A DNA stretch of 64,000 bases from Harmothoe impar. Its lineage: Eukaryota > Annelida > Polychaeta > Phyllodocida > Polynoidae. This document shows positions 1-64,000 of the stretch, piece by piece. The position numbers were made by a program, and so were the translations under genes. Within the stretch, counting starts at the first letter, position 1, and every line of letters begins with the position of its first letter. The stretch covers positions 42,812,933-42,876,932 of the forward strand of contig OX381709.1 in the NCBI GenBank assembly GCA_947462335.1. The letters run 5' to 3'. The notes under the pieces are model-generated. The model searched no databases, was not told where the DNA came from, and was given only the letters and a program-made list of their open reading frames with translations.

Positions 1-362
1 CAATGTAAAACCAGATATCAATCAGGCCTTCTTATCTCCACACTATCTCACATCACACGGCACGCTATAGATCACCTACTGTAACGTGCGTGTAGCCAGG
101 TAAGACCTATCACCAAGGAAGTCTTGTAGATTACGTAAAATCAATTTGGGTGAAATGCAGTTTGTTTCTAACTCAGGACATCCATGCTCTTTTCAACATA
201 TTTTCGGTGTGTGGATTTCACTTTCAGCATTGTGTATGCTTCGTGGAAAAACAAGTGTATGAAATGCCACCAGGCATTACTAAATATTGTCATTGTATCC
301 TTCGTTGAATAAAGAATATTTTTGAATCAATTATGTTGAAGGTTATTTCCAATCTTAACGGT
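1..362. other. Non-coding stretch, nothing recognised
   Basis: No exon-like block or repeat family is visible. An AATAAA lies near 308 and a GCCAG/GTAAGA donor-like site near 98, but every frame before that site is closed by a stop within a few codons. Confidence 0.4.
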
Positions 363-363
363 T

Positions 364-455
364 ACGGAGAACACTGTAGGGAGGTGGGAGATCTTTGGGC
401 TGGGTGGATCTTCAAAAGGGTCAAAAATATTTGAGGTCATTTGTGAATGTTCCCT
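364..455. mobile_element. CRE-ended MITE, degraded copy
   Basis: The right end reads GGTCATTTGTGAATGTTCCC (436-455), matching the right terminus of the CRE-ended family seen intact at 53486 and 25432. The left end is poorly preserved around 364. The interior keeps the family's typical 'ggatcttcaaaagggtc' stretch. The TGACGTCA core has decayed here. Confidence 0.5.
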
Positions 456-1162
456 TATGGCATACGCTATCAATAAGGAAAATGATAGCCGATAGTCGAG
501 AGAACATCTTTGAGAGCTATAGCAGCTGCCTTATGGAAAATAGCTGCAATACATTCCCGATAGACGTGAACATGTATGCATTTTCATGTATTTTGCATCC
601 CACCCCCCATCCCCCAATGTTTTTACTACTAGGATTGCTATCTCATTTGTAGATAAGAAGAGTAAAACACGTCTCAGTTGCTATAAACACTCCTCAAACA
701 GTTTTTTTGTTACGTTCTGATATATTGCAACTGTTGTGCCTTATCTAGGATAAGGTTTGACTCCAAATTCCACATGCACTGTTGAAGGTACAGGTTGATG
801 GCAGAAACCGTTATACGCATATCTACACAATGTCACAGTTAATGCCCTTTGGTCCACTCCATTTTAACCCCGACCCCCCCCCCCCAATATCTGATTTGTC
901 ATATCACATTCCTGAACCATCCCATAACCCCCCCCCCCCCCCCAATACATATTCATGCTATACATAATGATATGTCCCTGTTTATATATGATTAGGTATA
1001 GTCCAGGGGTATAGTCCAACTCAAGAAGTAAATGCATACATGTTTTGATTTGATTTTCTGTTTTTCTTTAACAAGAGGTATACTCCTGGGATAAATACCC
1101 GGGTCTTGTAGACATTGTACAATTTGACCATGCCGCTGACTGCCTTCTTCAACCTGGTGCAT
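456..1162. other. Non-coding; two long C tracts
   Basis: Contains C runs of about 13 at ~884 and about 16 at ~929. Open frames across them are proline artefacts. Nothing else was recognised. Confidence 0.4.
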
Positions 1163-1235
1163 GAGCAGCTCCCCCAGTAGACGCACAGAAGTAACTTGAT
1201 GAGCAGCTGTCTGTATACGAGCTGGTGAGCTGCTC
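1163..1235. promoter_or_regulatory. Cluster of GAGCWGCTC dyad sites
   Basis: GAGCAGCTC at 1163-1171, the one-base variant GAGCAGCTG at 1201-1209 and GAGCTGCTC at 1227-1235. The last is extended to TGAGCTGCTCA, a perfect odd palindrome. No transposon family covers the cluster. The function is inferred only from symmetry and over-representation. Confidence 0.4.
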
Positions 1236-1380
1236 AGCCATGTAGAACGCTGTATAGGGGAGTCACATCGTCAAGTCACACCTTCAGGCACCCTCAGCAC
1301 TATCAGGTAGCCAACTACTGATACTAGCTGCCAGGCTGTCGGAAGTCTATAAAGCAGACCTTGTCTCTACTCCCCGACTC

Positions 1381-1432
1381 ATGAGCAGCTCACGGCCTTA
1401 TACACCATGAGCAGCTCACGGCTTTATACACC
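1381..1432 (+). repeat. 26-bp tandem pair carrying the GAGCAGCTC motif
   Basis: Two adjacent 26-bp units (1381-1406 and 1407-1432) differ at one position. Each starts ATGAGCAGCTCACGG. This is the only place in the window where paired motif copies clearly arose by local duplication. Other pairs have unrelated flanks. Confidence 0.8.
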
Positions 1433-2560
1433 ATGATTGAACAGGAGGAATCCTGCGCCATTTTATCATTTATGACACAATCGGAGTATGAATTCAATGA
1501 AACATACTGGCATTTCCTATTGTTAGGGCCTTACTTGTATGCTATAATACGTACACTTGCACACTTATGGACTATCCATTCTTGGATATTTCTGACTTTT
1601 AATGTATGAGACTGCTACTGGGCATTGTCCGATAAATAGTGCATGTGCTAGTTATAATTCAAGGAAATGAGACGATTTATTTCCTTTGTGTCAATAGTGC
1701 TACATAGCAACAGTACAATATTATGACGAACGACCTTTAATTTGTAAGAACAGTTATATTGAATAAACGGAAACACATTGGAAAACAAATCGTATTATAA
1801 CTGTTTGCCCAGAGTCACTATTCCCCTATTGGTGGGTGTGTCTTGGCTGTGTTGAGGGTGGCTTTATTTCCTTTACGTGCGGCTAACACTGCTCAGTGTG
1901 TGAGCTATTTGAGACCTTGTATTTATGCATCTGTCTCCGCAGGTCGCATGGGGACCTGCCTGAGAAAAGTGCTCTATTTTCTAACCAAACTTTCAGTGGG
2001 TCAGCTTTTACCATTTTCGGACCACTGTTTTTGCATCGTCTGGCTCTGCATGCTACCGGTGAAAATACTGGGAAAACCCCTCCCCAACCCCCCATCCTCT
2101 CAATCCGCTCATATCAAGTACGTACGTATCACGCATTTAAAGGCGTTGGTGTGTTTTTTGCATGGAGTGCTGTCATAATAAAGGATGGCGGATGGCCACA
2201 CAATTAAAGTGCACAATATTAAAAGGTTTCCACAGTACAAAAGTTGAAGTGCTTTGTGTTATTGTGGAATGTGATGGATATTGCAAGGTCCAATTTCAGG
2301 TTCCCTATCGGACATCATTAAACTCCAGAATCCATTGTGAACAAAAGTATGTCATATATATTAGTCCTCATATCAGAACTAGAATCAAAGGCTTAATGGT
2401 CGATATGCATCTATAAAATGTTACACTATCTGCAAATCAATGTATGACTATAATAAATATAGATTTTGCATTACTCCTATGCATAATTTCAGAACCAACA
2501 CATGCAGCATCATTCAGATATAGTACGATACAAACTATCGTTAACCACTTAACATTCAGT
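1433..2560. other. Non-coding stretch, nothing recognised
   Basis: Short overlapping open frames occur at 1843-2207 in three frames. None has splice borders or a recognisable domain, so I do not call a gene. Confidence 0.4.
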
Positions 2561-2601
2561 GAGCAGCTCTAGTTGAATTGTATCAGAATTGGGAGCAGCT
2601 C
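2561..2601. promoter_or_regulatory. Paired GAGCAGCTC sites
   Basis: GAGCAGCTC at 2561-2569 and again at 2593-2601, in the same orientation with a 32-bp offset. The sequence between the copies is not duplicated, so the pair is not a simple tandem repeat. Confidence 0.4.
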
Positions 2602-3510
2602 TCAGAGTGAGTGAAATCACCGCCGCACATGTAGGGGTGGGGGATCCACCCAATTCCCTCAGAGACCATTTCAGCCTACCACTGGCCTTCTTCGCCAATG
2701 CCTTATCAATCTATCTACAGCGTAATGAATCTCAACTTGAGAATCTCAACCCATTTAGCTTATTCAGACATTGCCCCATGCTAGCCGGATGTGGAGTACC
2801 CCTGAGTGGCCCAGGGCTTTGTAATGGTTAATAAAAGTGACCAGAGAAGACTGGGGGACGCCCAGACCCAACCCTAGGGGATCCAGATCAGTTCTGACTA
2901 AACCAGGCCCAGGGTCACACTTTATTTCGACTTGAGGTTACATGCTACTATTGCTAGTCGTATAGCAGGACAATATTATTGAGAACAGACGAGAATAGCG
3001 GTATCTAAAATTCAAATATCTAAGATATCAGGCATCGAAGAATTCGCCATTTTTTAATCAAATCTTGTTTGTACAGATTTTCCACTTTAGTGTACACCAT
3101 TCCCTTCTGTACACCCTATATGTGGCTATAGTGCAATAAGTGATATAGATAGGTTTTCTAGGGAATTCCCCCTAATAAGGAATCCTGACCTCTATGGTGT
3201 GTCACCCTATCCGCGGCATCTACCATGACTCAATTTTGGAAATCAATGTCCAAGGCCTACTAGTATCTGTTACCAAACCAATCGGGTTATCAAAGTTATG
3301 TAAACTCTAGGGGACTGCAGTAATATTCTACGTAGTAGAAGTGCACTTCTTGAGGGAAATCAAGCTGTGCTAGCAGCTGGACAAAGAGATGATAAATTAT
3401 GGAGTTAAAATGATATCAAATGTTAAGAATGGAACAGAGCTGACATACACGTACACGGATTAATCCTTGAATTGTGCATGTTGAGAGAGTATGCTTCATC
3501 CTTACAGTAA
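2602..3510. other. Non-coding stretch, nothing recognised
   Basis: No repeat family, splice-bordered frame or structured RNA was recognised. Confidence 0.4.
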
Positions 3511-3660
3511 GGGAACATTCACAAATGACGTCACCTTATTTTGGGCCATTTTCAGGACCCCCCCCCCCACTCCCTTGTCACCTTTTGTCAATACCAGCAA
3601 TAACCCCCCTAAGAAAGACGTCACTAATTTTGAAGACCCCCCACCCTTCCCTCCGCTAGC
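3511..3660 (+). mobile_element. CRE-ended MITE, left-end fragment
   Basis: Starts GGGAACATTCACAAATGACG and continues TCACC, matching the left terminus of intact copies. A C run and a TTGTCA repeat follow as in other members. No right end follows directly; the next one is at 4703. Either this is a truncated copy, or a single element was opened by the insertions at 3669-3846 and 4237-4549. Confidence 0.6.
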
Positions 3661-3668
3661 AAACCCTC

Positions 3669-3846
3669 TAAGGGAGTGGTCATTTCTTAGCAACAGGGGG
3701 GGTGGGGAAAGCCAGCACGTTACAATAGCTCAAAGGGGTCGGCCGCGCTCAATTTCAACTTGCCTGAGGGGGGACCAAGAAAATTTCGACCCGCTGGCGC
3801 GAAAATCCACGGACCCCCCCTGTTGTTAAAAATTGACCACCCCCTA
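3669..3846. mobile_element. Small foldback element with AACAGGGGGGG arms
   Basis: The left arm (about 3669-3706) and right arm (about 3813-3846) are inverted copies sharing GTGGTCA, a T-rich spacer and AACAGGGGGGG. A lone right arm of the same family lies at about 44505-44541. The element is about 180 bp, has no coding capacity and may be inserted in the CRE-ended element. Confidence 0.6.
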
Positions 3847-4236
3847 AATGCAGTTTTACATGCCTCCAGATCAATAAATGCCAGGGCACTCATATATTAT
3901 GACAGTGCCGGGACAGTACAGTATGAATCCTGTGTATACCGGTAAGCCTTGCTCTCTTATTAACCGCACCTTGACTTTGTAAAAATTGTACAAAATTGTA
4001 TAAGCCTCATAAGTCACACATCCTATAGTAGCATAGCCATATATAATGTATACATTGAGGACCAGTACTAGTCTAAATCACTTTCTGCAGATGTGACAAT
4101 GGCCAATTGGTTGCTATTCCAGCTAGATAGCAGAAATACTAATACATTAACATAGGTTATAATAGGCACAATATCAGTGGAATTCCCTCAGCCTCATTAG
4201 CCATTTTCATCTCATTTTTATCTATATGCAATACTT

Positions 4237-4549
4237 AGGCCAAAAAAAAAGGTGTGTTTCAGGTTACCCGACCCTATCTAGCAAAACAGGGCCGACCCTA
4301 GACATTTTTATCCAATTTTGAAAAAGAAAGTAAATTTTAAGTAATTTTGGGGCTATTTCAGAGTCTATATGACAGTCTACGAGTCAACGCCGTTATCGAC
4401 AAGTCAGCGCTGAAGTTTTACGAGTCAGTTTTGGGTACTTTTCGGGCCAAAGTAAAAAAAAATAATTAAAAAAAAAAAAAAAATTCGACCTACCCTGCCT
4501 AGATTATCTGACTATGTAACCTGAAACACACCTTCTTTTTTTTTGGCCT
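4237..4549. mobile_element. MITE with AGGCC/A-tract inverted ends
   Basis: Left end AGGCCAAAAAAAAAGGTGTG continues TTTCAGGTTAC. The right end is its inverted copy, finishing at TTGGCCT. About 313 bp, no coding. A diverged full copy is at 37465-37724 and a right-end fragment at 10553-10590. No target duplication could be fixed. Confidence 0.75.
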
Positions 4550-4589
4550 TATAAGTTCAGCCTTATTATTCATAAAAATGTCTGGACTT

Positions 4590-4703
4590 GAAAAGGTGAT
4601 GTCAAACAGACCTTGACACCCCCCACCCCCATGTCACTTCTTGTCACTAAACCCAAAGACCCACCCACCCCCTCGCAGGTGACGTCATTTGTGAACGTTC
4701 CCT
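4590..4703 (+). mobile_element. CRE-ended MITE, right-end fragment
   Basis: Ends GTCATTTGTGAACGTTCCC preceded by GGTGAC, giving a TGACGTCA core. The interior holds the family's 'cttgtcactaaacc' stretch. It could be the right half of the element beginning at 3511. Confidence 0.65.
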
Positions 4704-6067
4704 AATATACTGTACGTCATACGGCCACAGGCATGGCGTCATGTAGATGTATCAGCACCCATTGTAGGCTTAAAAGAACCTCTCAATCTTAATCCTCCTG
4801 AGATAAAGTCAAGACAAAGCACGTCCACCCTGGAGGAGTATCGATCCCTAGTCCTCCCACCACATAATGCTCCAGCACCTCACTTAAAGTGGTCTAAAGT
4901 ATCCACACAAAGTGTAATTAACAACGGCAGATTGACGTCCATAGCGATTTTACTAAATCACCTACTACAGCGACTCGCGAAATGATAGGAAAATGAATGG
5001 TTAAACTACAATAGAGCCATTAATGGAGCTCTGATTTACGGTTGGGAGGATGTTCGCTCATGCTATAACGATGATCGTTTAAACATAGTAGTAATTAGGA
5101 AAGAACCTTTGTTTCAGGCCACTTTTACATCACATTTTAAATAGAATCTCATACTGAAACGTTTTTTTCATTGGGCTAACCTGCGTCCATGGGTACTGAT
5201 TATGCCTATACAAGTTAAATAATGCATATAGGAAAAATCACTTTAATACCCTTCAGTATACCAATGCTCAGGGTATAATCAATAGAAGAATATTTAAGGT
5301 TTTTGGCCTGTAGTATTTCACTTTGGAAATACTGTGTAACAGTAGTTATGCCACAACTATACATACAACAAGATACAGCTTACAGTATGATGTCCTCAAA
5401 ATATAGCAATCATCATATTCTGGACACTTTACTAATTGGGATGAAAATAATCTAACACAGACATCTCTGGCAAAAGGTAGGAATTAATACAAAAGTGAGA
5501 AGTGACATCTCTGTATGTAGCATCTGAGTCACATAGTATAGCGTCCTTGGCGTGCTTACTGGTCTATGGGCCCTCATTAGGCAGGCGTTAAGACGTGACA
5601 TGTTCTATGCTCATCGATAGTTCCCACAAAGTAAAGCACAACAGTCAACCGCTACTTAGTCACGTCACTCATTAACCACAAGTCCACAGAGGCATGCTTG
5701 TCAAGGGCAAACTCTGACTCAGTGCTATGGCTGCATGTGAGCAACGAACCTAATATCAAGGGCACACGTTTTTTGCCATTTTCACCATGTATTTCTATGT
5801 TTTATATATTTAAAATAAGTGTCGAGTAAATGCCTCATGTTCTGACCGTGAATATACCATCTATGGCGCATTTTGTATGATACCGAACAACTTCCTAGCG
5901 ACCATTATTTAAATTGGATGCAATTTTTAGGTGTGGGTTTTAGATTTCAGGTTAAAACTTACATGTCTGATAGCACTTACTCCTTTCACTAAAGGCTATC
6001 TGCGAACACACGAGCACTATCCCATGTTTGATACCAGGATTTCATGTGGAGCCGCCCTATATCAGCA
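4704..6067. other. Non-coding stretch, nothing recognised
   Basis: AT-rich. No repeat family or exon candidate was seen. Confidence 0.4.
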
Positions 6068-6096
6068 GAGCTGCTCAGGGAGGGCCCGAGCTGCTC
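6068..6096. promoter_or_regulatory. Paired GAGCTGCTC sites, 20 bp apart
   Basis: GAGCTGCTC at 6068-6076 and 6088-6096, separated by G/C-rich spacer. The same 20-bp offset recurs at 29608/29628, which suggests occupation of neighbouring helical turns. Functional meaning is inferred. Confidence 0.4.
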
Positions 6097-6161
6097 ATCA
6101 CTGCTGATGGAAGTTATTGATTGCTATCTATCAGTCCCTGCCCGGCCTTGTCCACTGCACC

Positions 6162-6379
6162 TTAACCCTTTAATGCCCTTAACCCTTTATCGGCATCGTG
6201 TATAGATTTAGCCAAGACAAGTAAGCTCCTTGTGCTGCATTCCAGGTTACATTCAATCATCGTACCGACGTGTTTTTCTTTTTTACATTTACGAAGGATC
6301 ATCATGATTGATGTATCCATGCATTATGACGACAAAGGGCATAGCACATTAAAGCACTATGTGGTACTTAAAGGTTTAA
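6162..6379. mobile_element. piggyBac-type MITE, copy 1 (degraded)
   Basis: Left TTAACCCTTT at 6162 and right AAGGTTTAAA at 6371-6380 bound a body with the family's 'ctgcattcc ... gcattatgacgacaaaggg' half-palindrome. The body is shorter and more diverged than in other copies. The 874-bp tandem duplication starts inside it at 6207, so its right half recurs at 7081-7253. Confidence 0.6.
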
Positions 6380-7954
6380 ACCACAACTTGTCCTCCCACA
6401 CCAACCCTGGAGGAGGGTTGTACAGCATCAGCCCTTCTTCCCCTAGGCAGGATAAACATCGCACCATTTCACTAAAGCCACGATCATCCCTCCTCCTACC
6501 CCACTAAAGGTGACCCAAAGCTCAGCCTTAGCCCTCATCCAAACCATGCTCCCATTGCCTTTAGCAGTAATGATATCAGCGTCTTTGCTGGGAACCGGTA
6601 GGTGAGTGTTTGAATAAGGGAGGTTTCCTTTGCCCTCGGGTCTAGATAAACGTTGGGTAAAGGGAGAGAATTACTAGATGAAACGTGTGTACGAGATGAC
6701 AACAGAGATGAAACCTTTTTTGCCAGAAAGTGTTTTTACTCATAGCTTAGGTGTGTGTGACCTTTTGTATCTCTAATATAATCCACATCCCCTCCCCTCT
6801 TTGTCTCCCTTTGGCTTTGACAAAGCTGTGTTGTCCCCCATATATAGGATAAGTCGTCGTCTTATTTTGTCCTGGACATAGGACACCCTCCGTTTGTCCC
6901 TAAGGGAAGGATAGAGGTTTGCTGTACTTCTATATATATACCCACATCAAGTGAAGAGAAAACAGCCAAGGACAGTGTACCTGTCCAATATGGCATATTC
7001 CCTCCAGCAATATGCTTGGCTTCTGTGCTGTCAAACTTGGGAGAAAAAGAAGAAAACCCTGATTATATCTCTCAGTCAAGTTTAGCCAAGACAAGTAAGC
7101 TCCTTGTGCTGCATTCCAGGTTACATTCAATCATCGTACCGACGTGTTTTTCTTTTTTACATTTACGAAGGATCATCATGATTGATGTATCCATGCATTA
7201 TGACGACAAAGGGCATAGCACATTAAAGCACTATGTGGTACTTAAAGGTTTAAACCACAACTTGTCCTCCCACACCAACCCTGGAGGAGGGTTGTACAGC
7301 ATCAGCCCTTCTTCCCCTAGGCAGGATAAACATCGCACCATTTCACTAAAGCCACGATCATCCCTCCTCCTACCCCACTAAAGGTGACCCAAAGCTCAGC
7401 CTTAGCCCTCATCCAAACCATGCTCCCATTGCCTTTAGCAGTAATGATATCAGCGTCTTTGCTGGGAACCGGTAGGTGAGTGTTTGAATAAGGGAGGTTT
7501 CCTTTGCCCTCGGGTCTAGATAAACGTTGGGTACAGGGAGAGAATTACTAGATGAAACGTGTGTACGAGATGACAACAGAGATGAAACCTTTTTTGCCAG
7601 AAAGTGTTTTTACTCATAGCTTAGGTGTGTGTGACCTTTTGTATCTCTAATATAATCCACATCCCCTCCCCTCTTTGTCTCCCTTTGGCTTTGACAAAGC
7701 TGTGTTGTCCCCCATATATAGGATAAGTCGTCGTCTTATTTTGTCCTGGACATAGGACACCCTCCGTTTGTCCCTAAGGGAAGGATAGAGGTTTGCTGTA
7801 CTTCTATATATATACCCACATCAAGTGAAGAGAAAACAGCCAAGGACAGTGTACCTGTCCAATATGGCATATTCCCTCCAGCAATATGCTTGGCTTCTGT
7901 GCTGTCAAACTTGGGAGAAAAAGAAGAAAACCCTGATTATATCTCTCAGTCAAG
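6207..7954 (+). repeat. Near-perfect 874-bp tandem duplication
   Basis: Unit 1 (6207-7080) and unit 2 (7081-7954) agree at every position I compared except 6660/7534 (A versus C). The left break is inside a piggyBac-type MITE and the right break is at CTCAGTCAAG. Near-identity means either a recent duplication or collapsed haplotypes placed side by side in the assembly. The 91-121 codon open frames inside are copies of each other and run through MITE sequence. Confidence 0.9.
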
Positions 7955-10552
7955 TGGAGAAAGGGACACCTATGTGAGGGGTATGCACTGTCTAGGGGGA
8001 AACCATCACTTTTAGCAGTACACCAACACAATAGGGGACCGCCCAACAAACTGAGACCTTTGTGAATAGGGAGCAGGGTACCTTTATATGCCTCTGGCAA
8101 GTAAATACTCAGAGGGGCAAAAATAAAAATAGTGGCAAAAAAGGCTACATGAACAGCTATGCCTCGCCGCAGGGCTTCTCATGAACACTTCATTATTCAG
8201 AGTACCCCAATGCTGCACAAGCTTCTAAACAAACTAACAACTCAGAGAAAAATCCCATTTAAGTGTATGTTTGGCCGCCAAATTGAAAATCAACATCTCC
8301 CCGTGACACATTTGGCACAGGTCGACTCCCTGAATGGCTTCATAAAAACAATAATTCAATGTGTCTGCATGCATTTACAAGCTGTTTTCTATGGCTAAAC
8401 CAGTAGTGGGTTATATGAAGCTGACTATGTGGAAACAAGCATCCCACACCTCTGTATGTCCCTCCCCCAAAGGGAACATGCCATAAGGAAGCTCAAGAGA
8501 CTCAAATGAAAGGGACAAGCACTGTAGTGAAAGACATAGGATGATAAAAAGAAAAGAAGGACAGAAATAACAGCGGTGGTTCTATCTGATGCTCTTGTGT
8601 TCTTTTTCTTTAGGTTCTTCCTCAGGGGTGGGATGTTGGAGCTCGTGCCCCTTGCATAGGCTTGGGGAAGGGAGTTGGACGTGACAATATTGTATGTGGA
8701 GGGAGCTGAGAGGCATGCCCCTCCGACCTCCCACCGTCAGGTAGCATGTCTGTGTGGTGGTGTGTGTAGAGGGGGGGAGGCCACCACCACCAGCTGAGGG
8801 GTTCCCAGCAGGAAACCCTGCTTCTCCAGGGTCCCACCTTCAGTAGTAACCCATATCATGTCCCATAACTAACTATAATATGTGCAGTGTGATGCCCTCA
8901 CACCCAGTATGTCTTACAGATAGTATTGCATTGCATGGACAAACGTGCCTTCTAAAAGTATATACTCCTGCTATGCTGATTTAGATGTATGAACTATTTC
9001 CCAGCTGCCTATGCTGACAACAGACAACTTCACCACGTCCATAAACCATCTTGATACCCGTGTAAGTTTAGCTGAAAACACTTTAGTGTAGTATTATGAA
9101 GTTCTGTATGGGACCTCTGTTAGACCCAATACCTCCCCTTACACCTCTCCCTCTTACCCCTTTATAAGCCCACCTGCAGGTATGCATGTCATACCTGTGG
9201 CTGGTACTGTCGTATTGTATGTCACCTGGCGGTCTGACTCCAGCGGCCAACATACTACTTACATATATAGTGATGCAGGGATATGAGACCAACAATGCCT
9301 ACGCCCCCCTCCCCCATTAAACCTTTTAGATCAGTGAAAAAGTATTTTGTTGTTATCTAATCTATAACCTGTCTATGAAAGTGAAGGCCCCTTATATAGA
9401 TACTTTTCATAGACATGCTAGGATCCATGTAAAGTCCACTCCACCGAAATAAACCCCACCCCTTTTCCACTCCACCCCCACCCCCAACAGGGATACAATA
9501 CCTCACCTGTACTGAGTACACAAGACTCTCACAACAGGTACATACCCCGCCCTGACAAGGTATCCCGCTAAGGCTATCTCACCTGCCCAACCCCCTACCT
9601 GATGCCACATCAAAGCCACAGTTATGAAAGGGCTGATTCTAGTCATTCCTGCCCCAAGTCAGCCTGCCACTTGACCTAGAGTTGACCTCTCCATATTCAC
9701 CCCAGGTCTCAGTGGGGCCAACAATGATGGGTATTTTAAGGAGATAATAAGAGAATTCTGAGTGAATGGATGGGATTCTGGATGACTATACATGTCCAAA
9801 CTGTTTGACACTCTGAGGGAGAACTTGATCTATAAAGGGATATGTCAGATATGGTATGTCTTCACACACAAAGTCACTGTGATTACCCTCTACCAGAAGC
9901 CAAGGAGTATCCTTTTGCTTGGCTACTCACAAATTATTTACCCATTCCCTGTTTAATTGGCTGTAGGAAATCAACATTTTCTTTTTTGTAGAAAAATCGT
10001 TGTCAAATACTGATTTGCATCAAAAATGCAATATAATATGTCTTACATTCTTTCAAATTGTATTCTTCAATGCTGTTGTGCCTGTTCCCGTATGTTTGTG
10101 TGCTTATCCATGAATGCATCGGTATGGGACAACAAGTGTTTTTCACCTGCCTCTAAGGTGTTTAGTATGCCTCCCTGGATGCCAGCCACCACTCCCCATA
10201 TTCAGGTGATGTCTGGTGGCTGCTGCCACAGGGAATGCCTGCTATGTCTCCTCCTGCATGTAACATGACGTGTGCTGGTTTGTGAGGCCAAATCAAACTG
10301 TGTTTCAGGATACATGGTCCGAGAATCTAGGTTAGTTGTGGGCCGGTTATTGTTTCTTTGTCATGCTTTACCTATAGAGAATAGCCGGGAATAAACTTGC
10401 TGAGTGCTGTGACGATGATTACTCACAACTCTTCGCGATAACTTGAGAATTTCCGTGTCAACTGACAACATTAAAAGTTAAATTGAAATGTGATTTGTTT
10501 TTTCTTCAAAATGAAGATTGCTAACGTATATTGTGTTTTGTAAGGTTGGATC
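7955..10552. other. Non-coding; weak open frame at 8590-8840
   Basis: The minus strand at 8590-8840 is open in two frames, one rich in glycine, proline and threonine and ending in a Glu/Lys stretch. No acceptor with a pyrimidine tract is present, so it is not called. The rest shows nothing recognisable. Confidence 0.35.
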
Positions 10553-10590
10553 AGGTAACCTGCAACACACCTACTCTCAGTTTTTAGCCT
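10553..10590 (-). mobile_element. AGGCC/A-tract MITE, end fragment
   Basis: CAGGTAACCTGCAACACACC followed by a degraded T tract and AGCCT matches the right terminus of the element at 4237-4549. No matching left end lies nearby. Confidence 0.5.
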
Positions 10591-12092
10591 GGGTGGAATG
10601 GGGGAGGGGGTACATGGGGAGCGTTATGTTTGACGTCCAGGTGTATATGGAGGGTCCTCTATATCTACCTGCCCACACCTGACAGTATGTACACCTGACA
10701 GAGGATAGCACCAGCCAGGGACCTTCAAACACTCCACCTCCTCCTACTCCTCCTCCACGGCTACAGGCATTAAGTCAACCCCGCCAGACCAGACTGTTGG
10801 GCAGTGCCTAAGTGATCTTCTAAACGCTGTGGTCTTCATAAACAGGCATACTTTTGCAATGGACCTCTCTCCTCACATCTTCATAAACATCTATAACTCC
10901 AGGCACCATTTAATGGACCCCTGTGGAAAGCAGTTCTTGAAATTAAACTGCACCTAGACTAGGCAGCTTTTCGAGAGGTCCTCGGACACTAATAATATAA
11001 GTACAAATCTATAGCTTGTAATTCATATATGCCACAGAAATATATTGACTAATATTTAACCAAAGAGCAACTGATAATATTCTTGATTAAACCAGAGGAT
11101 TCTGTGATGTCACTTGTTAATATGTATAAGTACGAGTACCCCATTTAGTGCAGTAGTGAATGGTAAAAGAATGTGGACTTCCTACACCTTGGAGTAGTTG
11201 ATGTATGGCATTGTGACAGGAGCTGACTCTTCTGTGGCCATCATTGACCTGCTCTATATAAATAACCGACTAATTGTGATGCAAAAGCTGCAATCTGGCC
11301 CTGTATGTACAATGATGTGCACAGCCTAACATGACAGCACATATCCACATGACACTGACAGCAACCATTACCCTCATTAAATAATGATCTATAATTAGCT
11401 CAATTGTTACCAGGTGTGCCCTGTCATCTGGCCATAACGAGGACTAAGGAGACAGCTAAAGACAGTAATGTCATAAACTGTCCTACTACTATTTAATAGG
11501 ATTTATATTTCCATTGGACAGTTTGGATATCTCTTTCTAGTAAGTTCCGCATCTCCTTCCTATGTCGGGAAATGGAACGAATTTATAACCCTTTTATAAG
11601 ATCCCTGCTCCTGGTCATCCTGCCTTCTAGGAAGCCTCCCCCTCCCATATGTTGTTCATGGTGAGTGGTATATTCAGAGGGGTTAATCTCGTCACCCCAA
11701 GTAAAAGATCTACACCTTGTTTAGTATATTTGTACACTAAACAAGTACAGTAGCACACACCCTAGATGGAACATATCCACTGTGGGGAGGTATAAGCAGA
11801 AACCGTACAATATCTACTGAAGTTAACAATAAGTAAATGACGTTATATAGGGTGGGGGTTACAGGATTTGCAACTGAAGATCATGCATTTTGAAGTGCCC
11901 AATAAAATCCTTTAAACTTATACTTTTATAGCCGTGCAAAACTGGCAGAGAGCATATCATAGTTTTCAATCCTGACTGACCCTCACTGTACACCAGGTAA
12001 CTGCTCATGGTGTGTTCCCACTATGAGGGTGGTCCTAAAGTGTAATCTAAGTCCCAGATGGAAATCATTAACGCCCTTGTGAAGCTCTATTT
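10591..12092. other. Non-coding stretch, nothing recognised
   Basis: Short CTCC repeats occur near 10736. No exon or repeat family was seen. Confidence 0.4.
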
Positions 12093-14967
12093 GAGCCATT
12101 CCGCCGTATATAGACAGATTTGAGGAACTTTCCCCGCATGACCCCCTCAGATCCTAATAATTTTCCACCTACATGAAGATGTATGTAGTTCATGACCACA
12201 TGCAAAATTGTAGCTTCCAACTCTCGCAACTTTCCGAGATTTTGGCCGCTGAACATGAGGGGGTTTGGCCCTCAGTTTGCAAAATCCCAATTTGGTGTCA
12301 TCTTCAAAGTGCAATATTTTCAAGGTGCAATGAGTTAGAGGTCTGGTATTGCTTCAGTTGTCTCACACATTCATACACTCTTGGGAAGTGCAAATATTGG
12401 GAGGTTTTGATTAAGCCTTATACTTGAACAATGAGCATAAAAGGTGGTAAGCTTTCCTGTTTGAACTGAAATTTGAAAAGGTTTGAAAATTCATAGCATC
12501 AAAACCGTTACTTTAAATACCCTAGAAATTTGGATTCCAAATGGCAATGAAGGTCTCAAATGAAAATCAAAGATGCAGTGTCTGCCATGATATGCAAATC
12601 CAATATGGCCGCCTCAAAAAGGGCAAAAATCGATTTTTGCCACTTTTCAATGCCCAATTTTGGTAGGAGGGATAAATAGTACCAGCTAATGCTCTTCACC
12701 AATCAAAAGGCCATTATGTGCCTTAAGTCTGATAGCAATATGGTATTGGTCCTATGTCTCCTTCTGGTGAAAATCAGGGGACGGAAAATGGTACAAATGG
12801 TATTTTCTGATGATTTGTATTTTTTATAATTCTCTTAGCAATAGTTAAATATACAAAATCAAAGCATAGTTTATATCAGGTGAAAGTAACTGATGCCCCC
12901 TAAATCATGGTACCAAACTTGTTTAAATGCTTTGGTTCTTTCCATTGAAAGAAACACTGTTAAATTGAGGAAAATACTGAAATAAGAGAAAAAATCCAGC
13001 ACACTCATGCTACTCCTATTTCTCAAACTTCTTTGGAGTAAAAAAGGGGTTATAAGACCATAACATGTTTGTTTTGGTAGGGAACAATGAAATATACCAT
13101 AAATATAATTTAGAACCTGGTTTGGTACATGAATTTGTGCATTTCGATTTGGCCAAGTCAGTTACAACATTCATCACATTAAGATGATTTGGGATTACCT
13201 GAGACAACTATTGTATTAAAAGGAATCAAAAGGTTGAGTACATCTAACCCTGAACAATCTTTCTCATCAAGTAAGCCCTTACAATGTGTTATAGACTATG
13301 TCAAGCAAATTTTGATTTCCATCAGGGTGGGAGCGGTTAAAGTGACATGATCTGATAATTGGCACTCAAAAATCAATCCTGTTAAAAAAAACCAAAATGT
13401 TCCATATGGCCATATTTAATGTACTACCTACTTCATTTAATCTCATTCAATATGATTCAGCTTAGAATTCAACCAACTATCAGATTTAGGCTCAATTAAA
13501 TACTTTTGGAGTGCACGCTATGATTGCACTCATTGAAAATACACTGTAAAGACTATACCTGCACCAATATGGGACATTCTATTTAAGGTATAATTTCCCA
13601 TAGAGGGCATTTTTAATGCACCCCATTCTTCAAATATGATAGTGTACTAACATTTGGAGCACATTTCAGTAGGAATTGAAATATGGGAAAAATCGGACCA
13701 TGCCACTATAAGGTTGTCGTCCACCATGACCCATTAGGATTGAGGATTTGATCTCCATACTAAGTACCTAAAGAAGCAGATACATGTTACCCAACTCCTA
13801 AGCTCTTTCATATTTATTCACTTTCAATAATGCCAAATCAGATACATGCAGTCTAAATACAATGCATTTGACATATAATATTATGCGTCATAGCCCCTGG
13901 CCAAATTGAAATCGAAGGGATTTGAGTACCAAACCGGGGTTTAGAGTAGCCTATATATGCATAGATGTATGCATAGAGATACCTTTCTGCTATATATAAC
14001 ATGTTGTTGTCCTCCTACTTTACACAAAATAAAGTTAAACTAAAGGATAAAGAGATTCATTTTTTTTTGCTTATTCTCTGGTTTTTTTCCTCATATTGAC
14101 ATATTTTATTTCAATGGAAAAAACCAAAGCACTGAAACAAGTTTGGTACCATGATTTAGGGGGCATCAGTTACTTTCACCTGATATAAACTATGCTTTGA
14201 TTTTGTATATTTAACTATTGCTAAGAGAATTATAAAAAATACAAATCATTGGAAAATACCATTTTTACCATTTTCCGTCCCCCGATTTTTACCAGAAGGA
14301 GACATAGGACCAATACCATATTGCTATCAGACTTAAGGCACATAATGGCCTTTTGATTGGTGAAGAGCATTAGCTGGTACTATTTATCCCTCCTACCAAA
14401 ATTGGGCATTGAAAAGTGGCAAAAATAGATTTTTGCCCTTTTTGAGGCGGCCATATTGGATTTGCATATCATGGCAGACACTGCATCTTTGATTTTCATG
14501 TTGAGACCTTCATTGCCATTTGGAATCCAAATTTCTAGGGCATTTAAAGTAACGGTTTTGATGCTATGAATTTTCAAACCTTTTCAAATTTCAGTTCAAA
14601 CAGGAAAGCTTACCACCTTTTATGCTCATTGTTCAAGTATAAGGCTTAATCAAAACCTCCCAATATTTGCACTTCCCAAGAGTGTATGAATGTGTGAGAC
14701 AACTGAAGCAATACCAGACCTCTAACTCACTGCATCTTGAAAATATTGCACTTTGAAGATGACACCAAATTGGGATTTTGCAAACTGAGGGCCAAACCCC
14801 CTCATGTTCAGTGGCCAAAATCTCGGAAAATTACGGGAGTAAGATGCTATAATCTTGCATGTGGTTATGAACTACATACATCTTCATGTAGGTGGAAAAT
14901 TATAAGGATCTGAGGGGGTCATGCGGGGACCACTTGTTGAAATACTGTGGAATGGCCCATTTATTAG
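12093..14967. mobile_element. Long inverted-repeat (foldback) element 1
   Basis: The left arm (about 12093-12990) and right arm (about 14070-14967) are inverted copies, roughly 97% identical over most of their length. Paired landmarks at 12132/14928 and 12945/14115 share one centre near 13530, so the arms differ by essentially no net indel. The ~1.1-kb middle (12990-14070) is AT-rich, not palindromic and has no credible transposase frame. The outermost ~40 bp of each arm are more diverged. Frames read in the arms appear on both strands as mirror images and are not genes. It may be a non-autonomous long-TIR transposon, or an inverted segmental duplication. Confidence 0.85.
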
Positions 14968-15330
14968 ATTTTTTAAAATTTCCTGACCAGAGAGATAAAC
15001 CTCATGTTTTTCTTGCTGTCTATTCCCCCTCTCGAGTTTGCGTTTCTTTCCGTACCCTTATAGCCTTCTTCTGGTCGCTGAACCAAAGGATATAATCCCA
15101 TTTATCAAGGATTACGTGCTTTGCTGTTTTACAAGATAGTGTGCTAAAGTATAGTGGCCACAGTTAACACTGCAAACAAGATGGTGGTGATAAAGGTAGA
15201 GGAGATCTTGCCTTACACCTTTTCTGTTTGCAGGGCGCGTGGGAAGCGGACTTGAGCTATGATACCCCAAAGGTGCACCATCAATAGGGTCTATAGCCTC
15301 CACTGTCTCCTGTACCCCTCCCCACCCCAG
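14968..15330. other. Spacer before candidate exon
   Basis: Nothing recognised until a strong pyrimidine-rich acceptor tract at 15297-15330 (CTCCTGTACCCCTCCCCACC then CCAG). Confidence 0.4.
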
Positions 15331-15682
15331 TCTGGCCATGCTTGACAGCCCTGGAGGGAAGGACCTGCAACCCAACACCAGACAAGGACAGTAGTCCCAC
15401 CCAAGCAGAGCAATCCTTCTCCTGGTTTCCTTTCATGTCTACAACAGGGGAGGATGTAAGCAGGGGGTCTGCCTTGGCCCAGATGACTTACAGAGTCAAT
15501 AAGGCTGTGCAGACATATTTTGTTAATAACAGGGTAGGGCCTACACCATGGGGTGCAGGGCCCAAGTATGATATGGGCCACTCGAAGACGGGCCCTTTTA
15601 AGCCTCCTGACCTTCTAATGACCTCAGACACAACAGGGTCAGCCTCAGGTTCCAGCCCTAACCTTGGGTACAGTGTTGGCAG
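15331..15682 (+). CDS. Candidate internal exon of an unrecognised gene
   Basis: This frame has 116 full codons and begins right after one of the best acceptors in the window (C/T tract then CCCCAG). It ends at an AG/GTAGGC donor. The predicted segment looks disordered at first (Pro, Ser, Thr, Asp rich), followed by a more ordered stretch 'ALAQMTYRVNKAVQTYFVNN' and then a Gly/Pro/Lys region. It ends in reading phase 2, which matches the acceptor at 15777. The minus-strand ankyrin exon lies 0.5 kb downstream, so this would be a convergent or nested gene. I recognise no domain. A second frame is open for only 20 codons. Support rests on splice borders and phase agreement, and chance openness in this moderately GC-rich stretch is a real alternative. 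Confidence 0.35.
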
Positions 15683-15776
15683 GTAGGCTTTGGTGGAGAC
15701 TACCTGCCCTGTGTCATTATGTTATAGACAGGCCATGTAAATGATCATCCAAAACGTTGGGGGTGCTCTACACCAG

Positions 15777-15954
15777 GTATGCCTACAAAGCTTGGCCATG
15801 GACCCGATCACATGTAGAGGCTAACATGACCGATTCCCTGCTAAGAGATGTCAACAGGTGCTTTATGACTTGGGTCAACACTCCCTCTCTGCGTCAACAC
15901 CCCTTTAACATGTACCCGCCTCCCCAACAGGACCTGACACTGTCAGGGGTATAA
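15777..15954 (+). CDS. Candidate 3' coding exon joined to 15331-15682
   Basis: It follows a 94-bp intron-like gap (GTAGGC ... CTCTACACCAG). The first base completes the codon left open by the previous exon, giving Arg, and 58 further codons lead to TAA. The peptide starts YAYKAWPWTRSHVEANM and ends MYPPPQQDLTLSGV; it is tryptophan- and proline-containing and compact. There is no AATAAA close by, but an ATTAAA variant lies about 230 bp downstream. No family was recognised. Confidence depends on the two exons being read together. Confidence 0.35.
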
Positions 15955-16210
15955 GGTGCAAATAGTAGTTATACATTATAGCCAATAATCTAGGATCCAT
16001 TTCTCTTCTCTTGTCGTCACAACAGTCAACAAATAACTCTGTAGGGGGTGTCTGCCTCTCTGGGGTCAAAAGGATACAGGGTCAAGCAAGCTTTGCTCTG
16101 TGAATAGCTTATATAAGTCCAAAACAAAGTGCATAATAAGGAATATAAATATGTATTCATGGACTACAGAGTCTATAACATATATTAAATATTAAGACAC
16201 TACGGCTTAC

Positions 16211-16308
16211 CTTTACTATCCCTGATGTCTACAGCTGCCCCACTGTCCAGTAACAGCTTCATGATGTCCACGTTACCCACCAGGGCGGCCTGGTGTAATG
16301 CCGCCATT
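16211..16308 (-). CDS. Ankyrin-repeat exon
   Basis: On the minus strand a 98-nt block lies between TTATTATTTCAG and a consensus donor AAAG/GTAAG. It starts in phase 2 and ends in phase 1, with 32 full codons: MAALHQAALVGNVDIMKLLL then DSGAAVDIRDSK. This is one ankyrin repeat: the xALHxAA helix start, the GN turn, the LLL second helix and the GA-hydrophobic-D loop are all in place. Ankyrin repeats form protein-binding solenoids. The 'AAVDIxDSKG' loop resembles repeats in Caskin and ANKS1 scaffold proteins, but one repeat does not fix the orthologue. The ATG just after the acceptor has G at +4, so this could also be the first coding exon behind a 5' UTR intron. No neighbouring ankyrin exon was found in the window. 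The CpG-rich patch at 20320-20860 is a plausible promoter. Confidence 0.8.
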
Positions 16309-18130
16309 CTGAAATAATAAGGAAACACATCATCAATATGTTATATAAACTGACGTTTGGGTTTTAATGGGCTTAGCCTACACCGTGCAGGAACTTGCCC
16401 TTCGTAGTAGCATATCTGTGCAGTTTTATAGGAATGTAAAGCTGCTATACTTGTATGTGCCGTATGGAAAATAGGTTTAATGAAGACCCTTCAAATTCTC
16501 GGTATAATGTCTGGTAAAATTGCTTTATATGCTCTGCATTTAGGGGTTTGAACACTCTTTTTAAGGAGGTCAATCGACAGTGTCGCTCCATGTTGTATGT
16601 GACCCCCTCACCCTACCTAGCCCTGCTAATGTTACAAGGCTTTGTGTCAGAAAGTCAGAGATAACAATACAATCCCAGTTCCACTCGGGATCGATTACCC
16701 TGGAGGTGTCACCTTTGTCACCTCCTGGCAGTATCCTAGCTGTTTGGGGGTGGGGCTTACATGATGGGGGTGCCAGTATGGGGAGTGAAAGTGGGGGGTG
16801 TATGGGGGTGTCATTTATCAGCCTACCTGACCAGTCTGACCTCCCAGGTGTCAGTATAGCACTGACAGCTGACAGTGCAGCTGACGGAAACTGTCACCTA
16901 TAGAATACAGGGGTAGGCTGATACCATACAGGCCAATTACCTCTACTCAATACTCTCCTGTCGGCACCCAAACCAGCCTGCAACTGATACACTGACAGGG
17001 GAAGGAGTCATGGGCTGTATTGTAGGCTTAGATATTATAACAGGAAAGGCACGAGTCGGGACTTTATTACATGGAGGGGAGGGGGCTAATGTACGCTAAT
17101 CCCTGTGGGCTAATATGCGGTTGAGTCTACTATCTGTCACTTCTGTTCGTTTTAGCTCCCATTTCTCTAACTTCCCAAGTAATATCATAAAATATCGGGT
17201 TTAATTCTGTACATATATTGTAAACACTAAATATGTGTGACATGTTCTGGGGGGAAAAGGACCTTTGTACCCTGGCATATGCGCTTCTCACAGATTAGTG
17301 AAAATCCTAGTCTCTGCGTCCTGTGGTAGACAAATTGTTTCTCTGGTTGCAATGCTTCAGAAGAGATGTGTTTTCTCAGGGGTCGGCTTTAGCCTCAGGG
17401 GGGAATCTGAGGTCACTGGGTCTTATTGATCTATCCTATCAATGGATCCATACAGCTAGGGTTTGCTGGTGATTCAGGGGTCATCAATAACTTTATAAGA
17501 ACCCTTCTCCCTGCTGTTCCCTACTCCAGGAGTACCCCAGGAGGGTGGTGGACCTGGGAGGAGCGGGGGGGGGGGGTGAAAATTTGATGGCCAAATCTGG
17601 AGACCCATGGTTTGGCCAATGGGTGTGGCGAAATACTATGTGACAGCCTTCTAGACATGCTGCTGCCTGCGTGGATTTAGATATGGATGTGGGTTTGAGT
17701 GAAAGTGGAAGTGTGGATTGAATTGGAAGTGGTTGGAAAGGCTCCATAGTATATAGGTCTGGGTTATAGGGAAGCTATAAACGGTCACATTTGACTAATT
17801 CAAAGTTCTACTAAACAATAACTCAGTCTCCTCAGTAGCTGCTCCGTTATCCAAGTGCCTCAATGCAATTTCTTCAAGACTAGAAAATCTATCTTTATTA
17901 GTGGTGTTCACAGCTGAGCTCGCTCTGATACCAGGGGACCAGGTCTCACAGTATCCCCCATTATCAAATAGGAGGGAAAAACACTTCTTGACGTCTACAC
18001 CCCGCCTGCTACAAGATAGAGGGAGACGTATCAGTGCTAATAGATGCTGCTGCAGAATGGAGTCTAGGATGCAGGGTAGGGAGGGACGGAAGGGAGGGAC
18101 AGGAGGAGCAGGCCTCTAGGGTAGAGTTTG
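16309..18130. other. Putative intron and intergenic DNA
   Basis: Sits upstream of the ankyrin exon on its strand. A 107-codon plus-strand frame at 16580-16903 lacks splice support and is not called. A G tract (about 10 nt) lies near 17566. Confidence 0.35.
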
Positions 18131-18341
18131 TTAACCCTCTAAAGGCCACCTAGTACTTTAAATGCAGTGTCTTTGGTCACCATGATGCATGAATGTAGCC
18201 CTGGCGAGTGACTCGCCAGTGACTCGCGCGCACTGCATTCAAGCATCACCGCGACCCTTCGAGCGTGTACAAACTATGTAGGGTCTGCATGGTGATTGAA
18301 CGCAGGTCTATTTATGCACTATGCGGCCTTTAACGGGTTAA
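18131..18341. mobile_element. piggyBac-type MITE, copy 2
   Basis: TTAACCCTCTAAAGGCC at the left and GGCCTTTAACGGGTTAA at the right. Flanking TTAA plus a C-rich start is the hallmark of piggyBac-type target sites and ends. The interior has the family's AGCCCTGGCGAGT half-palindromes, partly rearranged. 211 bp, no coding. Confidence 0.8.
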
Positions 18342-20319
18342 GTCGCCGCGTAGACGTATCAACTTGCCAAAGGCTGGCAAAATCAAATAACTGACGGCAA
18401 ATTGAGACTCATATCTCTGCGATGAGTGAGGACGTGAAATCCCATCATCATGAGAGGTGGCCGGGGTGTTTATCGATAGGGGATATGGTGGGAAGTGGCA
18501 GAAGGGGGGTAGGCAGGGTGGAGACATTGAGGGATGGAGAGTACACTGGTGACCTGAGCCAAATCCCCCTCCATACATACTACTTGTGTGATATTAGAGC
18601 AGCTCACAGAATACACAGGCGGCCCTAGAGAGGGATTGGCTGTCTCAGGGTTACTGAATATATACTGGTCAACTGTGCCACACTATCTATCAGTGTCTTC
18701 TGGATATTGAAATACAGCCAGCGGACACAGTCTCTTCTGTATTCAGATAAAAAGTAAATTGAAAGTACTTTTTTTTTCGTTTTTACCTATATAGTTATTG
18801 CATTCAACAAAGTTTAAGTTAGTAAGCCGTGCTCTGATGTACACAGATTGGGATACATGCATATATATATGACATTACATTAATTTTGATCTATGACCGG
18901 TATTTCAAATCTACCAAATCTACTTTGATTTGATAGCTGACAATATCCAAAATTGAAGCCAGCTAAGATAGTGAGTTGATTGAAGAGAGCCATGGATACA
19001 GATTTTTCGATTTTATACAAGTACTAAGCCTACTCTGACGCTATATTTATAATGCATACATATGGGCAAGTTGCTTGCAAAAAATAAGGGAAATGAAATG
19101 AGCTTTATTCATGGCTGCATCAAATGACTATAGACCATGTTTTAATGGGGCTTTCATAATCAGTTTGGAACTGATACGATCATATCTTCTTTTACACTGT
19201 ATCCTTTGTCACTGAAAGTATTTAATCCATCGTATCCCTTGTTAAAGAAATATTTGAATACAAGATTCAAAATTAGGTAGTATGTCCATAACGTTCTTGT
19301 ATTGTTAGGGATCCTTTCTGAAACGTAATAATCTTTCGGTATTTATGTCAGCTGATCCAAAGCCACGCAGAAAGACAGAAGACATTGTTCTTTTGGAAAT
19401 TGCATTAGTCTTTTTGTTGATCTGACTTTATAACCCCATGCCCTCAGTAAGCTCATATTACCTCACTTTTTTCTTTTTAAACACAAGAGCCACACCCACA
19501 AAAACATCCAAATCGGACCACAGGGAGGGAGGATCATTTGAGCGATAGGAAATGTGTGTTTTTAAAACTGTTCCCGACTCATAAAACACCCGGATCTAAA
19601 TGAAATATTTCTATCTGACAATAGCAGTTGGTATGGTGTAACCCACCCTAACCGTATCGGGGTAACTGATACCACCCCGCCTTAGATACTACACAATAAC
19701 TGGCCGATAAGCATGTACAGAGTTACACTGGGTTTCACGGCAGATAACACGGGGTGGCCGGCCGTGGAGACGACCAGACAATGAGAGGGGGTTATTGGCT
19801 CATCAATAATCCTGTCCACCCATCAAATCTAACCCCCCCCCCTCTCATCCTACACCCCCCCCCCCCCCCCCCCACACACACACACCTCCAACTCACCCCC
19901 ACCAGCCGGTCTGGTTACGGGGCATTGAGACATCAGGTCGGCGAGGGCTGCAGGACAAGTGGAAATGGGAACGGAGATCGGATACGGGGAGGGGTAAAAA
20001 TAGACACTATTAAATAGAGGGGCAAAAATAGGGCTGTGGATAAAGATCTACACTATGCTTAAAAATAGGTTCTACTTCTATGGACTTCGGCTGGCTCTAA
20101 CCGTTTGATAGAGCACGTGGTATCACGGGTACAGGGATAAAGGACTAAATGCCCATGATTTAATTAATGCATATACAAAAGTCTCCAAGCTGACATACTG
20201 GTACATTTGTACATGTAGGCGTATATCATACTGCAATCGGCGTAACATACAGGCCTTAATCTATCTATGCCATTGACTGTATTGAAATGTCCCACTAGGA
20301 AATATCCGCACCAATGTCC
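18342..20319. other. Non-coding; C tract and CA repeat
   Basis: One GAGCAGCTC site lies at 18597-18605. A C run of about 19 followed by a short CA repeat lies at 19852-19885. Otherwise AT-rich and unremarkable. Confidence 0.4.
19852..19885 (+). repeat. C-homopolymer plus (CA)n
   Basis: About 19 consecutive C followed by five to six CA units, preceded by a shorter C run at ~19830. Slippage-prone; on the minus strand it could form G-quadruplex structure. Confidence 0.8.
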
Positions 20320-20860
20320 CCCATCTGCTCACATTGCTCGCGGAGCAGCTCACAATATCTACCCTTTGTCTCTGACGTCACGTCACAAGTCTACGTCACG
20401 TGCCGCTTCCTCCGCGCATGTCCATCTGACATGCACAGCCGCACGTGTACCTCTAAAACCGACGACGCATGCGCAAACACAAAAGGGCATGTAAGGACGA
20501 GAGAACTTCCGTCCTTGTCACAAAAAACCTCAAAACCTGTGTTTGCCATCTCATTGCTTGCTGAGGCGCGACAGAACGCTAACGACGACTTGTGACAGCG
20601 TCCTCGCGTCTGCTTGGAGAGCGTGACGTGAGTATGTGCGTGGAGAGCATGACGTGTGTCGTTCAAAAGCATGACGGATCCTGACGACCACTTGACGACT
20701 TCGCTGGTTGTCGGCCACGTGTCTGGTGATTGACTATTGCGTCGCCGGAGACCAGCGCGGCGGTGTGCACAAAAAGCAGACGATTAAATCATCTCATTTA
20801 CGCGGGAAATCCGCAGTCGGCAGCGCACAGGGCCAAGTCAGGCAGAAATAAGTCTCTGTG
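20320..20860. promoter_or_regulatory. CpG-rich promoter-like region
   Basis: CpG density rises sharply against AT-rich flanks. Visible sites: GAGCAGCTC (20343), CRE TGACGTCA (20373-20380), three CACGTG E-boxes (20397, 20442, 20716), an NRF-1-type GCATGCGC (20467-20474), several TGACG half-CREs at 20624-20700 including a 26-bp-offset repeat of GAGAGCRTGACGTG, and an E2F-like GCGGGAAA (20802). These are typical of constitutive animal promoters. No start codon or first exon could be assigned. The patch is 4 kb upstream of the ankyrin exon on its strand, so that gene is the natural candidate. Confidence 0.5.
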
Positions 20861-21496
20861 ATTACACTCACGGCTGCAGCTGAGAAATCAGGGACAAACA
20901 ACCCTAATAATGGGAAAAACACGCCTTTCTGAATTCAGACACGCCTTTTCCCCTCAAAACTGCCTAGTCACGATAATGGGTTGAAAAGGAGTGTATTAAA
21001 GGAAATTTAAGGCCATGCGCGTGTTCTCAGCAAAAGACTGGTTGCAGTGGCCATATGTAATCCCTCCCTATAGTTTATTTCCTAACTCTCTGCTACCCTC
21101 TAAATAGTGTAGCATTCATGGATTCGTCCTCTAGTATAACTGGGCTGTATTAGGGTCTATATCGTACTCGTGAATACACCTTGAAGTCCCAATCGGGCTT
21201 CCAAGCCTATCCCTGAATACAAAACATACCCATTTGATGATACCTACAGCCCCAGAGGAGTAGAACCAGATGGCGTGTGTACATTTGACTCTATCTCAGT
21301 ATCCGTCGTTTCAGGAGCAGCTCACAGTTGGCTCTCTTATCGCTCTTATCGGCTCCCTCAAATCAATCATGAAGTGTAGCTGATAATGCTGGGCGGCGCT
21401 GATACACTGACAAGTAAATCCCATCCCCACCCCTCACTAAGTCGCCGTTCTGCTGGCTGCCTATCTACTACACCCTAGACACATACAAAGAGTCAC
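20861..21496. other. Non-coding flank of the CpG-rich region
   Basis: One GAGCAGCTC site at 21315-21323. Nothing else was recognised. Confidence 0.4.
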
Positions 21497-21928
21497 CTAG
21501 CCCTTTAAGGGCCGTATCGAGTTTTAATGTATTACGCCATGTATTATCGTCATTCTTCAGGACTGGCTAAGCAGGGGCGTGGCAACCGGGGGGGGACGGG
21601 GGGGGGGGGACATGTCCCCCCCACTTTTGACCAACCCCAAAAAAGGTCAAACCAAAAAGGTCAGTCAAAATGGGGTCAAAAAGGGTCAAAATACCCCTCA
21701 GTCCCCCCTACTTTAAAACTGCTCGCCACGCCCCTGGGCGGCTAGTAACTCGCAGGTGCTGTATTCAAGCATCATGCCGACCCTATGGGATTGATGCAAT
21801 CGCAAACGGTCTCTATATGATGCATGCATTTTGTAGCCCTGGCACGTAGACTCGCCTGTGCTGCATCCACGCATCATGACGACCAAGGACATAATGCATT
21901 AGAGCATTCCGCGACCCTTAAAGGGCTG
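21497..21928. mobile_element. piggyBac-type MITE, copy 3, interrupted
   Basis: Left CTAGCCCTTTAAGGGCC and right CCTTAAAGGGCTGG are family ends with decayed TTAA flanks. The body is split by the hAT-like insertion at 21572-21736. After removing that insertion, the body again reads as the family consensus (CTGGCGAGTAACTCG around the break). Confidence 0.75.
21572..21736. mobile_element. hAT-like MITE nested in piggyBac-type MITE
   Basis: CAGGGGCGTGGC at the left and GCCACGCCCCTG at the right are perfect inverted ends of the CAGGGGCG type common in hAT elements. The host MITE's CTGGCGAGT appears on both sides in altered form (TGGCTAAG left, CGGCTAGT right), consistent with an 8-bp hAT target duplication that has since mutated. 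The 165-bp interior is G runs and GGTCAAA repeats. Confidence 0.75.
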
Positions 21929-22669
21929 GGGAGAGTAGCTCCGTGTGAAGGAACTGCTCGGATGGATGGCGTGAGAGCTGCTCGTCTATTTCATTCATAG
22001 TGGATGTCCATTATAGAGCCCAGCCAAGTGGGTTCTGATTATCCCTTTTATCCCTGCACCTTTTCTGTATCAATCACCACATTAGCACCACTCTTCCCAC
22101 CACGCATCTACTACATTTTGTACACACCACCATCACAAACAGTTCATAGTCCAATACATTCTACACTATCTTTAATCTATAAAGTTAGCGCTAATATTTA
22201 TAGCTCTTCTATCCCAGGTAATAATCTGTCTTCTTTTTTCAAAGTCCTTTACTAGTCGTATCAAATACAAGAAGTGTATTAACCAAGTTTGGATCATTGC
22301 CGTTGCTCTAGACTGGCTTGTGTCACTGGGCTTCGCCCCCAGGGGTTTGATTCTCAATTGTAGAAACGTATATCATCAAAAATGTCCGCTTCTAGTCTTT
22401 ATTCTAATTTATCTATTATTCAAAATCAAAGACTTGGACAGGTCTACCATTGTCCCCAGATCCATAAAACAGTGAGGTCTAGTACGTGGCCTCTTCGTAA
22501 GGCAATGTGATTTAGTTTATCCTGAAAGAAACTGGTTTTAGATGTCTGCAGCTGGGTCCTGGGACAGGTAAGATCTGCCATTGGCAATGTGCATTTAGCT
22601 AACCCTGGAGTAGTTACTCAGGTGTGTCTAAGAAGACCAGTCAAACAGGCTTAGAGATCAGATAACATG
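21929..22669. other. Non-coding; one GAGCTGCTC site
   Basis: GAGCTGCTC at 21975-21983 with a degenerate AACTGCTC about 23 bp before it. Nothing else was recognised. Confidence 0.35.
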
Positions 22670-22920
22670 TTAACCCTTTACCTCCCACATAGTGCATAGA
22701 TGTTTTATGTCCTTTGTCGCCATGATACAGGAATGCAGCCCTGGCGAGTCTACTAGCCATACAGGGCTCAGTTTATACATCAGTAGACTTACATCATGCC
22801 GACCCTGCTGGTACATACATCCCTAAAAGTTGGCATATTGCATTCAATGATTCATGTATCATGACGATAAAGGACATATCAAATTAATATCAAAGCAATA
22901 TGCGGCCCTCAAAGGGTTTA
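22670..22920. mobile_element. piggyBac-type MITE, copy 4
   Basis: TTAACCCTTTACCTCCC at the left and GGCCCTCAAAGGGTTTA at the right. The interior keeps GCAGCCCTGGCGAG and ATGCCGACCCT blocks but has lost much of its internal symmetry. Confidence 0.75.
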
Positions 22921-23444
22921 CAACTGACAACAAGCTTATTACAGACATGGCCTACCTCAGGAGGTCACAATACACCACACAATACAGCTCATTGACGGGG
23001 CTCCTTACTATACCACCTCAGATCTTAATCACTGCTCCATGGTAATTAGCCTCCCCATCCTTAACACTAATCATCTCTAATCGAGCCATCTCATTATGTC
23101 TGATTCCTCTTTTTAAGTCAATGGTGTAACGAGCGCCAATCAATCTGTACTTGTTTCTGTGGTATATGCCTATTTCTGTACCTCATACATGGAGTAAAGA
23201 CAGGGAGTGAGAGGGGTGGGTGACAGAGGATTGGGGTCTGTAATCTATTCTCTGTAGGGTTACAGCTAAGTGACCATCCAGGGGGACCTCCTGCTACCAC
23301 ACTGTGTGGTCCTCTGTCACCTCCAGCCCTTTGCATGTCGACCAGACAGGCTCACTACCCTTAACATTGCGTGTGGGGATAACCTTAACTAGACCTTTGA
23401 CACAAGGGGATGGCTTTCATGTGGGTTGGTGAGACAAGGGGGCT
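22921..23444. other. Spacer between MITE copies 4 and 5
   Basis: No exon or repeat was recognised. Confidence 0.4.
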
Positions 23445-23683
23445 TTAACCCTTTAAGGGCCACATAGTGCATTATACCCCTTTTCGTCCTGATGCATGAA
23501 TGCAGCCCTGGCGAAAAACTGTAATAATTCGACAGGGCTGCATTCAAGCATCACCCCGACTCTTCAGGAGTGTATCAACCCTGTAGGTTCGGCAGGATGC
23601 TCGAATACACTGGCGAATTATTCCCATAAAATTGATTATGCGTAATTATAATGCATTAGATTGTGTGGACACTAAAGGGTTAA
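23445..23683. mobile_element. piggyBac-type MITE, copy 5
   Basis: TTAACCCTTTAAGGGCC at the left is the cleanest terminus in the window, and ACTAAAGGGTTAA closes the right, with TTAA on both sides. The centre holds GCAGCCCTGGCGAA and its inverted partner TTCGCCAGTG. Confidence 0.85.
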
Positions 23684-25431
23684 TACTAGGGGACAACCTA
23701 GGGTCCCAGTAGTCGCCAGAGTCAAACCCCTCTTTCACCCCCAGCATGGATAATCATCCTGCAACATGACACAATAACTCAACATCCGGGTGTTTTCCCG
23801 CCTGCTTCCATTGTTCCTAGCCCACTCCCCCTTATCCCCCCCCCCCACCACCACCCCACTTGTCCCACCCATATCCAACATGCACCTGATGACCCCTACA
23901 CAGGATCATTTTGCTGTCCTGTCCATTTCTACCGACCAGGTGGCATCGATGAGCACCTTCTCTTATCGTTGGCCCTCACGTCTCATTTTCTCCTCCCTTT
24001 ATCAGAGATACCACCAATCCACTAGAAAACAGGAGGAATTTATTAGTCACCCCTGTGTCCTGAATGAAACTGCTAGATTTTGCTCCCCCAGTGTGGTCAC
24101 TGATATCATATCCCATTGCATGTTAACTTATAGGAGAACCCCCACGAAGGTGTTTATTAGGATTGAAAGTATGTTGCTCACATCCCTTTCATTGTTCTCT
24201 TTAAGCTATTCAATCTTTGTTGCATCTACTAGAGCTTGAGTGGTGTGGGACCATTATACATGGTATTTCATAGAAACAATAGAATACATCTGACTAATTT
24301 CTCACAGTTGACTCTTTCCTGTACATTACAAAATTATGCAAGGAAATGTGATCAGGTCTCTCCGATTTTGTGGGGATTTGCTGTCGGGGGTTTCATTATC
24401 GTTCAACCTTTCTTTTTTGGTTCTTAGTCTAGATGCAAAGGCCTTAATTATACCAATTACTGCAAGTACCGCTATTTTATATCCATCTCAACATTGCAGG
24501 CCATACATTATACTCCTATAGTCTGCATATATGTATGTACCCTGTGTCTGACGAGATGATATGCCACACAAAGACTCTGTAATTCCCATGATAACCGGAG
24601 GAGGACCGATCCAAATGACTTATCGTCATTCTGACACCGTGGGATGGTCAAATATTTGCCTCCTGCTAATTTCAATACATGACATGAGAGGAGATGACAG
24701 ATAATGTGCCTAGTACCAATAGCCTTATTGTGTGAGTCAGGATGTCGTCATACACCTAATGGGGCTGGACGATGACTAGTCGCCTCCTTTGGTATAGTTT
24801 GTGGGGATGTAAAATACCAAACTAACCTGGATACTGATAATAGGTGTCTCTGACTAATACCCACAAATACAGTAACCACACTTTCTCTGGAGGTACATGC
24901 ATCGTACAGGCTCATACAGAATCTTCATGTTAATGCACAATGATGATGACATCTGCTTCCATATTGAAAAATATTAAATATACCAGATTGTCAATGTCCA
25001 GAATACATGTACATAATCCCATTTTAATTTGGTTGGAATTATTGTCAATACCAAACTAGCCTATGGGATGAAAATGAATTATCTAGATGCCATATCGGAT
25101 ACATACGTATGTAGATCGCATTACCACGGGGGGATTAAGAGGCGCACAGAGGAAATGTCGCAGACGTTCAGTGACCTGACAAATATATGACAAAGCCTAA
25201 TTATGGACCACAAATAACTGTATCAGGAAAATATCAAGTTTTTCCTCTTGTCAGTGTCAATATGTGGTGAGCCATAGGCCTATCTCCCGGTGTTACTTTT
25301 CACAGATGCCTGTTTTTTGCCTTCACACCCACTAGGCACCATATCAGGCCACCTGACAACTTCCCACGGCACAGGTGAAGTGTGCGTATTGGGATGGAGG
25401 GTGGAGGTAGGAAAAAAGGAAACTGTATCTT
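23684..25431. other. Non-coding stretch
   Basis: A 149-codon plus-strand frame (23790-24239) starts in a C/CA-rich low-complexity run and has no splice or domain support, so I leave it uncalled. Confidence 0.35.
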
Positions 25432-25629
25432 GGAGAACATTCACAAATGGCGTCATCTATTTTGGGAGATTCTTTCAAGAGGGGTCTCGCCCCCTGTCAC
25501 TAATTTCGGTAAATTGGCCTCTACAATTGTATCGCACAGGTCACGTTTTGTCACCAAATTACCCCCCCCCCCTCCACACAAAAACATAGACCGCCTTTAG
25601 ACACCAACGTCATTTGTGAACGTTCTCTA
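25432..25629. mobile_element. CRE-ended MITE, full copy
   Basis: Left GGAGAACATTCACAAATGGC and right GTCATTTGTGAACGTTCTC are inverted ends. The interior has the 'aaattggcctctacaattgta' and 'gtcaccaaat' stretches and a C run, as in other members. 198 bp, no coding. Confidence 0.75.
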
Positions 25630-26238
25630 GGATATCCTGATTAGGTATCAGCAGCAGCTCTCTGAGAAGAACCTCTTGGAATAACTGAAAACGTCTGCAA
25701 ACCCCTTGTTATTATCAAGGCACGAGCTCACTCGCTTTTGAGTTTTAACATGTTATTTAATAATGTTTTTGTATACAAAATCTTAATAGTTCTTGTTTAC
25801 AAAAGGTGGACTTCCCTAGAAGAAGAAACTGACCTAACCCCTCCCTATAAAAGAATGAGACTGTGTTCAAATGGCAATTGCATGTATCTGCAGGGTGTTG
25901 GGAAGCAGGCAACGTGTTGGGGTAGGCTACTCAATCTTTGATTGTTTGCCTTAAGGGATCACCATCAGTGTGGGCGTCGTTCCGTGGTAAGAGTACTTTA
26001 GTGACAGCAAAACAACAAATATCCCTAATTGCCGGCCACTGGGTGCAACCCAAGGGTGCCACTGGCATCTCATCAACGTCCACACTAGGAACCACCTCCC
26101 AGGACAATGGTGGACAGCGATAAGGATCAGCCCCGTGCACCAGATGGCCGCACCATTCAGGGTCAGTCTTTTATCTCCAGATCCTCTCTAATCCAAGGCT
26201 GAACAATGCAGAGCTGCTCCTCAAAACCATGCTCACTA
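25630..26238. other. Non-coding; one GAGCTGCTC site
   Basis: GAGCTGCTC at 26211-26219, with the partial match CAGCAGCTC near 25650. Nothing else was recognised. Confidence 0.35.
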
Positions 26239-26481
26239 TCAACTCTTTAAGAGCCGCATCGTGCTCTAATGTGGCATGCCTGAATGCAGCCCTACATGGT
26301 GAGTGATGCAGCCATCCATGCATCATGCCGAACCTTCGAGAATGTATCAACCATGTAGGGTCGGCATGATGCTTGAAGGAAGCACAAAGTTATATTTACT
26401 CGCCATGCAGGGCTGTATTCAGGCAGCATGACGATAAAGGGCATGGTGCAGTTAAGCACTATACATCCCTTAGAGCGTTAA
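26239..26481. mobile_element. piggyBac-type MITE, copy 6
   Basis: TCAACTCTTTAAGAGCCGC at the left (TTAA decayed) and CCCTTAGAGCGTTAA at the right. Two copies of the AATGCAGCCCT half-unit and the ATGCCGAACCTTCGAG block are present. Confidence 0.75.
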
Positions 26482-27162
26482 TGCACTTGGACACCAGAGC
26501 ACACATTGTGACATTACTAGTTGTTGTTGGGTGGGGGTCTGTTTGTAGAGAACAGGGTAACCACTACATTAAGCTTCCTCAGATTGAATTGTCTCCGCCA
26601 TCACTCCTCATGATTAATAACGAGATGCTGAGATAGCATTATCAAAATGGACAATGGTAGGAAAACCAAGTAGAAATTGGTAGTCTCTGAAAAAAGGGCA
26701 GTATTGTCCCAACTGCAATGTCTGGATGTGTCTGTTTCATGGACCACCACCAAAGGCTCGGTAGGAGGGAGACGATGAGATGTGAAATGACACGGCTGAC
26801 GGGAGACAAATTGGTTTAGTTTGAAAAAGAGAGAATGGCTGGGTAAATGTGGGCTGACATGTCGTTGAGCGGCATGGTGGGGTAAGTGAATTACTGATGG
26901 CAGTAGCTTGTGGCGCAGGCCCCAGTATTAAAGGAGGAAGATGGCGGTTTCTTTTTTAAATATTATCATATTTTGAGAATTTTGTAAATACATTAATGTC
27001 AGAATGGAAAATTTATGTTTGTCACATGAATTGCTATACTTTTCTTCTTTTGCTGGTTTGTCATAATAGCATAGATCTTTATATATGTTGTAATTAACTT
27101 TTGAAACAGGTATTCTCAATGATTAACTTATTACACTTGCCTTCAAACGATAGACAGAATGC
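26482..27162. other. AT-rich non-coding stretch
   Basis: No exon or repeat was recognised. Confidence 0.4.
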
Positions 27163-27359
27163 ATGGAGCCCACACAAACTTTCCAGGTAACCCTTTTTTT
27201 GTGTTCTGCGTGTACGTTTTATTTGTATACTCTGTTTTGATATCACTCATTATCTTACAGGACCTATATTCATCAGATTATGATGTCAAACTCCCATCTA
27301 ACCACAGTGGCAGAATAACAATCTTCCCACAAGCCAACACAGAATATAGAAACTCCTGA
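27163..27359 (+). CDS. Candidate two-exon 3' end, unrecognised product
   Basis: Spliced model: 27163-27186 joined to 27261-27359 across a 74-bp intron with CCAG/GTAACC donor and TTATCTTACAG acceptor. The frame runs through the junction in phase 0. Read from the ATG it gives 40 residues: MEPTQTFQ then DLYSSDYDVKLPSN, and it ends TEYRNS before TGA. An AATAAA sits at 27530-27535, 171 bp past the stop, as expected for a 3' UTR. An AG at 27155-27156 could instead make the first piece an internal exon. The tail is hydrophilic and tyrosine-rich, without a recognisable domain. A minus-strand exon candidate begins at 27541, so the two models abut. Confidence 0.35.
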
Positions 27360-27540
27360 GCCAATAACCACAAAGCCCTAGACCACTACTTGGTAGACAG
27401 GGCGCGGAGGATAATATTTTCTGACCATGTTGTTGTGGTAGTAGGGGAAAGGCACCCCGTGCATACCAAGCACTGCCAGTCTGCCAGCTGTGTATAGGGA
27501 GAGGGGATTGGCAGCAAATAGAGCAACTCAATAAACTTAC

Positions 27541-27590
27541 CTTGAAGAGGGAGTTACCCAGTGGTGGGCTCTGACCTGTTTGGCACTTAT
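27541..27590 (-). CDS. Candidate 50-nt microexon
   Basis: On the minus strand a pyrimidine-rich tract ending ATCATAG precedes 50 nt that end at a strong TTCAAG/GTAAGT donor. One frame starts with two bases completing a codon and reads KCQTGQSPPLGNSLFK to a phase 0 end. A second frame is also open. The first frame is phase-compatible with the upstream minus-strand candidate at 32744-32777, where the joining codon would be Asp. It does not join directly to the ankyrin exon (phase 2 start), so at least one more exon would be needed. No family was recognised. Confidence 0.3.
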
Positions 27591-28011
27591 CTATGATATT
27601 ATAGCAGGTAGAGATAGGAATAGGTCTGAATTATTTGGCACTTATTCATGATTTGTATAGCAGATGTAAGTCTAATCGGTAAGTTCAGGGTGGTGGGCGT
27701 GGGGTAGAGAGGTGTCGTACAGTGAACAAATGGCAGAGAAACCTATCAATGTGTTAGTCTGAGTAAACAGAAGCCTATGTGGGTACAGACTATACAGACT
27801 ATACGAATACAATCGCTATTCAACTGTTTAGTTGGTCAGACTCCCTCCTCTCCCCTTTACTTCCATTATATCGCCTTGCATTAGATTCCAATCGCCAACC
27901 TAACCTATTCAAACTCCAATCCCACTGCCTATAGGGCTGGTCCAATCTCCTGCTACACACGGGAACCCATCTGCTGGCAGCTGACTCGGCCAGAGAGATC
28001 CTGTCCCTAAG

Positions 28012-28250
28012 TTAACCCTCTCAAGGGCCGCATAACACTTTTATGTGCTATGGCCTTTGTTGTCATGATACATGGATGCAGCCCTGGCGAGTAACTCGCC
28101 AGGGCTGCTTTCTAGCATCATGCCTACCCTATGGGTTTGATACACTCCTGAAGGGGCAGCACTGGCGAGTTACTCACCGGGGTTGTATCCATGCATCATG
28201 ATGACAAAGCAATATCACTTTAAAGTACTATTCATCCCTTAAAGGGTTAA
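28012..28250. mobile_element. piggyBac-type MITE, copy 7 (best preserved)
   Basis: TTAACCCTCTCAAGGGCCGC to CCCTTAAAGGGTTAA, with TTAA on both flanks. The interior shows the architecture plainly: a 31-bp perfect palindrome centred on GGCGAGTAACTCGCC at 28079-28109, then ATGCCTACCCT, then a second diverged palindrome arm and ATGATGACAAAG before the right end. 239 bp. Confidence 0.9.
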
Positions 28251-28669
28251 AACGTTATCAGGGTTTATTCTGTTGGATCGTACCCTAGGGGTTGCCGATT
28301 ATTGACATCCAATATACGATATACCCGCGGTCCAAGTGCTGTTTCGTGTCGCAGGCCTTTGTCTGTATGGGTAGATGGAACGGCCAGCCACAGGGACTCG
28401 AGATAATCTTGGGACAATAGGTTTATATAGGGTCGGGAGCTGGAGCATAACATGGGGTCATATGAGCTGCTCACAGACTGACTAAAAGGCCAAACAGGGG
28501 TCAGTCTCATAAGAGATTACGCTTACATGGCATCGTAGAGGAATCTAGGCATCTGGACATTGCGATACACTATAGTGAAGGGAGTCTGTCGGGCGATAAG
28601 GGAGTGCAGATATATCTGATATGGCGCTGGTATGGTAACACTGTATGTGTTGAACATATTTTTCTACAG
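28251..28669. other. Non-coding; one GAGCTGCTC site
   Basis: TGAGCTGCTCA at 28463-28473 is a perfect 11-bp dyad. An 81-codon minus-strand frame (28265-28510) has no splice support. Confidence 0.35.
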
Positions 28670-28704
28670 GTTCTGCTTAGGCCTGAACAAATTGCTGTGT
28701 TCAG
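28670..28704 (+). CDS. Candidate 35-nt microexon
   Basis: TATTTTTCTACAG precedes and GTAACG follows a 35-nt block. In frame 0 it reads VLLRPEQIAVF; a second frame is also open. Short AG...GT blocks arise by chance, so the evidence is only the good acceptor and the protein-like reading. Confidence 0.2.
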
Positions 28705-29281
28705 GTAACGATACCTTCCCTCATTTTTTGGCGCTACCCTATTTTCTGATGGGCCTTTTGGGGAAGACAATTTATTACATACCCCCAGCCGTAGAATGTA
28801 TTATAATTTACGCTAAATCCTTTAGAACAAAATCTTGAATCCAATTCCGGATCCAATTTCATTTCGACTCCGTTACCTGAACACAAATACTATTTGTTTG
28901 GGCATTAGAAGAACTAATATGGAATCTTACAATAACGCTATTCCAAGAAGAACACATACAGCTCTTTTATAACCTCTTCACCTAGGAAAGTATGAATATA
29001 CCTTAGAGTCTTCATGTATGCGGGAGGTGGGACTCTCTTCACATCCTATGGGAAAATAAATATCCTATCCCCAGGACTAAATCGTCCCAGTATACTCAGT
29101 GCAGATTTAAATGCAACACGAGGTGCAACGCGGTAACTGACTACCCTACAGACATCAGCTAGATGAAGCACCGTCCTCTTCCATTCCCCTCACAGGCATT
29201 TGCCCGTCACATCCATACTTCTTTTATACGTCCATGTGTCCACCCCATCCCCTATCCCCACCTCCCGGCTCAGGATCCTAC
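28705..29281. other. Non-coding stretch, nothing recognised
   Basis: No exon or repeat was recognised. Confidence 0.4.
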
Positions 29282-29505
29282 CTAGCCCTTTTAGGACTGC
29301 ATAGTTCTTTCATGCGATTTGTTGGCATGATGCATGGATGCAACCCTGGCGAGTAACTTACCAGGGCTGTGTTGAAGCATTATGCCGACCACCATCGGGT
29401 TGAGACACTCGGAACGGTCGGCATGATGCACGAATGCAGTACTGAGGAGTTACTCAAGTCATACCGATAGTGGATTAAAGCACAATGTGGTGCTTAAAGG
29501 GTTAG
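29282..29505. mobile_element. piggyBac-type MITE, copy 8
   Basis: CTAGCCCTTTTAGGACTGC to GCTTAAAGGGTTAG, with TTAA flanks decayed to CTAG/TTAG. The interior retains CCCTGGCGAGTAAC, its inverted partner and GGTCGGCATGATGCA. Confidence 0.75.
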
Positions 29506-30412
29506 AGGTGCACTTAGCCTTGACGCCTTAGGCTGCAGCATGCAGATCCAGGACCCAACCTTTAAACAAGCTGGACGGTGCGCCACTCTCACCAAACTAC
29601 TCATGGCGAGCTGCTCTGAGCATTTCCGAGCAGCTCCTCCGAGCGCCCATTACAGCAGGACAGGGACGGGCCCTTTCGCCGTAATCCCCGACGACTTGCC
29701 CTAATCCCCGGCCGGGGGGCAGGGGAGGAGGGCAGGGGGCAGGGGAGGTCTGGACTGCCTCACGCCACCCTCCATAATGATGTAGGGCCCTAGGCATCAG
29801 GGGCTTCACAGACTCACTAGCTGACAGGTTGGTCAACCCACTGAGCTCTTACAAGGGAGCAGTCAATAGTAACTTATGATTGGGTGTATTGGGGATAACA
29901 AATCTAATTTTAAAACGTTTGAACTAAAAAGTTCAAATGCATATATACATTTACAAGTATAGATCTATTAGGTTAAGGCGTTTAATGATTCAGCATCAAA
30001 TGAATGCTGTTGAAGAGACGCACATTCCTGAGCACTGTATCTAATGCGTCTGAAGGTGCTACATCATTAAACCCTTGCTAGCTAGTCCTCTGTTGAAGGT
30101 GACACACTCTGGTCAGAAATCTCTCCCCTCCCTCCGCCCCCACCACACCTTTGAAATCAACGGATTGTCATACCCTTGGGTCACACATGGCCGATATACG
30201 TTAACCCCCAACGCCATACGTGTTGGTATTGAATTCAAAACCACCATTTACTTGTCCAGTGTATGTAATCAAGGATTCCCACATTACATGCCACCCAGCT
30301 GTCCCCCGCCCGCATCCCAACCACCCCAAACTGAACGTGTTGCTTTCACCTTCATGCTGTGTCTGGTGTCCACCCCTGACAAGGTGATCAGTATCAAAGG
30401 GAACACTGCTCC
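29506..30412. other. Non-coding; GAGCTGCTC pair and TAATCCCC pair
   Basis: GAGCTGCTC at 29608-29616 and GAGCAGCTC at 29628-29636 lie 20 bp apart. About 50 bp further on, TAATCCCC occurs at 29682-29689 and 29702-29709 in a CpG-rich context. TAATCC is the binding core of Otx/bicoid-type homeodomains. The whole 29600-29740 stretch could be a compact regulatory element. Confidence 0.35.
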
Positions 30413-30633
30413 TTAACTCTTTCAGGGCCGCGTAGTGCAGTGTTCCATTGGTGGTCATGATGTACGAATTCAGGCCTGGTTACTTGCCAGTGCTGCATCC
30501 TTGCCTGTGCTGCATCATACTGACCCTATGGGATACATTCCGTCATGATGCATGAATGCAGGCCTGGCAAGATGCAACCATGCATCATGACGACTAACAC
30601 ATAAAAGCCCTTATGCGGCCCAGAGTAACTTAA
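30413..30633. mobile_element. piggyBac-type MITE, copy 9
   Basis: TTAACTCTTTCAGGGCCGC to GCGGCCCAGAGTAACTTAA. The ends are recognisable but more mutated than in copies 5 and 7. ATGCAGGCCTGGC and GCATCATGACGAC blocks remain inside. Confidence 0.75.
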
Positions 30634-31539
30634 CAATAGACCCTGGATTGAAGATGAAAACATATCAAAATAAGTCATGAACATCTGAGTCTGATGGTCA
30701 GCATTCCAACTAGTCATGCTAATCCATACCTGTACCTCCATAAGAAATGTACAGGAATGGTGTCAGACATTGATTAAAGGAGTAAACAAGGAAGTCGCCC
30801 TGGAAAACGTCGTCATGGGAGCGATCGATCACCAATGCCTAGCCTCCCCCGCCTTGCACTACTTTCTGGATAGATCTTGAAGGTGTTGTGACAACGTGTC
30901 GATCGCCAAATTTCCCAGGACTCTCACGTGCCTTGTTTGCTTTATTTTATTCCAATCTGAAGTATTGATTAAGCCATTGTGGGTTTTATAGATTGCCTTC
31001 TAACTTTGTCATTCCCAAAATACCACGGGAAAACCCTATTTCTATGCAAGGCAGGCATGGGACCCACTTCCAAGATGAAAACATTTCACACCTGTGATTC
31101 CGATGAAAGGGAAACATTTTGAGAGGGTCTACTTTACATTTCATGGTACAATAATTCAAGTACCTCCAACTAGAAATGGCAGATGGAATAGCAACACTGA
31201 GCATCATACAAACTGTCAATGTCCCACCCAATGCTGTTATCTATGAGGAGATTTATAACCATACCATGTATATGTACATATACCATCCTAATATCAGAAC
31301 TAGCAGCCACTTGCACACATCGACAGATGACATGGCCTCACAATAGATAGACTCGGCCCCCGTCTCTATATAATACAGACTGGGAGGCAGCAGCAGCGCG
31401 CACCTACACTCTTCAAGCATAACCGTGACAAAGTATATGCTGGCGAGTGTAGCGTGACCAGTTGGCGCCCATGCGTGTCACTCTCCAGCAGAGGTTTAGT
31501 AATGCTGGTGTATGCACCCAATATCTGCTGGGAGACAGT
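30634..31539. other. Non-coding stretch, nothing recognised
   Basis: No exon or repeat was recognised. Confidence 0.4.
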
Positions 31540-31860
31540 ACTGCTAACCCAACGCCGTCCCCGGGCCTGATAAGGCACTGGGTCAGACCCTGCTCGGCAT
31601 GGGGACACGGGTGGGCGGGTCTGACGGCGAGAGACTACACAATAGAGGGCTCCATTCAATTACACAGCCAATTAGCATGGCCGATAAAGACTGGGGTGAC
31701 CGGGGGACATGTGAGTGATGATGGTGTTATTATGGGCTGGCACCGCCGTTGTGCGCGTGCGCAGTATCCTAGCTCCCATAGTGACCCCTAGCGGAACGCC
31801 GCCGCACCGCTTCCAGTGCTCAATCATGCGTGAAGCTGCGCATTCAGTATGCAAATGGAC
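31540..31860. promoter_or_regulatory. CpG-rich promoter-like patch with NRF-1 site
   Basis: CpG-rich against its flanks. It contains a perfect palindromic NRF-1-type site TGCGCGTGCGCA (31752-31763), an Sp1-like GTGGGCGGG (31611-31619) and an octamer ATGCAAAT (31849-31856). Both strands carry overlapping open frames, which CpG-rich DNA gives for free, so no gene is called. The direction of any transcription cannot be fixed. Confidence 0.4.
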
Positions 31861-32743
31861 CTCTGGCCAGGAATATCCGTATTAATACCATGCTGTCCAT
31901 TAAGGGATGTGGGGATATGAATAATCAATGTTAAGTCACTGACCCCAGTCTTTTCAGACCTTTCCTGTCTACCCATATTATTTGTGATTCTTCTTATTGT
32001 TTTACACATTCCAATAGCAAACATTGTGGATGAAGGCAATTTAAAAACAATCAAGATATATTTAGGGAAATAGTATATGATCATACAGTAGGTACTATTA
32101 ATAGCATTCAGATGGCATGTCCCGTGTTCTAAGCATGATTCTCTTTCCTCCACAGAAACCCCCCAAGATGCCCTCAGTGTAGAATCACATTGTCCACAGA
32201 TCATATTCGCATATATCTGCATAATGTGTGTATACAGTGATGTCAAGATACCAATTCCCAAGGCAAACTAGGCCAGTGAGACGCACCCAATAGAGAGGTA
32301 AAATGGGCCATTGCCCTGATGCCACCGGTCGTTTCATCATCCCAATTCCTCTAACACAATATATCTCTGACTGTCCTCCTCCAAGATTGCCTTTGCTGCC
32401 TGTGGAGGTAAATGATCACATAGAAGCCCTTTCACATAAAACCTGATAGATCGGGCGCTCTTTTCCAAATGGCATCACCCATATTGCCAAGTAGGGGGTT
32501 GTTACCTTTTCCCCCCTGCCCCCCAATACTGTACCCCCACCCCTCTCCAACCTCCTCCTCTTACCCTTTTCAGCCTAGCGATCAATGTGCAGATCTATAT
32601 GCAGTGAAAATGCCCGTCGCCGTTTTTGTCTGTTGATCTACCGCAGCTGTACGGCCATAGCCAAATGGCTGTCGGCAAGAGGGAAGGTGGAGGAGGGGCA
32701 ATTTCCGAACGGACTGCTGTTGTGTTTATGGCCTTTTACTCAC
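31861..32743. other. Non-coding stretch
   Basis: A 145-codon minus-strand frame (31824-32261) overlaps the AT-rich flank and shows no splice or domain support. Nothing else was recognised. Confidence 0.35.
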
Positions 32744-32777
32744 CACCAGCTCGAGGTAGCCCATGTATCACACTTAC
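32744..32777 (-). CDS. Candidate 34-nt microexon
   Basis: On the minus strand a textbook acceptor (TTTCCTCTCTCTGTTTTTTC then CAG) precedes 34 nt that end at GGTG/GTGAGT. Frame 0 reads VSVIHGLPRAG and leaves one base, which fits the phase of the 27541-27590 candidate. The sequence right after the acceptor is itself GTAAGT, so the same spot could be a donor for an upstream exon instead. No family was recognised. Confidence 0.25.
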
Positions 32778-33952
32778 CTGGAAAAAACAGAGAGAGGAAA
32801 CATAAGCTCGATACAACTCAATTAATCAATGTATAAAATGGCATACACACTATTCCCCTATTGAATCTGACAAGGAGACACACCATGTTTTAGCAGACAT
32901 TGGTGGTTTGATGGATCCATTGGCAGATTTAACCAGTATTTCCATTAATCCATAACTGAAACAGCTGCAGCCTCGATCTAGACTGAGGACCACTGGTGGA
33001 AAAGTGTATAACAGGGCAATGCCGTTTACATGTAATTAAAATACGGTAAGATTAACATGTAACAGAGACCATGCGAATGACTATGATACAAAGGGTCATG
33101 AAAAACCCTAATTAGTTGAACTGTTGATAATTTTTACATGCTAATTTTAATTTACTATATTTTGATTGCTCAGGTTTGATGTGATTCCAACCGTCTAAGC
33201 ATGACTACCGTATGCTACTCATTAGAGGACCGAACTAGGCCTTAATACACGAGGATATACAGAACTTCCACTGTGGGTTTGATTTACATATGATGCAATG
33301 TTTCCTAGCGGAACCCCCACCTCCAAAATCCAGTTGTGGATGATTTAAGGCACCCATTATGGAGCATAGGCCAGCTGAGACCAGGTAATCATATCATACC
33401 CCCGTGCCACAACCCGTGCATAGGGTGAATGCCCGGGGGCAGCTAAACCCAGCATGAGAGGTCATATTCTGTGTATAAAAGTGTTCATGACCTTAGGCCA
33501 ATATTATAAGAAGAATTATAAAATTAACACAAATCAAACATGTGAATACATGTGCATTTCTACGGACAAAAGATGATGTCGAATTGTTGATTCTCCAATT
33601 CATCAGGGGCTGAGGAGGGGGGGGGGGGGGGCAAAAACGAACCAGTGCTCCCTCTATGCACCATATAACAGTGTGCACTCTCAGAACCACAATGTTCCAT
33701 GAGAAACTCTCTAGGGAATTATTTTTTATGTACCATGTCGTAAGGTCACTATATTGTTGCAATATGATAGAAAAACAAGGCAGTTGAGACTACACTACAC
33801 AAGAAGACTAAAGTTGTACCGTATAACATGGGACCTACCACGAAAAGGACAGACACTGCATTGACTAGCCGGCTATACTAGTGTTAATATATACAGGTAT
33901 CTCAAAGTGGCCTCTTTCCCCTACTGGTCTCAGTAGCCTGCTCCATCCTAGA
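32778..33952. other. Non-coding; G tract at ~33617
   Basis: A run of about 14 G lies near 33617-33632. Nothing else was recognised. Confidence 0.4.
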
Positions 33953-36900
33953 TAGGCCGTAGGGTGAGCCACCCTGTTGTGAATTTTCGTTCCCATGAGA
34001 GGGGCAGTACGAAATTTTTGTGGATTTGTGTAGACAATGACCCTACTAATCACCTAAAAAAAGTTCTCCGCTCAAAATCCTGCAGTATTTGCGTAGGTCA
34101 AGGTCAAAGGTTGGGAATTTCCCTCTATAATCCTATATAAAGCCTTTTAACACAAGACCTTGTTATGTGTTGTCTCTGAACAAGCCTAAAAGGTAAGAAG
34201 CTGATCAATAGGTCTTATCTGAATCAGAAAATCATGAGGATTCCAAATATAGCACTCTTAATGGTCACAGTATGGTCAAAATGTCCAAAAAAAATAAGTT
34301 TAAAAATAAAAAATATTGAAAAATATACAGAAATAAAAAAAATCAAACAACAATTAAATTAGCCTCTATTTGAAAACTCATCACCTAAAACTAGTGGATA
34401 CTAAGTCAGAAGCATACTTATCACAAAATAATTAGGTCACATGACCTTGATATCCTTAATTAGGTCAAAGGTCACGAAAACAGTTTTTGCCATATCTCTG
34501 GTTCTTGGAGGGCTTTCTATAAGATTTTAAGTTCTAAATTAGGGTTTCTGGGACAGGGGAATCCATTGGTGTAGGTTTAAACTGCCTGGAATGAAGTGTT
34601 ATGTATGTCAGCCTAAAACAAACAATGTCTATGTCTCAGTTTTGAGCATGTTCCGCAGGACAGAAGATGCAATAGATTCACCCCGATACTGATACAAGTA
34701 ATATTGCATTTAGTTTGTCAGTATACTTCATTGCATTATGTCATTTGATTTGAAAAGTAAAGAATAAAGGTATCAACGTATAGAGTTGGTTTCGCTGACC
34801 ACCACCCCTAACCCTTTTATGTATACAAACATAAGTCACTTCAGTAGCAGTCCATTTAGTGAACGGTCATCTAAGAACAGGTAAGGTATGATGGATTGGG
34901 GTGGAGCGTAAATTGGTTGCAAGAGGAAGTTCCTCATTAAGTCGGATTCCTCACTACCTGACACAATAGTGCTTGCAAAAATCCTTATATATATTTCCCC
35001 TCATGTTAATTAGAATATTGGATAAGTCACTACATCAAGTACATAATCAGCAAGTGATGTAAATGATAGGCCGATATAAATGTCCCCTCCCCCCTCCCTG
35101 GAGCATGACATAATCCAAATGTTAATCCTTTATATTAATTACGTCTGTGAGACTGATACCCTGAAAGAGTTTACTTTAGTAGATACATTTGTAAGTTTTA
35201 TGGGTTATAGGCCAGATGCTGGTTATGTTTTCTCCATTGCAGTTGTTCTTTCATTACCCTATTAGACAAAAGCAACCACAATTATCTATACTGCAGTAGG
35301 TAGACAGGGATAGACAGCAATGCTTTCAGCTGTGGGCCTACCAGACCCATCTTCAGTAATAACTGATCGGTGTCCTATCAGTTGGCAGAACTGGTATTTG
35401 GGGAGAGATTGTGAGTCACCGTGTTGTATTACAATTACAATTGACTTACTGTTATAAGGATATTTAATGGTGGCTGGTATGGTGGGTTCCAGTCAGTAGG
35501 GTATAAGTATGGATACCATGTGCGTACATCACTATGTATTTTACACCCTTTTCCCGGGAGAAAATTTTCCTAAAATGGGAAGAAACCATACCCCTTTTTT
35601 GTAGGAACACCGCCCAAAATAGGCAAATGTGGACCCCTTTTATCGGGATACCCTATATTGCCCTAAATTAGACCCCTTATAGCGGAATAATCCATTATAT
35701 GAGCCAAATTTGGACCCCTTTTAGTGGGATACCACACTAAATTTGGGACAAATTCCCTCAAAATGTACCCTTTTTCATAGGTAATTTAGGACTTATTGGT
35801 TGGTTATTCTTGGTTTAAAAACATACCCCTTTTGCCCCAAAATAGCCTAAAATCCACCCCTATTGCCGGGTCCAGCCTGACCCGGCAGTGGGACCCAAAA
35901 AGGACCCCTTTCCCGGGATTTTGTGTACGCACATAGTCACTATAGACCATAGAGGGCCCCCCGGGGGTATAAGGGCACCTACTCCTTTCATTTTCAGAAT
36001 TCATGTGGTGTGAGGATGTCAGGATTAGGGTTATATAGGCTCTTTTTGGGCTGGTTGCACACAAGTGACAAGCAGAGATAGTAATTTCGAGTCACCTATA
36101 TTGAACATGAACTAAAAAGGGCTAGCCTATGGCATGTTTGAGGTATAGAATGAGAGAAATAAGTATGTAATGTGGCACCAACATCCATCCATCAAAGTCC
36201 ATATTGTTTACATTATCCAAAGAAACATATTGGCCAGCTAAACTGTGTCGTCCATACATTGATACCTCTATTCTTTACCTTTCAAATCAAATGACATAAT
36301 GCAATGAAGTATACTAACCAACTAAATGCAATATTACTTATATCAGTATCCAGGTGATACATTGCATCTTCTGTCTTGCGGAACATGCTCAAAACTGAGA
36401 AATAGACATTGTTTGTTTTAGGCTGACATACATAACACTTCATTCCAGGCAGTTTAAACCTACACCAATGGATTCCCCTGTCCCAGAAACCCTTATTTAG
36501 AACTTAAAATCTTGTAGAAAGCCCTTCAAGAACCAAAGATATGGCAAAAACTGTTTTCGTGACCTTTGACCTAATTAAGGATATCAAGGTCATGTGACCT
36601 AATTATTTTGTGATAAGTATGCTTCTGACTTAGTATCCACTAGTTTTAGGTGATGAGTTTTAAATAGAGGCTAATTTAGTTGTTGTTTAATTTTTTAGTT
36701 TTTTTTGGATTTTTCAATATTTTTTATCTTTAAGCTTAATTTTTTTGGACATTTTGACCATGCTGTGACCATTAAGAATGCTTTATTTGGAATCCCCATG
36801 ATTTTCTGATTCAGATAAGACCTATAAATCAGCTTCTTACCTTTAAGGCTTGTTCAGAGACAACACATAACAAGGTCTTGTGTTAAAAGGCTTTATATAG

Positions 36901-37089
36901 GATTATAGAGGGAAATTCCCGACCTTTGACCTTGACCTACGCAAATACTGCAGGATTTTGAGCGGAGAACTTTTTTTAGGTGATTAGTAGGGTCATTGTC
37001 TACACAAATCCACAAAAATTTCGTACTGCCCCCCTCGTGGGAACGGAAATTTTTTCTAAGCTCTTTAGAGGGCCTCACCCTACGGCCTA
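33953..37089. mobile_element. Long inverted-repeat (foldback) element 2
   Basis: The left arm (about 33953-34790) and right arm (about 36250-37089) are inverted copies. Paired landmarks are AGGCCGTAGGGTGAG (33954/37088), AGGTCAAAGG (34101/36932) and GGTATCAA (34769/36266), sharing a centre near 35520 with a few small indels. Arms of ~0.84 kb and a ~1.45-kb middle give almost the same plan as the element at 12093-14967, although the sequences are unrelated. The middle holds a TIR-bounded tandem array (35517-35935). No transposase-like frame is visible. Confidence 0.85.
35517..35935. mobile_element. Small element with GTGCGTACA ends and internal ~45-bp tandem units
   Basis: ATGTGCGTACA near 35519 and its inverted copy at 35922-35933 flank CCCGGGA blocks on both sides. 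Between them a diverged unit of about 40-50 bp repeats roughly six times, each starting near ACCCCTTTT followed by CGGGATA or a variant. It lies at the exact middle of the long inverted-repeat element, either as a later insertion or as its core. Confidence 0.6.
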
Positions 37090-37157
37090 AGATACCCATC
37101 CACCATTCACCCTATAGCCCGGCCACATACCCCTATCACCTCCACCATTACACTCAG

Positions 37158-37295
37158 ACAGACTCCCTGAGGCAGTTACTGTCAATGTGTGGAGTCTGGA
37201 TCCATGATGTTCTCTCTCTGGGTGCCAGGGACCTGACACTGGTCATCCATAAACTAGCACACTTAGGAGTCAGCTCCCCTAGCTCTCTGTATACT
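37158..37295 (+). CDS. Candidate internal exon, helical segment
   Basis: A strong pyrimidine-rich acceptor (CCCCTATCACCTCCACCATT then ACACTCAG) precedes exactly 46 codons. A weak ACT/GTAATG donor follows, so the exon would be phase 0 at both ends. The peptide begins TDSLRQLLSMCGVWIHDVLS and continues LGARDLTLVIHKLAHLGV. It looks like a pair of amphipathic helices, and the 'RDLxLVxxxLAxLGV' pattern loosely recalls the leucine-rich helical repeats of FASTK-type mitochondrial RNA-binding proteins. That resemblance is from memory and weak. The open frame continues past the donor to 37466, so an exon with a later end is possible. It starts 68 bp beyond the right arm of the long inverted repeat. 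Confidence 0.4.
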
Positions 37296-37464
37296 GTAAT
37301 GGCTTTTCTATCTTACTGTATACGTTTAATCCAGGCGTTCTTCGTTTTTTTAATTGGCAAAGGTAATTCGTTTACTCCCACTGCCTCCTTCATTCCGGGA
37401 AGTCATTTTGGGGAGTCAGGTAGACTTACTGACTATTTTAGTTTTATCAAAGAGCACTTTGGCT

Positions 37465-37724
37465 AGGCCAAAGAGAGGGTGAGTTTTAGAATACCCAACC
37501 CTACATCTAGATTAATAGGACCGACGCTAGAAATGTTTGTTCAATTTTGAATCTTCTTTTAGATTTTAGGCTACTTTCCTTAAAGTCGATTTGATTGTCC
37601 ACGGGTCGAGGCCGTAGTTCGCAAGTCAATTTCTGGGTACTTTTGAGACATCTAGACATAATAATTATTCCTACCCACTTATCCTAGATTTGTAGACCAT
37701 GTGACCTAAAACAGACCTACTTCG
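37465..37724. mobile_element. AGGCC/A-tract MITE, diverged full copy
   Basis: AGGCCAAAGAGAGGGTGAG at the left and GTGACCTAAAACAGACCTAC at the right correspond to the ends of the element at 4237-4549. Interior words such as ACCGACGCTAGAAATGTTTG also match. It is clearly older than the first copy. Confidence 0.65.
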
Positions 37725-39888
37725 TCCCCCACAGATCAAGATCAGAGTGGGTGGTGGACATTGATATAGACATCAGCTTTAGGGCCATTGTGTGGTTCAA
37801 CTATAGATAATCAGATAATATACACATTGTGAAGTTTGGCTCATTCATATAAACTATGTGTCCGCCTCCTATATAGATGTATACTTTAAGGCATGAAGGC
37901 ACGCTCCGCAAACTGTAAAGGACAATTAATATACCACGCTTCCGAGGACACAAAAGGCACAAAATGGATAAACCACAAAGATAAAGTATGTACTTGTGAA
38001 TTCCACATCTTTGTCATCCACGAGACTATAAACAGATTCTGGTGTTGATACAAGCTGAGGGGTATGCCCCTTATAATCGCATTCATTGTCACCTAAAGGG
38101 AACACAAAAGACAGGGCTCTCAGAGCTAGCATTCTATTATAACAATGAGTTCTGGAGAGGCACGTCTTTCATGTTGAGATAAACCTCAATCTTATTTGGC
38201 CTCATGGCTGATGAGTTTATACTACAAGGTTGGCATCTTAAGAAGGCATGCATGGTGTAAATCGTTATATAGACCATGTGTACATCCGTTGGATGGGTTG
38301 TGTTAATAGGGTTGTATAGGCCTACAGAATGATCTATACACAGGGTTTCTGTAAGACAGTTATATGTAGCCCATGTTGACGCCAGGCTTACCCTGCATGT
38401 ATCGTGATTCTATCTTGCATGGGTCTCTTTTAAGTGGAATCACACAAGGTTGGACTCTCTATTGGAGCCCAGCTTACTCTCAAATGGATTTATAATTGTC
38501 TTTCTTATCCTTTCTGTGAAAGTGGCACTCCCTGATAGCACTATGGCTACCTAGATCCTACTGCTGCTAAAGTTCGCAATGTTTTCCCTAATTTCTAATT
38601 CAAATATGTCATAGAAGCTCAACATCAATTATACAATTACTATCAAATGGTATCAGAGCGTTGATGCCGTAAACAGAAATGATTCAAAATCAATAATTGG
38701 TTAAACCTATTACAGCGACTGTTTCCTCATATGACCCTAATATCATTTCTAGGAAAATTTATGGTTTGCTAATGAAATATTGCAATGAGGTGTTATACTT
38801 ACATTTCCAATTAACAGTGTAAATCACGATATCTGGGAAACAATGAATATGCAATATGCCTCTTTTGGGGAAACAGGATGCATTTACTTCCCCTGACAAC
38901 ATGGGGAGTTTTACAATATGTGTGTGGGTTCTGGTGGGGTGGTGGGTTGGGGGGTGAGTATTGTAGCAGAGGAAGACAAAGACTTACGGATGTTGCTGAC
39001 AATGTGTGTATAGGTGCTGATAGTAATAGAACAATAGTGAATGTTTGGATGTACAACCATACACAGCCTACACCGCAGGCACTGCCAACCCTAGTTAAAG
39101 CGGCATTCTCAACCAGTGCATACAGGACATATTTTCTAGTACTGTCATAGCTAACAGGTGAAGAGTGAGTGGTGAGAGTGACGCTTTAATAGCCTAGCTG
39201 TATTACCATACCTTACGGGATCTGCACTTTTTGCATGCATGGTTAGGTGTATTGTTTTCCCTCATCACGTCCTCATTTATTTCCCTTGTGTTATTGATTT
39301 ATTATGCTCCTTCTCCCTTTACAATTGGAAAGTAGTGTTAGTTGATTGAAGCTCAGGTGAATGTTCAAATAGCCTGCATCTGCAGCAGACAGTGCTGTAA
39401 TTGGATATTCTGTGTTTCTTAGTTGTGTCAGGGGGGAAAGAAATGCAATACTTCTGTATCCTTTGGGAATAACAGTAGATACGCTGATAAGAATCCCCCT
39501 ACTGGCAGGGAACATGTGTTAGCAGTAGGCATTGCAATATCTGGTATCAATATACACAATGTTTCCTGTAAGATATCCTACATACTTCTTTTTGTTTTAA
39601 ATAGGCTTGTGTTTTTCTTGGGTCTGTAGGCTATGTTGTTACTATGGAGAGCACGTTGGGAATGTGCATCACTCAACAATTTCCAGACTCAGTTTTCCCT
39701 GACGAGCCAGTCTTGGCTTAGTCTGTAGCTGCACCTGGTAGGTGGGAGAACAGGAGTCAGTGGTAGAGAATTGTGTACACCGGCGGCTTTAGTACAGCTT
39801 TGTGAAAGTTGCCGTCTTGTATTGACAAAGACTAGTCAGGCTGCACAGTGGAAAAGGGGTTGGTCAGCCTGACGAACTTTCTCCAAAA
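37725..39888. other. Non-coding stretch, nothing recognised
   Basis: Mostly AT-rich. No exon with splice borders and no repeat family were seen. Confidence 0.4.
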
Positions 39889-40145
39889 CGACTCACTTTC
39901 CAAGGTCAAGCATGATATTCACGCTGGGTGAGGCGATGATGCTCTCTCCCAGCATTATCAGACTGCAGTAGAGTTTGACCATGCCGGACTCTCCCTCTCC
40001 TTCGAGAGTCTGGTAATGCTGGACTCTTGAAGCTCTTCCATATATCCAAGAGTTCAGCATTGGCAGACTCTCTTGCAATCTGAAAACCATGATCCCGAGA
40101 GAAGAGTCTAGTACGACCTGACATGAGCCTAGCATTAGCTGACCC
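39889..40145. repeat. Diverged inverted/tandem array of AGACTCTC and AATGCTGA units
   Basis: Roughly six units of 35-50 bp in alternating orientation share a GAGTCTGCCAATGCTGAACT-like core, for example CAGCATTATCAGACT, GTCTGGTAATGCTGG, TTCAGCATTGGCAGACTC and CTAGCATTAGCTGACC. An 80-codon minus-strand frame crosses it only because the unit lacks stops. It is not similar to the other families here. Confidence 0.55.
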
Positions 40146-43100
40146 TGCGTCTACATGTTTTACCATGGAAACTGAATTGTTTCGGAGACAGCTCGACGCA
40201 CGGGCTGACCTTCACTTCTTTCTCTGTGAGGGGTTAAAACGTGGAGACTTGTTTACAACCATTTCTGATTATAACAAACTGAATGCTAGTTCCAAGGGGC
40301 ATGTTATAACAACGTTTCACTGAAATAATAGTGTCCTTTTCATGGCACGGGTTAAATTCATAAGAAAATGTATTTAATTCAATAGCTAAGATATATCTAT
40401 ACCTGCATTTATCAAATGTGCCATGCTATATGACAATATGAGAGTGGATTCTTTGACAAAAATATTAGGGGAGGTACCCTTCCTGTTTGGACTGTAACAT
40501 ACAGCTTGGCATGACTCAGGGTCAGGAGTACACGTTCTTAAGTGCTCTAACCCATTCCCACAGCATCATCATCTATAGCAGGAGGACTATCCCTAACACA
40601 TTTCCTCTTGTTTAGCCCCCCCCCCCCCTACTTCCTGTGCCTGGAGGATTATTGTCAGCTGTTATCTACGTAAAGACCCTTAAGGCTCTGGATCTGACTT
40701 CTTGTACTTTATCCACGTCATGCTGAGCAATTTCCTCTTTGATGGCAGTATAAAGAATGCCATATGGCTGCACTGAACAAACTATTATCAACATCTGGGG
40801 TTTCTATGGTAAACTATCCAGCTACCAATGGTAAACATGTATATACCACCAGGAAAGGAGTTTGACAGTGACCATGCAGGTTCCCTAGTCAAAGTTGACA
40901 CTGTAGGCTTACACTACCAAATGTATTTATAAACATTTAACTTACAGTCTCAGTATTGAAATATTGAACACTGTGCATTGCAAAAGCTACCCCCACACTT
41001 GCTGCCGTCATTTCATCCCAGACAGTTAGATAAAAACTACAAGGCAGAAGTGCTTAATCAAGTTACAACATAACAGGTGGAAATCACTCCCCTTTTTGCT
41101 GCCAGCAGAGCCTGCCATGCCAAAAAGGGCGGCTGAGTACAATCTAAATGATGCTGAATGGGCCATCGCCTGCCAGCCTATGTAGTTGCTGGGACGACTA
41201 GTTTTATTGGGTTGGATCTTCCTGGAGCCAAAAGGCTTGGAGAGTTGCTCAATGTGTTCCGCCTGAGTTGCTCTGATGGGCAGGCCACCTGGACGGCCAT
41301 TGGCCAGTAAGAAGAAGCGTCTCGTATCTATGGCAACAACCAGAAGCCAAGTTATCTGGCTGCTTTCCTGAATAGCACTGACGTGCAGGTGGTGTGGGGA
41401 TTGTTAGACTTTGAGCTATGCTCAGTGTACACCAAACAAAGCTCCAGTAGAGGATATAAAAATAGTTTTTTTTTAATATGGACACAGGGAGATATATAGA
41501 CCGTCTATTTTATGTGACTGATTTCAGAGTTGACTAAATGAATTTTAGGTATTGAAATGAAGCCATTTGTCGTTGAGTTGATTGATTTGATTCAGTTTTA
41601 CTCTTGCTGTCATGTTCCCAAACTGATACATGTTATCCTGCTGGTATATATGCTGGTATCTCTCTTCGAGGTGCGTAATATAATTTCAACAAAGATACCA
41701 GTGTTTCTGACTGAAATTATAGTTTGTAACACTCACAAGTATAGAAGCTAAGCCACATATGGTCGTATCTCACAAAATATAGTGAGACAGGACTAGGCCA
41801 GTTGGTGCATTCCCAGGGCAAAAAAACAAAGAGCTATAGGTAATGTTACTTCACATCCTTTCCACAGTGTAAGCGACTGCTCTTAGGTTTTTCCATCGCA
41901 GCTGTTCACTGATAATTCAGTTACATACTCAACACATTAATCTTAATTTGTTCTTTTTACTTAAGCACTTGCCCATACATTAATTAGTGGCATACCTCAG
42001 GATAAATCAGGTCTAGCGGCTGTTCCCATGGCCATTTCTTACGTAGTGAACATTTCTGTTATAACCATAATAATTCTATTACTAAAGGATGAAACTATGG
42101 CGAACTTGACTTTAATTTATTCGCTGGTAACACTAAAGCGTTGGGTCCGAAGTAAAAGTACTGTTGAAATAAATCCACTTTGTTGGAAAGCAATCCTAGG
42201 CAAATAACTTGGAACCCTCTCCCCATATCAGTCACGACTTGCATACACATACCATGCACATGAGATAATACTGATAGTGCTCCCATTAGGCTGATAATTA
42301 ACTACATTATGTACCTGGGATGATCTATAATAGGGATCAAAGATTGGGTACAATCTGGGGATCCAACAGGTCCACCTCACACGTGCTAGCCACTGATAGC
42401 AGATCATGGCCTGGATCTGTGGGGTACCTGGATTATTACTAACAAGGACAAAGGAGCTCTTAGCAAATCTGATCACTAATCTGGATATCCAGACAATCTT
42501 TGATCTTTAATCTACACCCAGGCACACTAGACTCACAAATCCTTCAGGCTTTGATACTAGGGATCATGTAACGTGTTATGGCAATACTTCATGATAGTTA
42601 AATAAATGATTTGTACATATAGGCTCTAGTGCATTATTCACTGTTCATCTCAGATACGTCTGTATATTAGCCTACATTGGGAATACATATCACAGATTTC
42701 CACTAGAGCAACAAATCAATTATTTATCGATAACGCATCACAATTACAACTGAGTGTACACCAGGGAGTCAGCACACTTCACACCTGAGGGGAGTCTATA
42801 ATAGTAATACATCTCTATTGATTCATTGCTGATTATCGATTGGAACACCTGAATTATCTGTTTTCGGTGCAGGCCGTTCAATAACCAGGCCAGTAGGGAA
42901 TACACTTCTATTCCACTAGTTACATATACTACAACTTCATAGGACTATATTCATCAATTCAGATTTGTGGGGATTCAACAAATTGAAATCCTATTAAGAC
43001 GATCTGAATGATCATTGATGAAGGTTACGATATGTTTGACTAAGGACCGTGGGCATCATTGGCTACAAATGGGACATCAGTTGAGAAGTGCGTAAAAATA

Positions 43101-44146
43101 TTTTTTTGACAGTGATATTAAACTAGATGTATATGTTCTGTCTATACGCTCTATTCAAGTATATAATAGTAATGCTCTGGGTATCAGAGATTAGGAGATA
43201 ACAGTTTAAACATTGAACTTGTATATAGGCTACTTCAGGGTATGTCTTGTGGTGTGGCTACTTATAATCAAAATCAATTTAAATATTTATAAAAAGGAAA
43301 AAGAAAAAAAGAGAGCAACTACCTATAAGCCTAGATTAAATATTACTACCCTGGATATTAAACTATAAATAATCATGAACTCTTATCTTATCTTTTATCA
43401 GCTTGGACCCCAGGGTAAATATTTCAGAGGATTCACACAATGCGTTATCTATATTACACTGAAATATAAACACTATTTTCAACTCCCACTTCCATCAATC
43501 ATGAACCTTGTTTTCACTATTGGGCTTCCATTCTCGTCTCATGATTAGACGCTGAATTGATGGAACTGCTGATAAATTGGCTAGAAACATGACACAGCAT
43601 GTTTACTTTAATCATCCCAGTGCTTTGTAATGACAAAGGCGCCAGTGTTGCCAGCCAAACTGCCTTTCTTTTTACCTACCCACCTACTAAACAGGCCTAT
43701 CATTGACATTGTATGGTTTCCTTTTTATATGCTAATTGGTACTGACGCTGGACAAAATGGATATGCTGGCACTTTGCCTACTATATATTTTTAAATGTAC
43801 TATAGCTAACTATTATGATAGAAAATCTCACTATTAGCTACATGTAGGTAATACTGTGTAGAGTCACTCAAGCCAAAAGCGGGCAGAAGTCAATGCCAGC
43901 TGGGAGACATAGATGCATACACTATTAGTAGTTTAGCGATTCTGAATGGGAACAACGTTGAGTGGATCCCGACCTACCATTGGTTTTTCCCACACTTATG
44001 GTAGTCAGTATTAGGGTGAGGGGACAGAGGTAAATAGTAGGGAGGGTAGCTGTGCCCCATAATAGTGGGGGTGGTATAAGTGATGATGTGTGGTGCTCAG
44101 GGTCAGCAGGTCGTGATCTGTGGATGCTCACCCTGTGTGGGACACT
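40146..44146. other. Long AT-rich non-coding stretch
   Basis: A C run lies near 40617. I see no exon, repeat family or structured RNA in these 4 kb; it is the quietest part of the window. Confidence 0.4.
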
Positions 44147-44178
44147 GAGCTGCTCAGTGGCGGCATGGTGAGCTGCTC
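44147..44178. promoter_or_regulatory. Paired TGAGCTGCTCA sites
   Basis: GAGCTGCTC at 44147-44155 and 44170-44178, 23 bp apart. Both are extended to the full 11-bp dyad TGAGCTGCTCA. The spacer is unrelated to other pairs. Confidence 0.4.
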
Positions 44179-44504
44179 ACCATAGGGCGACATGTCACAC
44201 CCACCCTTCACATGATAATGTACATTATGGGTGGGATATCACCACAACAGGCTGTCTAGTCAGTGTACACCCATGTTATAGGTCAGGGGCTCTAACAGGC
44301 ACCATGATGGCCCTATGGTGGCGCCATGGGCACTGAGTATAGGATCAAGTAGTGTTTATCTTTTCACGCAATATAGTTTGTACCCAGATGTAGTCATGAT
44401 GGGAGCCGAGATATTGGTCATACATGTAAAACCATTACAGCTGGGTCAAAATATATGGCTTTATAGTAACGCGCGGTGGTGCTTTCTTTTAGGAGACCTT
44501 TTTG

Positions 44505-44541
44505 CCCCCCCCCCTGTTGTTAGAAAAGGACTACTCCCTTA
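44505..44541. mobile_element. AACAGGGGGGG foldback, lone arm
   Basis: CCCCCCCCCTGTTGTTAGAA then GGACTACTCCCTTA matches the right arm of the element at 3669-3846. No opposite arm was found nearby, so it is a fragment. Confidence 0.5.
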
Positions 44542-44857
44542 ACCAAGAAAGGATCATATGGTTGGCATGCACAGCAGCAACAAGTAGGCTCCATTATCCC
44601 CTGGCTGATGGAGAGCAGCATGAGATGAAGCGTATTCCTCCAGCACTGAAGGTCATCGGATAAAGGGAGATGGGTGTCCAGGTGACAAAGGCAAGATGAG
44701 GGCACACTACAAGGGGTAGGATTACCTCTACAGGGCTTAATGATCCGGGACAGGCTCCAGGGCTAATTGACACATCTAAGTGATGGAGCAGCCGCCATCA
44801 GGGCCCGGCAACAAGAGAAGAGGCAAAAAGGCAATTGATCCCACGGCCTAATCAAGG

Positions 44858-45110
44858 TTAACCCTTTAAGGGCCACATATTGCTTTTATATCCTTTGGCG
44901 ATATGATGCCAGAATACAGCTCTGGCGTGTTTACTCACCAAGCCTGTATTCATGCATCATGTTGAAGCTTCAGGGGAGTGCATCAACACTGTATGATCGG
45001 CATGATGCTAGAAGGCAGCCCTGGCGAGTAACTTTCAAGAACTGCATTGATGCATCATGAAGACCAATGAATAATGCATTAAAGCACTATGCGGTCTGTC
45101 AAGGACTATA
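44858..45110. mobile_element. piggyBac-type MITE, copy 10
   Basis: TTAACCCTTTAAGGGCC at the left is perfect. The right end is decayed (TGCGGTCTGTCAAGGACTAT). Interior blocks AGCTCTGGCG, ATCGGCATGATGC and GCAGCCCTGGCGAGTAACT are present. Confidence 0.8.
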
Positions 45111-45261
45111 GGTATACGGGGTATATACAGCGTGTATCCTGAATGTCGTCTGCGTATTTCAGATCGTGTACAAGCTTCAAGGGCACAAATAGGCTGGTGC
45201 TTGACACTTTGTAAGGTGCCATGGGGGACTCACATATAACGCACAGAAGGTCATACACACA

Positions 45262-45360
45262 CAGAAAAGTCAGAGTCGTTGTCGCTAAAACTACCCTCAC
45301 CTGAGGGTCAGGCACTCTCAGGTGAGGGTAGTTTTAGCGACAATGACTCTGACTTTTCTG
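45262..45360. ncRNA. Near-perfect 44-bp-stem hairpin
   Basis: Arms 45262-45305 and 45317-45360 are inverted copies with a single mismatch, which would be a G-U wobble in RNA. They are joined by an 11-nt loop (GGTCAGGCACT). The length and near-perfection fit a miRNA- or hairpin-siRNA-like precursor, but also a very recent foldback insertion. A related hairpin at 61819-61901 shares the outer CAGAAAAGT and the loop TCAGGCACT, so this is a family. No promoter was recognised. I type it as RNA only tentatively. Confidence 0.35.
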
Positions 45361-46641
45361 AGGGTGTAGGCCGAAGTTATTTTAAATGGCATAAGAAGGA
45401 AGAAATATTGTAGAATACCTCCTAGTTCTATCCCTTGATAAAGTTCTACTTCAACCATTAAGCACCCTACTTAAATCATCCTAAAGTGGTTGTGAGCTAA
45501 ACAGGCATCCTGCCAGGAGTGGCTTTCATAGAGATATTATTCTCCTACCTTACCAACCTCTAACATTAAACATGCCATACATAGCGTGACCAGATGACGT
45601 GAACTTGGCAGGCAAAAACCATTGGGAGTACGCCGCAACTTACTTCATTCCAAACACCTCTATTCCCACAAAGTTGACCTCTACCAAGAGGTCACGTGAT
45701 CAAGGCTTAACCTATGACCCTTAGTCACGTGACAGCTGTATCATGTTGGTCACGACAGAGCGGCATCAAACAGTTGGTCAGTGTTGCCAATGTTTACATG
45801 TGGGACCCTGATCGTGGCAGCCCCTATAGTACACATACATATATAAACCCAGAGCCGGAGGGGCAATATTATAGCCTATACAGCCCGACAGAAAAAAAAG
45901 TATTTAGTCTGACTGCTTTTAACTGCACTGATGTCTGAATCAAAGAAAAAACAGGTTGGCATAAAAAGGGAGATGTTATTGTTTATACTTGTCATGGGGA
46001 AGGGGTCTATGAGATGTTTTGTTTTTATGTGTGGAGGCCTGTGTCAAACAGATCCCATGACCTTGGATGACCCCCGTGTGGGGTAGGTGATGGGTCATCA
46101 AGATGGTCTGTGTGCACCTTTGTTGTCTTAATAAAGAACTGACAGTCGTCCTCCTCTTGTACCATCAATGTATGGGGACTGAGGATGAGGGGGAGTTGGG
46201 GGTGGGGGAGATCACCTTCGTGTTTCATCTGTTCTTGAAGTTGTTCTGTCCTTCAATTTTGATTAGAATACAGAGGGAGATGGCTGAATATGGTACACAA
46301 ACATCCATTTAAATTGATTGGACTTGTCACGATTATCAACCCCCGCCCCCACTAGACCGATCACCATATGAGCAGATAAAACTGGCTGCACCTCTAAACT
46401 TGCTCCAGATACAAAGGCAATATGTAAATTAGCCGCATGATATAGCAGCTCTATTGAAAGGGTGAATCCCCCTGAGGCACTATGAAGATCAGGAATGTGA
46501 TCAGAACAATCTTCATCTTTTACCATTCTCTCTATGAACAATTAAACACCCATCGCCCAGCGCTCTGATGGATGGCTTACACCCTGGCATGAATACTGTT
46601 ACAAAGGCTGGCGCTGATTCTGATACTCACAAACAATATTA
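45361..46641. other. Non-coding stretch
   Basis: Open frames on both strands at 46025-46312 mirror each other and lack splice support. Nothing was recognised. Confidence 0.35.
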
Positions 46642-46815
46642 GGGGACGTTCACAAGTGAATTCACCTATGTTGGTACCTTTCAAATTCCCCAAACACTAA
46701 TTTGGTGAAATTGGTGGATAGAAATGTATAGCCTAAGTCACATTTAGTTACTAAACCAAAAACCTACCCGCCCCTATAGGCCTATAGATGGTGATGTAAT
46801 TTGTGAACATTCCCT
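46642..46815. mobile_element. CRE-ended MITE, full copy
   Basis: GGGGACGTTCACAAGTGA at the left and GTAATTTGTGAACATTCCCT at the right. The CRE core has decayed at both ends. The interior has 'aattggtggatagaaatgtat' and 'cactaaaccaaaa'-like words as in other copies. Confidence 0.7.
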
Positions 46816-46932
46816 GATAGAGTAGATACCAGCATTGTGCACACTCCTGTGATTGATGTCGCATTCTGACCCATCTCCTGGTAGCTGACATCAGATTCAT
46901 CACTTAATGTGTTATTCACTTAAGGACGATAG

Positions 46933-47093
46933 CAGAACGTTCAGAAATGACCTCACCGGCGAGAGGCTTGAGGCTTTAGGTTTCGTGACGAAAGGTGCCA
47001 TACGTTTTTATAGACTCCCCAAGGAAAGACAGGGGGTGGGTGGGTCTTGAAAAGGGATCCACAATAGGTGACATCATTTGTGAATCTTGCCTA
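46933..47093. mobile_element. CRE-ended MITE, diverged copy
   Basis: AGAACGTTCAGAAATGACC at the left and GACATCATTTGTGAATCTTG at the right, only 118 bp from the previous copy. The interior runs in the opposite sense (GGTGCC...TTTTATAGAC), so the neighbours appear inverted relative to each other. Confidence 0.65.
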
Positions 47094-48348
47094 GGTTGAA
47101 TTGCATTTGCCAAGATGAAGCAATTTAACTTAGCAATAACATCATACATGTACATACATATTGCGCGTTGTTCCGAAATGTCTCCTCTATGTAGTACGTT
47201 TCAAGTATCCATCGTATGGCAAACCATGTAATCGAAATCCATGTTTCTTGATTTTAAAGTATAGCACACTTTAAGAAACTGACTACGGCGAGTACATGGG
47301 CCCAATGTTCAGTATCCGAGTATGCCATTACTGATCTTAGATTTAGTTTGGTATGATATGGTAAATCTAGACAAGCCTAACTGCATATCAGATGCTGCAT
47401 TATGATACCCTTTATGGTACCCTTTGTTCGCATAGGTGCCTTTGTACCCTATACTAGTTGATTAAGAGGGCACTGTCCTATCAGTCAATCCAGTCCCTGT
47501 ATAAACCTGCAGCTACCGTTGTTTGCTACAGAGATATCCTCACCCCCTGCCGCCTGGGTGAACTTGTGACCCGGCTAAAAGGATACCCTCTGATATATAT
47601 GGGATATGATGTTGTGATATGGACATTCCTCCAGGATCCCTACGGTGAAATGACCATTGGGTACATATTAGTGTATCTGGAAGCAGCTAGGCATGTGTAT
47701 TTTGTTTAAATAGTTTTCTTAATGTGATCATTCAACTGTGATCCAATGTTATTTCATAATTCCTTCATTTTCATATTTTACAACTTCATCTTCTCATTAT
47801 CACTCTTCCCAGAAATTGAATTGGATTATCTGTTTCAAACAAATGCATGCATTTATATATCTGATAAATTTGATATAACGATATTTGTTTCCGTGTAAGA
47901 TCCCTCAATTGCGAGCTTCCAGACTAGCTCTCAGTATAAACCAACATACAAATTACCAAAAAAAGCTACATGGATCGATGTTCCACAATCCCAACACATA
48001 AAAATTGCACCGACCACCCAGATTTCAACCTCCCTGTAATACCTACGAGTGCACTTTAAGTGCACCTTAAGTGCAGTAAACTCCAATATGGTGGTTAAAC
48101 TCAGAGTACTCCAAAAGGCCCTTCACTACTTCTAGTTCAGCAGCTGCTCTCCACAGATGGTTAAACCAAGGGTCCTGCTTCCCTTAAAAACTCTGACCTC
48201 CACCCCATGTGCCTGATGTGACCTTTGAGAAGGACAACCCTAAAGGTCAGTCAGGCCCTAGTTAGGCGTATTCAGCTGCACCTGGGTAGGTGGGCAGGGT
48301 AGTCGTGGATCATGGAGGTGAAGGGGTCCCTGCAAGCATGTAGAGGTA
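47094..48348. other. Non-coding; weak open frame 47458-47709
   Basis: An 83-codon plus-strand frame reads protein-like in part, but its possible acceptors (AATCCAG, GCTACAG) lack strong pyrimidine tracts and no good donor follows. Left uncalled. Confidence 0.3.
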
Positions 48349-48511
48349 GGGGAACGTTCACAAAATGTGTCACTGGCTAGGGGTGAGAGCGGTGGGTCTT
48401 TGGATTGACAGATACAAATTCAAAGGTGACTCCAGACATTCATTAGCCGAGGTGGGGTAGGGGTCTTGCAAAAAAGTCCCAAAGTAGGTGTGTCATTTGT
48501 GAAAGTTCCCT
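48349..48511. mobile_element. CRE-ended MITE, full copy
   Basis: GGGGAACGTTCACAAAATGT at the left and GTGTCATTTGTGAAAGTTCC at the right, 163 bp. A TGAGCAGCTCA dyad follows 24 bp beyond the right end (48535-48545). Confidence 0.7.
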
Positions 48512-50356
48512 TTACTCTGTAGAGTGAGCAGCTCAGTTCATAGTTCTCCACCTGCTAACCCACAGGTTGATATAGGGCATGTACACTTCCTCCTGTGTAG
48601 ACCAGGTGGTGGTCTACACCTCTAGCCAACAACACACAGGTGCCAGGTGGGCGATCCACGTGACTCACCTCTACACTCTCTCTCCAATAAAAGGGCTATC
48701 TAAATAATCCAGATATAAAAGTACAATGTAACTGCCCGGTAGATACCTGAATAACAGCATCGACCATACTTTTTACCCCTGTGCTTGTTACATTTATTTG
48801 TACAGATTCTCAGTACTTACCAAATTCAGAATTATAAGTTCCTGATGGGACTACTAGTATATTATATATACGATAACCTAAGGCTATGGGGATTGGCATA
48901 TAAACACATGCATATCTCAAGTTGTTGGAAGAAACCCACCAAGCCACCTGTGTGAAAGGTCAGGGGTCAGGTGTAGTACTCAGACCTCCAGGTACATACA
49001 GGGGGCCTATGGCTAGGCAGGGGGCACGCTGGTGTTAGTACAAGGACCCCCTGAGGCCCTTATAACCAGCTGGGCACCAGGTGAGCAGGTTGTTCTAACT
49101 CGCCAGCTCACAGCTGCTCCCTATAGCGGAAAACCTCCAGTTAATGTCATTGTCCTATAGGCTTGAAGGTTGGGTGTAACATGAACTAATAGACCCCAAG
49201 CCAGTAATGAGCATTGGTGTAAGATCTGGAAAGGGTAATGTAGTCCAGTTGGGTCCGGTTCTCTCAGGTCGTGTAAATTTTAGCTGCATTGGACTCTCTC
49301 TGCCCTGGGTCTACATAATCCAGATTGACAGCACTCACATGCTTCCCCTTGTCAGCAGTGTCCAAACTTACAAAGATAAACAGCCTAATCTGAAAGCTTT
49401 CAACTGTCAATCATATGGATATCAGATATGTATACTTCTGATATGAAAGCTGAGCTGTCACTCAGTCTCTGCTGATAAATTATCTGTTGGAAATTCGACA
49501 AAAATGGGGGAGAAATACACTGATGAACCCTACAGCAGCACACCAAAAATGCTATGATATCCAGTGATAGAAAGATGCAAAATGTGGACATCACAAGGCA
49601 AAATCTTCCCTACCCTTCAAACAGCATTTCTTCTGTAGCCATCTCGGTGATTGATGATAGGCGAAGTGGCAGGGATATCTGAGGCAGTAGCAGTGGGAGC
49701 TGGACAGACTGCCCATGGCCCCTGGACACAAGTAATCACATGGCCCCAACCAGGCAGCAGTAGTACTAATCCTCCATGTCTCAAGGCCCTTAAGGCTCAG
49801 TATGGTAATCCTACAGCTACCACCCCTAGGTCATCATCTTGGACGAGCAGCTCCAACTAGTATGAGCTACTCACAACCTCCATAAACTCCTGTAATGGGG
49901 AGAACACCAAAAGTGGCTGGCCAGTGCTTGTATCACTATTGGAGTTTCAGCTAAGCCTGCTTGGGGGAAGTTCCAATGGTGTTGTTGGCAGGAGCCGGGT
50001 GGGTGAAATGCCTCTACACCCCAGGACAAGGGCATCACAAGTGAGGGTCTAAAAGTAGGGGTCCGGGAGGCATTGGGTGGCGCTGGGGACGGGGCAATGT
50101 AATAGATAGTCAGATGTGAGGAGATGGAGCGTCAAGAGGAGGAGACACAGATCCTGGCAAAGGGTCGGGGGAGTTAGCATATATATTGACGCGGACCAGC
50201 GCTCTGGGCGCCCCCCAAAGTAGCCAGCGAACAAACTGTATATAACTGTACTCCTACAGACTATTATATATAAATCCCGATATATACAGAAGCCACCATT
50301 CTCTTTTGCTTTGGTTTCCTTCCAGCCCCCCACACCACCCTTGATCATCATCACAG
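48512..50356. other. Non-coding; two GAGCAGCTC-type sites
   Basis: GAGCAGCTC at 48536-48544 and 49845-49853. The latter is followed by GAGCTACTC 18 bp on. A 69-codon frame (49651-49860) ends at the second site and has no convincing splice borders. Confidence 0.35.
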
Positions 50357-50491
50357 GCTTTTGGTATGAGGGAGAGTCTTGGTGAAACAAAAGCCGGGAC
50401 AAGTATTGACCAGGGGGACGAGCTGTTCCGGGAGCTGCTCACGGCCAGACTCACGTCGCCGCCCGAGCAGCTCCGTGCCGCCACAGGCTGA
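50357..50491 (+). CDS. Candidate coding block ending in TGA
   Basis: It starts after a C/T-rich acceptor (TTCCTTCCAGCCCCCCACAC ... CATCATCACAG). Forty-four codons then run to TGA: AFGMRESLGETKAGTS, then DQGDELFRELLTARLTS, ending LRAATG. The ATG at the fourth codon could be a start. The composition is charged and amphipathic. Two GAGCWGCTC motifs lie inside (50432 encoding ELL, 50465 encoding EQL), and the variant GAGCTGTTC is just before (50420). All three plus-strand frames are open here because the DNA is GC-rich, which weakens the case. No domain was recognised. If genuine it is a terminal exon or a very small protein. Confidence 0.25.
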   Translation, partial: AFGMRESLGETKAGTSIDQGDELFRELLTARLTSPPEQLRAATG

Positions 50492-50559
50492 TAGGGTCGG
50501 CAAGGGGACATCCATCTGCTGCAGATACTACTGCCGAGTGGGAGAGGAGGTGGGAGAGA

Positions 50560-50830
50560 GAGGGGATATGGTCAGAGGGGAGAGAATAGGAGAGTAGGGG
50601 AGGGGCAGTGGGGAAGAGAATGGGAGACTAGAGGAAGGAGCAGTAGGGAAGAAATTGGGAGATACTAGGGAAAGGGGCAGTGGGGAGGACAATGGAAGAG
50701 TAGGGGAACGGGCAGTGGGGGAGAGAAGGGGAGAGTAGAGGAAGGGGCACTTGGGAAGACAATGACAGGAGGGGAGAGGGGAATAGGGAAGACAATGAGT
50801 GAGTAGTAGTGGGAGAGGAGGGGGGGGCTG
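50560..50830 (+). repeat. Purine-strand minisatellite, ~35-bp unit
   Basis: About seven units of GGGAGAGTAGAGGAAGGGGC followed by AGTGGGGAAGACAAT, with scattered substitutions. The plus strand is almost entirely A/G for ~270 bp. Open frames on the minus strand (Pro/Ser/Leu) are by-products. Long purine mirror-type tracts can adopt triplex structure. Confidence 0.85.
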
Positions 50831-51002
50831 ACAATTGGTCAAGCTTCGAATGCAGGATGGTTGTATATATAGTCTACATGTGCAAGGGGCGGGGCAAAGT
50901 GTTGTGTGTGAGATCTTTCATAAACTCAACAGTCAGTCGTATCTACTGTGTTGCATCAACACACAATGTGTACTATCATAAACGATAATGCCAAATCGAC
51001 AA

Positions 51003-51190
51003 GGGAACGTTCACAAACGACGTCAACTTTGTTGGGACTTTTTTCAAGATTCGCCCACCCTTTCTCATTATTCACCGCAAATTGGCTTATACATTGTATT
51101 GGCATAAATTGGCATATATTGGTCCGGATTCGTTTTATCACTAAACCAAAAGACCCCCCTCCCAGCGGGGGTCAATTGTGGACGTCCCCC
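51003..51190. mobile_element. CRE-ended MITE, full copy
   Basis: GGGAACGTTCACAAACGACG at the left keeps most of the CRE. The right end is decayed (GGTCAATTGTGGACGTCCCC). The 'attggcatatattgg' interior matches the family's middle. Confidence 0.7.
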
Positions 51191-51689
51191 AACCACATGT
51201 CACACCCGCCGATGAAAACTGGTTTCGGACCTTGTCAACATTGTTTATAGATATGTTGACTTCAAAAAAAAGAAAACCGGGTACTTTCCCCTTTCCTTGT
51301 AAAATGCGTGTATTTTTTCAACTTGGCCGGAGCACTGGTCTATCAAAATCAGACAAGCGTATCGTCGTCGTGTCTCGACATAATCCGTGGTCATCCCGGG
51401 ACAGGCAGGCGGACTCCCTGCCTGGTCAAGCGGATGACCACGACCACTCAAGCACAGTGGTCAGTCAGATTATGTGGGGACGCCTGGACTGCTGCCTGCT
51501 GGACTAGGGGGAGTAGACGCCATCAGGATGGTGTATCTTTCAATACGATATTTCGGTTATGTCTGATTGTATGTTAAGCATGAGGAACTGATTAACTCGT
51601 CCTCATTTGGTTAATCACTTAATCAATGAGCTATTGATGAGCTACTGATGGGCTATTGATGTTTATTTTTTATGAAATACGGCAGTCCC

Positions 51690-52010
51690 CTTGACTTTAC
51701 CAATGAACGCCGTATTGCACACCCCCTGTGCAATAACCCATTGCCGTATTGCACGGCCCTATGACGTCATCAAAATGACGGTTTGTTTACATTTGAAGCG
51801 CAATGAAGAGCGTAGAAAAGTATACTTTAGGCTCCCCCCTACCATAATTTGGACATTTTGAATCGAAAAAGGTAAAAAATAAACACAAAGGAGTACTCGT
51901 TTCAGTATGTAGGCCTGGTTATTGCACTTGCAGCCCTGTGGGCCGCATTGCACTCGGCCTACGGCCTTGTGCAATACGGCCCACAGGGCTGCTCGTGCAA
52001 TAACCAGGCC
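51690..52010. mobile_element. Foldback element with 99-bp palindrome
   Basis: 51912-52010 is a near-perfect palindrome (47-bp arms, about five mismatches, centre CGGCCTACGGCC). Its arms start GGCCTGGTTATTGCAC. Shorter copies of GCCGTATTGCAC lie at 51708-51754, suggesting the element begins near 51690. A CRE TGACGTCA is at 51760-51769. No coding. Confidence 0.65.
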
Positions 52011-52045
52011 AACAGACTAAAACTCGTGCACCTTTGTCTATATCT

Positions 52046-52530
52046 TTCTCGATATTAATTCCCCATGTGATGTTGGGAGTCACAAATTTCAATGAATCAA
52101 ATCAGCTAGCTCTTATGGGTATAAAACATCTTAAATGGAACATTGAAATACTCTGACAAAGGTCTGTGGATTATCGGATGTATGATCCTATTTCTTGTTA
52201 CTTTTATCAATAATTATTTTCACAGTAATATAGATTTTGGTTAGTATGATTCTACTTTAAACATGAGATACTAATCCAGTCGTCCTTATTACGTTAATCA
52301 CATAGCTATAGGTGTATATTCCTCGATATCAATTTCCCATGTGACTTTGGGAGTCACCAATTTCAATGAATCACAATAAATCAAGTAGTTATCATTGGTA
52401 AAACATCGTATGGTATTGAACATTGAAATAGCTATGACAAAAAGGCTTTGAATCAAAGGATACATAATTGTCATTTTCCACAATGATTAATTTCGCAGTA
52501 ATTATACTAGATTTCTATGAACTATGAAAT
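52046..52530 (+). repeat. Diverged ~273-bp direct duplication
   Basis: CGATATTAATTCCCCATGTG at 52051 recurs as CGATATCAATTTCCCATGTG at 52324, and about 170 bp downstream of each also align (CAATTTCAATGAATCA, CATTGAAATA). Old tandem duplication, AT-rich, no gene. Confidence 0.7.
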
Positions 52531-53485
52531 CCCAGCAACATCCATCATCCGATGATCATGACAAGAAGGTATCACTTTACACCAAGCACAAAAGGACACT
52601 GGCACCCTGTCATCAAGCGGTCATTCACAGGTGACCGCTACTCATTGACCTCAACCAATGAGAAGCATTGCCTTCATTGATTGCAGCGCTGCAGTGGGAG
52701 TGCTGGTTTCCGGTTTGACTCAGGGGGCGGCGTTGCGGACCAGCGCCTGGAGGGTACAGTGAGAGGGGAAGGTAGCCCCAGCCTTTGGTGACAGTTGTTG
52801 CCGCTAGGAGGCAGTGTGAGCTGATGGATGGTGTGTATATGGGTGGGTAGGTGACCACTCCCTGAGCAATGCCTTTTCAGCAGCGGCCGCCCACAGGGCA
52901 GTTGCCGCCCCTGTAGTGGGTCCTCCAGTACCCACCTGCTGATATCAGGCAGCTTTATGAGGGACACAGGGAGGTGGTATTATAACAGTCCTCTCATTTC
53001 TCTCTGGGAACCTGATAGGTATAATGGTGAAGAATAGGCAGCATATAGGAAGCCTTTCCAGACTGCTTCCTACTGCATATGTTATCTGTAGAGTGATATC
53101 GACGATATCTCTCATAACTCTCTGTATAGGGTCCTTTATGAAAGATACATTTGCTTCGGACTAAAGCAACTTTTAATCAGCATATTCTCAGCATCTATTC
53201 AATTTGTTTTAAAGGGGCTAAGTGTTTGGACGTATTAATTAATTATACTACTTGGAATAAAAATCAAATTGGAAATCGGTGACTAAAATATGTAAGCTAG
53301 GCAGGGGGAAAGCCAATCTGAACATCAGCAGTCATTTCCCTTTAGAAAGATGGATGCAATAAAGCCAGACACGTTCTATAATAAATAGCAGTGGTATATA
53401 GTGCTTCCCTCTACAGATGCATCCACCGGTAGTGACACGTTAATGACTGATGATGGTGACAACCTTCCTACTCACGGCACCTGTA
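52531..53485. other. Non-coding; GC-rich patch 52660-52940
   Basis: A TTTTCAG/CAGCGGCC acceptor-like site at ~52880 opens a 20-codon Ala/Pro frame before a stop. Too short to call. Confidence 0.3.
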
Positions 53486-53664
53486 GGCAACGTTCACAAA
53501 TTATGTCACCTATATTGGAACCGTTTTTTTAGACCCACCCACCTCCCTGTCAATGTCCTGTACAGATTATCATATAGAAACGTAGACCAGACTCAGGTAA
53601 CGTTTCGCCACTAACCCCCCCCCCCCCCATTATCTACCGGGTGACGTCATTTGTGAACGTTCCT
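53486..53664. mobile_element. CRE-ended MITE, well-preserved copy
   Basis: GGCAACGTTCACAAATTATG at the left. The right end GTCATTTGTGAACGTTCC preceded by GGTGAC is intact and carries TGACGTCA. A C run of ~12 precedes the right end. Confidence 0.8.
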
Positions 53665-54370
53665 TGCACAGGGCCACCCAATACTGAGTACTGACAGTCC
53701 ACCCCCACTTCTCTATCAGCCCCACTCCCCTCCACTCATCTCCCCTTCTCCAAAAGCATCACTGTCAGGCCAGATTAACTTGGGAAGCGTAATACGTGAT
53801 GAAATTTGTTTATCGCCTCCGGAGGAAAAGCCACATGATAAAGGGAAAGGTCTGAGATTGGGACTGACAGCCAAGAGAGGGTCAGGGGTGGGTCGTTTTT
53901 ATCCCTGAGGTGCAGCTAGGACGGACACAACCCCTCACCCCCTTCCTTCATATTCCCCAACCCTATCCCTTTACCTCCACAGAGCTGGTCAAAGGGGCAA
54001 CGGCTTAAAGACCTGTCTGGCACAAGCTGTCAGTTTTCTGCAACCACCTTGACAAATTATCACAGGGGGTGTAATATACTGGTGAGGGATCAATTGCCAA
54101 TAGTGTCAATCATCTTTGTCTCGTTTCTCCCAACCGTCCATAGTGCTGGAGGGTCATGTGAGGGTCATTCGTTTTGAATGCTTTTGACTAGGCCGCCCAG
54201 GTCACGGGCGCACAATAGTCCTAGTAAGTATTTCATTTATTAAATCATGCACATCAATGGTATCATATTCCCTCCAAGTCAGCATGTGCACAAGCTGAGA
54301 CCTACTCCAACAGGGTTTCTAAATTTTAAGATACTAAACCCAAGTTGTTGTACACACTTCTCTTCATTTG
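53665..54370. other. Non-coding stretch, nothing recognised
   Basis: No exon or repeat was recognised. Confidence 0.4.
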
Positions 54371-55265
54371 CACTGTAAAAAAAAAGTCGTCAAAATAACG
54401 GTGAATCACCGGCAACTTTTGGGACATAACTTTCACCGTTATTTTAACAGTGACGGTCACCGTTAATTTTACGTAGAATGACTGTTCATTTCATGTAGAA
54501 TCACCGTTAATTTTACTTTGAATCACTGTTAATTTTATCTAGAATCACCATTTATAGATTCAGAGTATTCAAATATACAGAGATTCAGCGTTATTGCCAG
54601 TGCTATTACAGACTTTGGGAATATTCAATAAGCCTCACAGGGATCTGATTATGGTGACTTTAGTTACTGTAGTATACATCTAAAACGTACAGATAAGCCA
54701 TACTTTGACTCTGTCCTGATCCTATACCCCACACTGGCGATCTGACTTGCATACTAGCCGTGGCCTATACAAGAGGTTTTACTCTATAGGATTGATACAA
54801 GGTGAGTTTCCAGAGGTGGGGATATATGCATAGTATGTTACCACAAAATAGGTGTATAGATCCATACAGCTATTTTCTTCTGGATACTATCAAGTGATCA
54901 TGGTATTTTGTCAAACCTATCACAAGATTGAATTGTTAAATTGTCAAACATATAGATTAATTGAAAATTACCATTATTTCAACATGTATACTCCACTTCA
55001 AGGGCTCACACTCTCCAGAAAAATCTTCTTACAAACCAGGCCACCTATCTATGGCAGGATCCACTATATGTGGCTCCCTCTGGGATTTGACATTAGAAGA
55101 TGAATTTACATTGAATCATTGTAATCCAAACCAGGTTAGGAACTAACAAGGATCCACTGTGAAATGGCTGATATTTACGATGCTTCATTGTATTCCAAAT
55201 AACGGTGTATCAGCGTTAAATTTTACAGAGTGAATCTGTAAATAGTACATCTATTTTTTACAGTG
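54371..55265. mobile_element. Non-autonomous CACTG-ended (CACTA/EnSpm-like) element
   Basis: CACTGTAAAAAAAAA at 54371 and TTTTTTACAGTG ending 55265 are inverted ends, with TG directly on both sides (2-bp target duplication). The left 180 bp carry five to six subterminal repeats of a CACCGTTAATTTTAC-type word, and an inverted copy (AACGGTGTATCAGCGTTAAA) lies near the right end. CACTR ends plus subterminal repeats are characteristic of the CACTA superfamily. No transposase frame. Confidence 0.7.
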
Positions 55266-56426
55266 TGAAGTTATCTCTTTGAAACCCAGAATGCAGTCCC
55301 AAAGAAAGTCAACTGTAAACCCAGCAGGCCATTTCATTATATTGCACGTCTGTGCCTCGGAGGAAACACCAGGGGCGTCATAACAGCTAATTTATGGACC
55401 ACAACAAAATGTGTCCAACGAGGGGTTTGGTGTTTGAGTGTAGTTGGTGAGTAAGAATCGATAGAAGGAACTCGGCCAACTGCTCTGAGCTTGGTGAGGT
55501 GGAAAACCGCGCCCTCGTGGAATCAATACAGGAAGTGGCTTGAAACGTACACCTATTGGCAAGCACTGCCTGACCAAGCCTTCTGATCATACAAGTAGTT
55601 TGGACACACTTGATCAACAAGTATTGGGGGTTAAAATAGACTTATGTTATTTGATCTTCAAATTCAAGTTCAATACAAATTCAAGTTGCTAACCCCACTG
55701 TAGTAATATGGATATTATTCTTGGCGGTGATTAAGTATTCAAACACTGGGAGGATTTTGGACCTGAACATGATTGGCTCGTAAAAGCAGGGAAACCATCC
55801 ATCAGTTTTGAAGGTACATGGTTACTTGGCAAAAGAATCTAAAGTCACATCACATGACTAAAGGATAACTTGTATCAATTGTTTGTGTTCTCCTTCACCA
55901 TAAAATCAAGGATTGATACTACACGGTAACTTTGATATTGGTATATCTATAGGAATACTATCACTGAAGGTGTTGGCTGCCTATGTTATATATAGGGGAA
56001 GCATCTGTCTACAGCTGAGCAATATATCTATAGCCCCTGAACTCCTCACGTCCAGATCTATAATATAGGATGGCACATGGCCATTGGTAAGCACCACGCG
56101 AGACCCTTGCGGTCAACCCGAGAATACCCAGGATAAGCCTTTTCAGAGGAGGATAATACGTACATTGAATATGGGGTGAATGGTAAGCCCCACTCGGCTG
56201 TAGGTGAGAATGGGATGATTACCCGAGTGATTGTGGGGCTTGGGCTACATGGGATCCGGGCATGATTTACGCTGGTGGGGAGGCCAAGAGGCCAGCATCT
56301 CCTGTGGCCCTGCCAGCACGGGGAGGGTGAGGAATCTACCTTATGCGTGCCTGGACAGTGGGAAGCAGCATAGATCTGTATAAATACCCCCATCTACTGA
56401 CCATCGCAAACAGCCTCCAGTGACCC
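55266..56426. other. Non-coding stretch
   Basis: A 111-codon minus-strand frame (56058-56393) has no splice or domain support. Nothing else was recognised. Confidence 0.35.
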
Positions 56427-56627
56427 GGGGAACTTTCATAAATGACGTCACCAGCTAAGCCTAAGGGGTGGGGTGGGGTGGGCGGATGTCTTTTGGCTTA
56501 AGAGACGAAAAGTGAACAGGCCATACATTTCTATCCAGACTAAGACGGTAGTGACAGCAGTTGGAGCTGGGTGGTGTCTTGAAAATAAACCCCCAAAATA
56601 AGTGACATCATTTGTGAACGTCCCCCC
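56427..56627. mobile_element. CRE-ended MITE, full copy
   Basis: GGGGAACTTTCATAAATGAC continuing GTCACC at the left (intact CRE) and GACATCATTTGTGAACGTCC at the right. 201 bp; the interior runs in the same sense as the copy at 48349. Confidence 0.75.
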
Positions 56628-56890
56628 AGGGCCTGGTGTGGGCGGCTGCGGCAGCCAATAGCACGGCGGATAATGCTATAAATTGTCTGGTTTCTGCGCC
56701 CCTCACTCAGGGTGGTTAGGGATCCACACGGCAATGCTAGGTAATCTATGAGCTGTGCAAGCAATAGGCCCCCTAGTAGCGATTATAGAGAGGGATGAGG
56801 GATGTCATTGGGAGAGGAGCCTAGAAGCGATGGTATGCCCAGCTAGGATGTAACGGCTCAGGCAAGAGATACTTTTTTATTTGGAAGTCA

Positions 56891-57020
56891 AGCTAGAGGG
56901 CTAAGGGTAGGGCATCGGCTTCTGAATGGGGTCTGCTGCATCCGTTCAGATATGGACAACAGGGACGTGATCAAATAACAGGCGCCGATCCCATCGCTAT
57001 GTGGAAGATTCGACTCCTGG
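56891..57020 (+). mobile_element. tRNA-derived SINE fragment
   Basis: GGGCTAAGGGTAGGGCATCG continuing GCTTCTGAA has the D-arm (A-box) and anticodon arm of a tRNA-like sequence, with an Arg(TCT)-type loop. GATTCGACTCCTGG at 57007-57020 is a B-box. The two are about 80 bp further apart than in a tRNA, so this is not a functional tRNA; it is best explained as a SINE head broken by an insertion. Confidence 0.45.
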
Positions 57021-58064
57021 AACCCTATCTGTTAGGCACTTCTTGGAATCTATTGCGTATATTATATACACTGATTAACTTCGGTTCGTGGTTTGTTTTT
57101 TCTTAAATCAAATTTTCTTTACATAAGATGTTAATTAATATGTTCTTAACAATCATAAAGATGAGAGTACATCTCGATCAGCGCTTTATCTACAAATGTA
57201 TTTAACATTTTAAAACATGCATAAAACACAATAATATGATATTTTACTCTCTTTTGAATTTAGATATAGGCCTGTGTTTATGCAATATTGGTATGGGTAA
57301 GAATACGATAATGCTCATCAACCATACAAGGGAGCAGCTCACAACCTGGACTCAGAAATCGATGGCAGCCATGTCCACCTTCTCCCACACCTTCCTCAAA
57401 ACTACCACTTCACTTGAGACCAAAGTGAGCAAAAAAAAAGACATCGGAAAACTGCCTTCGGCTAAAATACCCGCCGCCATTGCTGTCAAACTCATGCTAT
57501 TGGTATAATTTGACGTCCAGTGTGGGAGTAGGTACTGGAGGTAATGATGGGTGGCAAAAAGGTGTGGGAGTGTGGAGTATAGAGTGCTCAATATGGGAGT
57601 GTGGCGGGCTAGGTCGGCACTGTGGTGGGTAAGTGGGACCTAGTCTGGTGTGGAGGTGTGTGGAGCACCAGTGTACAGGGTAGGCCCAGCTTTACCAGCG
57701 GAAGCCTTAGGGCTCACACCGGAAATGGGGTCTGGCCTGTAATTTCCCAAATAGCATAGTATGCAGCGGACCTACTGTTCAAACTATATAGATCTATAGT
57801 GTGCAGTGTTTGTATAGGAAGGCATCTGTCCTTTTTCTCCCTAATCCATGGGTTTCCCACCAGCCTTTCTCCCAAATTCAAATCCTGGAAATCCTGACTG
57901 TACGTGTAATAATCAATCGGGCGATATAACTAGGGGCAACGTTTTTTTTTCTTTCACAAATACATGTATACTCAAAATACCATATAGAATAAACTGTCAT
58001 TTTCCCCCATTTTTTGGAAGGTGTGCCCCTATGCTACCCTTGCTGTGTGCACTACTTGACACAG
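57021..58064. other. Non-coding; one GAGCAGCTC site
   Basis: GAGCAGCTC at 57332-57340 begins a 56-codon open block (to 57508) with a possible GTGAGC donor inside. Both strands read protein-like, so no call is made. Confidence 0.3.
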
Positions 58065-58268
58065 ATACCTGGTCAGGCTCAGGAGGCAGTGATACATCAG
58101 CTGCTGGTACACAAGGCCTCCTCCTGGGCTGTAAAGCCTTCAGTCACCCTGCAGCCTGCTATCACCAACCCACACCCTACCCTCCTCCAGGCTCCGCACG
58201 CTGCTGAGTTACTCCGCACGTTAAAACTTTTTATCCAGCTCCGATATCACAGAGATATGGTGACCTAG
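58065..58268 (+). CDS. Candidate terminal coding exon, unrecognised
   Basis: After TACTTGACACAG the frame runs 67 codons from phase 0 to TAG: IPGQAQEAVIHQLLVHKASS, a Pro/Thr linker, then AELLRTLKLFIQLRYHRDMV. It looks like the C-terminus of a helical (HEAT/ARM-like) protein: two amphipathic helices separated by a proline-rich linker. Codon use is balanced and leucine is mainly CTG/CTC. An ATTAAA variant poly(A) signal lies about 85 bp after the stop. The acceptor's pyrimidine tract is only moderate. Upstream exons were not identified with confidence. I cannot name the protein. Confidence 0.4.
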   Translation: MPGQAQEAVIHQLLVHKASSWAVKPSVTLQPAITNPHPTLLQAPHAAELLRTLKLFIQLRYHRDMVT

Positions 58269-59776
58269 ATTACAGCCAGACTACCCGAGCTCAGTTCTAT
58301 TAATACCTGTAGCCCATAATCCATAGCATCAGCTTTGATGTTTATTTTTATTAGTATTAAATATGATATGCCTGCCATTTTATCTAAGGGTCTCTCATTT
58401 AGTTTCTTCGGTCTTCTTAAACTTTAGGCCAAACCTGTATCCAGTTCTAGAGTTTTGCCGGTATCTATTGCAACCCCTCAATTACTTTCCTTTTATCTGT
58501 CACTAATATATACTCTATGATGTAACGTCCATATAAAATAGTACCACGAATTTGGAGAGGGATATAGTAAAAAGTTTGGGGAAAACATCAATTTAAAACC
58601 AGGCAGTATTCTGTTCAGACTATTTCAGACTTCTTAAGACCACAAGGATCCAAACTTCCAGAGGCCATGAGGTATAGTGACCCTGCACAGATCCAGGTAC
58701 TCTACTCATGGAGGTCACACCTTATCTGACCTTGTGGTAAGCACCTACTAAAAATAGCACCATGCACGAGCAACTCATGGATGATGAGTGCTCTTGACGT
58801 GCGGGAGGCCTCTAGGTGATACTGGAGGACTTGTAAATATGGCTTGTTTTAAATTGAAATGCAGTGGACCACACTGCCGGCTAGCGCTACTAGCTAGCAG
58901 GAGGAATTCGGGGCAGGCAGACTGATTGGGGGGTACACGTCGTATACTCTAGGGACTAGCCGGGCAGGAGGAGTTCTGGCTTAGTAGAAGGTGTGGAGGG
59001 AGGAGGGGAGCGGCTTAGGGCTCTGACGTGGGGTAAGGTGTGGGAATTGACGAGAGATCAGGGTTGGAATGGAAAGGGGTATGGAGGGAGTAGATATGTT
59101 AGGACCACAATGATGAATATGGCTGCAGACATTTATCAATTGGATGATTTTTTTTAATGGGAAAAGAAAAAACGGTAATTTTTCAGTATGCATATTAAAG
59201 AATAATCAATGTACTGACAAAACACACAAATCCTACGAACACCTTGTGGAGAAAATAATCCTTTACATAGCCATGTGAAATTGCATGATCAGGTAAGAAA
59301 CTCAAGTAAATTACTCTTACACCAGAGCACTAAAAAATGCTATCTTATTTTTGCATTTGCTGAGAAGGGTGTATTGAGGGGAAGGTAATTGAATCAGACT
59401 GGTTAGAGACGAGAGACGGGGGTGGAAGCCAAGGGGGTTCACCCCCTCTTCCAGTGCCGCACGTGCAAGCCTTGCCTTGTACCTGCCCCCCAGGTATGTC
59501 TGGTATGTCAGGCATCAAGTGGGCTTTACTAAAGCTAAGTGCAGACCCTTCTAACTACCAAGGGCTGGGAAGGGGTTTAGTCTGTTCTGAGCAAGTTACA
59601 TGAGCTGCTCAGTCTCACACAGACAACCCTAAGTTACTGACCCTGACATAGAGCTATAGGACCGGACAATGTGGTAGACAAGATATGTCCTTATTGCTTC
59701 AATGCATGCAGTAAACCTCCTCACCAATGCTAGACATTGCCAGAGTTACGGTTTGTAGTTCATGGATGACATTAAA
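58269..59776. other. Non-coding stretch; one GAGCTGCTC site
   Basis: TGAGCTGCTCA at 59601-59611 is a full 11-bp dyad. Nothing else was recognised. Confidence 0.35.
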
Positions 59777-59892
59777 GGGAACGTTCACAAATGGCATCAC
59801 CAGCTTGTGGGTGGGTGTTTACAACTGCTAGATGAGGGGATAGACATCAAACTTGGGGTAAAACTTGGGGAAGTCATTTATGAACACTCCCT
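59777..59892. mobile_element. CRE-ended MITE, short copy
   Basis: GGGAACGTTCACAAATGGCA at the left and GTCATTTATGAACACTCCCT at the right with a shortened, 116-bp body; an internal deletion derivative. Confidence 0.7.
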
Positions 59893-60093
59893 ATCATAAT
59901 CTAGCAGCCAGTTTCCCATGGGCAAATTACTTTCCGTGGTGGGAATATTGTTATATATATATTGATAGGCCCTCTTTGACCCTGTTAACTAGAAACGATG
60001 AATCACAGCTTCCTACAGGACAATGGACGACTCTGGTTAGATCATGGATCTGAAGGCAGCAGACAGGAAGTTGTCCAGTCTTGTAAATCAGAT
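59893..60093. other. Spacer, nothing recognised
   Basis: No feature seen. Confidence 0.4.
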
Positions 60094-60181
60094 CCTTCCC
60101 TCAGGCCCATATCATAATAGAATACCATCATAATCGGCCTTCCCCCAAGTCCATATCATTATAGAATACCATCATAATCGG
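60094..60181 (+). repeat. 44-bp tandem duplication
   Basis: Two 44-bp units (60094-60137, 60138-60181) differ at about four positions. Both end AATACCATCATAATCGG. Confidence 0.85.
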
Positions 60182-60694
60182 TAATATAATCAATAAACAG
60201 CTACAGGCATGGGAATTATACCACTTGTCAGTGATTGATTAATGGTACTTTGACATAACTAACATGAACTAGGAAATGATTAATAGATGTTCCTAAGTAG
60301 TTCCTGTGTGGATTCCAATACCAACAATAAACTGTGGGTTTATAATATTCATCAGGCCTACTATATTTCAGTAACCCAATTTGATTCGTCAGCTTGAAAT
60401 CCCTGGCATAGTCGCCTCCTGGTGAGTAGCTCAGCCTGTCAGCACCTATCTACTCACGGAGCAGCTCAGTGGTAGTAAAGGACGACATGTTGGCAATAAA
60501 CCATAATTGAATTCTCCTTATTTCAACACAAGCTGGACAAGCCATTCCGGACCCCCCAGGGCATGTTTAACCACTTAGTATTACGGCTGTCACGACTGAA
60601 CCCACCATCACGGTGGTCTAAGGGGATGGTTGTGATCAGCCACGCGGAAAGGGTGCTCAGCGCGCACCCCCCTTTCTGTGTAACTGCTCACATA
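60182..60694. other. Non-coding; GAGCAGCTC pair
   Basis: GAGTAGCTC (variant) at 60424-60432 and GAGCAGCTC at 60459-60467, 35 bp apart, both followed by A. Nothing else was recognised. Confidence 0.35.
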
Positions 60695-61399
60695 CACTGA
60701 AAACTTAGGCATATCTAAAACTAATCACTACTGATTACTTTGGGTAATCATGCTGATTAGTAAGAGTAAAGTCATCACGGTGATGACTTTCAGTCATCAA
60801 CGTGATGACCGAAGTCATCATCTCGATTACAATATTTGCCACCAGAGGGCACCACTAGACAATAATCGAATGTGCAGGACCTACTACAGGCCATCTATAG
60901 ATTTATATCCTTATTAACTCTAATTAAAGGATCTTATAAAATCAAACATTTAAAGAATATTATCACATTAGAAACTCAAGTAATTTACAGTTAAGTTTTG
61001 ACCAAATTTCTCAAGAGCAGACATATGTGTACACATGGACACCTTTTGTCTGGCTTAAACCACATTTACTAATGCAAGAATATACTGTTGGTTACTATAC
61101 ACATAATGCCTTGTTGGGCTTGCTATGCGGGCTAGAAGTGCTTTCAATCAATGTATGATGACAGGTGAAGGGGGGGGGGGGGTGTTATTGATAATTAGGG
61201 ATTGATACCTTGTTGAACAGAGAAATAAGTTATATGAAATTAATCATAGATGATTTCAAAAAAGTAATCACGGTGATGACACTGGGTCATCACATATGAT
61301 TACTCTAGTGATTACTAAGTAATCACAGGTGTCGTCATCACTGTGATGACAAAAAGTAATCACTCTTGATTACTTTTTCCCCCCATAGAGTTTTCAGTG
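60695..61399. mobile_element. Non-autonomous CACTG-ended element 2
   Basis: CACTGAAAACT at 60695 and AGTTTTCAGTG ending 61399, flanked by TA on both sides (2-bp target duplication). The terminal ~130 bp at each end are built of palindromic words, GTCATCACGGTGATGAC and AATCACTxxTGATTAC, repeated four to five times: subterminal repeats as in CACTA elements. The sequence is unrelated to the element at 54371 apart from the CACTG tip and layout. Confidence 0.7.
60838..60855 (+). promoter_or_regulatory. CTCF-type motif inside the CACTG element
   Basis: GCCACCAGAGGGCACCAC matches the core of the bilaterian CTCF motif (CCACNAGRGGGC). It lies at the inner edge of the left subterminal repeats. Occupancy is unknown. 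Confidence 0.35.
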
Positions 61400-61509
61400 T
61401 ACATTCAATCTCCAAGCAGTGCTCAGCGATCTATGCTCAACGATCTATGCTGTATATCTGATGGCTTTAAACCTCTGCTGCACCAGAGCCCCAATACAAC
61501 TCCATGTGT

Positions 61510-61640
61510 GGCCATGTGACCCGTCTACGACGTCTCTGACGTCACATGTTGCGATTACAGCGCCATTAGCGGCGACGTTTACTGGCGGCATCCCCGCGCG
61601 GATCCCCAGGTATGCCGTCCAACTGGCGGGCGGTGAGAGC
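61510..61640. promoter_or_regulatory. Small CpG-rich patch with CRE
   Basis: CpG-rich: CRE TGACGTCA at about 61538, GCGCCATTAGCGGCGACG, and GCGCGGATCCCCAG followed by GTATGC, a donor-like border. It could be a short promoter plus first exon on the plus strand, but no start codon is convincing. Confidence 0.3.
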
Positions 61641-61818
61641 TTTATCGGTCTACACCACGGCTTACAGGGAGTGGCTCCAATGTCCTCATTGGATAGTTTA
61701 TTGCTTTAAACAAGTGAACACTTTTTTTTTCCAAATGAAAAAGGAATGGATACTTGATTCCAAATGTTTACACATAGATATTGAAAACTCAATCTCATGT
61801 GACAATATTTTGCACCCT

Positions 61819-61901
61819 CAGAAAAGTGAGCGTCACTGTCGCCAAAAGCACTCTCACCTGAAAGTCAGGCACTGCCTGGCTTTCATGTGAGAGTGCTTTT
61901 G
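61819..61901. ncRNA. Hairpin related to 45262-45360
   Basis: CAGAAAAGTGAGCGTCACTG then GTCGC corresponds to the outer left arm of the first hairpin. The inner stem (61843-61901) pairs CAAAAGCACTCTCAC with GTGAGAGTGCTTTTG around the shared TCAGGCACT. The outer right arm is missing, so the full stem is truncated. Two stem mismatches. Confidence 0.35.
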
Positions 61902-61905
61902 TATG

Positions 61906-63732
61906 AACACAGATAGATGACAATGTATAGAAAGAGTCATGATAAAAGGAATGATCATATCACTTTATCATGTACCTCTGTAAACCATTATGGACTAGTA
62001 TGTTGAAGCCTCCTATGGGTCAATGGGATCAGGCCATGAACCTCCTCCAGCAGGGACCTCCAGCCCTGGAGGCAATCCATCCCCCCCCCCCCCGAGCCTG
62101 TGGCTAGTTACTGGAGTGAATCCAACAGCCACAGACAAGTTGAGGCAATCCTCTTCTTGTGAGTGGCAGCCACTGATCCCAGCTTGTCAGATTACGTCCA
62201 GTCTCCTAATGGTATCGAGCTGCTCCCTAACATCCCACTGAGAGATGGGAACTACTCGCTGACATCAGGTTGAGCTATAGATGAGCTTCTCGGTCAGATT
62301 CACCTTATATTGAGTCTGGACGCTCATTGAAGGAATTTATAATTGGTTGGATGCCATAGGTTTCCATCCCGTTTTACTTTTCATACATTTCATACTTTTA
62401 AAGTATGGTGTGTCGTTAGAACAATTAAGATGGTATCTAGAAGCCAGTAAAAAGGTAAGGGAGTGAATTGCTTTGATTGAAATGTATTTTAAATTCAAGA
62501 TATCAAGTCTATAAATCGTAAGGGTTCACTGAGGGAGTCCTCTGATATATGTTTAATTAACTTTTTAGTTTTCAATAGTGAGTGTGACGTCCCTTGAGCT
62601 ATAGCATTACGTATACACGAAAACCCAATTATAAGTCTTAAGGGCATACTTATAGACTATAGTCGTGAGAAGTTTGCCAATGTGGGTGATAAATATTTTA
62701 GTAGTGAGGCTTAATCCCGACATCTCTGAGGTAATTGGGCACAATATAGAGTCGCTGCCGTTAGAGTTATACAGGATCCCAGACACCGACAGCCTCCTAT
62801 AGCGTTGATATACGGAGCTATTATTCCACATAATTGAAACATACCCAGCGTATAACGGCTTTCTGGATAACTCATGAATGGCATCGGTTCTCAAAGCTCC
62901 ACACCCCTCCTCAGCCTCGCTATAGTCTATTCATATTTGCAAGAAAAGGGGAAATCGGCCCCAGGATGAAGATTCCCTGACGAGCTGAGCAACTCAGAGC
63001 ATCTCTTTCAGACTAGGTTATTCTCATGGACTCACCGCTAGGTTATCATTGGGAGAAGGGTTCAGACAGGCCAGTAAAATGAGCAAACAGTTCTCCTCCC
63101 AACCTTGCCCACCGCCATCTCTCTACAATCATATTGCAATTAATCTGCTGGGAACTGGAGTGGGGTATAGGGGGCGCCACTGAATGCTGCAACCGTCCCA
63201 GCAGCCCCCGCGGCCGGTAATTGGCCCTGCTATCGGCGTCTGCTCGTAGCGCCACCCTGTGGGGGAAAACAGCCAGCGGGCAAGTACCATACAGATAGGG
63301 GTTACTCTTGGACGAGGCATTGTTAGCGTTAGCATAAGTGATAGATTACTATCTCTTCCTCCCTGTTGGTGCTACAGCATCGGCCATCTGTGCCCCCCTA
63401 GGCACTGAAATCCAATACCAACTCTTATATTTCTATGAGTTATTTTCTAGAGTCTTCACTTCAAGAAGGCCATGGTATTATCTGAGAAAATAAATTGCAA
63501 AGACATTGACGATTTCCTTCCAATCCTTCACCGATTTAGCGACTTAGGTATCTAAGGTGATAAAACATTGATGCCATACGGTTGATTATATGAGATGGTA
63601 TCTGCAAGAAGTATCACACTATGATGGTTGATGGTTGGTGACAGTCATAAAGAACATTTGGGACAGTATAAGGCTGGTATCTAATGTATACGAGATAGCA
63701 GTGCTAGATAGAGTAGGGGTATAGGAGACAGT
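61906..63732. other. Non-coding; C tract and degenerate GAGCTGCTC series
   Basis: A C run of ~14 lies at about 62081. GAGCTGCTC at 62217-62225 is followed by the degenerate copies GAACTACTC (~62250) and GAGCTTCTC (~62284) at 33-34 bp steps. A CpG-rich patch at 63110-63260 has open minus-strand frames without splice support. Confidence 0.35.
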
Positions 63733-63900
63733 ATGATGAAGGGCCGGTACGGCTGCATTTATTCCGACAATGAATCTGACGATGAGCTGAAAGGCCACAT
63801 TACGTGGTTGATAGAGCAGGCGATGATAGGACAGTCCATATGTAACCTCGCTTTAGCCACCCTCTATACCTTCCTGTATGTAGTGTGTAGTTTCACATAA
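63733..63900 (+). CDS. Small open frame or first coding exon, unrecognised
   Basis: ATGATGAAG starts a 55-codon frame ending at TAA; an in-frame TAG lies eight codons upstream. The product begins MMKGRYGCIYSDNESDDELK, an acidic tail-like start, then WLIEQAMIGQSICNLALATL and a hydrophobic end (YTFLYVVCSFT) that could be a membrane-anchoring helix. A TAT/GTAGTG donor-like site near 63879 would instead make it a first exon ending inside the hydrophobic segment. Codon use looks natural and the acidic-to-hydrophobic layout is unlike the random frames around it. No family was recognised. Confidence 0.3.
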   Translation: MMKGRYGCIYSDNESDDELKGHITWLIEQAMIGQSICNLALATLYTFLYVVCSFT

Positions 63901-64000
63901 AACTCACACACAACTAGATGCATTTACATTTGTATATTACATGTACATGTATATGTTTAATAGACTTGAGCATGTATATTTATAGTGTACAAATGACAAT

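Follow-up and report, generated by a model that had tools for sequence, protein, structure and literature searches.

GAGCWGCTC, an abundant and clustered palindrome in the genome of the annelid Harmothoe impar, as a candidate site of a dimeric DNA-binding protein

Introduction

In vertebrates, CTCF anchors loops or domain borders, and to our knowledge its consensus has no resemblance to GAGCWGCTC, the palindrome described here. BEAF-32 in Drosophila recognises clustered short half-sites, CGATA, and GAGCWGCTC is similar to it in having short half-sites grouped in several arrangements, but a dyad with a fixed one-base spacing dominates in Harmothoe impar. The response element of the p53 family is RRRCWWGYYY, in which the RRRC and GYYY quarter-sites likewise flank a W centre. 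HIP1 of cyanobacteria, DNA uptake sequences and Chi are, like GAGCWGCTC, exact short words dispersed genome-wide whose distant near-matches are mostly background; GAGCWGCTC differs from them in occurring in a 1.5-Gb animal genome, in being clustered and in its phased spacing. Most transcription-factor words of about nine bases barely exceed chance in a gigabase genome, because chance copies swamp the working ones.

In ctenophores, the GC-rich CTEP1/CTEP2 motif, which has two CpG, is bound by C2H2-finger proteins, as stated in the available portion of the report (PMC12221973). The two cases are alike in pairing an abundant lineage-specific motif with a protein of unfamiliar type, which is a putative one here. 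However, GAGCWGCTC has no CpG, whereas two are present in the ctenophore loop motif as described in that portion, and CTEP1/2 was therefore rejected as its identity (PMC12221973). Among the literature matches listed, as titles and beginnings of abstracts, no report of the GAGCWGCTC motif was found, and the matches to its letters resembled primers, antibody or gene sequences.

Results

The window analysed here is a 64-kb stretch from chromosome 6 of Harmothoe impar, the genome of which is about 1.5 Gb. GAGCWGCTC, hereafter the core, was present in 26 exact copies, while 0.16 were expected from 100 dinucleotide shuffles (largest shuffle count, 2) and 0.43 from 30 third-order Markov sequences. 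The expectation of 0.3–0.5 given in a previous sequence-only reading of the window is fair in view of these two values. All of the 26 copies listed in that reading exist and 25 of the coordinates were exact, but the copy placed at 48536 starts at 48526 (Table 1). An A directly after the core on the + strand in 16 of the 26 copies was correctly noted there, and after symmetrisation, T before or A after the core was found at 26 of 52 flanks. The full extension to TGAGCWGCTCA is carried by 8 of the 26, so that its ascription to many copies was reasonable, but it is not general.

The central base of the window cores was A in 14 and T in 12, and never C or G. The excess needs exactly a one-base spacer: GAGC-N-GCTC gave 26 copies and the other spacers from 0 to 11 bases gave 2 or fewer each, while the overlapping halves GAGCTC were found in 7 copies. 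The p53-family element, which needs a two-base W centre, was rejected on this ground, as the two-base spacer gave 1 copy. A general excess of palindromes was also rejected, since the next commonest arms among the nine-base odd palindromes reached 8 copies. Extended hairpins were rejected as well: palindromic arms longer by at least 2 bases were found only at the cores at 44147 and 44170, and the flank symmetry at the remaining window cores was about as expected, except at offset 3 (13 versus 6.3). When 264 kb were counted, 73 cores were found against 1.8 expected, and a W centre occurred 73 times versus 2 for an S centre. Among the one-mismatch types in the same 264 kb, C4 to T was far above its background (19 versus 2.6), and the second-ranked type was G3 to C (7 versus 2.8).

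Table 1. Positions of exact cores and related sites in the 64-kb window (strand not assigned)
Site	Sequence	Positions	Remark
core	GAGCAGCTC	1163..1171	
one-mismatch site	GAGCAGCTG	1201..1209	core 26 bp away
core	GAGCTGCTC	1227..1235	
core	GAGCAGCTC	1383..1391	26-bp tandem duplicate with 1409
core	GAGCAGCTC	1409..1417	tandem-duplicate partner of 1383
core	GAGCAGCTC	2561..2569	paired with 2593 at 32 bp
core	GAGCAGCTC	2593..2601	paired with 2561
core	GAGCTGCTC	6068..6076	paired with 6088 at 20 bp
core	GAGCTGCTC	6088..6096	paired with 6068
core	GAGCAGCTC	18597..18605	
core	GAGCAGCTC	20343..20351	
core	GAGCAGCTC	21315..21323	
variant site	GAGTAGCTC	21933..21941	core 42 bp away
one-mismatch site	GAACTGCTC	21951..21959	core 24 bp away
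core	GAGCTGCTC	21975..21983	
core	GAGCTGCTC	26211..26219	
variant site	GAGCAACTC	27521..27529	isolated
core	GAGCTGCTC	28464..28472	
core	GAGCTGCTC	29608..29616	paired with 29628 at 20 bp, half-sites nearby
core	GAGCAGCTC	29628..29636	paired with 29608
variant site	GAGTTGCTC	41242..41250	paired with 41265 at 23 bp, without exact core nearby
variant site	GAGTTGCTC	41265..41273	paired with 41242
core	GAGCTGCTC	44147..44155	inside 17-bp palindrome, paired with 44170 at 23 bp
core	GAGCTGCTC	44170..44178	inside 19-bp palindrome, paired with 44147
core	GAGCAGCTC	48526..48534	sole core with flank recurring in sample
core	GAGCAGCTC	49845..49853	
variant site	GAGCTACTC	49864..49872	core 19 bp away
one-mismatch site	GAGCTGTTC	50420..50428	core 12 bp away
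core	GAGCTGCTC	50432..50440	paired with 50465 at 33 bp
core	GAGCAGCTC	50465..50473	paired with 50432
core	GAGCAGCTC	57332..57340	
variant site	GAGCAACTC	58768..58776	isolated
core	GAGCTGCTC	59602..59610	
variant site	GAGTAGCTC	60424..60432	core 35 bp away
core	GAGCAGCTC	60459..60467	
core	GAGCTGCTC	62217..62225	
one-mismatch site	GAGCTTCTC	62283..62291	core 66 bp away
variant site	GAGCAACTC	62987..62995	isolated

The count was extended to the whole genome, as the sequence-only reading had proposed, using the same halves in swapped order (GCTCWGAGC) as the closest control. GAGCWGCTC was present in 92,667 copies versus 10,500 for the control, about 9-fold, which places approximately nine in ten of the copies in excess of the control. 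Cores are denser in the window, at one per 2.5 kb, than genome-wide, at one per 16.3 kb.

The copies had been described as lying outside MITEs and having unrelated flanks, and indeed no core falls in the sequence repeated inside the window, which makes up 12% of it. Membership of the cores in a longer interspersed repeat was looked for, and repeated flanks were found at 1 of 75 cores as compared with 42 of 300 random places; the 75 flanks, with the core masked, share no similarity over 24 bp. An origin from an interspersed repeat or MITE was rejected from these values. In a sampler of 38 core places, 36 of the 20-bp flanks were distinct, and among the core pairs listed, the spacers were distinct in 47 of 50 (13–17 bp), 50 of 50 (18–24 bp) and 50 of 50 (30–34 bp). 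Two spacers in the 18–24 bp list are reverse complements of one another. Tandem arrays held 4 of 75 cores in a 296-kb sample, where 4.2 were expected, so the cores are not concentrated there, and a minisatellite core was also rejected, although cores in arrays do occur elsewhere. Pairs of W-centred cores 10–40 bp apart numbered 22,176 genome-wide; many of them are minisatellites with differing units, as in stretches L042–L046, and repeat units of about 172–175 bp containing the core exist in L044 and L045. These units would fit an explanation of the cores as remnants of a core-carrying interspersed or tandem repeat family, but the distinct flanks and spacers have largely refuted it already, and we regard it as hardly tenable.

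In a post hoc test of 59 distances, core-to-core distances were the only one of three small local sets to be phased with the DNA helix (p 0.004), and phasing was absent in the remaining two sets (p 0.50 and 0.33). Because this first test was post hoc, the spacings were counted genome-wide in classes of 13–17, 18–24, 25–29 and 30–34 bp. A pair was defined as an A-centred and a T-centred core, because simple tandem arrays cannot produce differing centres; two-core repeat units are still able to yield such pairs, and do so in the 25–29 bp class, in which 16 of 50 among the pairs listed were array copies. The genome totals were 21, 108, 49 and 125 pairs per bp of spacing for the four classes, and the equal-width classes (244 versus 624) differed with p about 4e-39 when the pairs were treated as independent. 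Some of the pairs sit in triplets and are hence non-independent. On C1 up to 67.5 Mb, with array copies excluded, the values were 1.8, 7.1, 4.8 and 8.6 pairs per bp. The first dip there, at 13–17 bp, was clear (p 2e-5), while the second was weaker than in the genome totals (25–29 bp versus 30–34 bp, p 0.03; versus 18–24 bp, p 0.13). The copy excess and the tendency of neighbours towards one-face spacing point to a heavily used candidate DNA-binding protein. Alternatively, the sites could be bound on nucleosomal DNA, and the 10–11 bp rhythm would then mark the outward face instead of contact between dimers. Such nucleosome-linked phasing would likewise make spacings near 21 and 31 bp preferred, but it seems rather unlikely to us; it would alter the mechanism only and leave the status as a binding site unaffected.

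Clustering was found for exact cores and also for weaker sites. Six pairs of exact cores within 40 bp were present in the window, one of them the tandem duplicate, versus 0.41 expected, and one-mismatch sites within 100 bp of exact cores numbered 27 versus 1.4 expected. Part of this weak-site excess may be due to base composition, which was not corrected in the expectation, because two-mismatch words near cores were likewise raised (39 versus 15.4). Half-sites were enriched 2–3.5-fold within 50 bp of cores, and a half-site was present in 15 of the 36 distinct 20-bp flanks of the sampler versus 3.2 expected. Close exact sites in unique DNA, an excess of weaker sites around them and a spacing in step with the helix are features shared with homotypic transcription-factor site clusters. 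Molecular drive, in which biased gene conversion or repair favours the exact 9-mer, for example as a break-protecting motif, would need no function of the copies. It could account for the background level of one-mismatch variants distant from cores (C4 to T excepted), for the GC of 0.50–0.52 within 100 bp of cores versus 0.43–0.45 beyond 150 bp, and for the presence of the core in many different minisatellites. Conversely, it would predict neither the phased spacing of unrelated pairs nor the surplus of weaker sites close to strong ones, and tandem arrays are not enriched in cores. We thus consider molecular drive decidedly unlikely.

Discussion

The sequence-only reading had suggested a symmetric site used genome-wide by a homodimeric protein, and the one-base spacer, the W centre, the 9-fold excess, the weak sites beside strong ones and the phasing totals all support a site of this kind for a putative dimeric protein; its recombination-site reading gained no support. 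We consider it probable that GAGCWGCTC is the recognition site of such a protein, with the sites grouped on one helix face in elements of a regulatory or architectural kind. The predicted dimer, an abundant and sequence-specific protein of Harmothoe impar, would recognise GAGCWGCTC, each subunit reading TGAGC, with an extended preference for TGAGCWGCTCA and a tolerance of T in place of C at position 4 of the site. The working site may be a group of at least one strong site and weaker ones within about 50–100 bp, with a preference for about two or three turns of the helix between the site centres. Neighbouring dimers would then be on one DNA face, where cooperative binding is possible. Such groups would occupy elements about 200 bp long, unique for the most part and raised in GC, that have a gene-regulatory or architectural role.

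A narrower form of this explanation is that the candidate protein serves chiefly to anchor loops or the borders of domains, and less to control individual genes. The large number of sites, the face-aligned clusters, the CpG o/e of 0.59 at 5–15 bp from cores versus 0.38–0.52 farther away, and the distribution of the 38 sampled places over 16 large contigs and 2 small ones are in agreement with an architectural or insulator site. On the other hand, a symmetric site provides no orientation rule, and enhancers typically show strong local clustering too. Other animals have lineage-specific architectural motifs, as far as the available portion of the ctenophore report describes (PMC12221973), and we keep the architectural function as a tentative possibility. 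It is likewise conceivable, though doubtful, that scale worms evolved a genome-wide system exceeding the control count by about 80,000 sites, in which a candidate dimer on face-aligned arrays of a CpG-free palindrome would be the principal pioneer or architectural factor and would not depend on the CTCF site.

From the excess and the helix-following spacing of pairs, tens of thousands of candidate elements can be mapped from sequence alone, and it is now testable whether a lineage-specific factor organises or regulates the genomes of some annelids. The GAGCWGCTC site is a ready bait for the candidate protein, and TGAGCAGCTCA could serve as a probe.

As for the surroundings of the cores, neither an Rfam family nor a tRNA turned up when the window was scanned, and a dispersed repeat from it had no exact match in the viral contigs scanned. 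The Pfam scan of L006 and L010, two of the 20 flanking stretches, gave a weak Lamprin match and nothing else. In the six-frame Pfam scan of the window, the one match was an ankyrin exon, the only exon recognised there. Two 5-kb stretches beside Hox genes were free of cores, where the genome mean would give 0.6, and this speaks against the proposed explanation. In its favour, the A-core to T-core pairs listed were preferentially in a central chromosome band, as homeobox exons were.

Abundance of GAGCWGCTC and origin of its copies

The sequence-only reading had claimed 26 exact copies of GAGCWGCTC (W = A or T; the core) in the window. An exact-word count found 26, with one start corrected from 48536 to 48526, against a mean of 0.16 (maximum 2) in 100 dinucleotide shuffles of the window and 0.43 in third-order Markov sequences (n = 30). 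The genome of Harmothoe impar used here comprises 1,511,831,793 bases in 736 contigs (C6, 85.95 Mb); the portion of PMC10541532 consulted gives the published assembly, wpHarImpa5.1, as 1,512.3 Mb in 861 scaffolds. The window occupies C6:42812933–42876932, on chromosome 6 of this polynoid scale worm. The genome-wide comparison with a control, which the same reading had proposed, gave 92,667 cores (1 per 16.3 kb) versus 10,500 copies of the swapped-half word GCTCWGAGC, which has the same letters, lacks CpG and is likewise a palindrome. The reversed word (2,458 copies) was dropped as a yardstick because it contains CpG. The extended 11-mer TGAGCWGCTCA occurs 14,298 times. Core density in the window is 6.6 times the genome mean; 47 further cores were found in 20 stretches of 10 kb surrounding it (42.40–43.29 Mb), and 2 in 16 stretches of 2 kb from other parts of the genome. 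A sampler query (core, 20 bases, CAAATG) matched 38 places across the genome, on 16 large contigs (C1–C8, C10, C11, C13, C15, C18–C21) and two small ones, and its CAAATG part sits within a dispersed repeat at 3 of them.

When the core-masked flanks of 75 cores were compared, no similarity longer than 24 bp was found (13 matches of 15–24 bp, E up to 0.01), and a flank recurred elsewhere in the 296-kb sample for 1 of the 75 cores versus 42 of 300 random places. These results bear out the earlier statement that the flanks are unrelated, and argue strongly against interspersed-repeat copies as the source of the cores. Tandem arrays make up 5.5% of the sample and contain 4 of the 75 cores (4.2 expected). 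Core-bearing arrays with differing repeat units exist elsewhere in the genome, where picking places by the core itself favours such arrays. Many minisatellites of differing units have the core in common (genome stretches L042–L046 and two places on C1), reminiscent of mammalian minisatellites, which share cores.

Geometry and surroundings of the core

The halves of all 26 window cores are separated by exactly one base (A in 14, T in 12), and alternative spacers of 0–11 bases gave at most 2 copies each in the window. On these grounds a p53-type element, which needs two central bases, was rejected. The core has no CpG, unlike the lineage-specific ctenophore motif bound by CTEP1/2 at loop anchors, which has two according to the part of PMC12221973 consulted. 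The text examined of the annelid paper PMC9977687 does not give the core, and the main text of a second annelid paper, PMC11371463, which mentions H. impar, does not contain the word 'motif'.

In 264 kb (window and flanks), 73 exact cores were present versus 1.8 expected, and 66 one-mismatch copies versus 46, expectations being means over five Markov sequences. A C-to-T change at position 4 accounted for the bulk of the one-mismatch excess (19 vs 2.6), followed by G3 to C (7 vs 2.8); S-centred copies numbered 2 (0.4 expected). The cores prefer T upstream and A downstream (0.46 symmetrised).

Within 100 bp of cores, 27 one-mismatch copies were found versus 1.4 expected and 39 two-mismatch words versus 15.4, as calculated from the density of the same word class beyond 300 bp. 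Since the two-mismatch words were raised too, base composition may be behind part of the one-mismatch rise. GC was 0.50–0.52 within 100 bp of cores and 0.43–0.45 beyond 150 bp. Half-site density was 2–3.5 times higher within 50 bp, and a half-site was present in 15 of the 36 distinct 20-bp sampler flanks (3.2 expected). To judge by their T at +7 (0.48 vs 0.27) and C at +8 (0.39 vs 0.23), the half-sites within 60 bp of a core resemble whole sites in degenerate form.

Spacing of neighbouring cores

A rhythm was suggested by local core-core distances (p 0.004), and two other small local sets were without it (p 0.50 and 0.33); with all three sets combined (59 distances), p was about 0.002. Genome-wide, the start-to-start distance from an A-centred to a following T-centred core was counted, because simple arrays are thereby avoided.

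Spacing of A-centred then T-centred core pairs (C1 rates exclude array copies and cover the stretch common to all four pair listings, to 67.5 Mb)
Distance (bp)	Places, genome-wide	Per bp, genome-wide	Among the 50 matches listed	Per bp, C1
13–17	105	21	distinct spacers in 47	1.8
18–24	758	108	distinct spacers in 50, two mutually reverse complements	7.1
25–29	244	49	array copies 16	4.8
30–34	624	125	distinct spacers in 50	8.6

Assuming independent pairs, the equally wide 25–29 and 30–34 bp classes differ with p about 4e-39; a few of the listed pairs, as parts of core triplets, depart from that assumption. Reversed controls of the pair patterns gave 0 in all four classes and carry little information since they contain CpG. 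On C1, the dip at 13–17 bp was clear (p 2e-5) and that at 25–29 bp marginal (p 0.03 vs 30–34, 0.13 vs 18–24). The avoidance of 13–17 bp is therefore firm; for the second dip, the support comes from the genome-wide counts.

The one-base-spaced dyad, the W centre, the one tolerated transition, weak sites beside strong ones, phased neighbours and the mostly unique, GC-raised surroundings are jointly the trace that cooperative binding by a candidate dimeric protein would be expected to leave. Had the cores originated by repeat copying or by drive, the combination of dyad geometry, graded clusters, unique surroundings and phasing would not be expected. Judged from the sequence, the candidate elements may either regulate genes or fold chromosomes.

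Position along chromosomes

The 13–17 bp pairs listed (50 of 105, C1 to C6:64.8 Mb) all lie at 0.14–0.78 of chromosome length, and 25–29 bp pairs outside arrays, among the matches listed, span 15.5–109.4 Mb of C1 (0.12–0.88). Over the first 8.4 Mb of C1 (50 places listed), the control GCTCWGAGC is about as dense as on average. Judged by these positions and by the control at the start of C1, core pairs favour chromosome middles, as homeobox genes do (70 of 78 homeobox exons at 0.13–0.79, bounds picked after viewing the pairs). No core was found in 10 kb beside two Hox genes, which counts against a simple developmental-gene story. A homeobox group on C21 is presumably the Hox cluster.

Other features of the window and genome

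Features of the window and of other contigs
Feature	Location	Description
Ankyrin-repeat exon	window 16203–16340 (-)	single; splice-like borders
Two large inverted repeats	window 12131–14929, 33982–37051	arms about 0.8 kb, 92–98% complementary; innermost arms 1.1 and 1.5 kb apart; in core-free gaps
Dispersed element around GTGACGTCATTTGTGAACGTTCC	window 4660, 25585, 46772, 51147, 53622, 56583, 59776	C-rich stretches often adjoin
Palindromic repeat family with CAGCCCTGGCGAGT and CATGATGCATG	window 18130, 21740, 22669, 23445, 26313, 28011, 29283, 44857	
Copy of this family	window 28011–28251	two GAGTWACTC inside
C and G runs, 8–19 bases	window 874–62093	17 runs of at least 8
Minisatellites with the core	C1:2177971–2179599, C1:4092414–4092783	
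Homeobox group	C21:42.80–44.11 Mb	ten exons, one strand, 1.3 Mb; chromosome of 65 Mb
Mitochondrial gene order	C736	contig of 15,367 bases; nad3-S-nad2-cox1-N-cox2-D-Y-cox3
Second mitochondrial-type COX1	L050 (C466)	contig of 21441 bases

A Pfam search of the 64-kb window found no coding exon besides the ankyrin-repeat exon. The inverted repeats are perhaps DNA transposons. Runs of at least 10 bases in the window are of C or G in 15 cases, of A in one and of T in none. The mitochondrial gene order of C736 fits an annelid. The COX1 of L050, within an annelid assembly, is bivalve-like and perhaps prey contamination.
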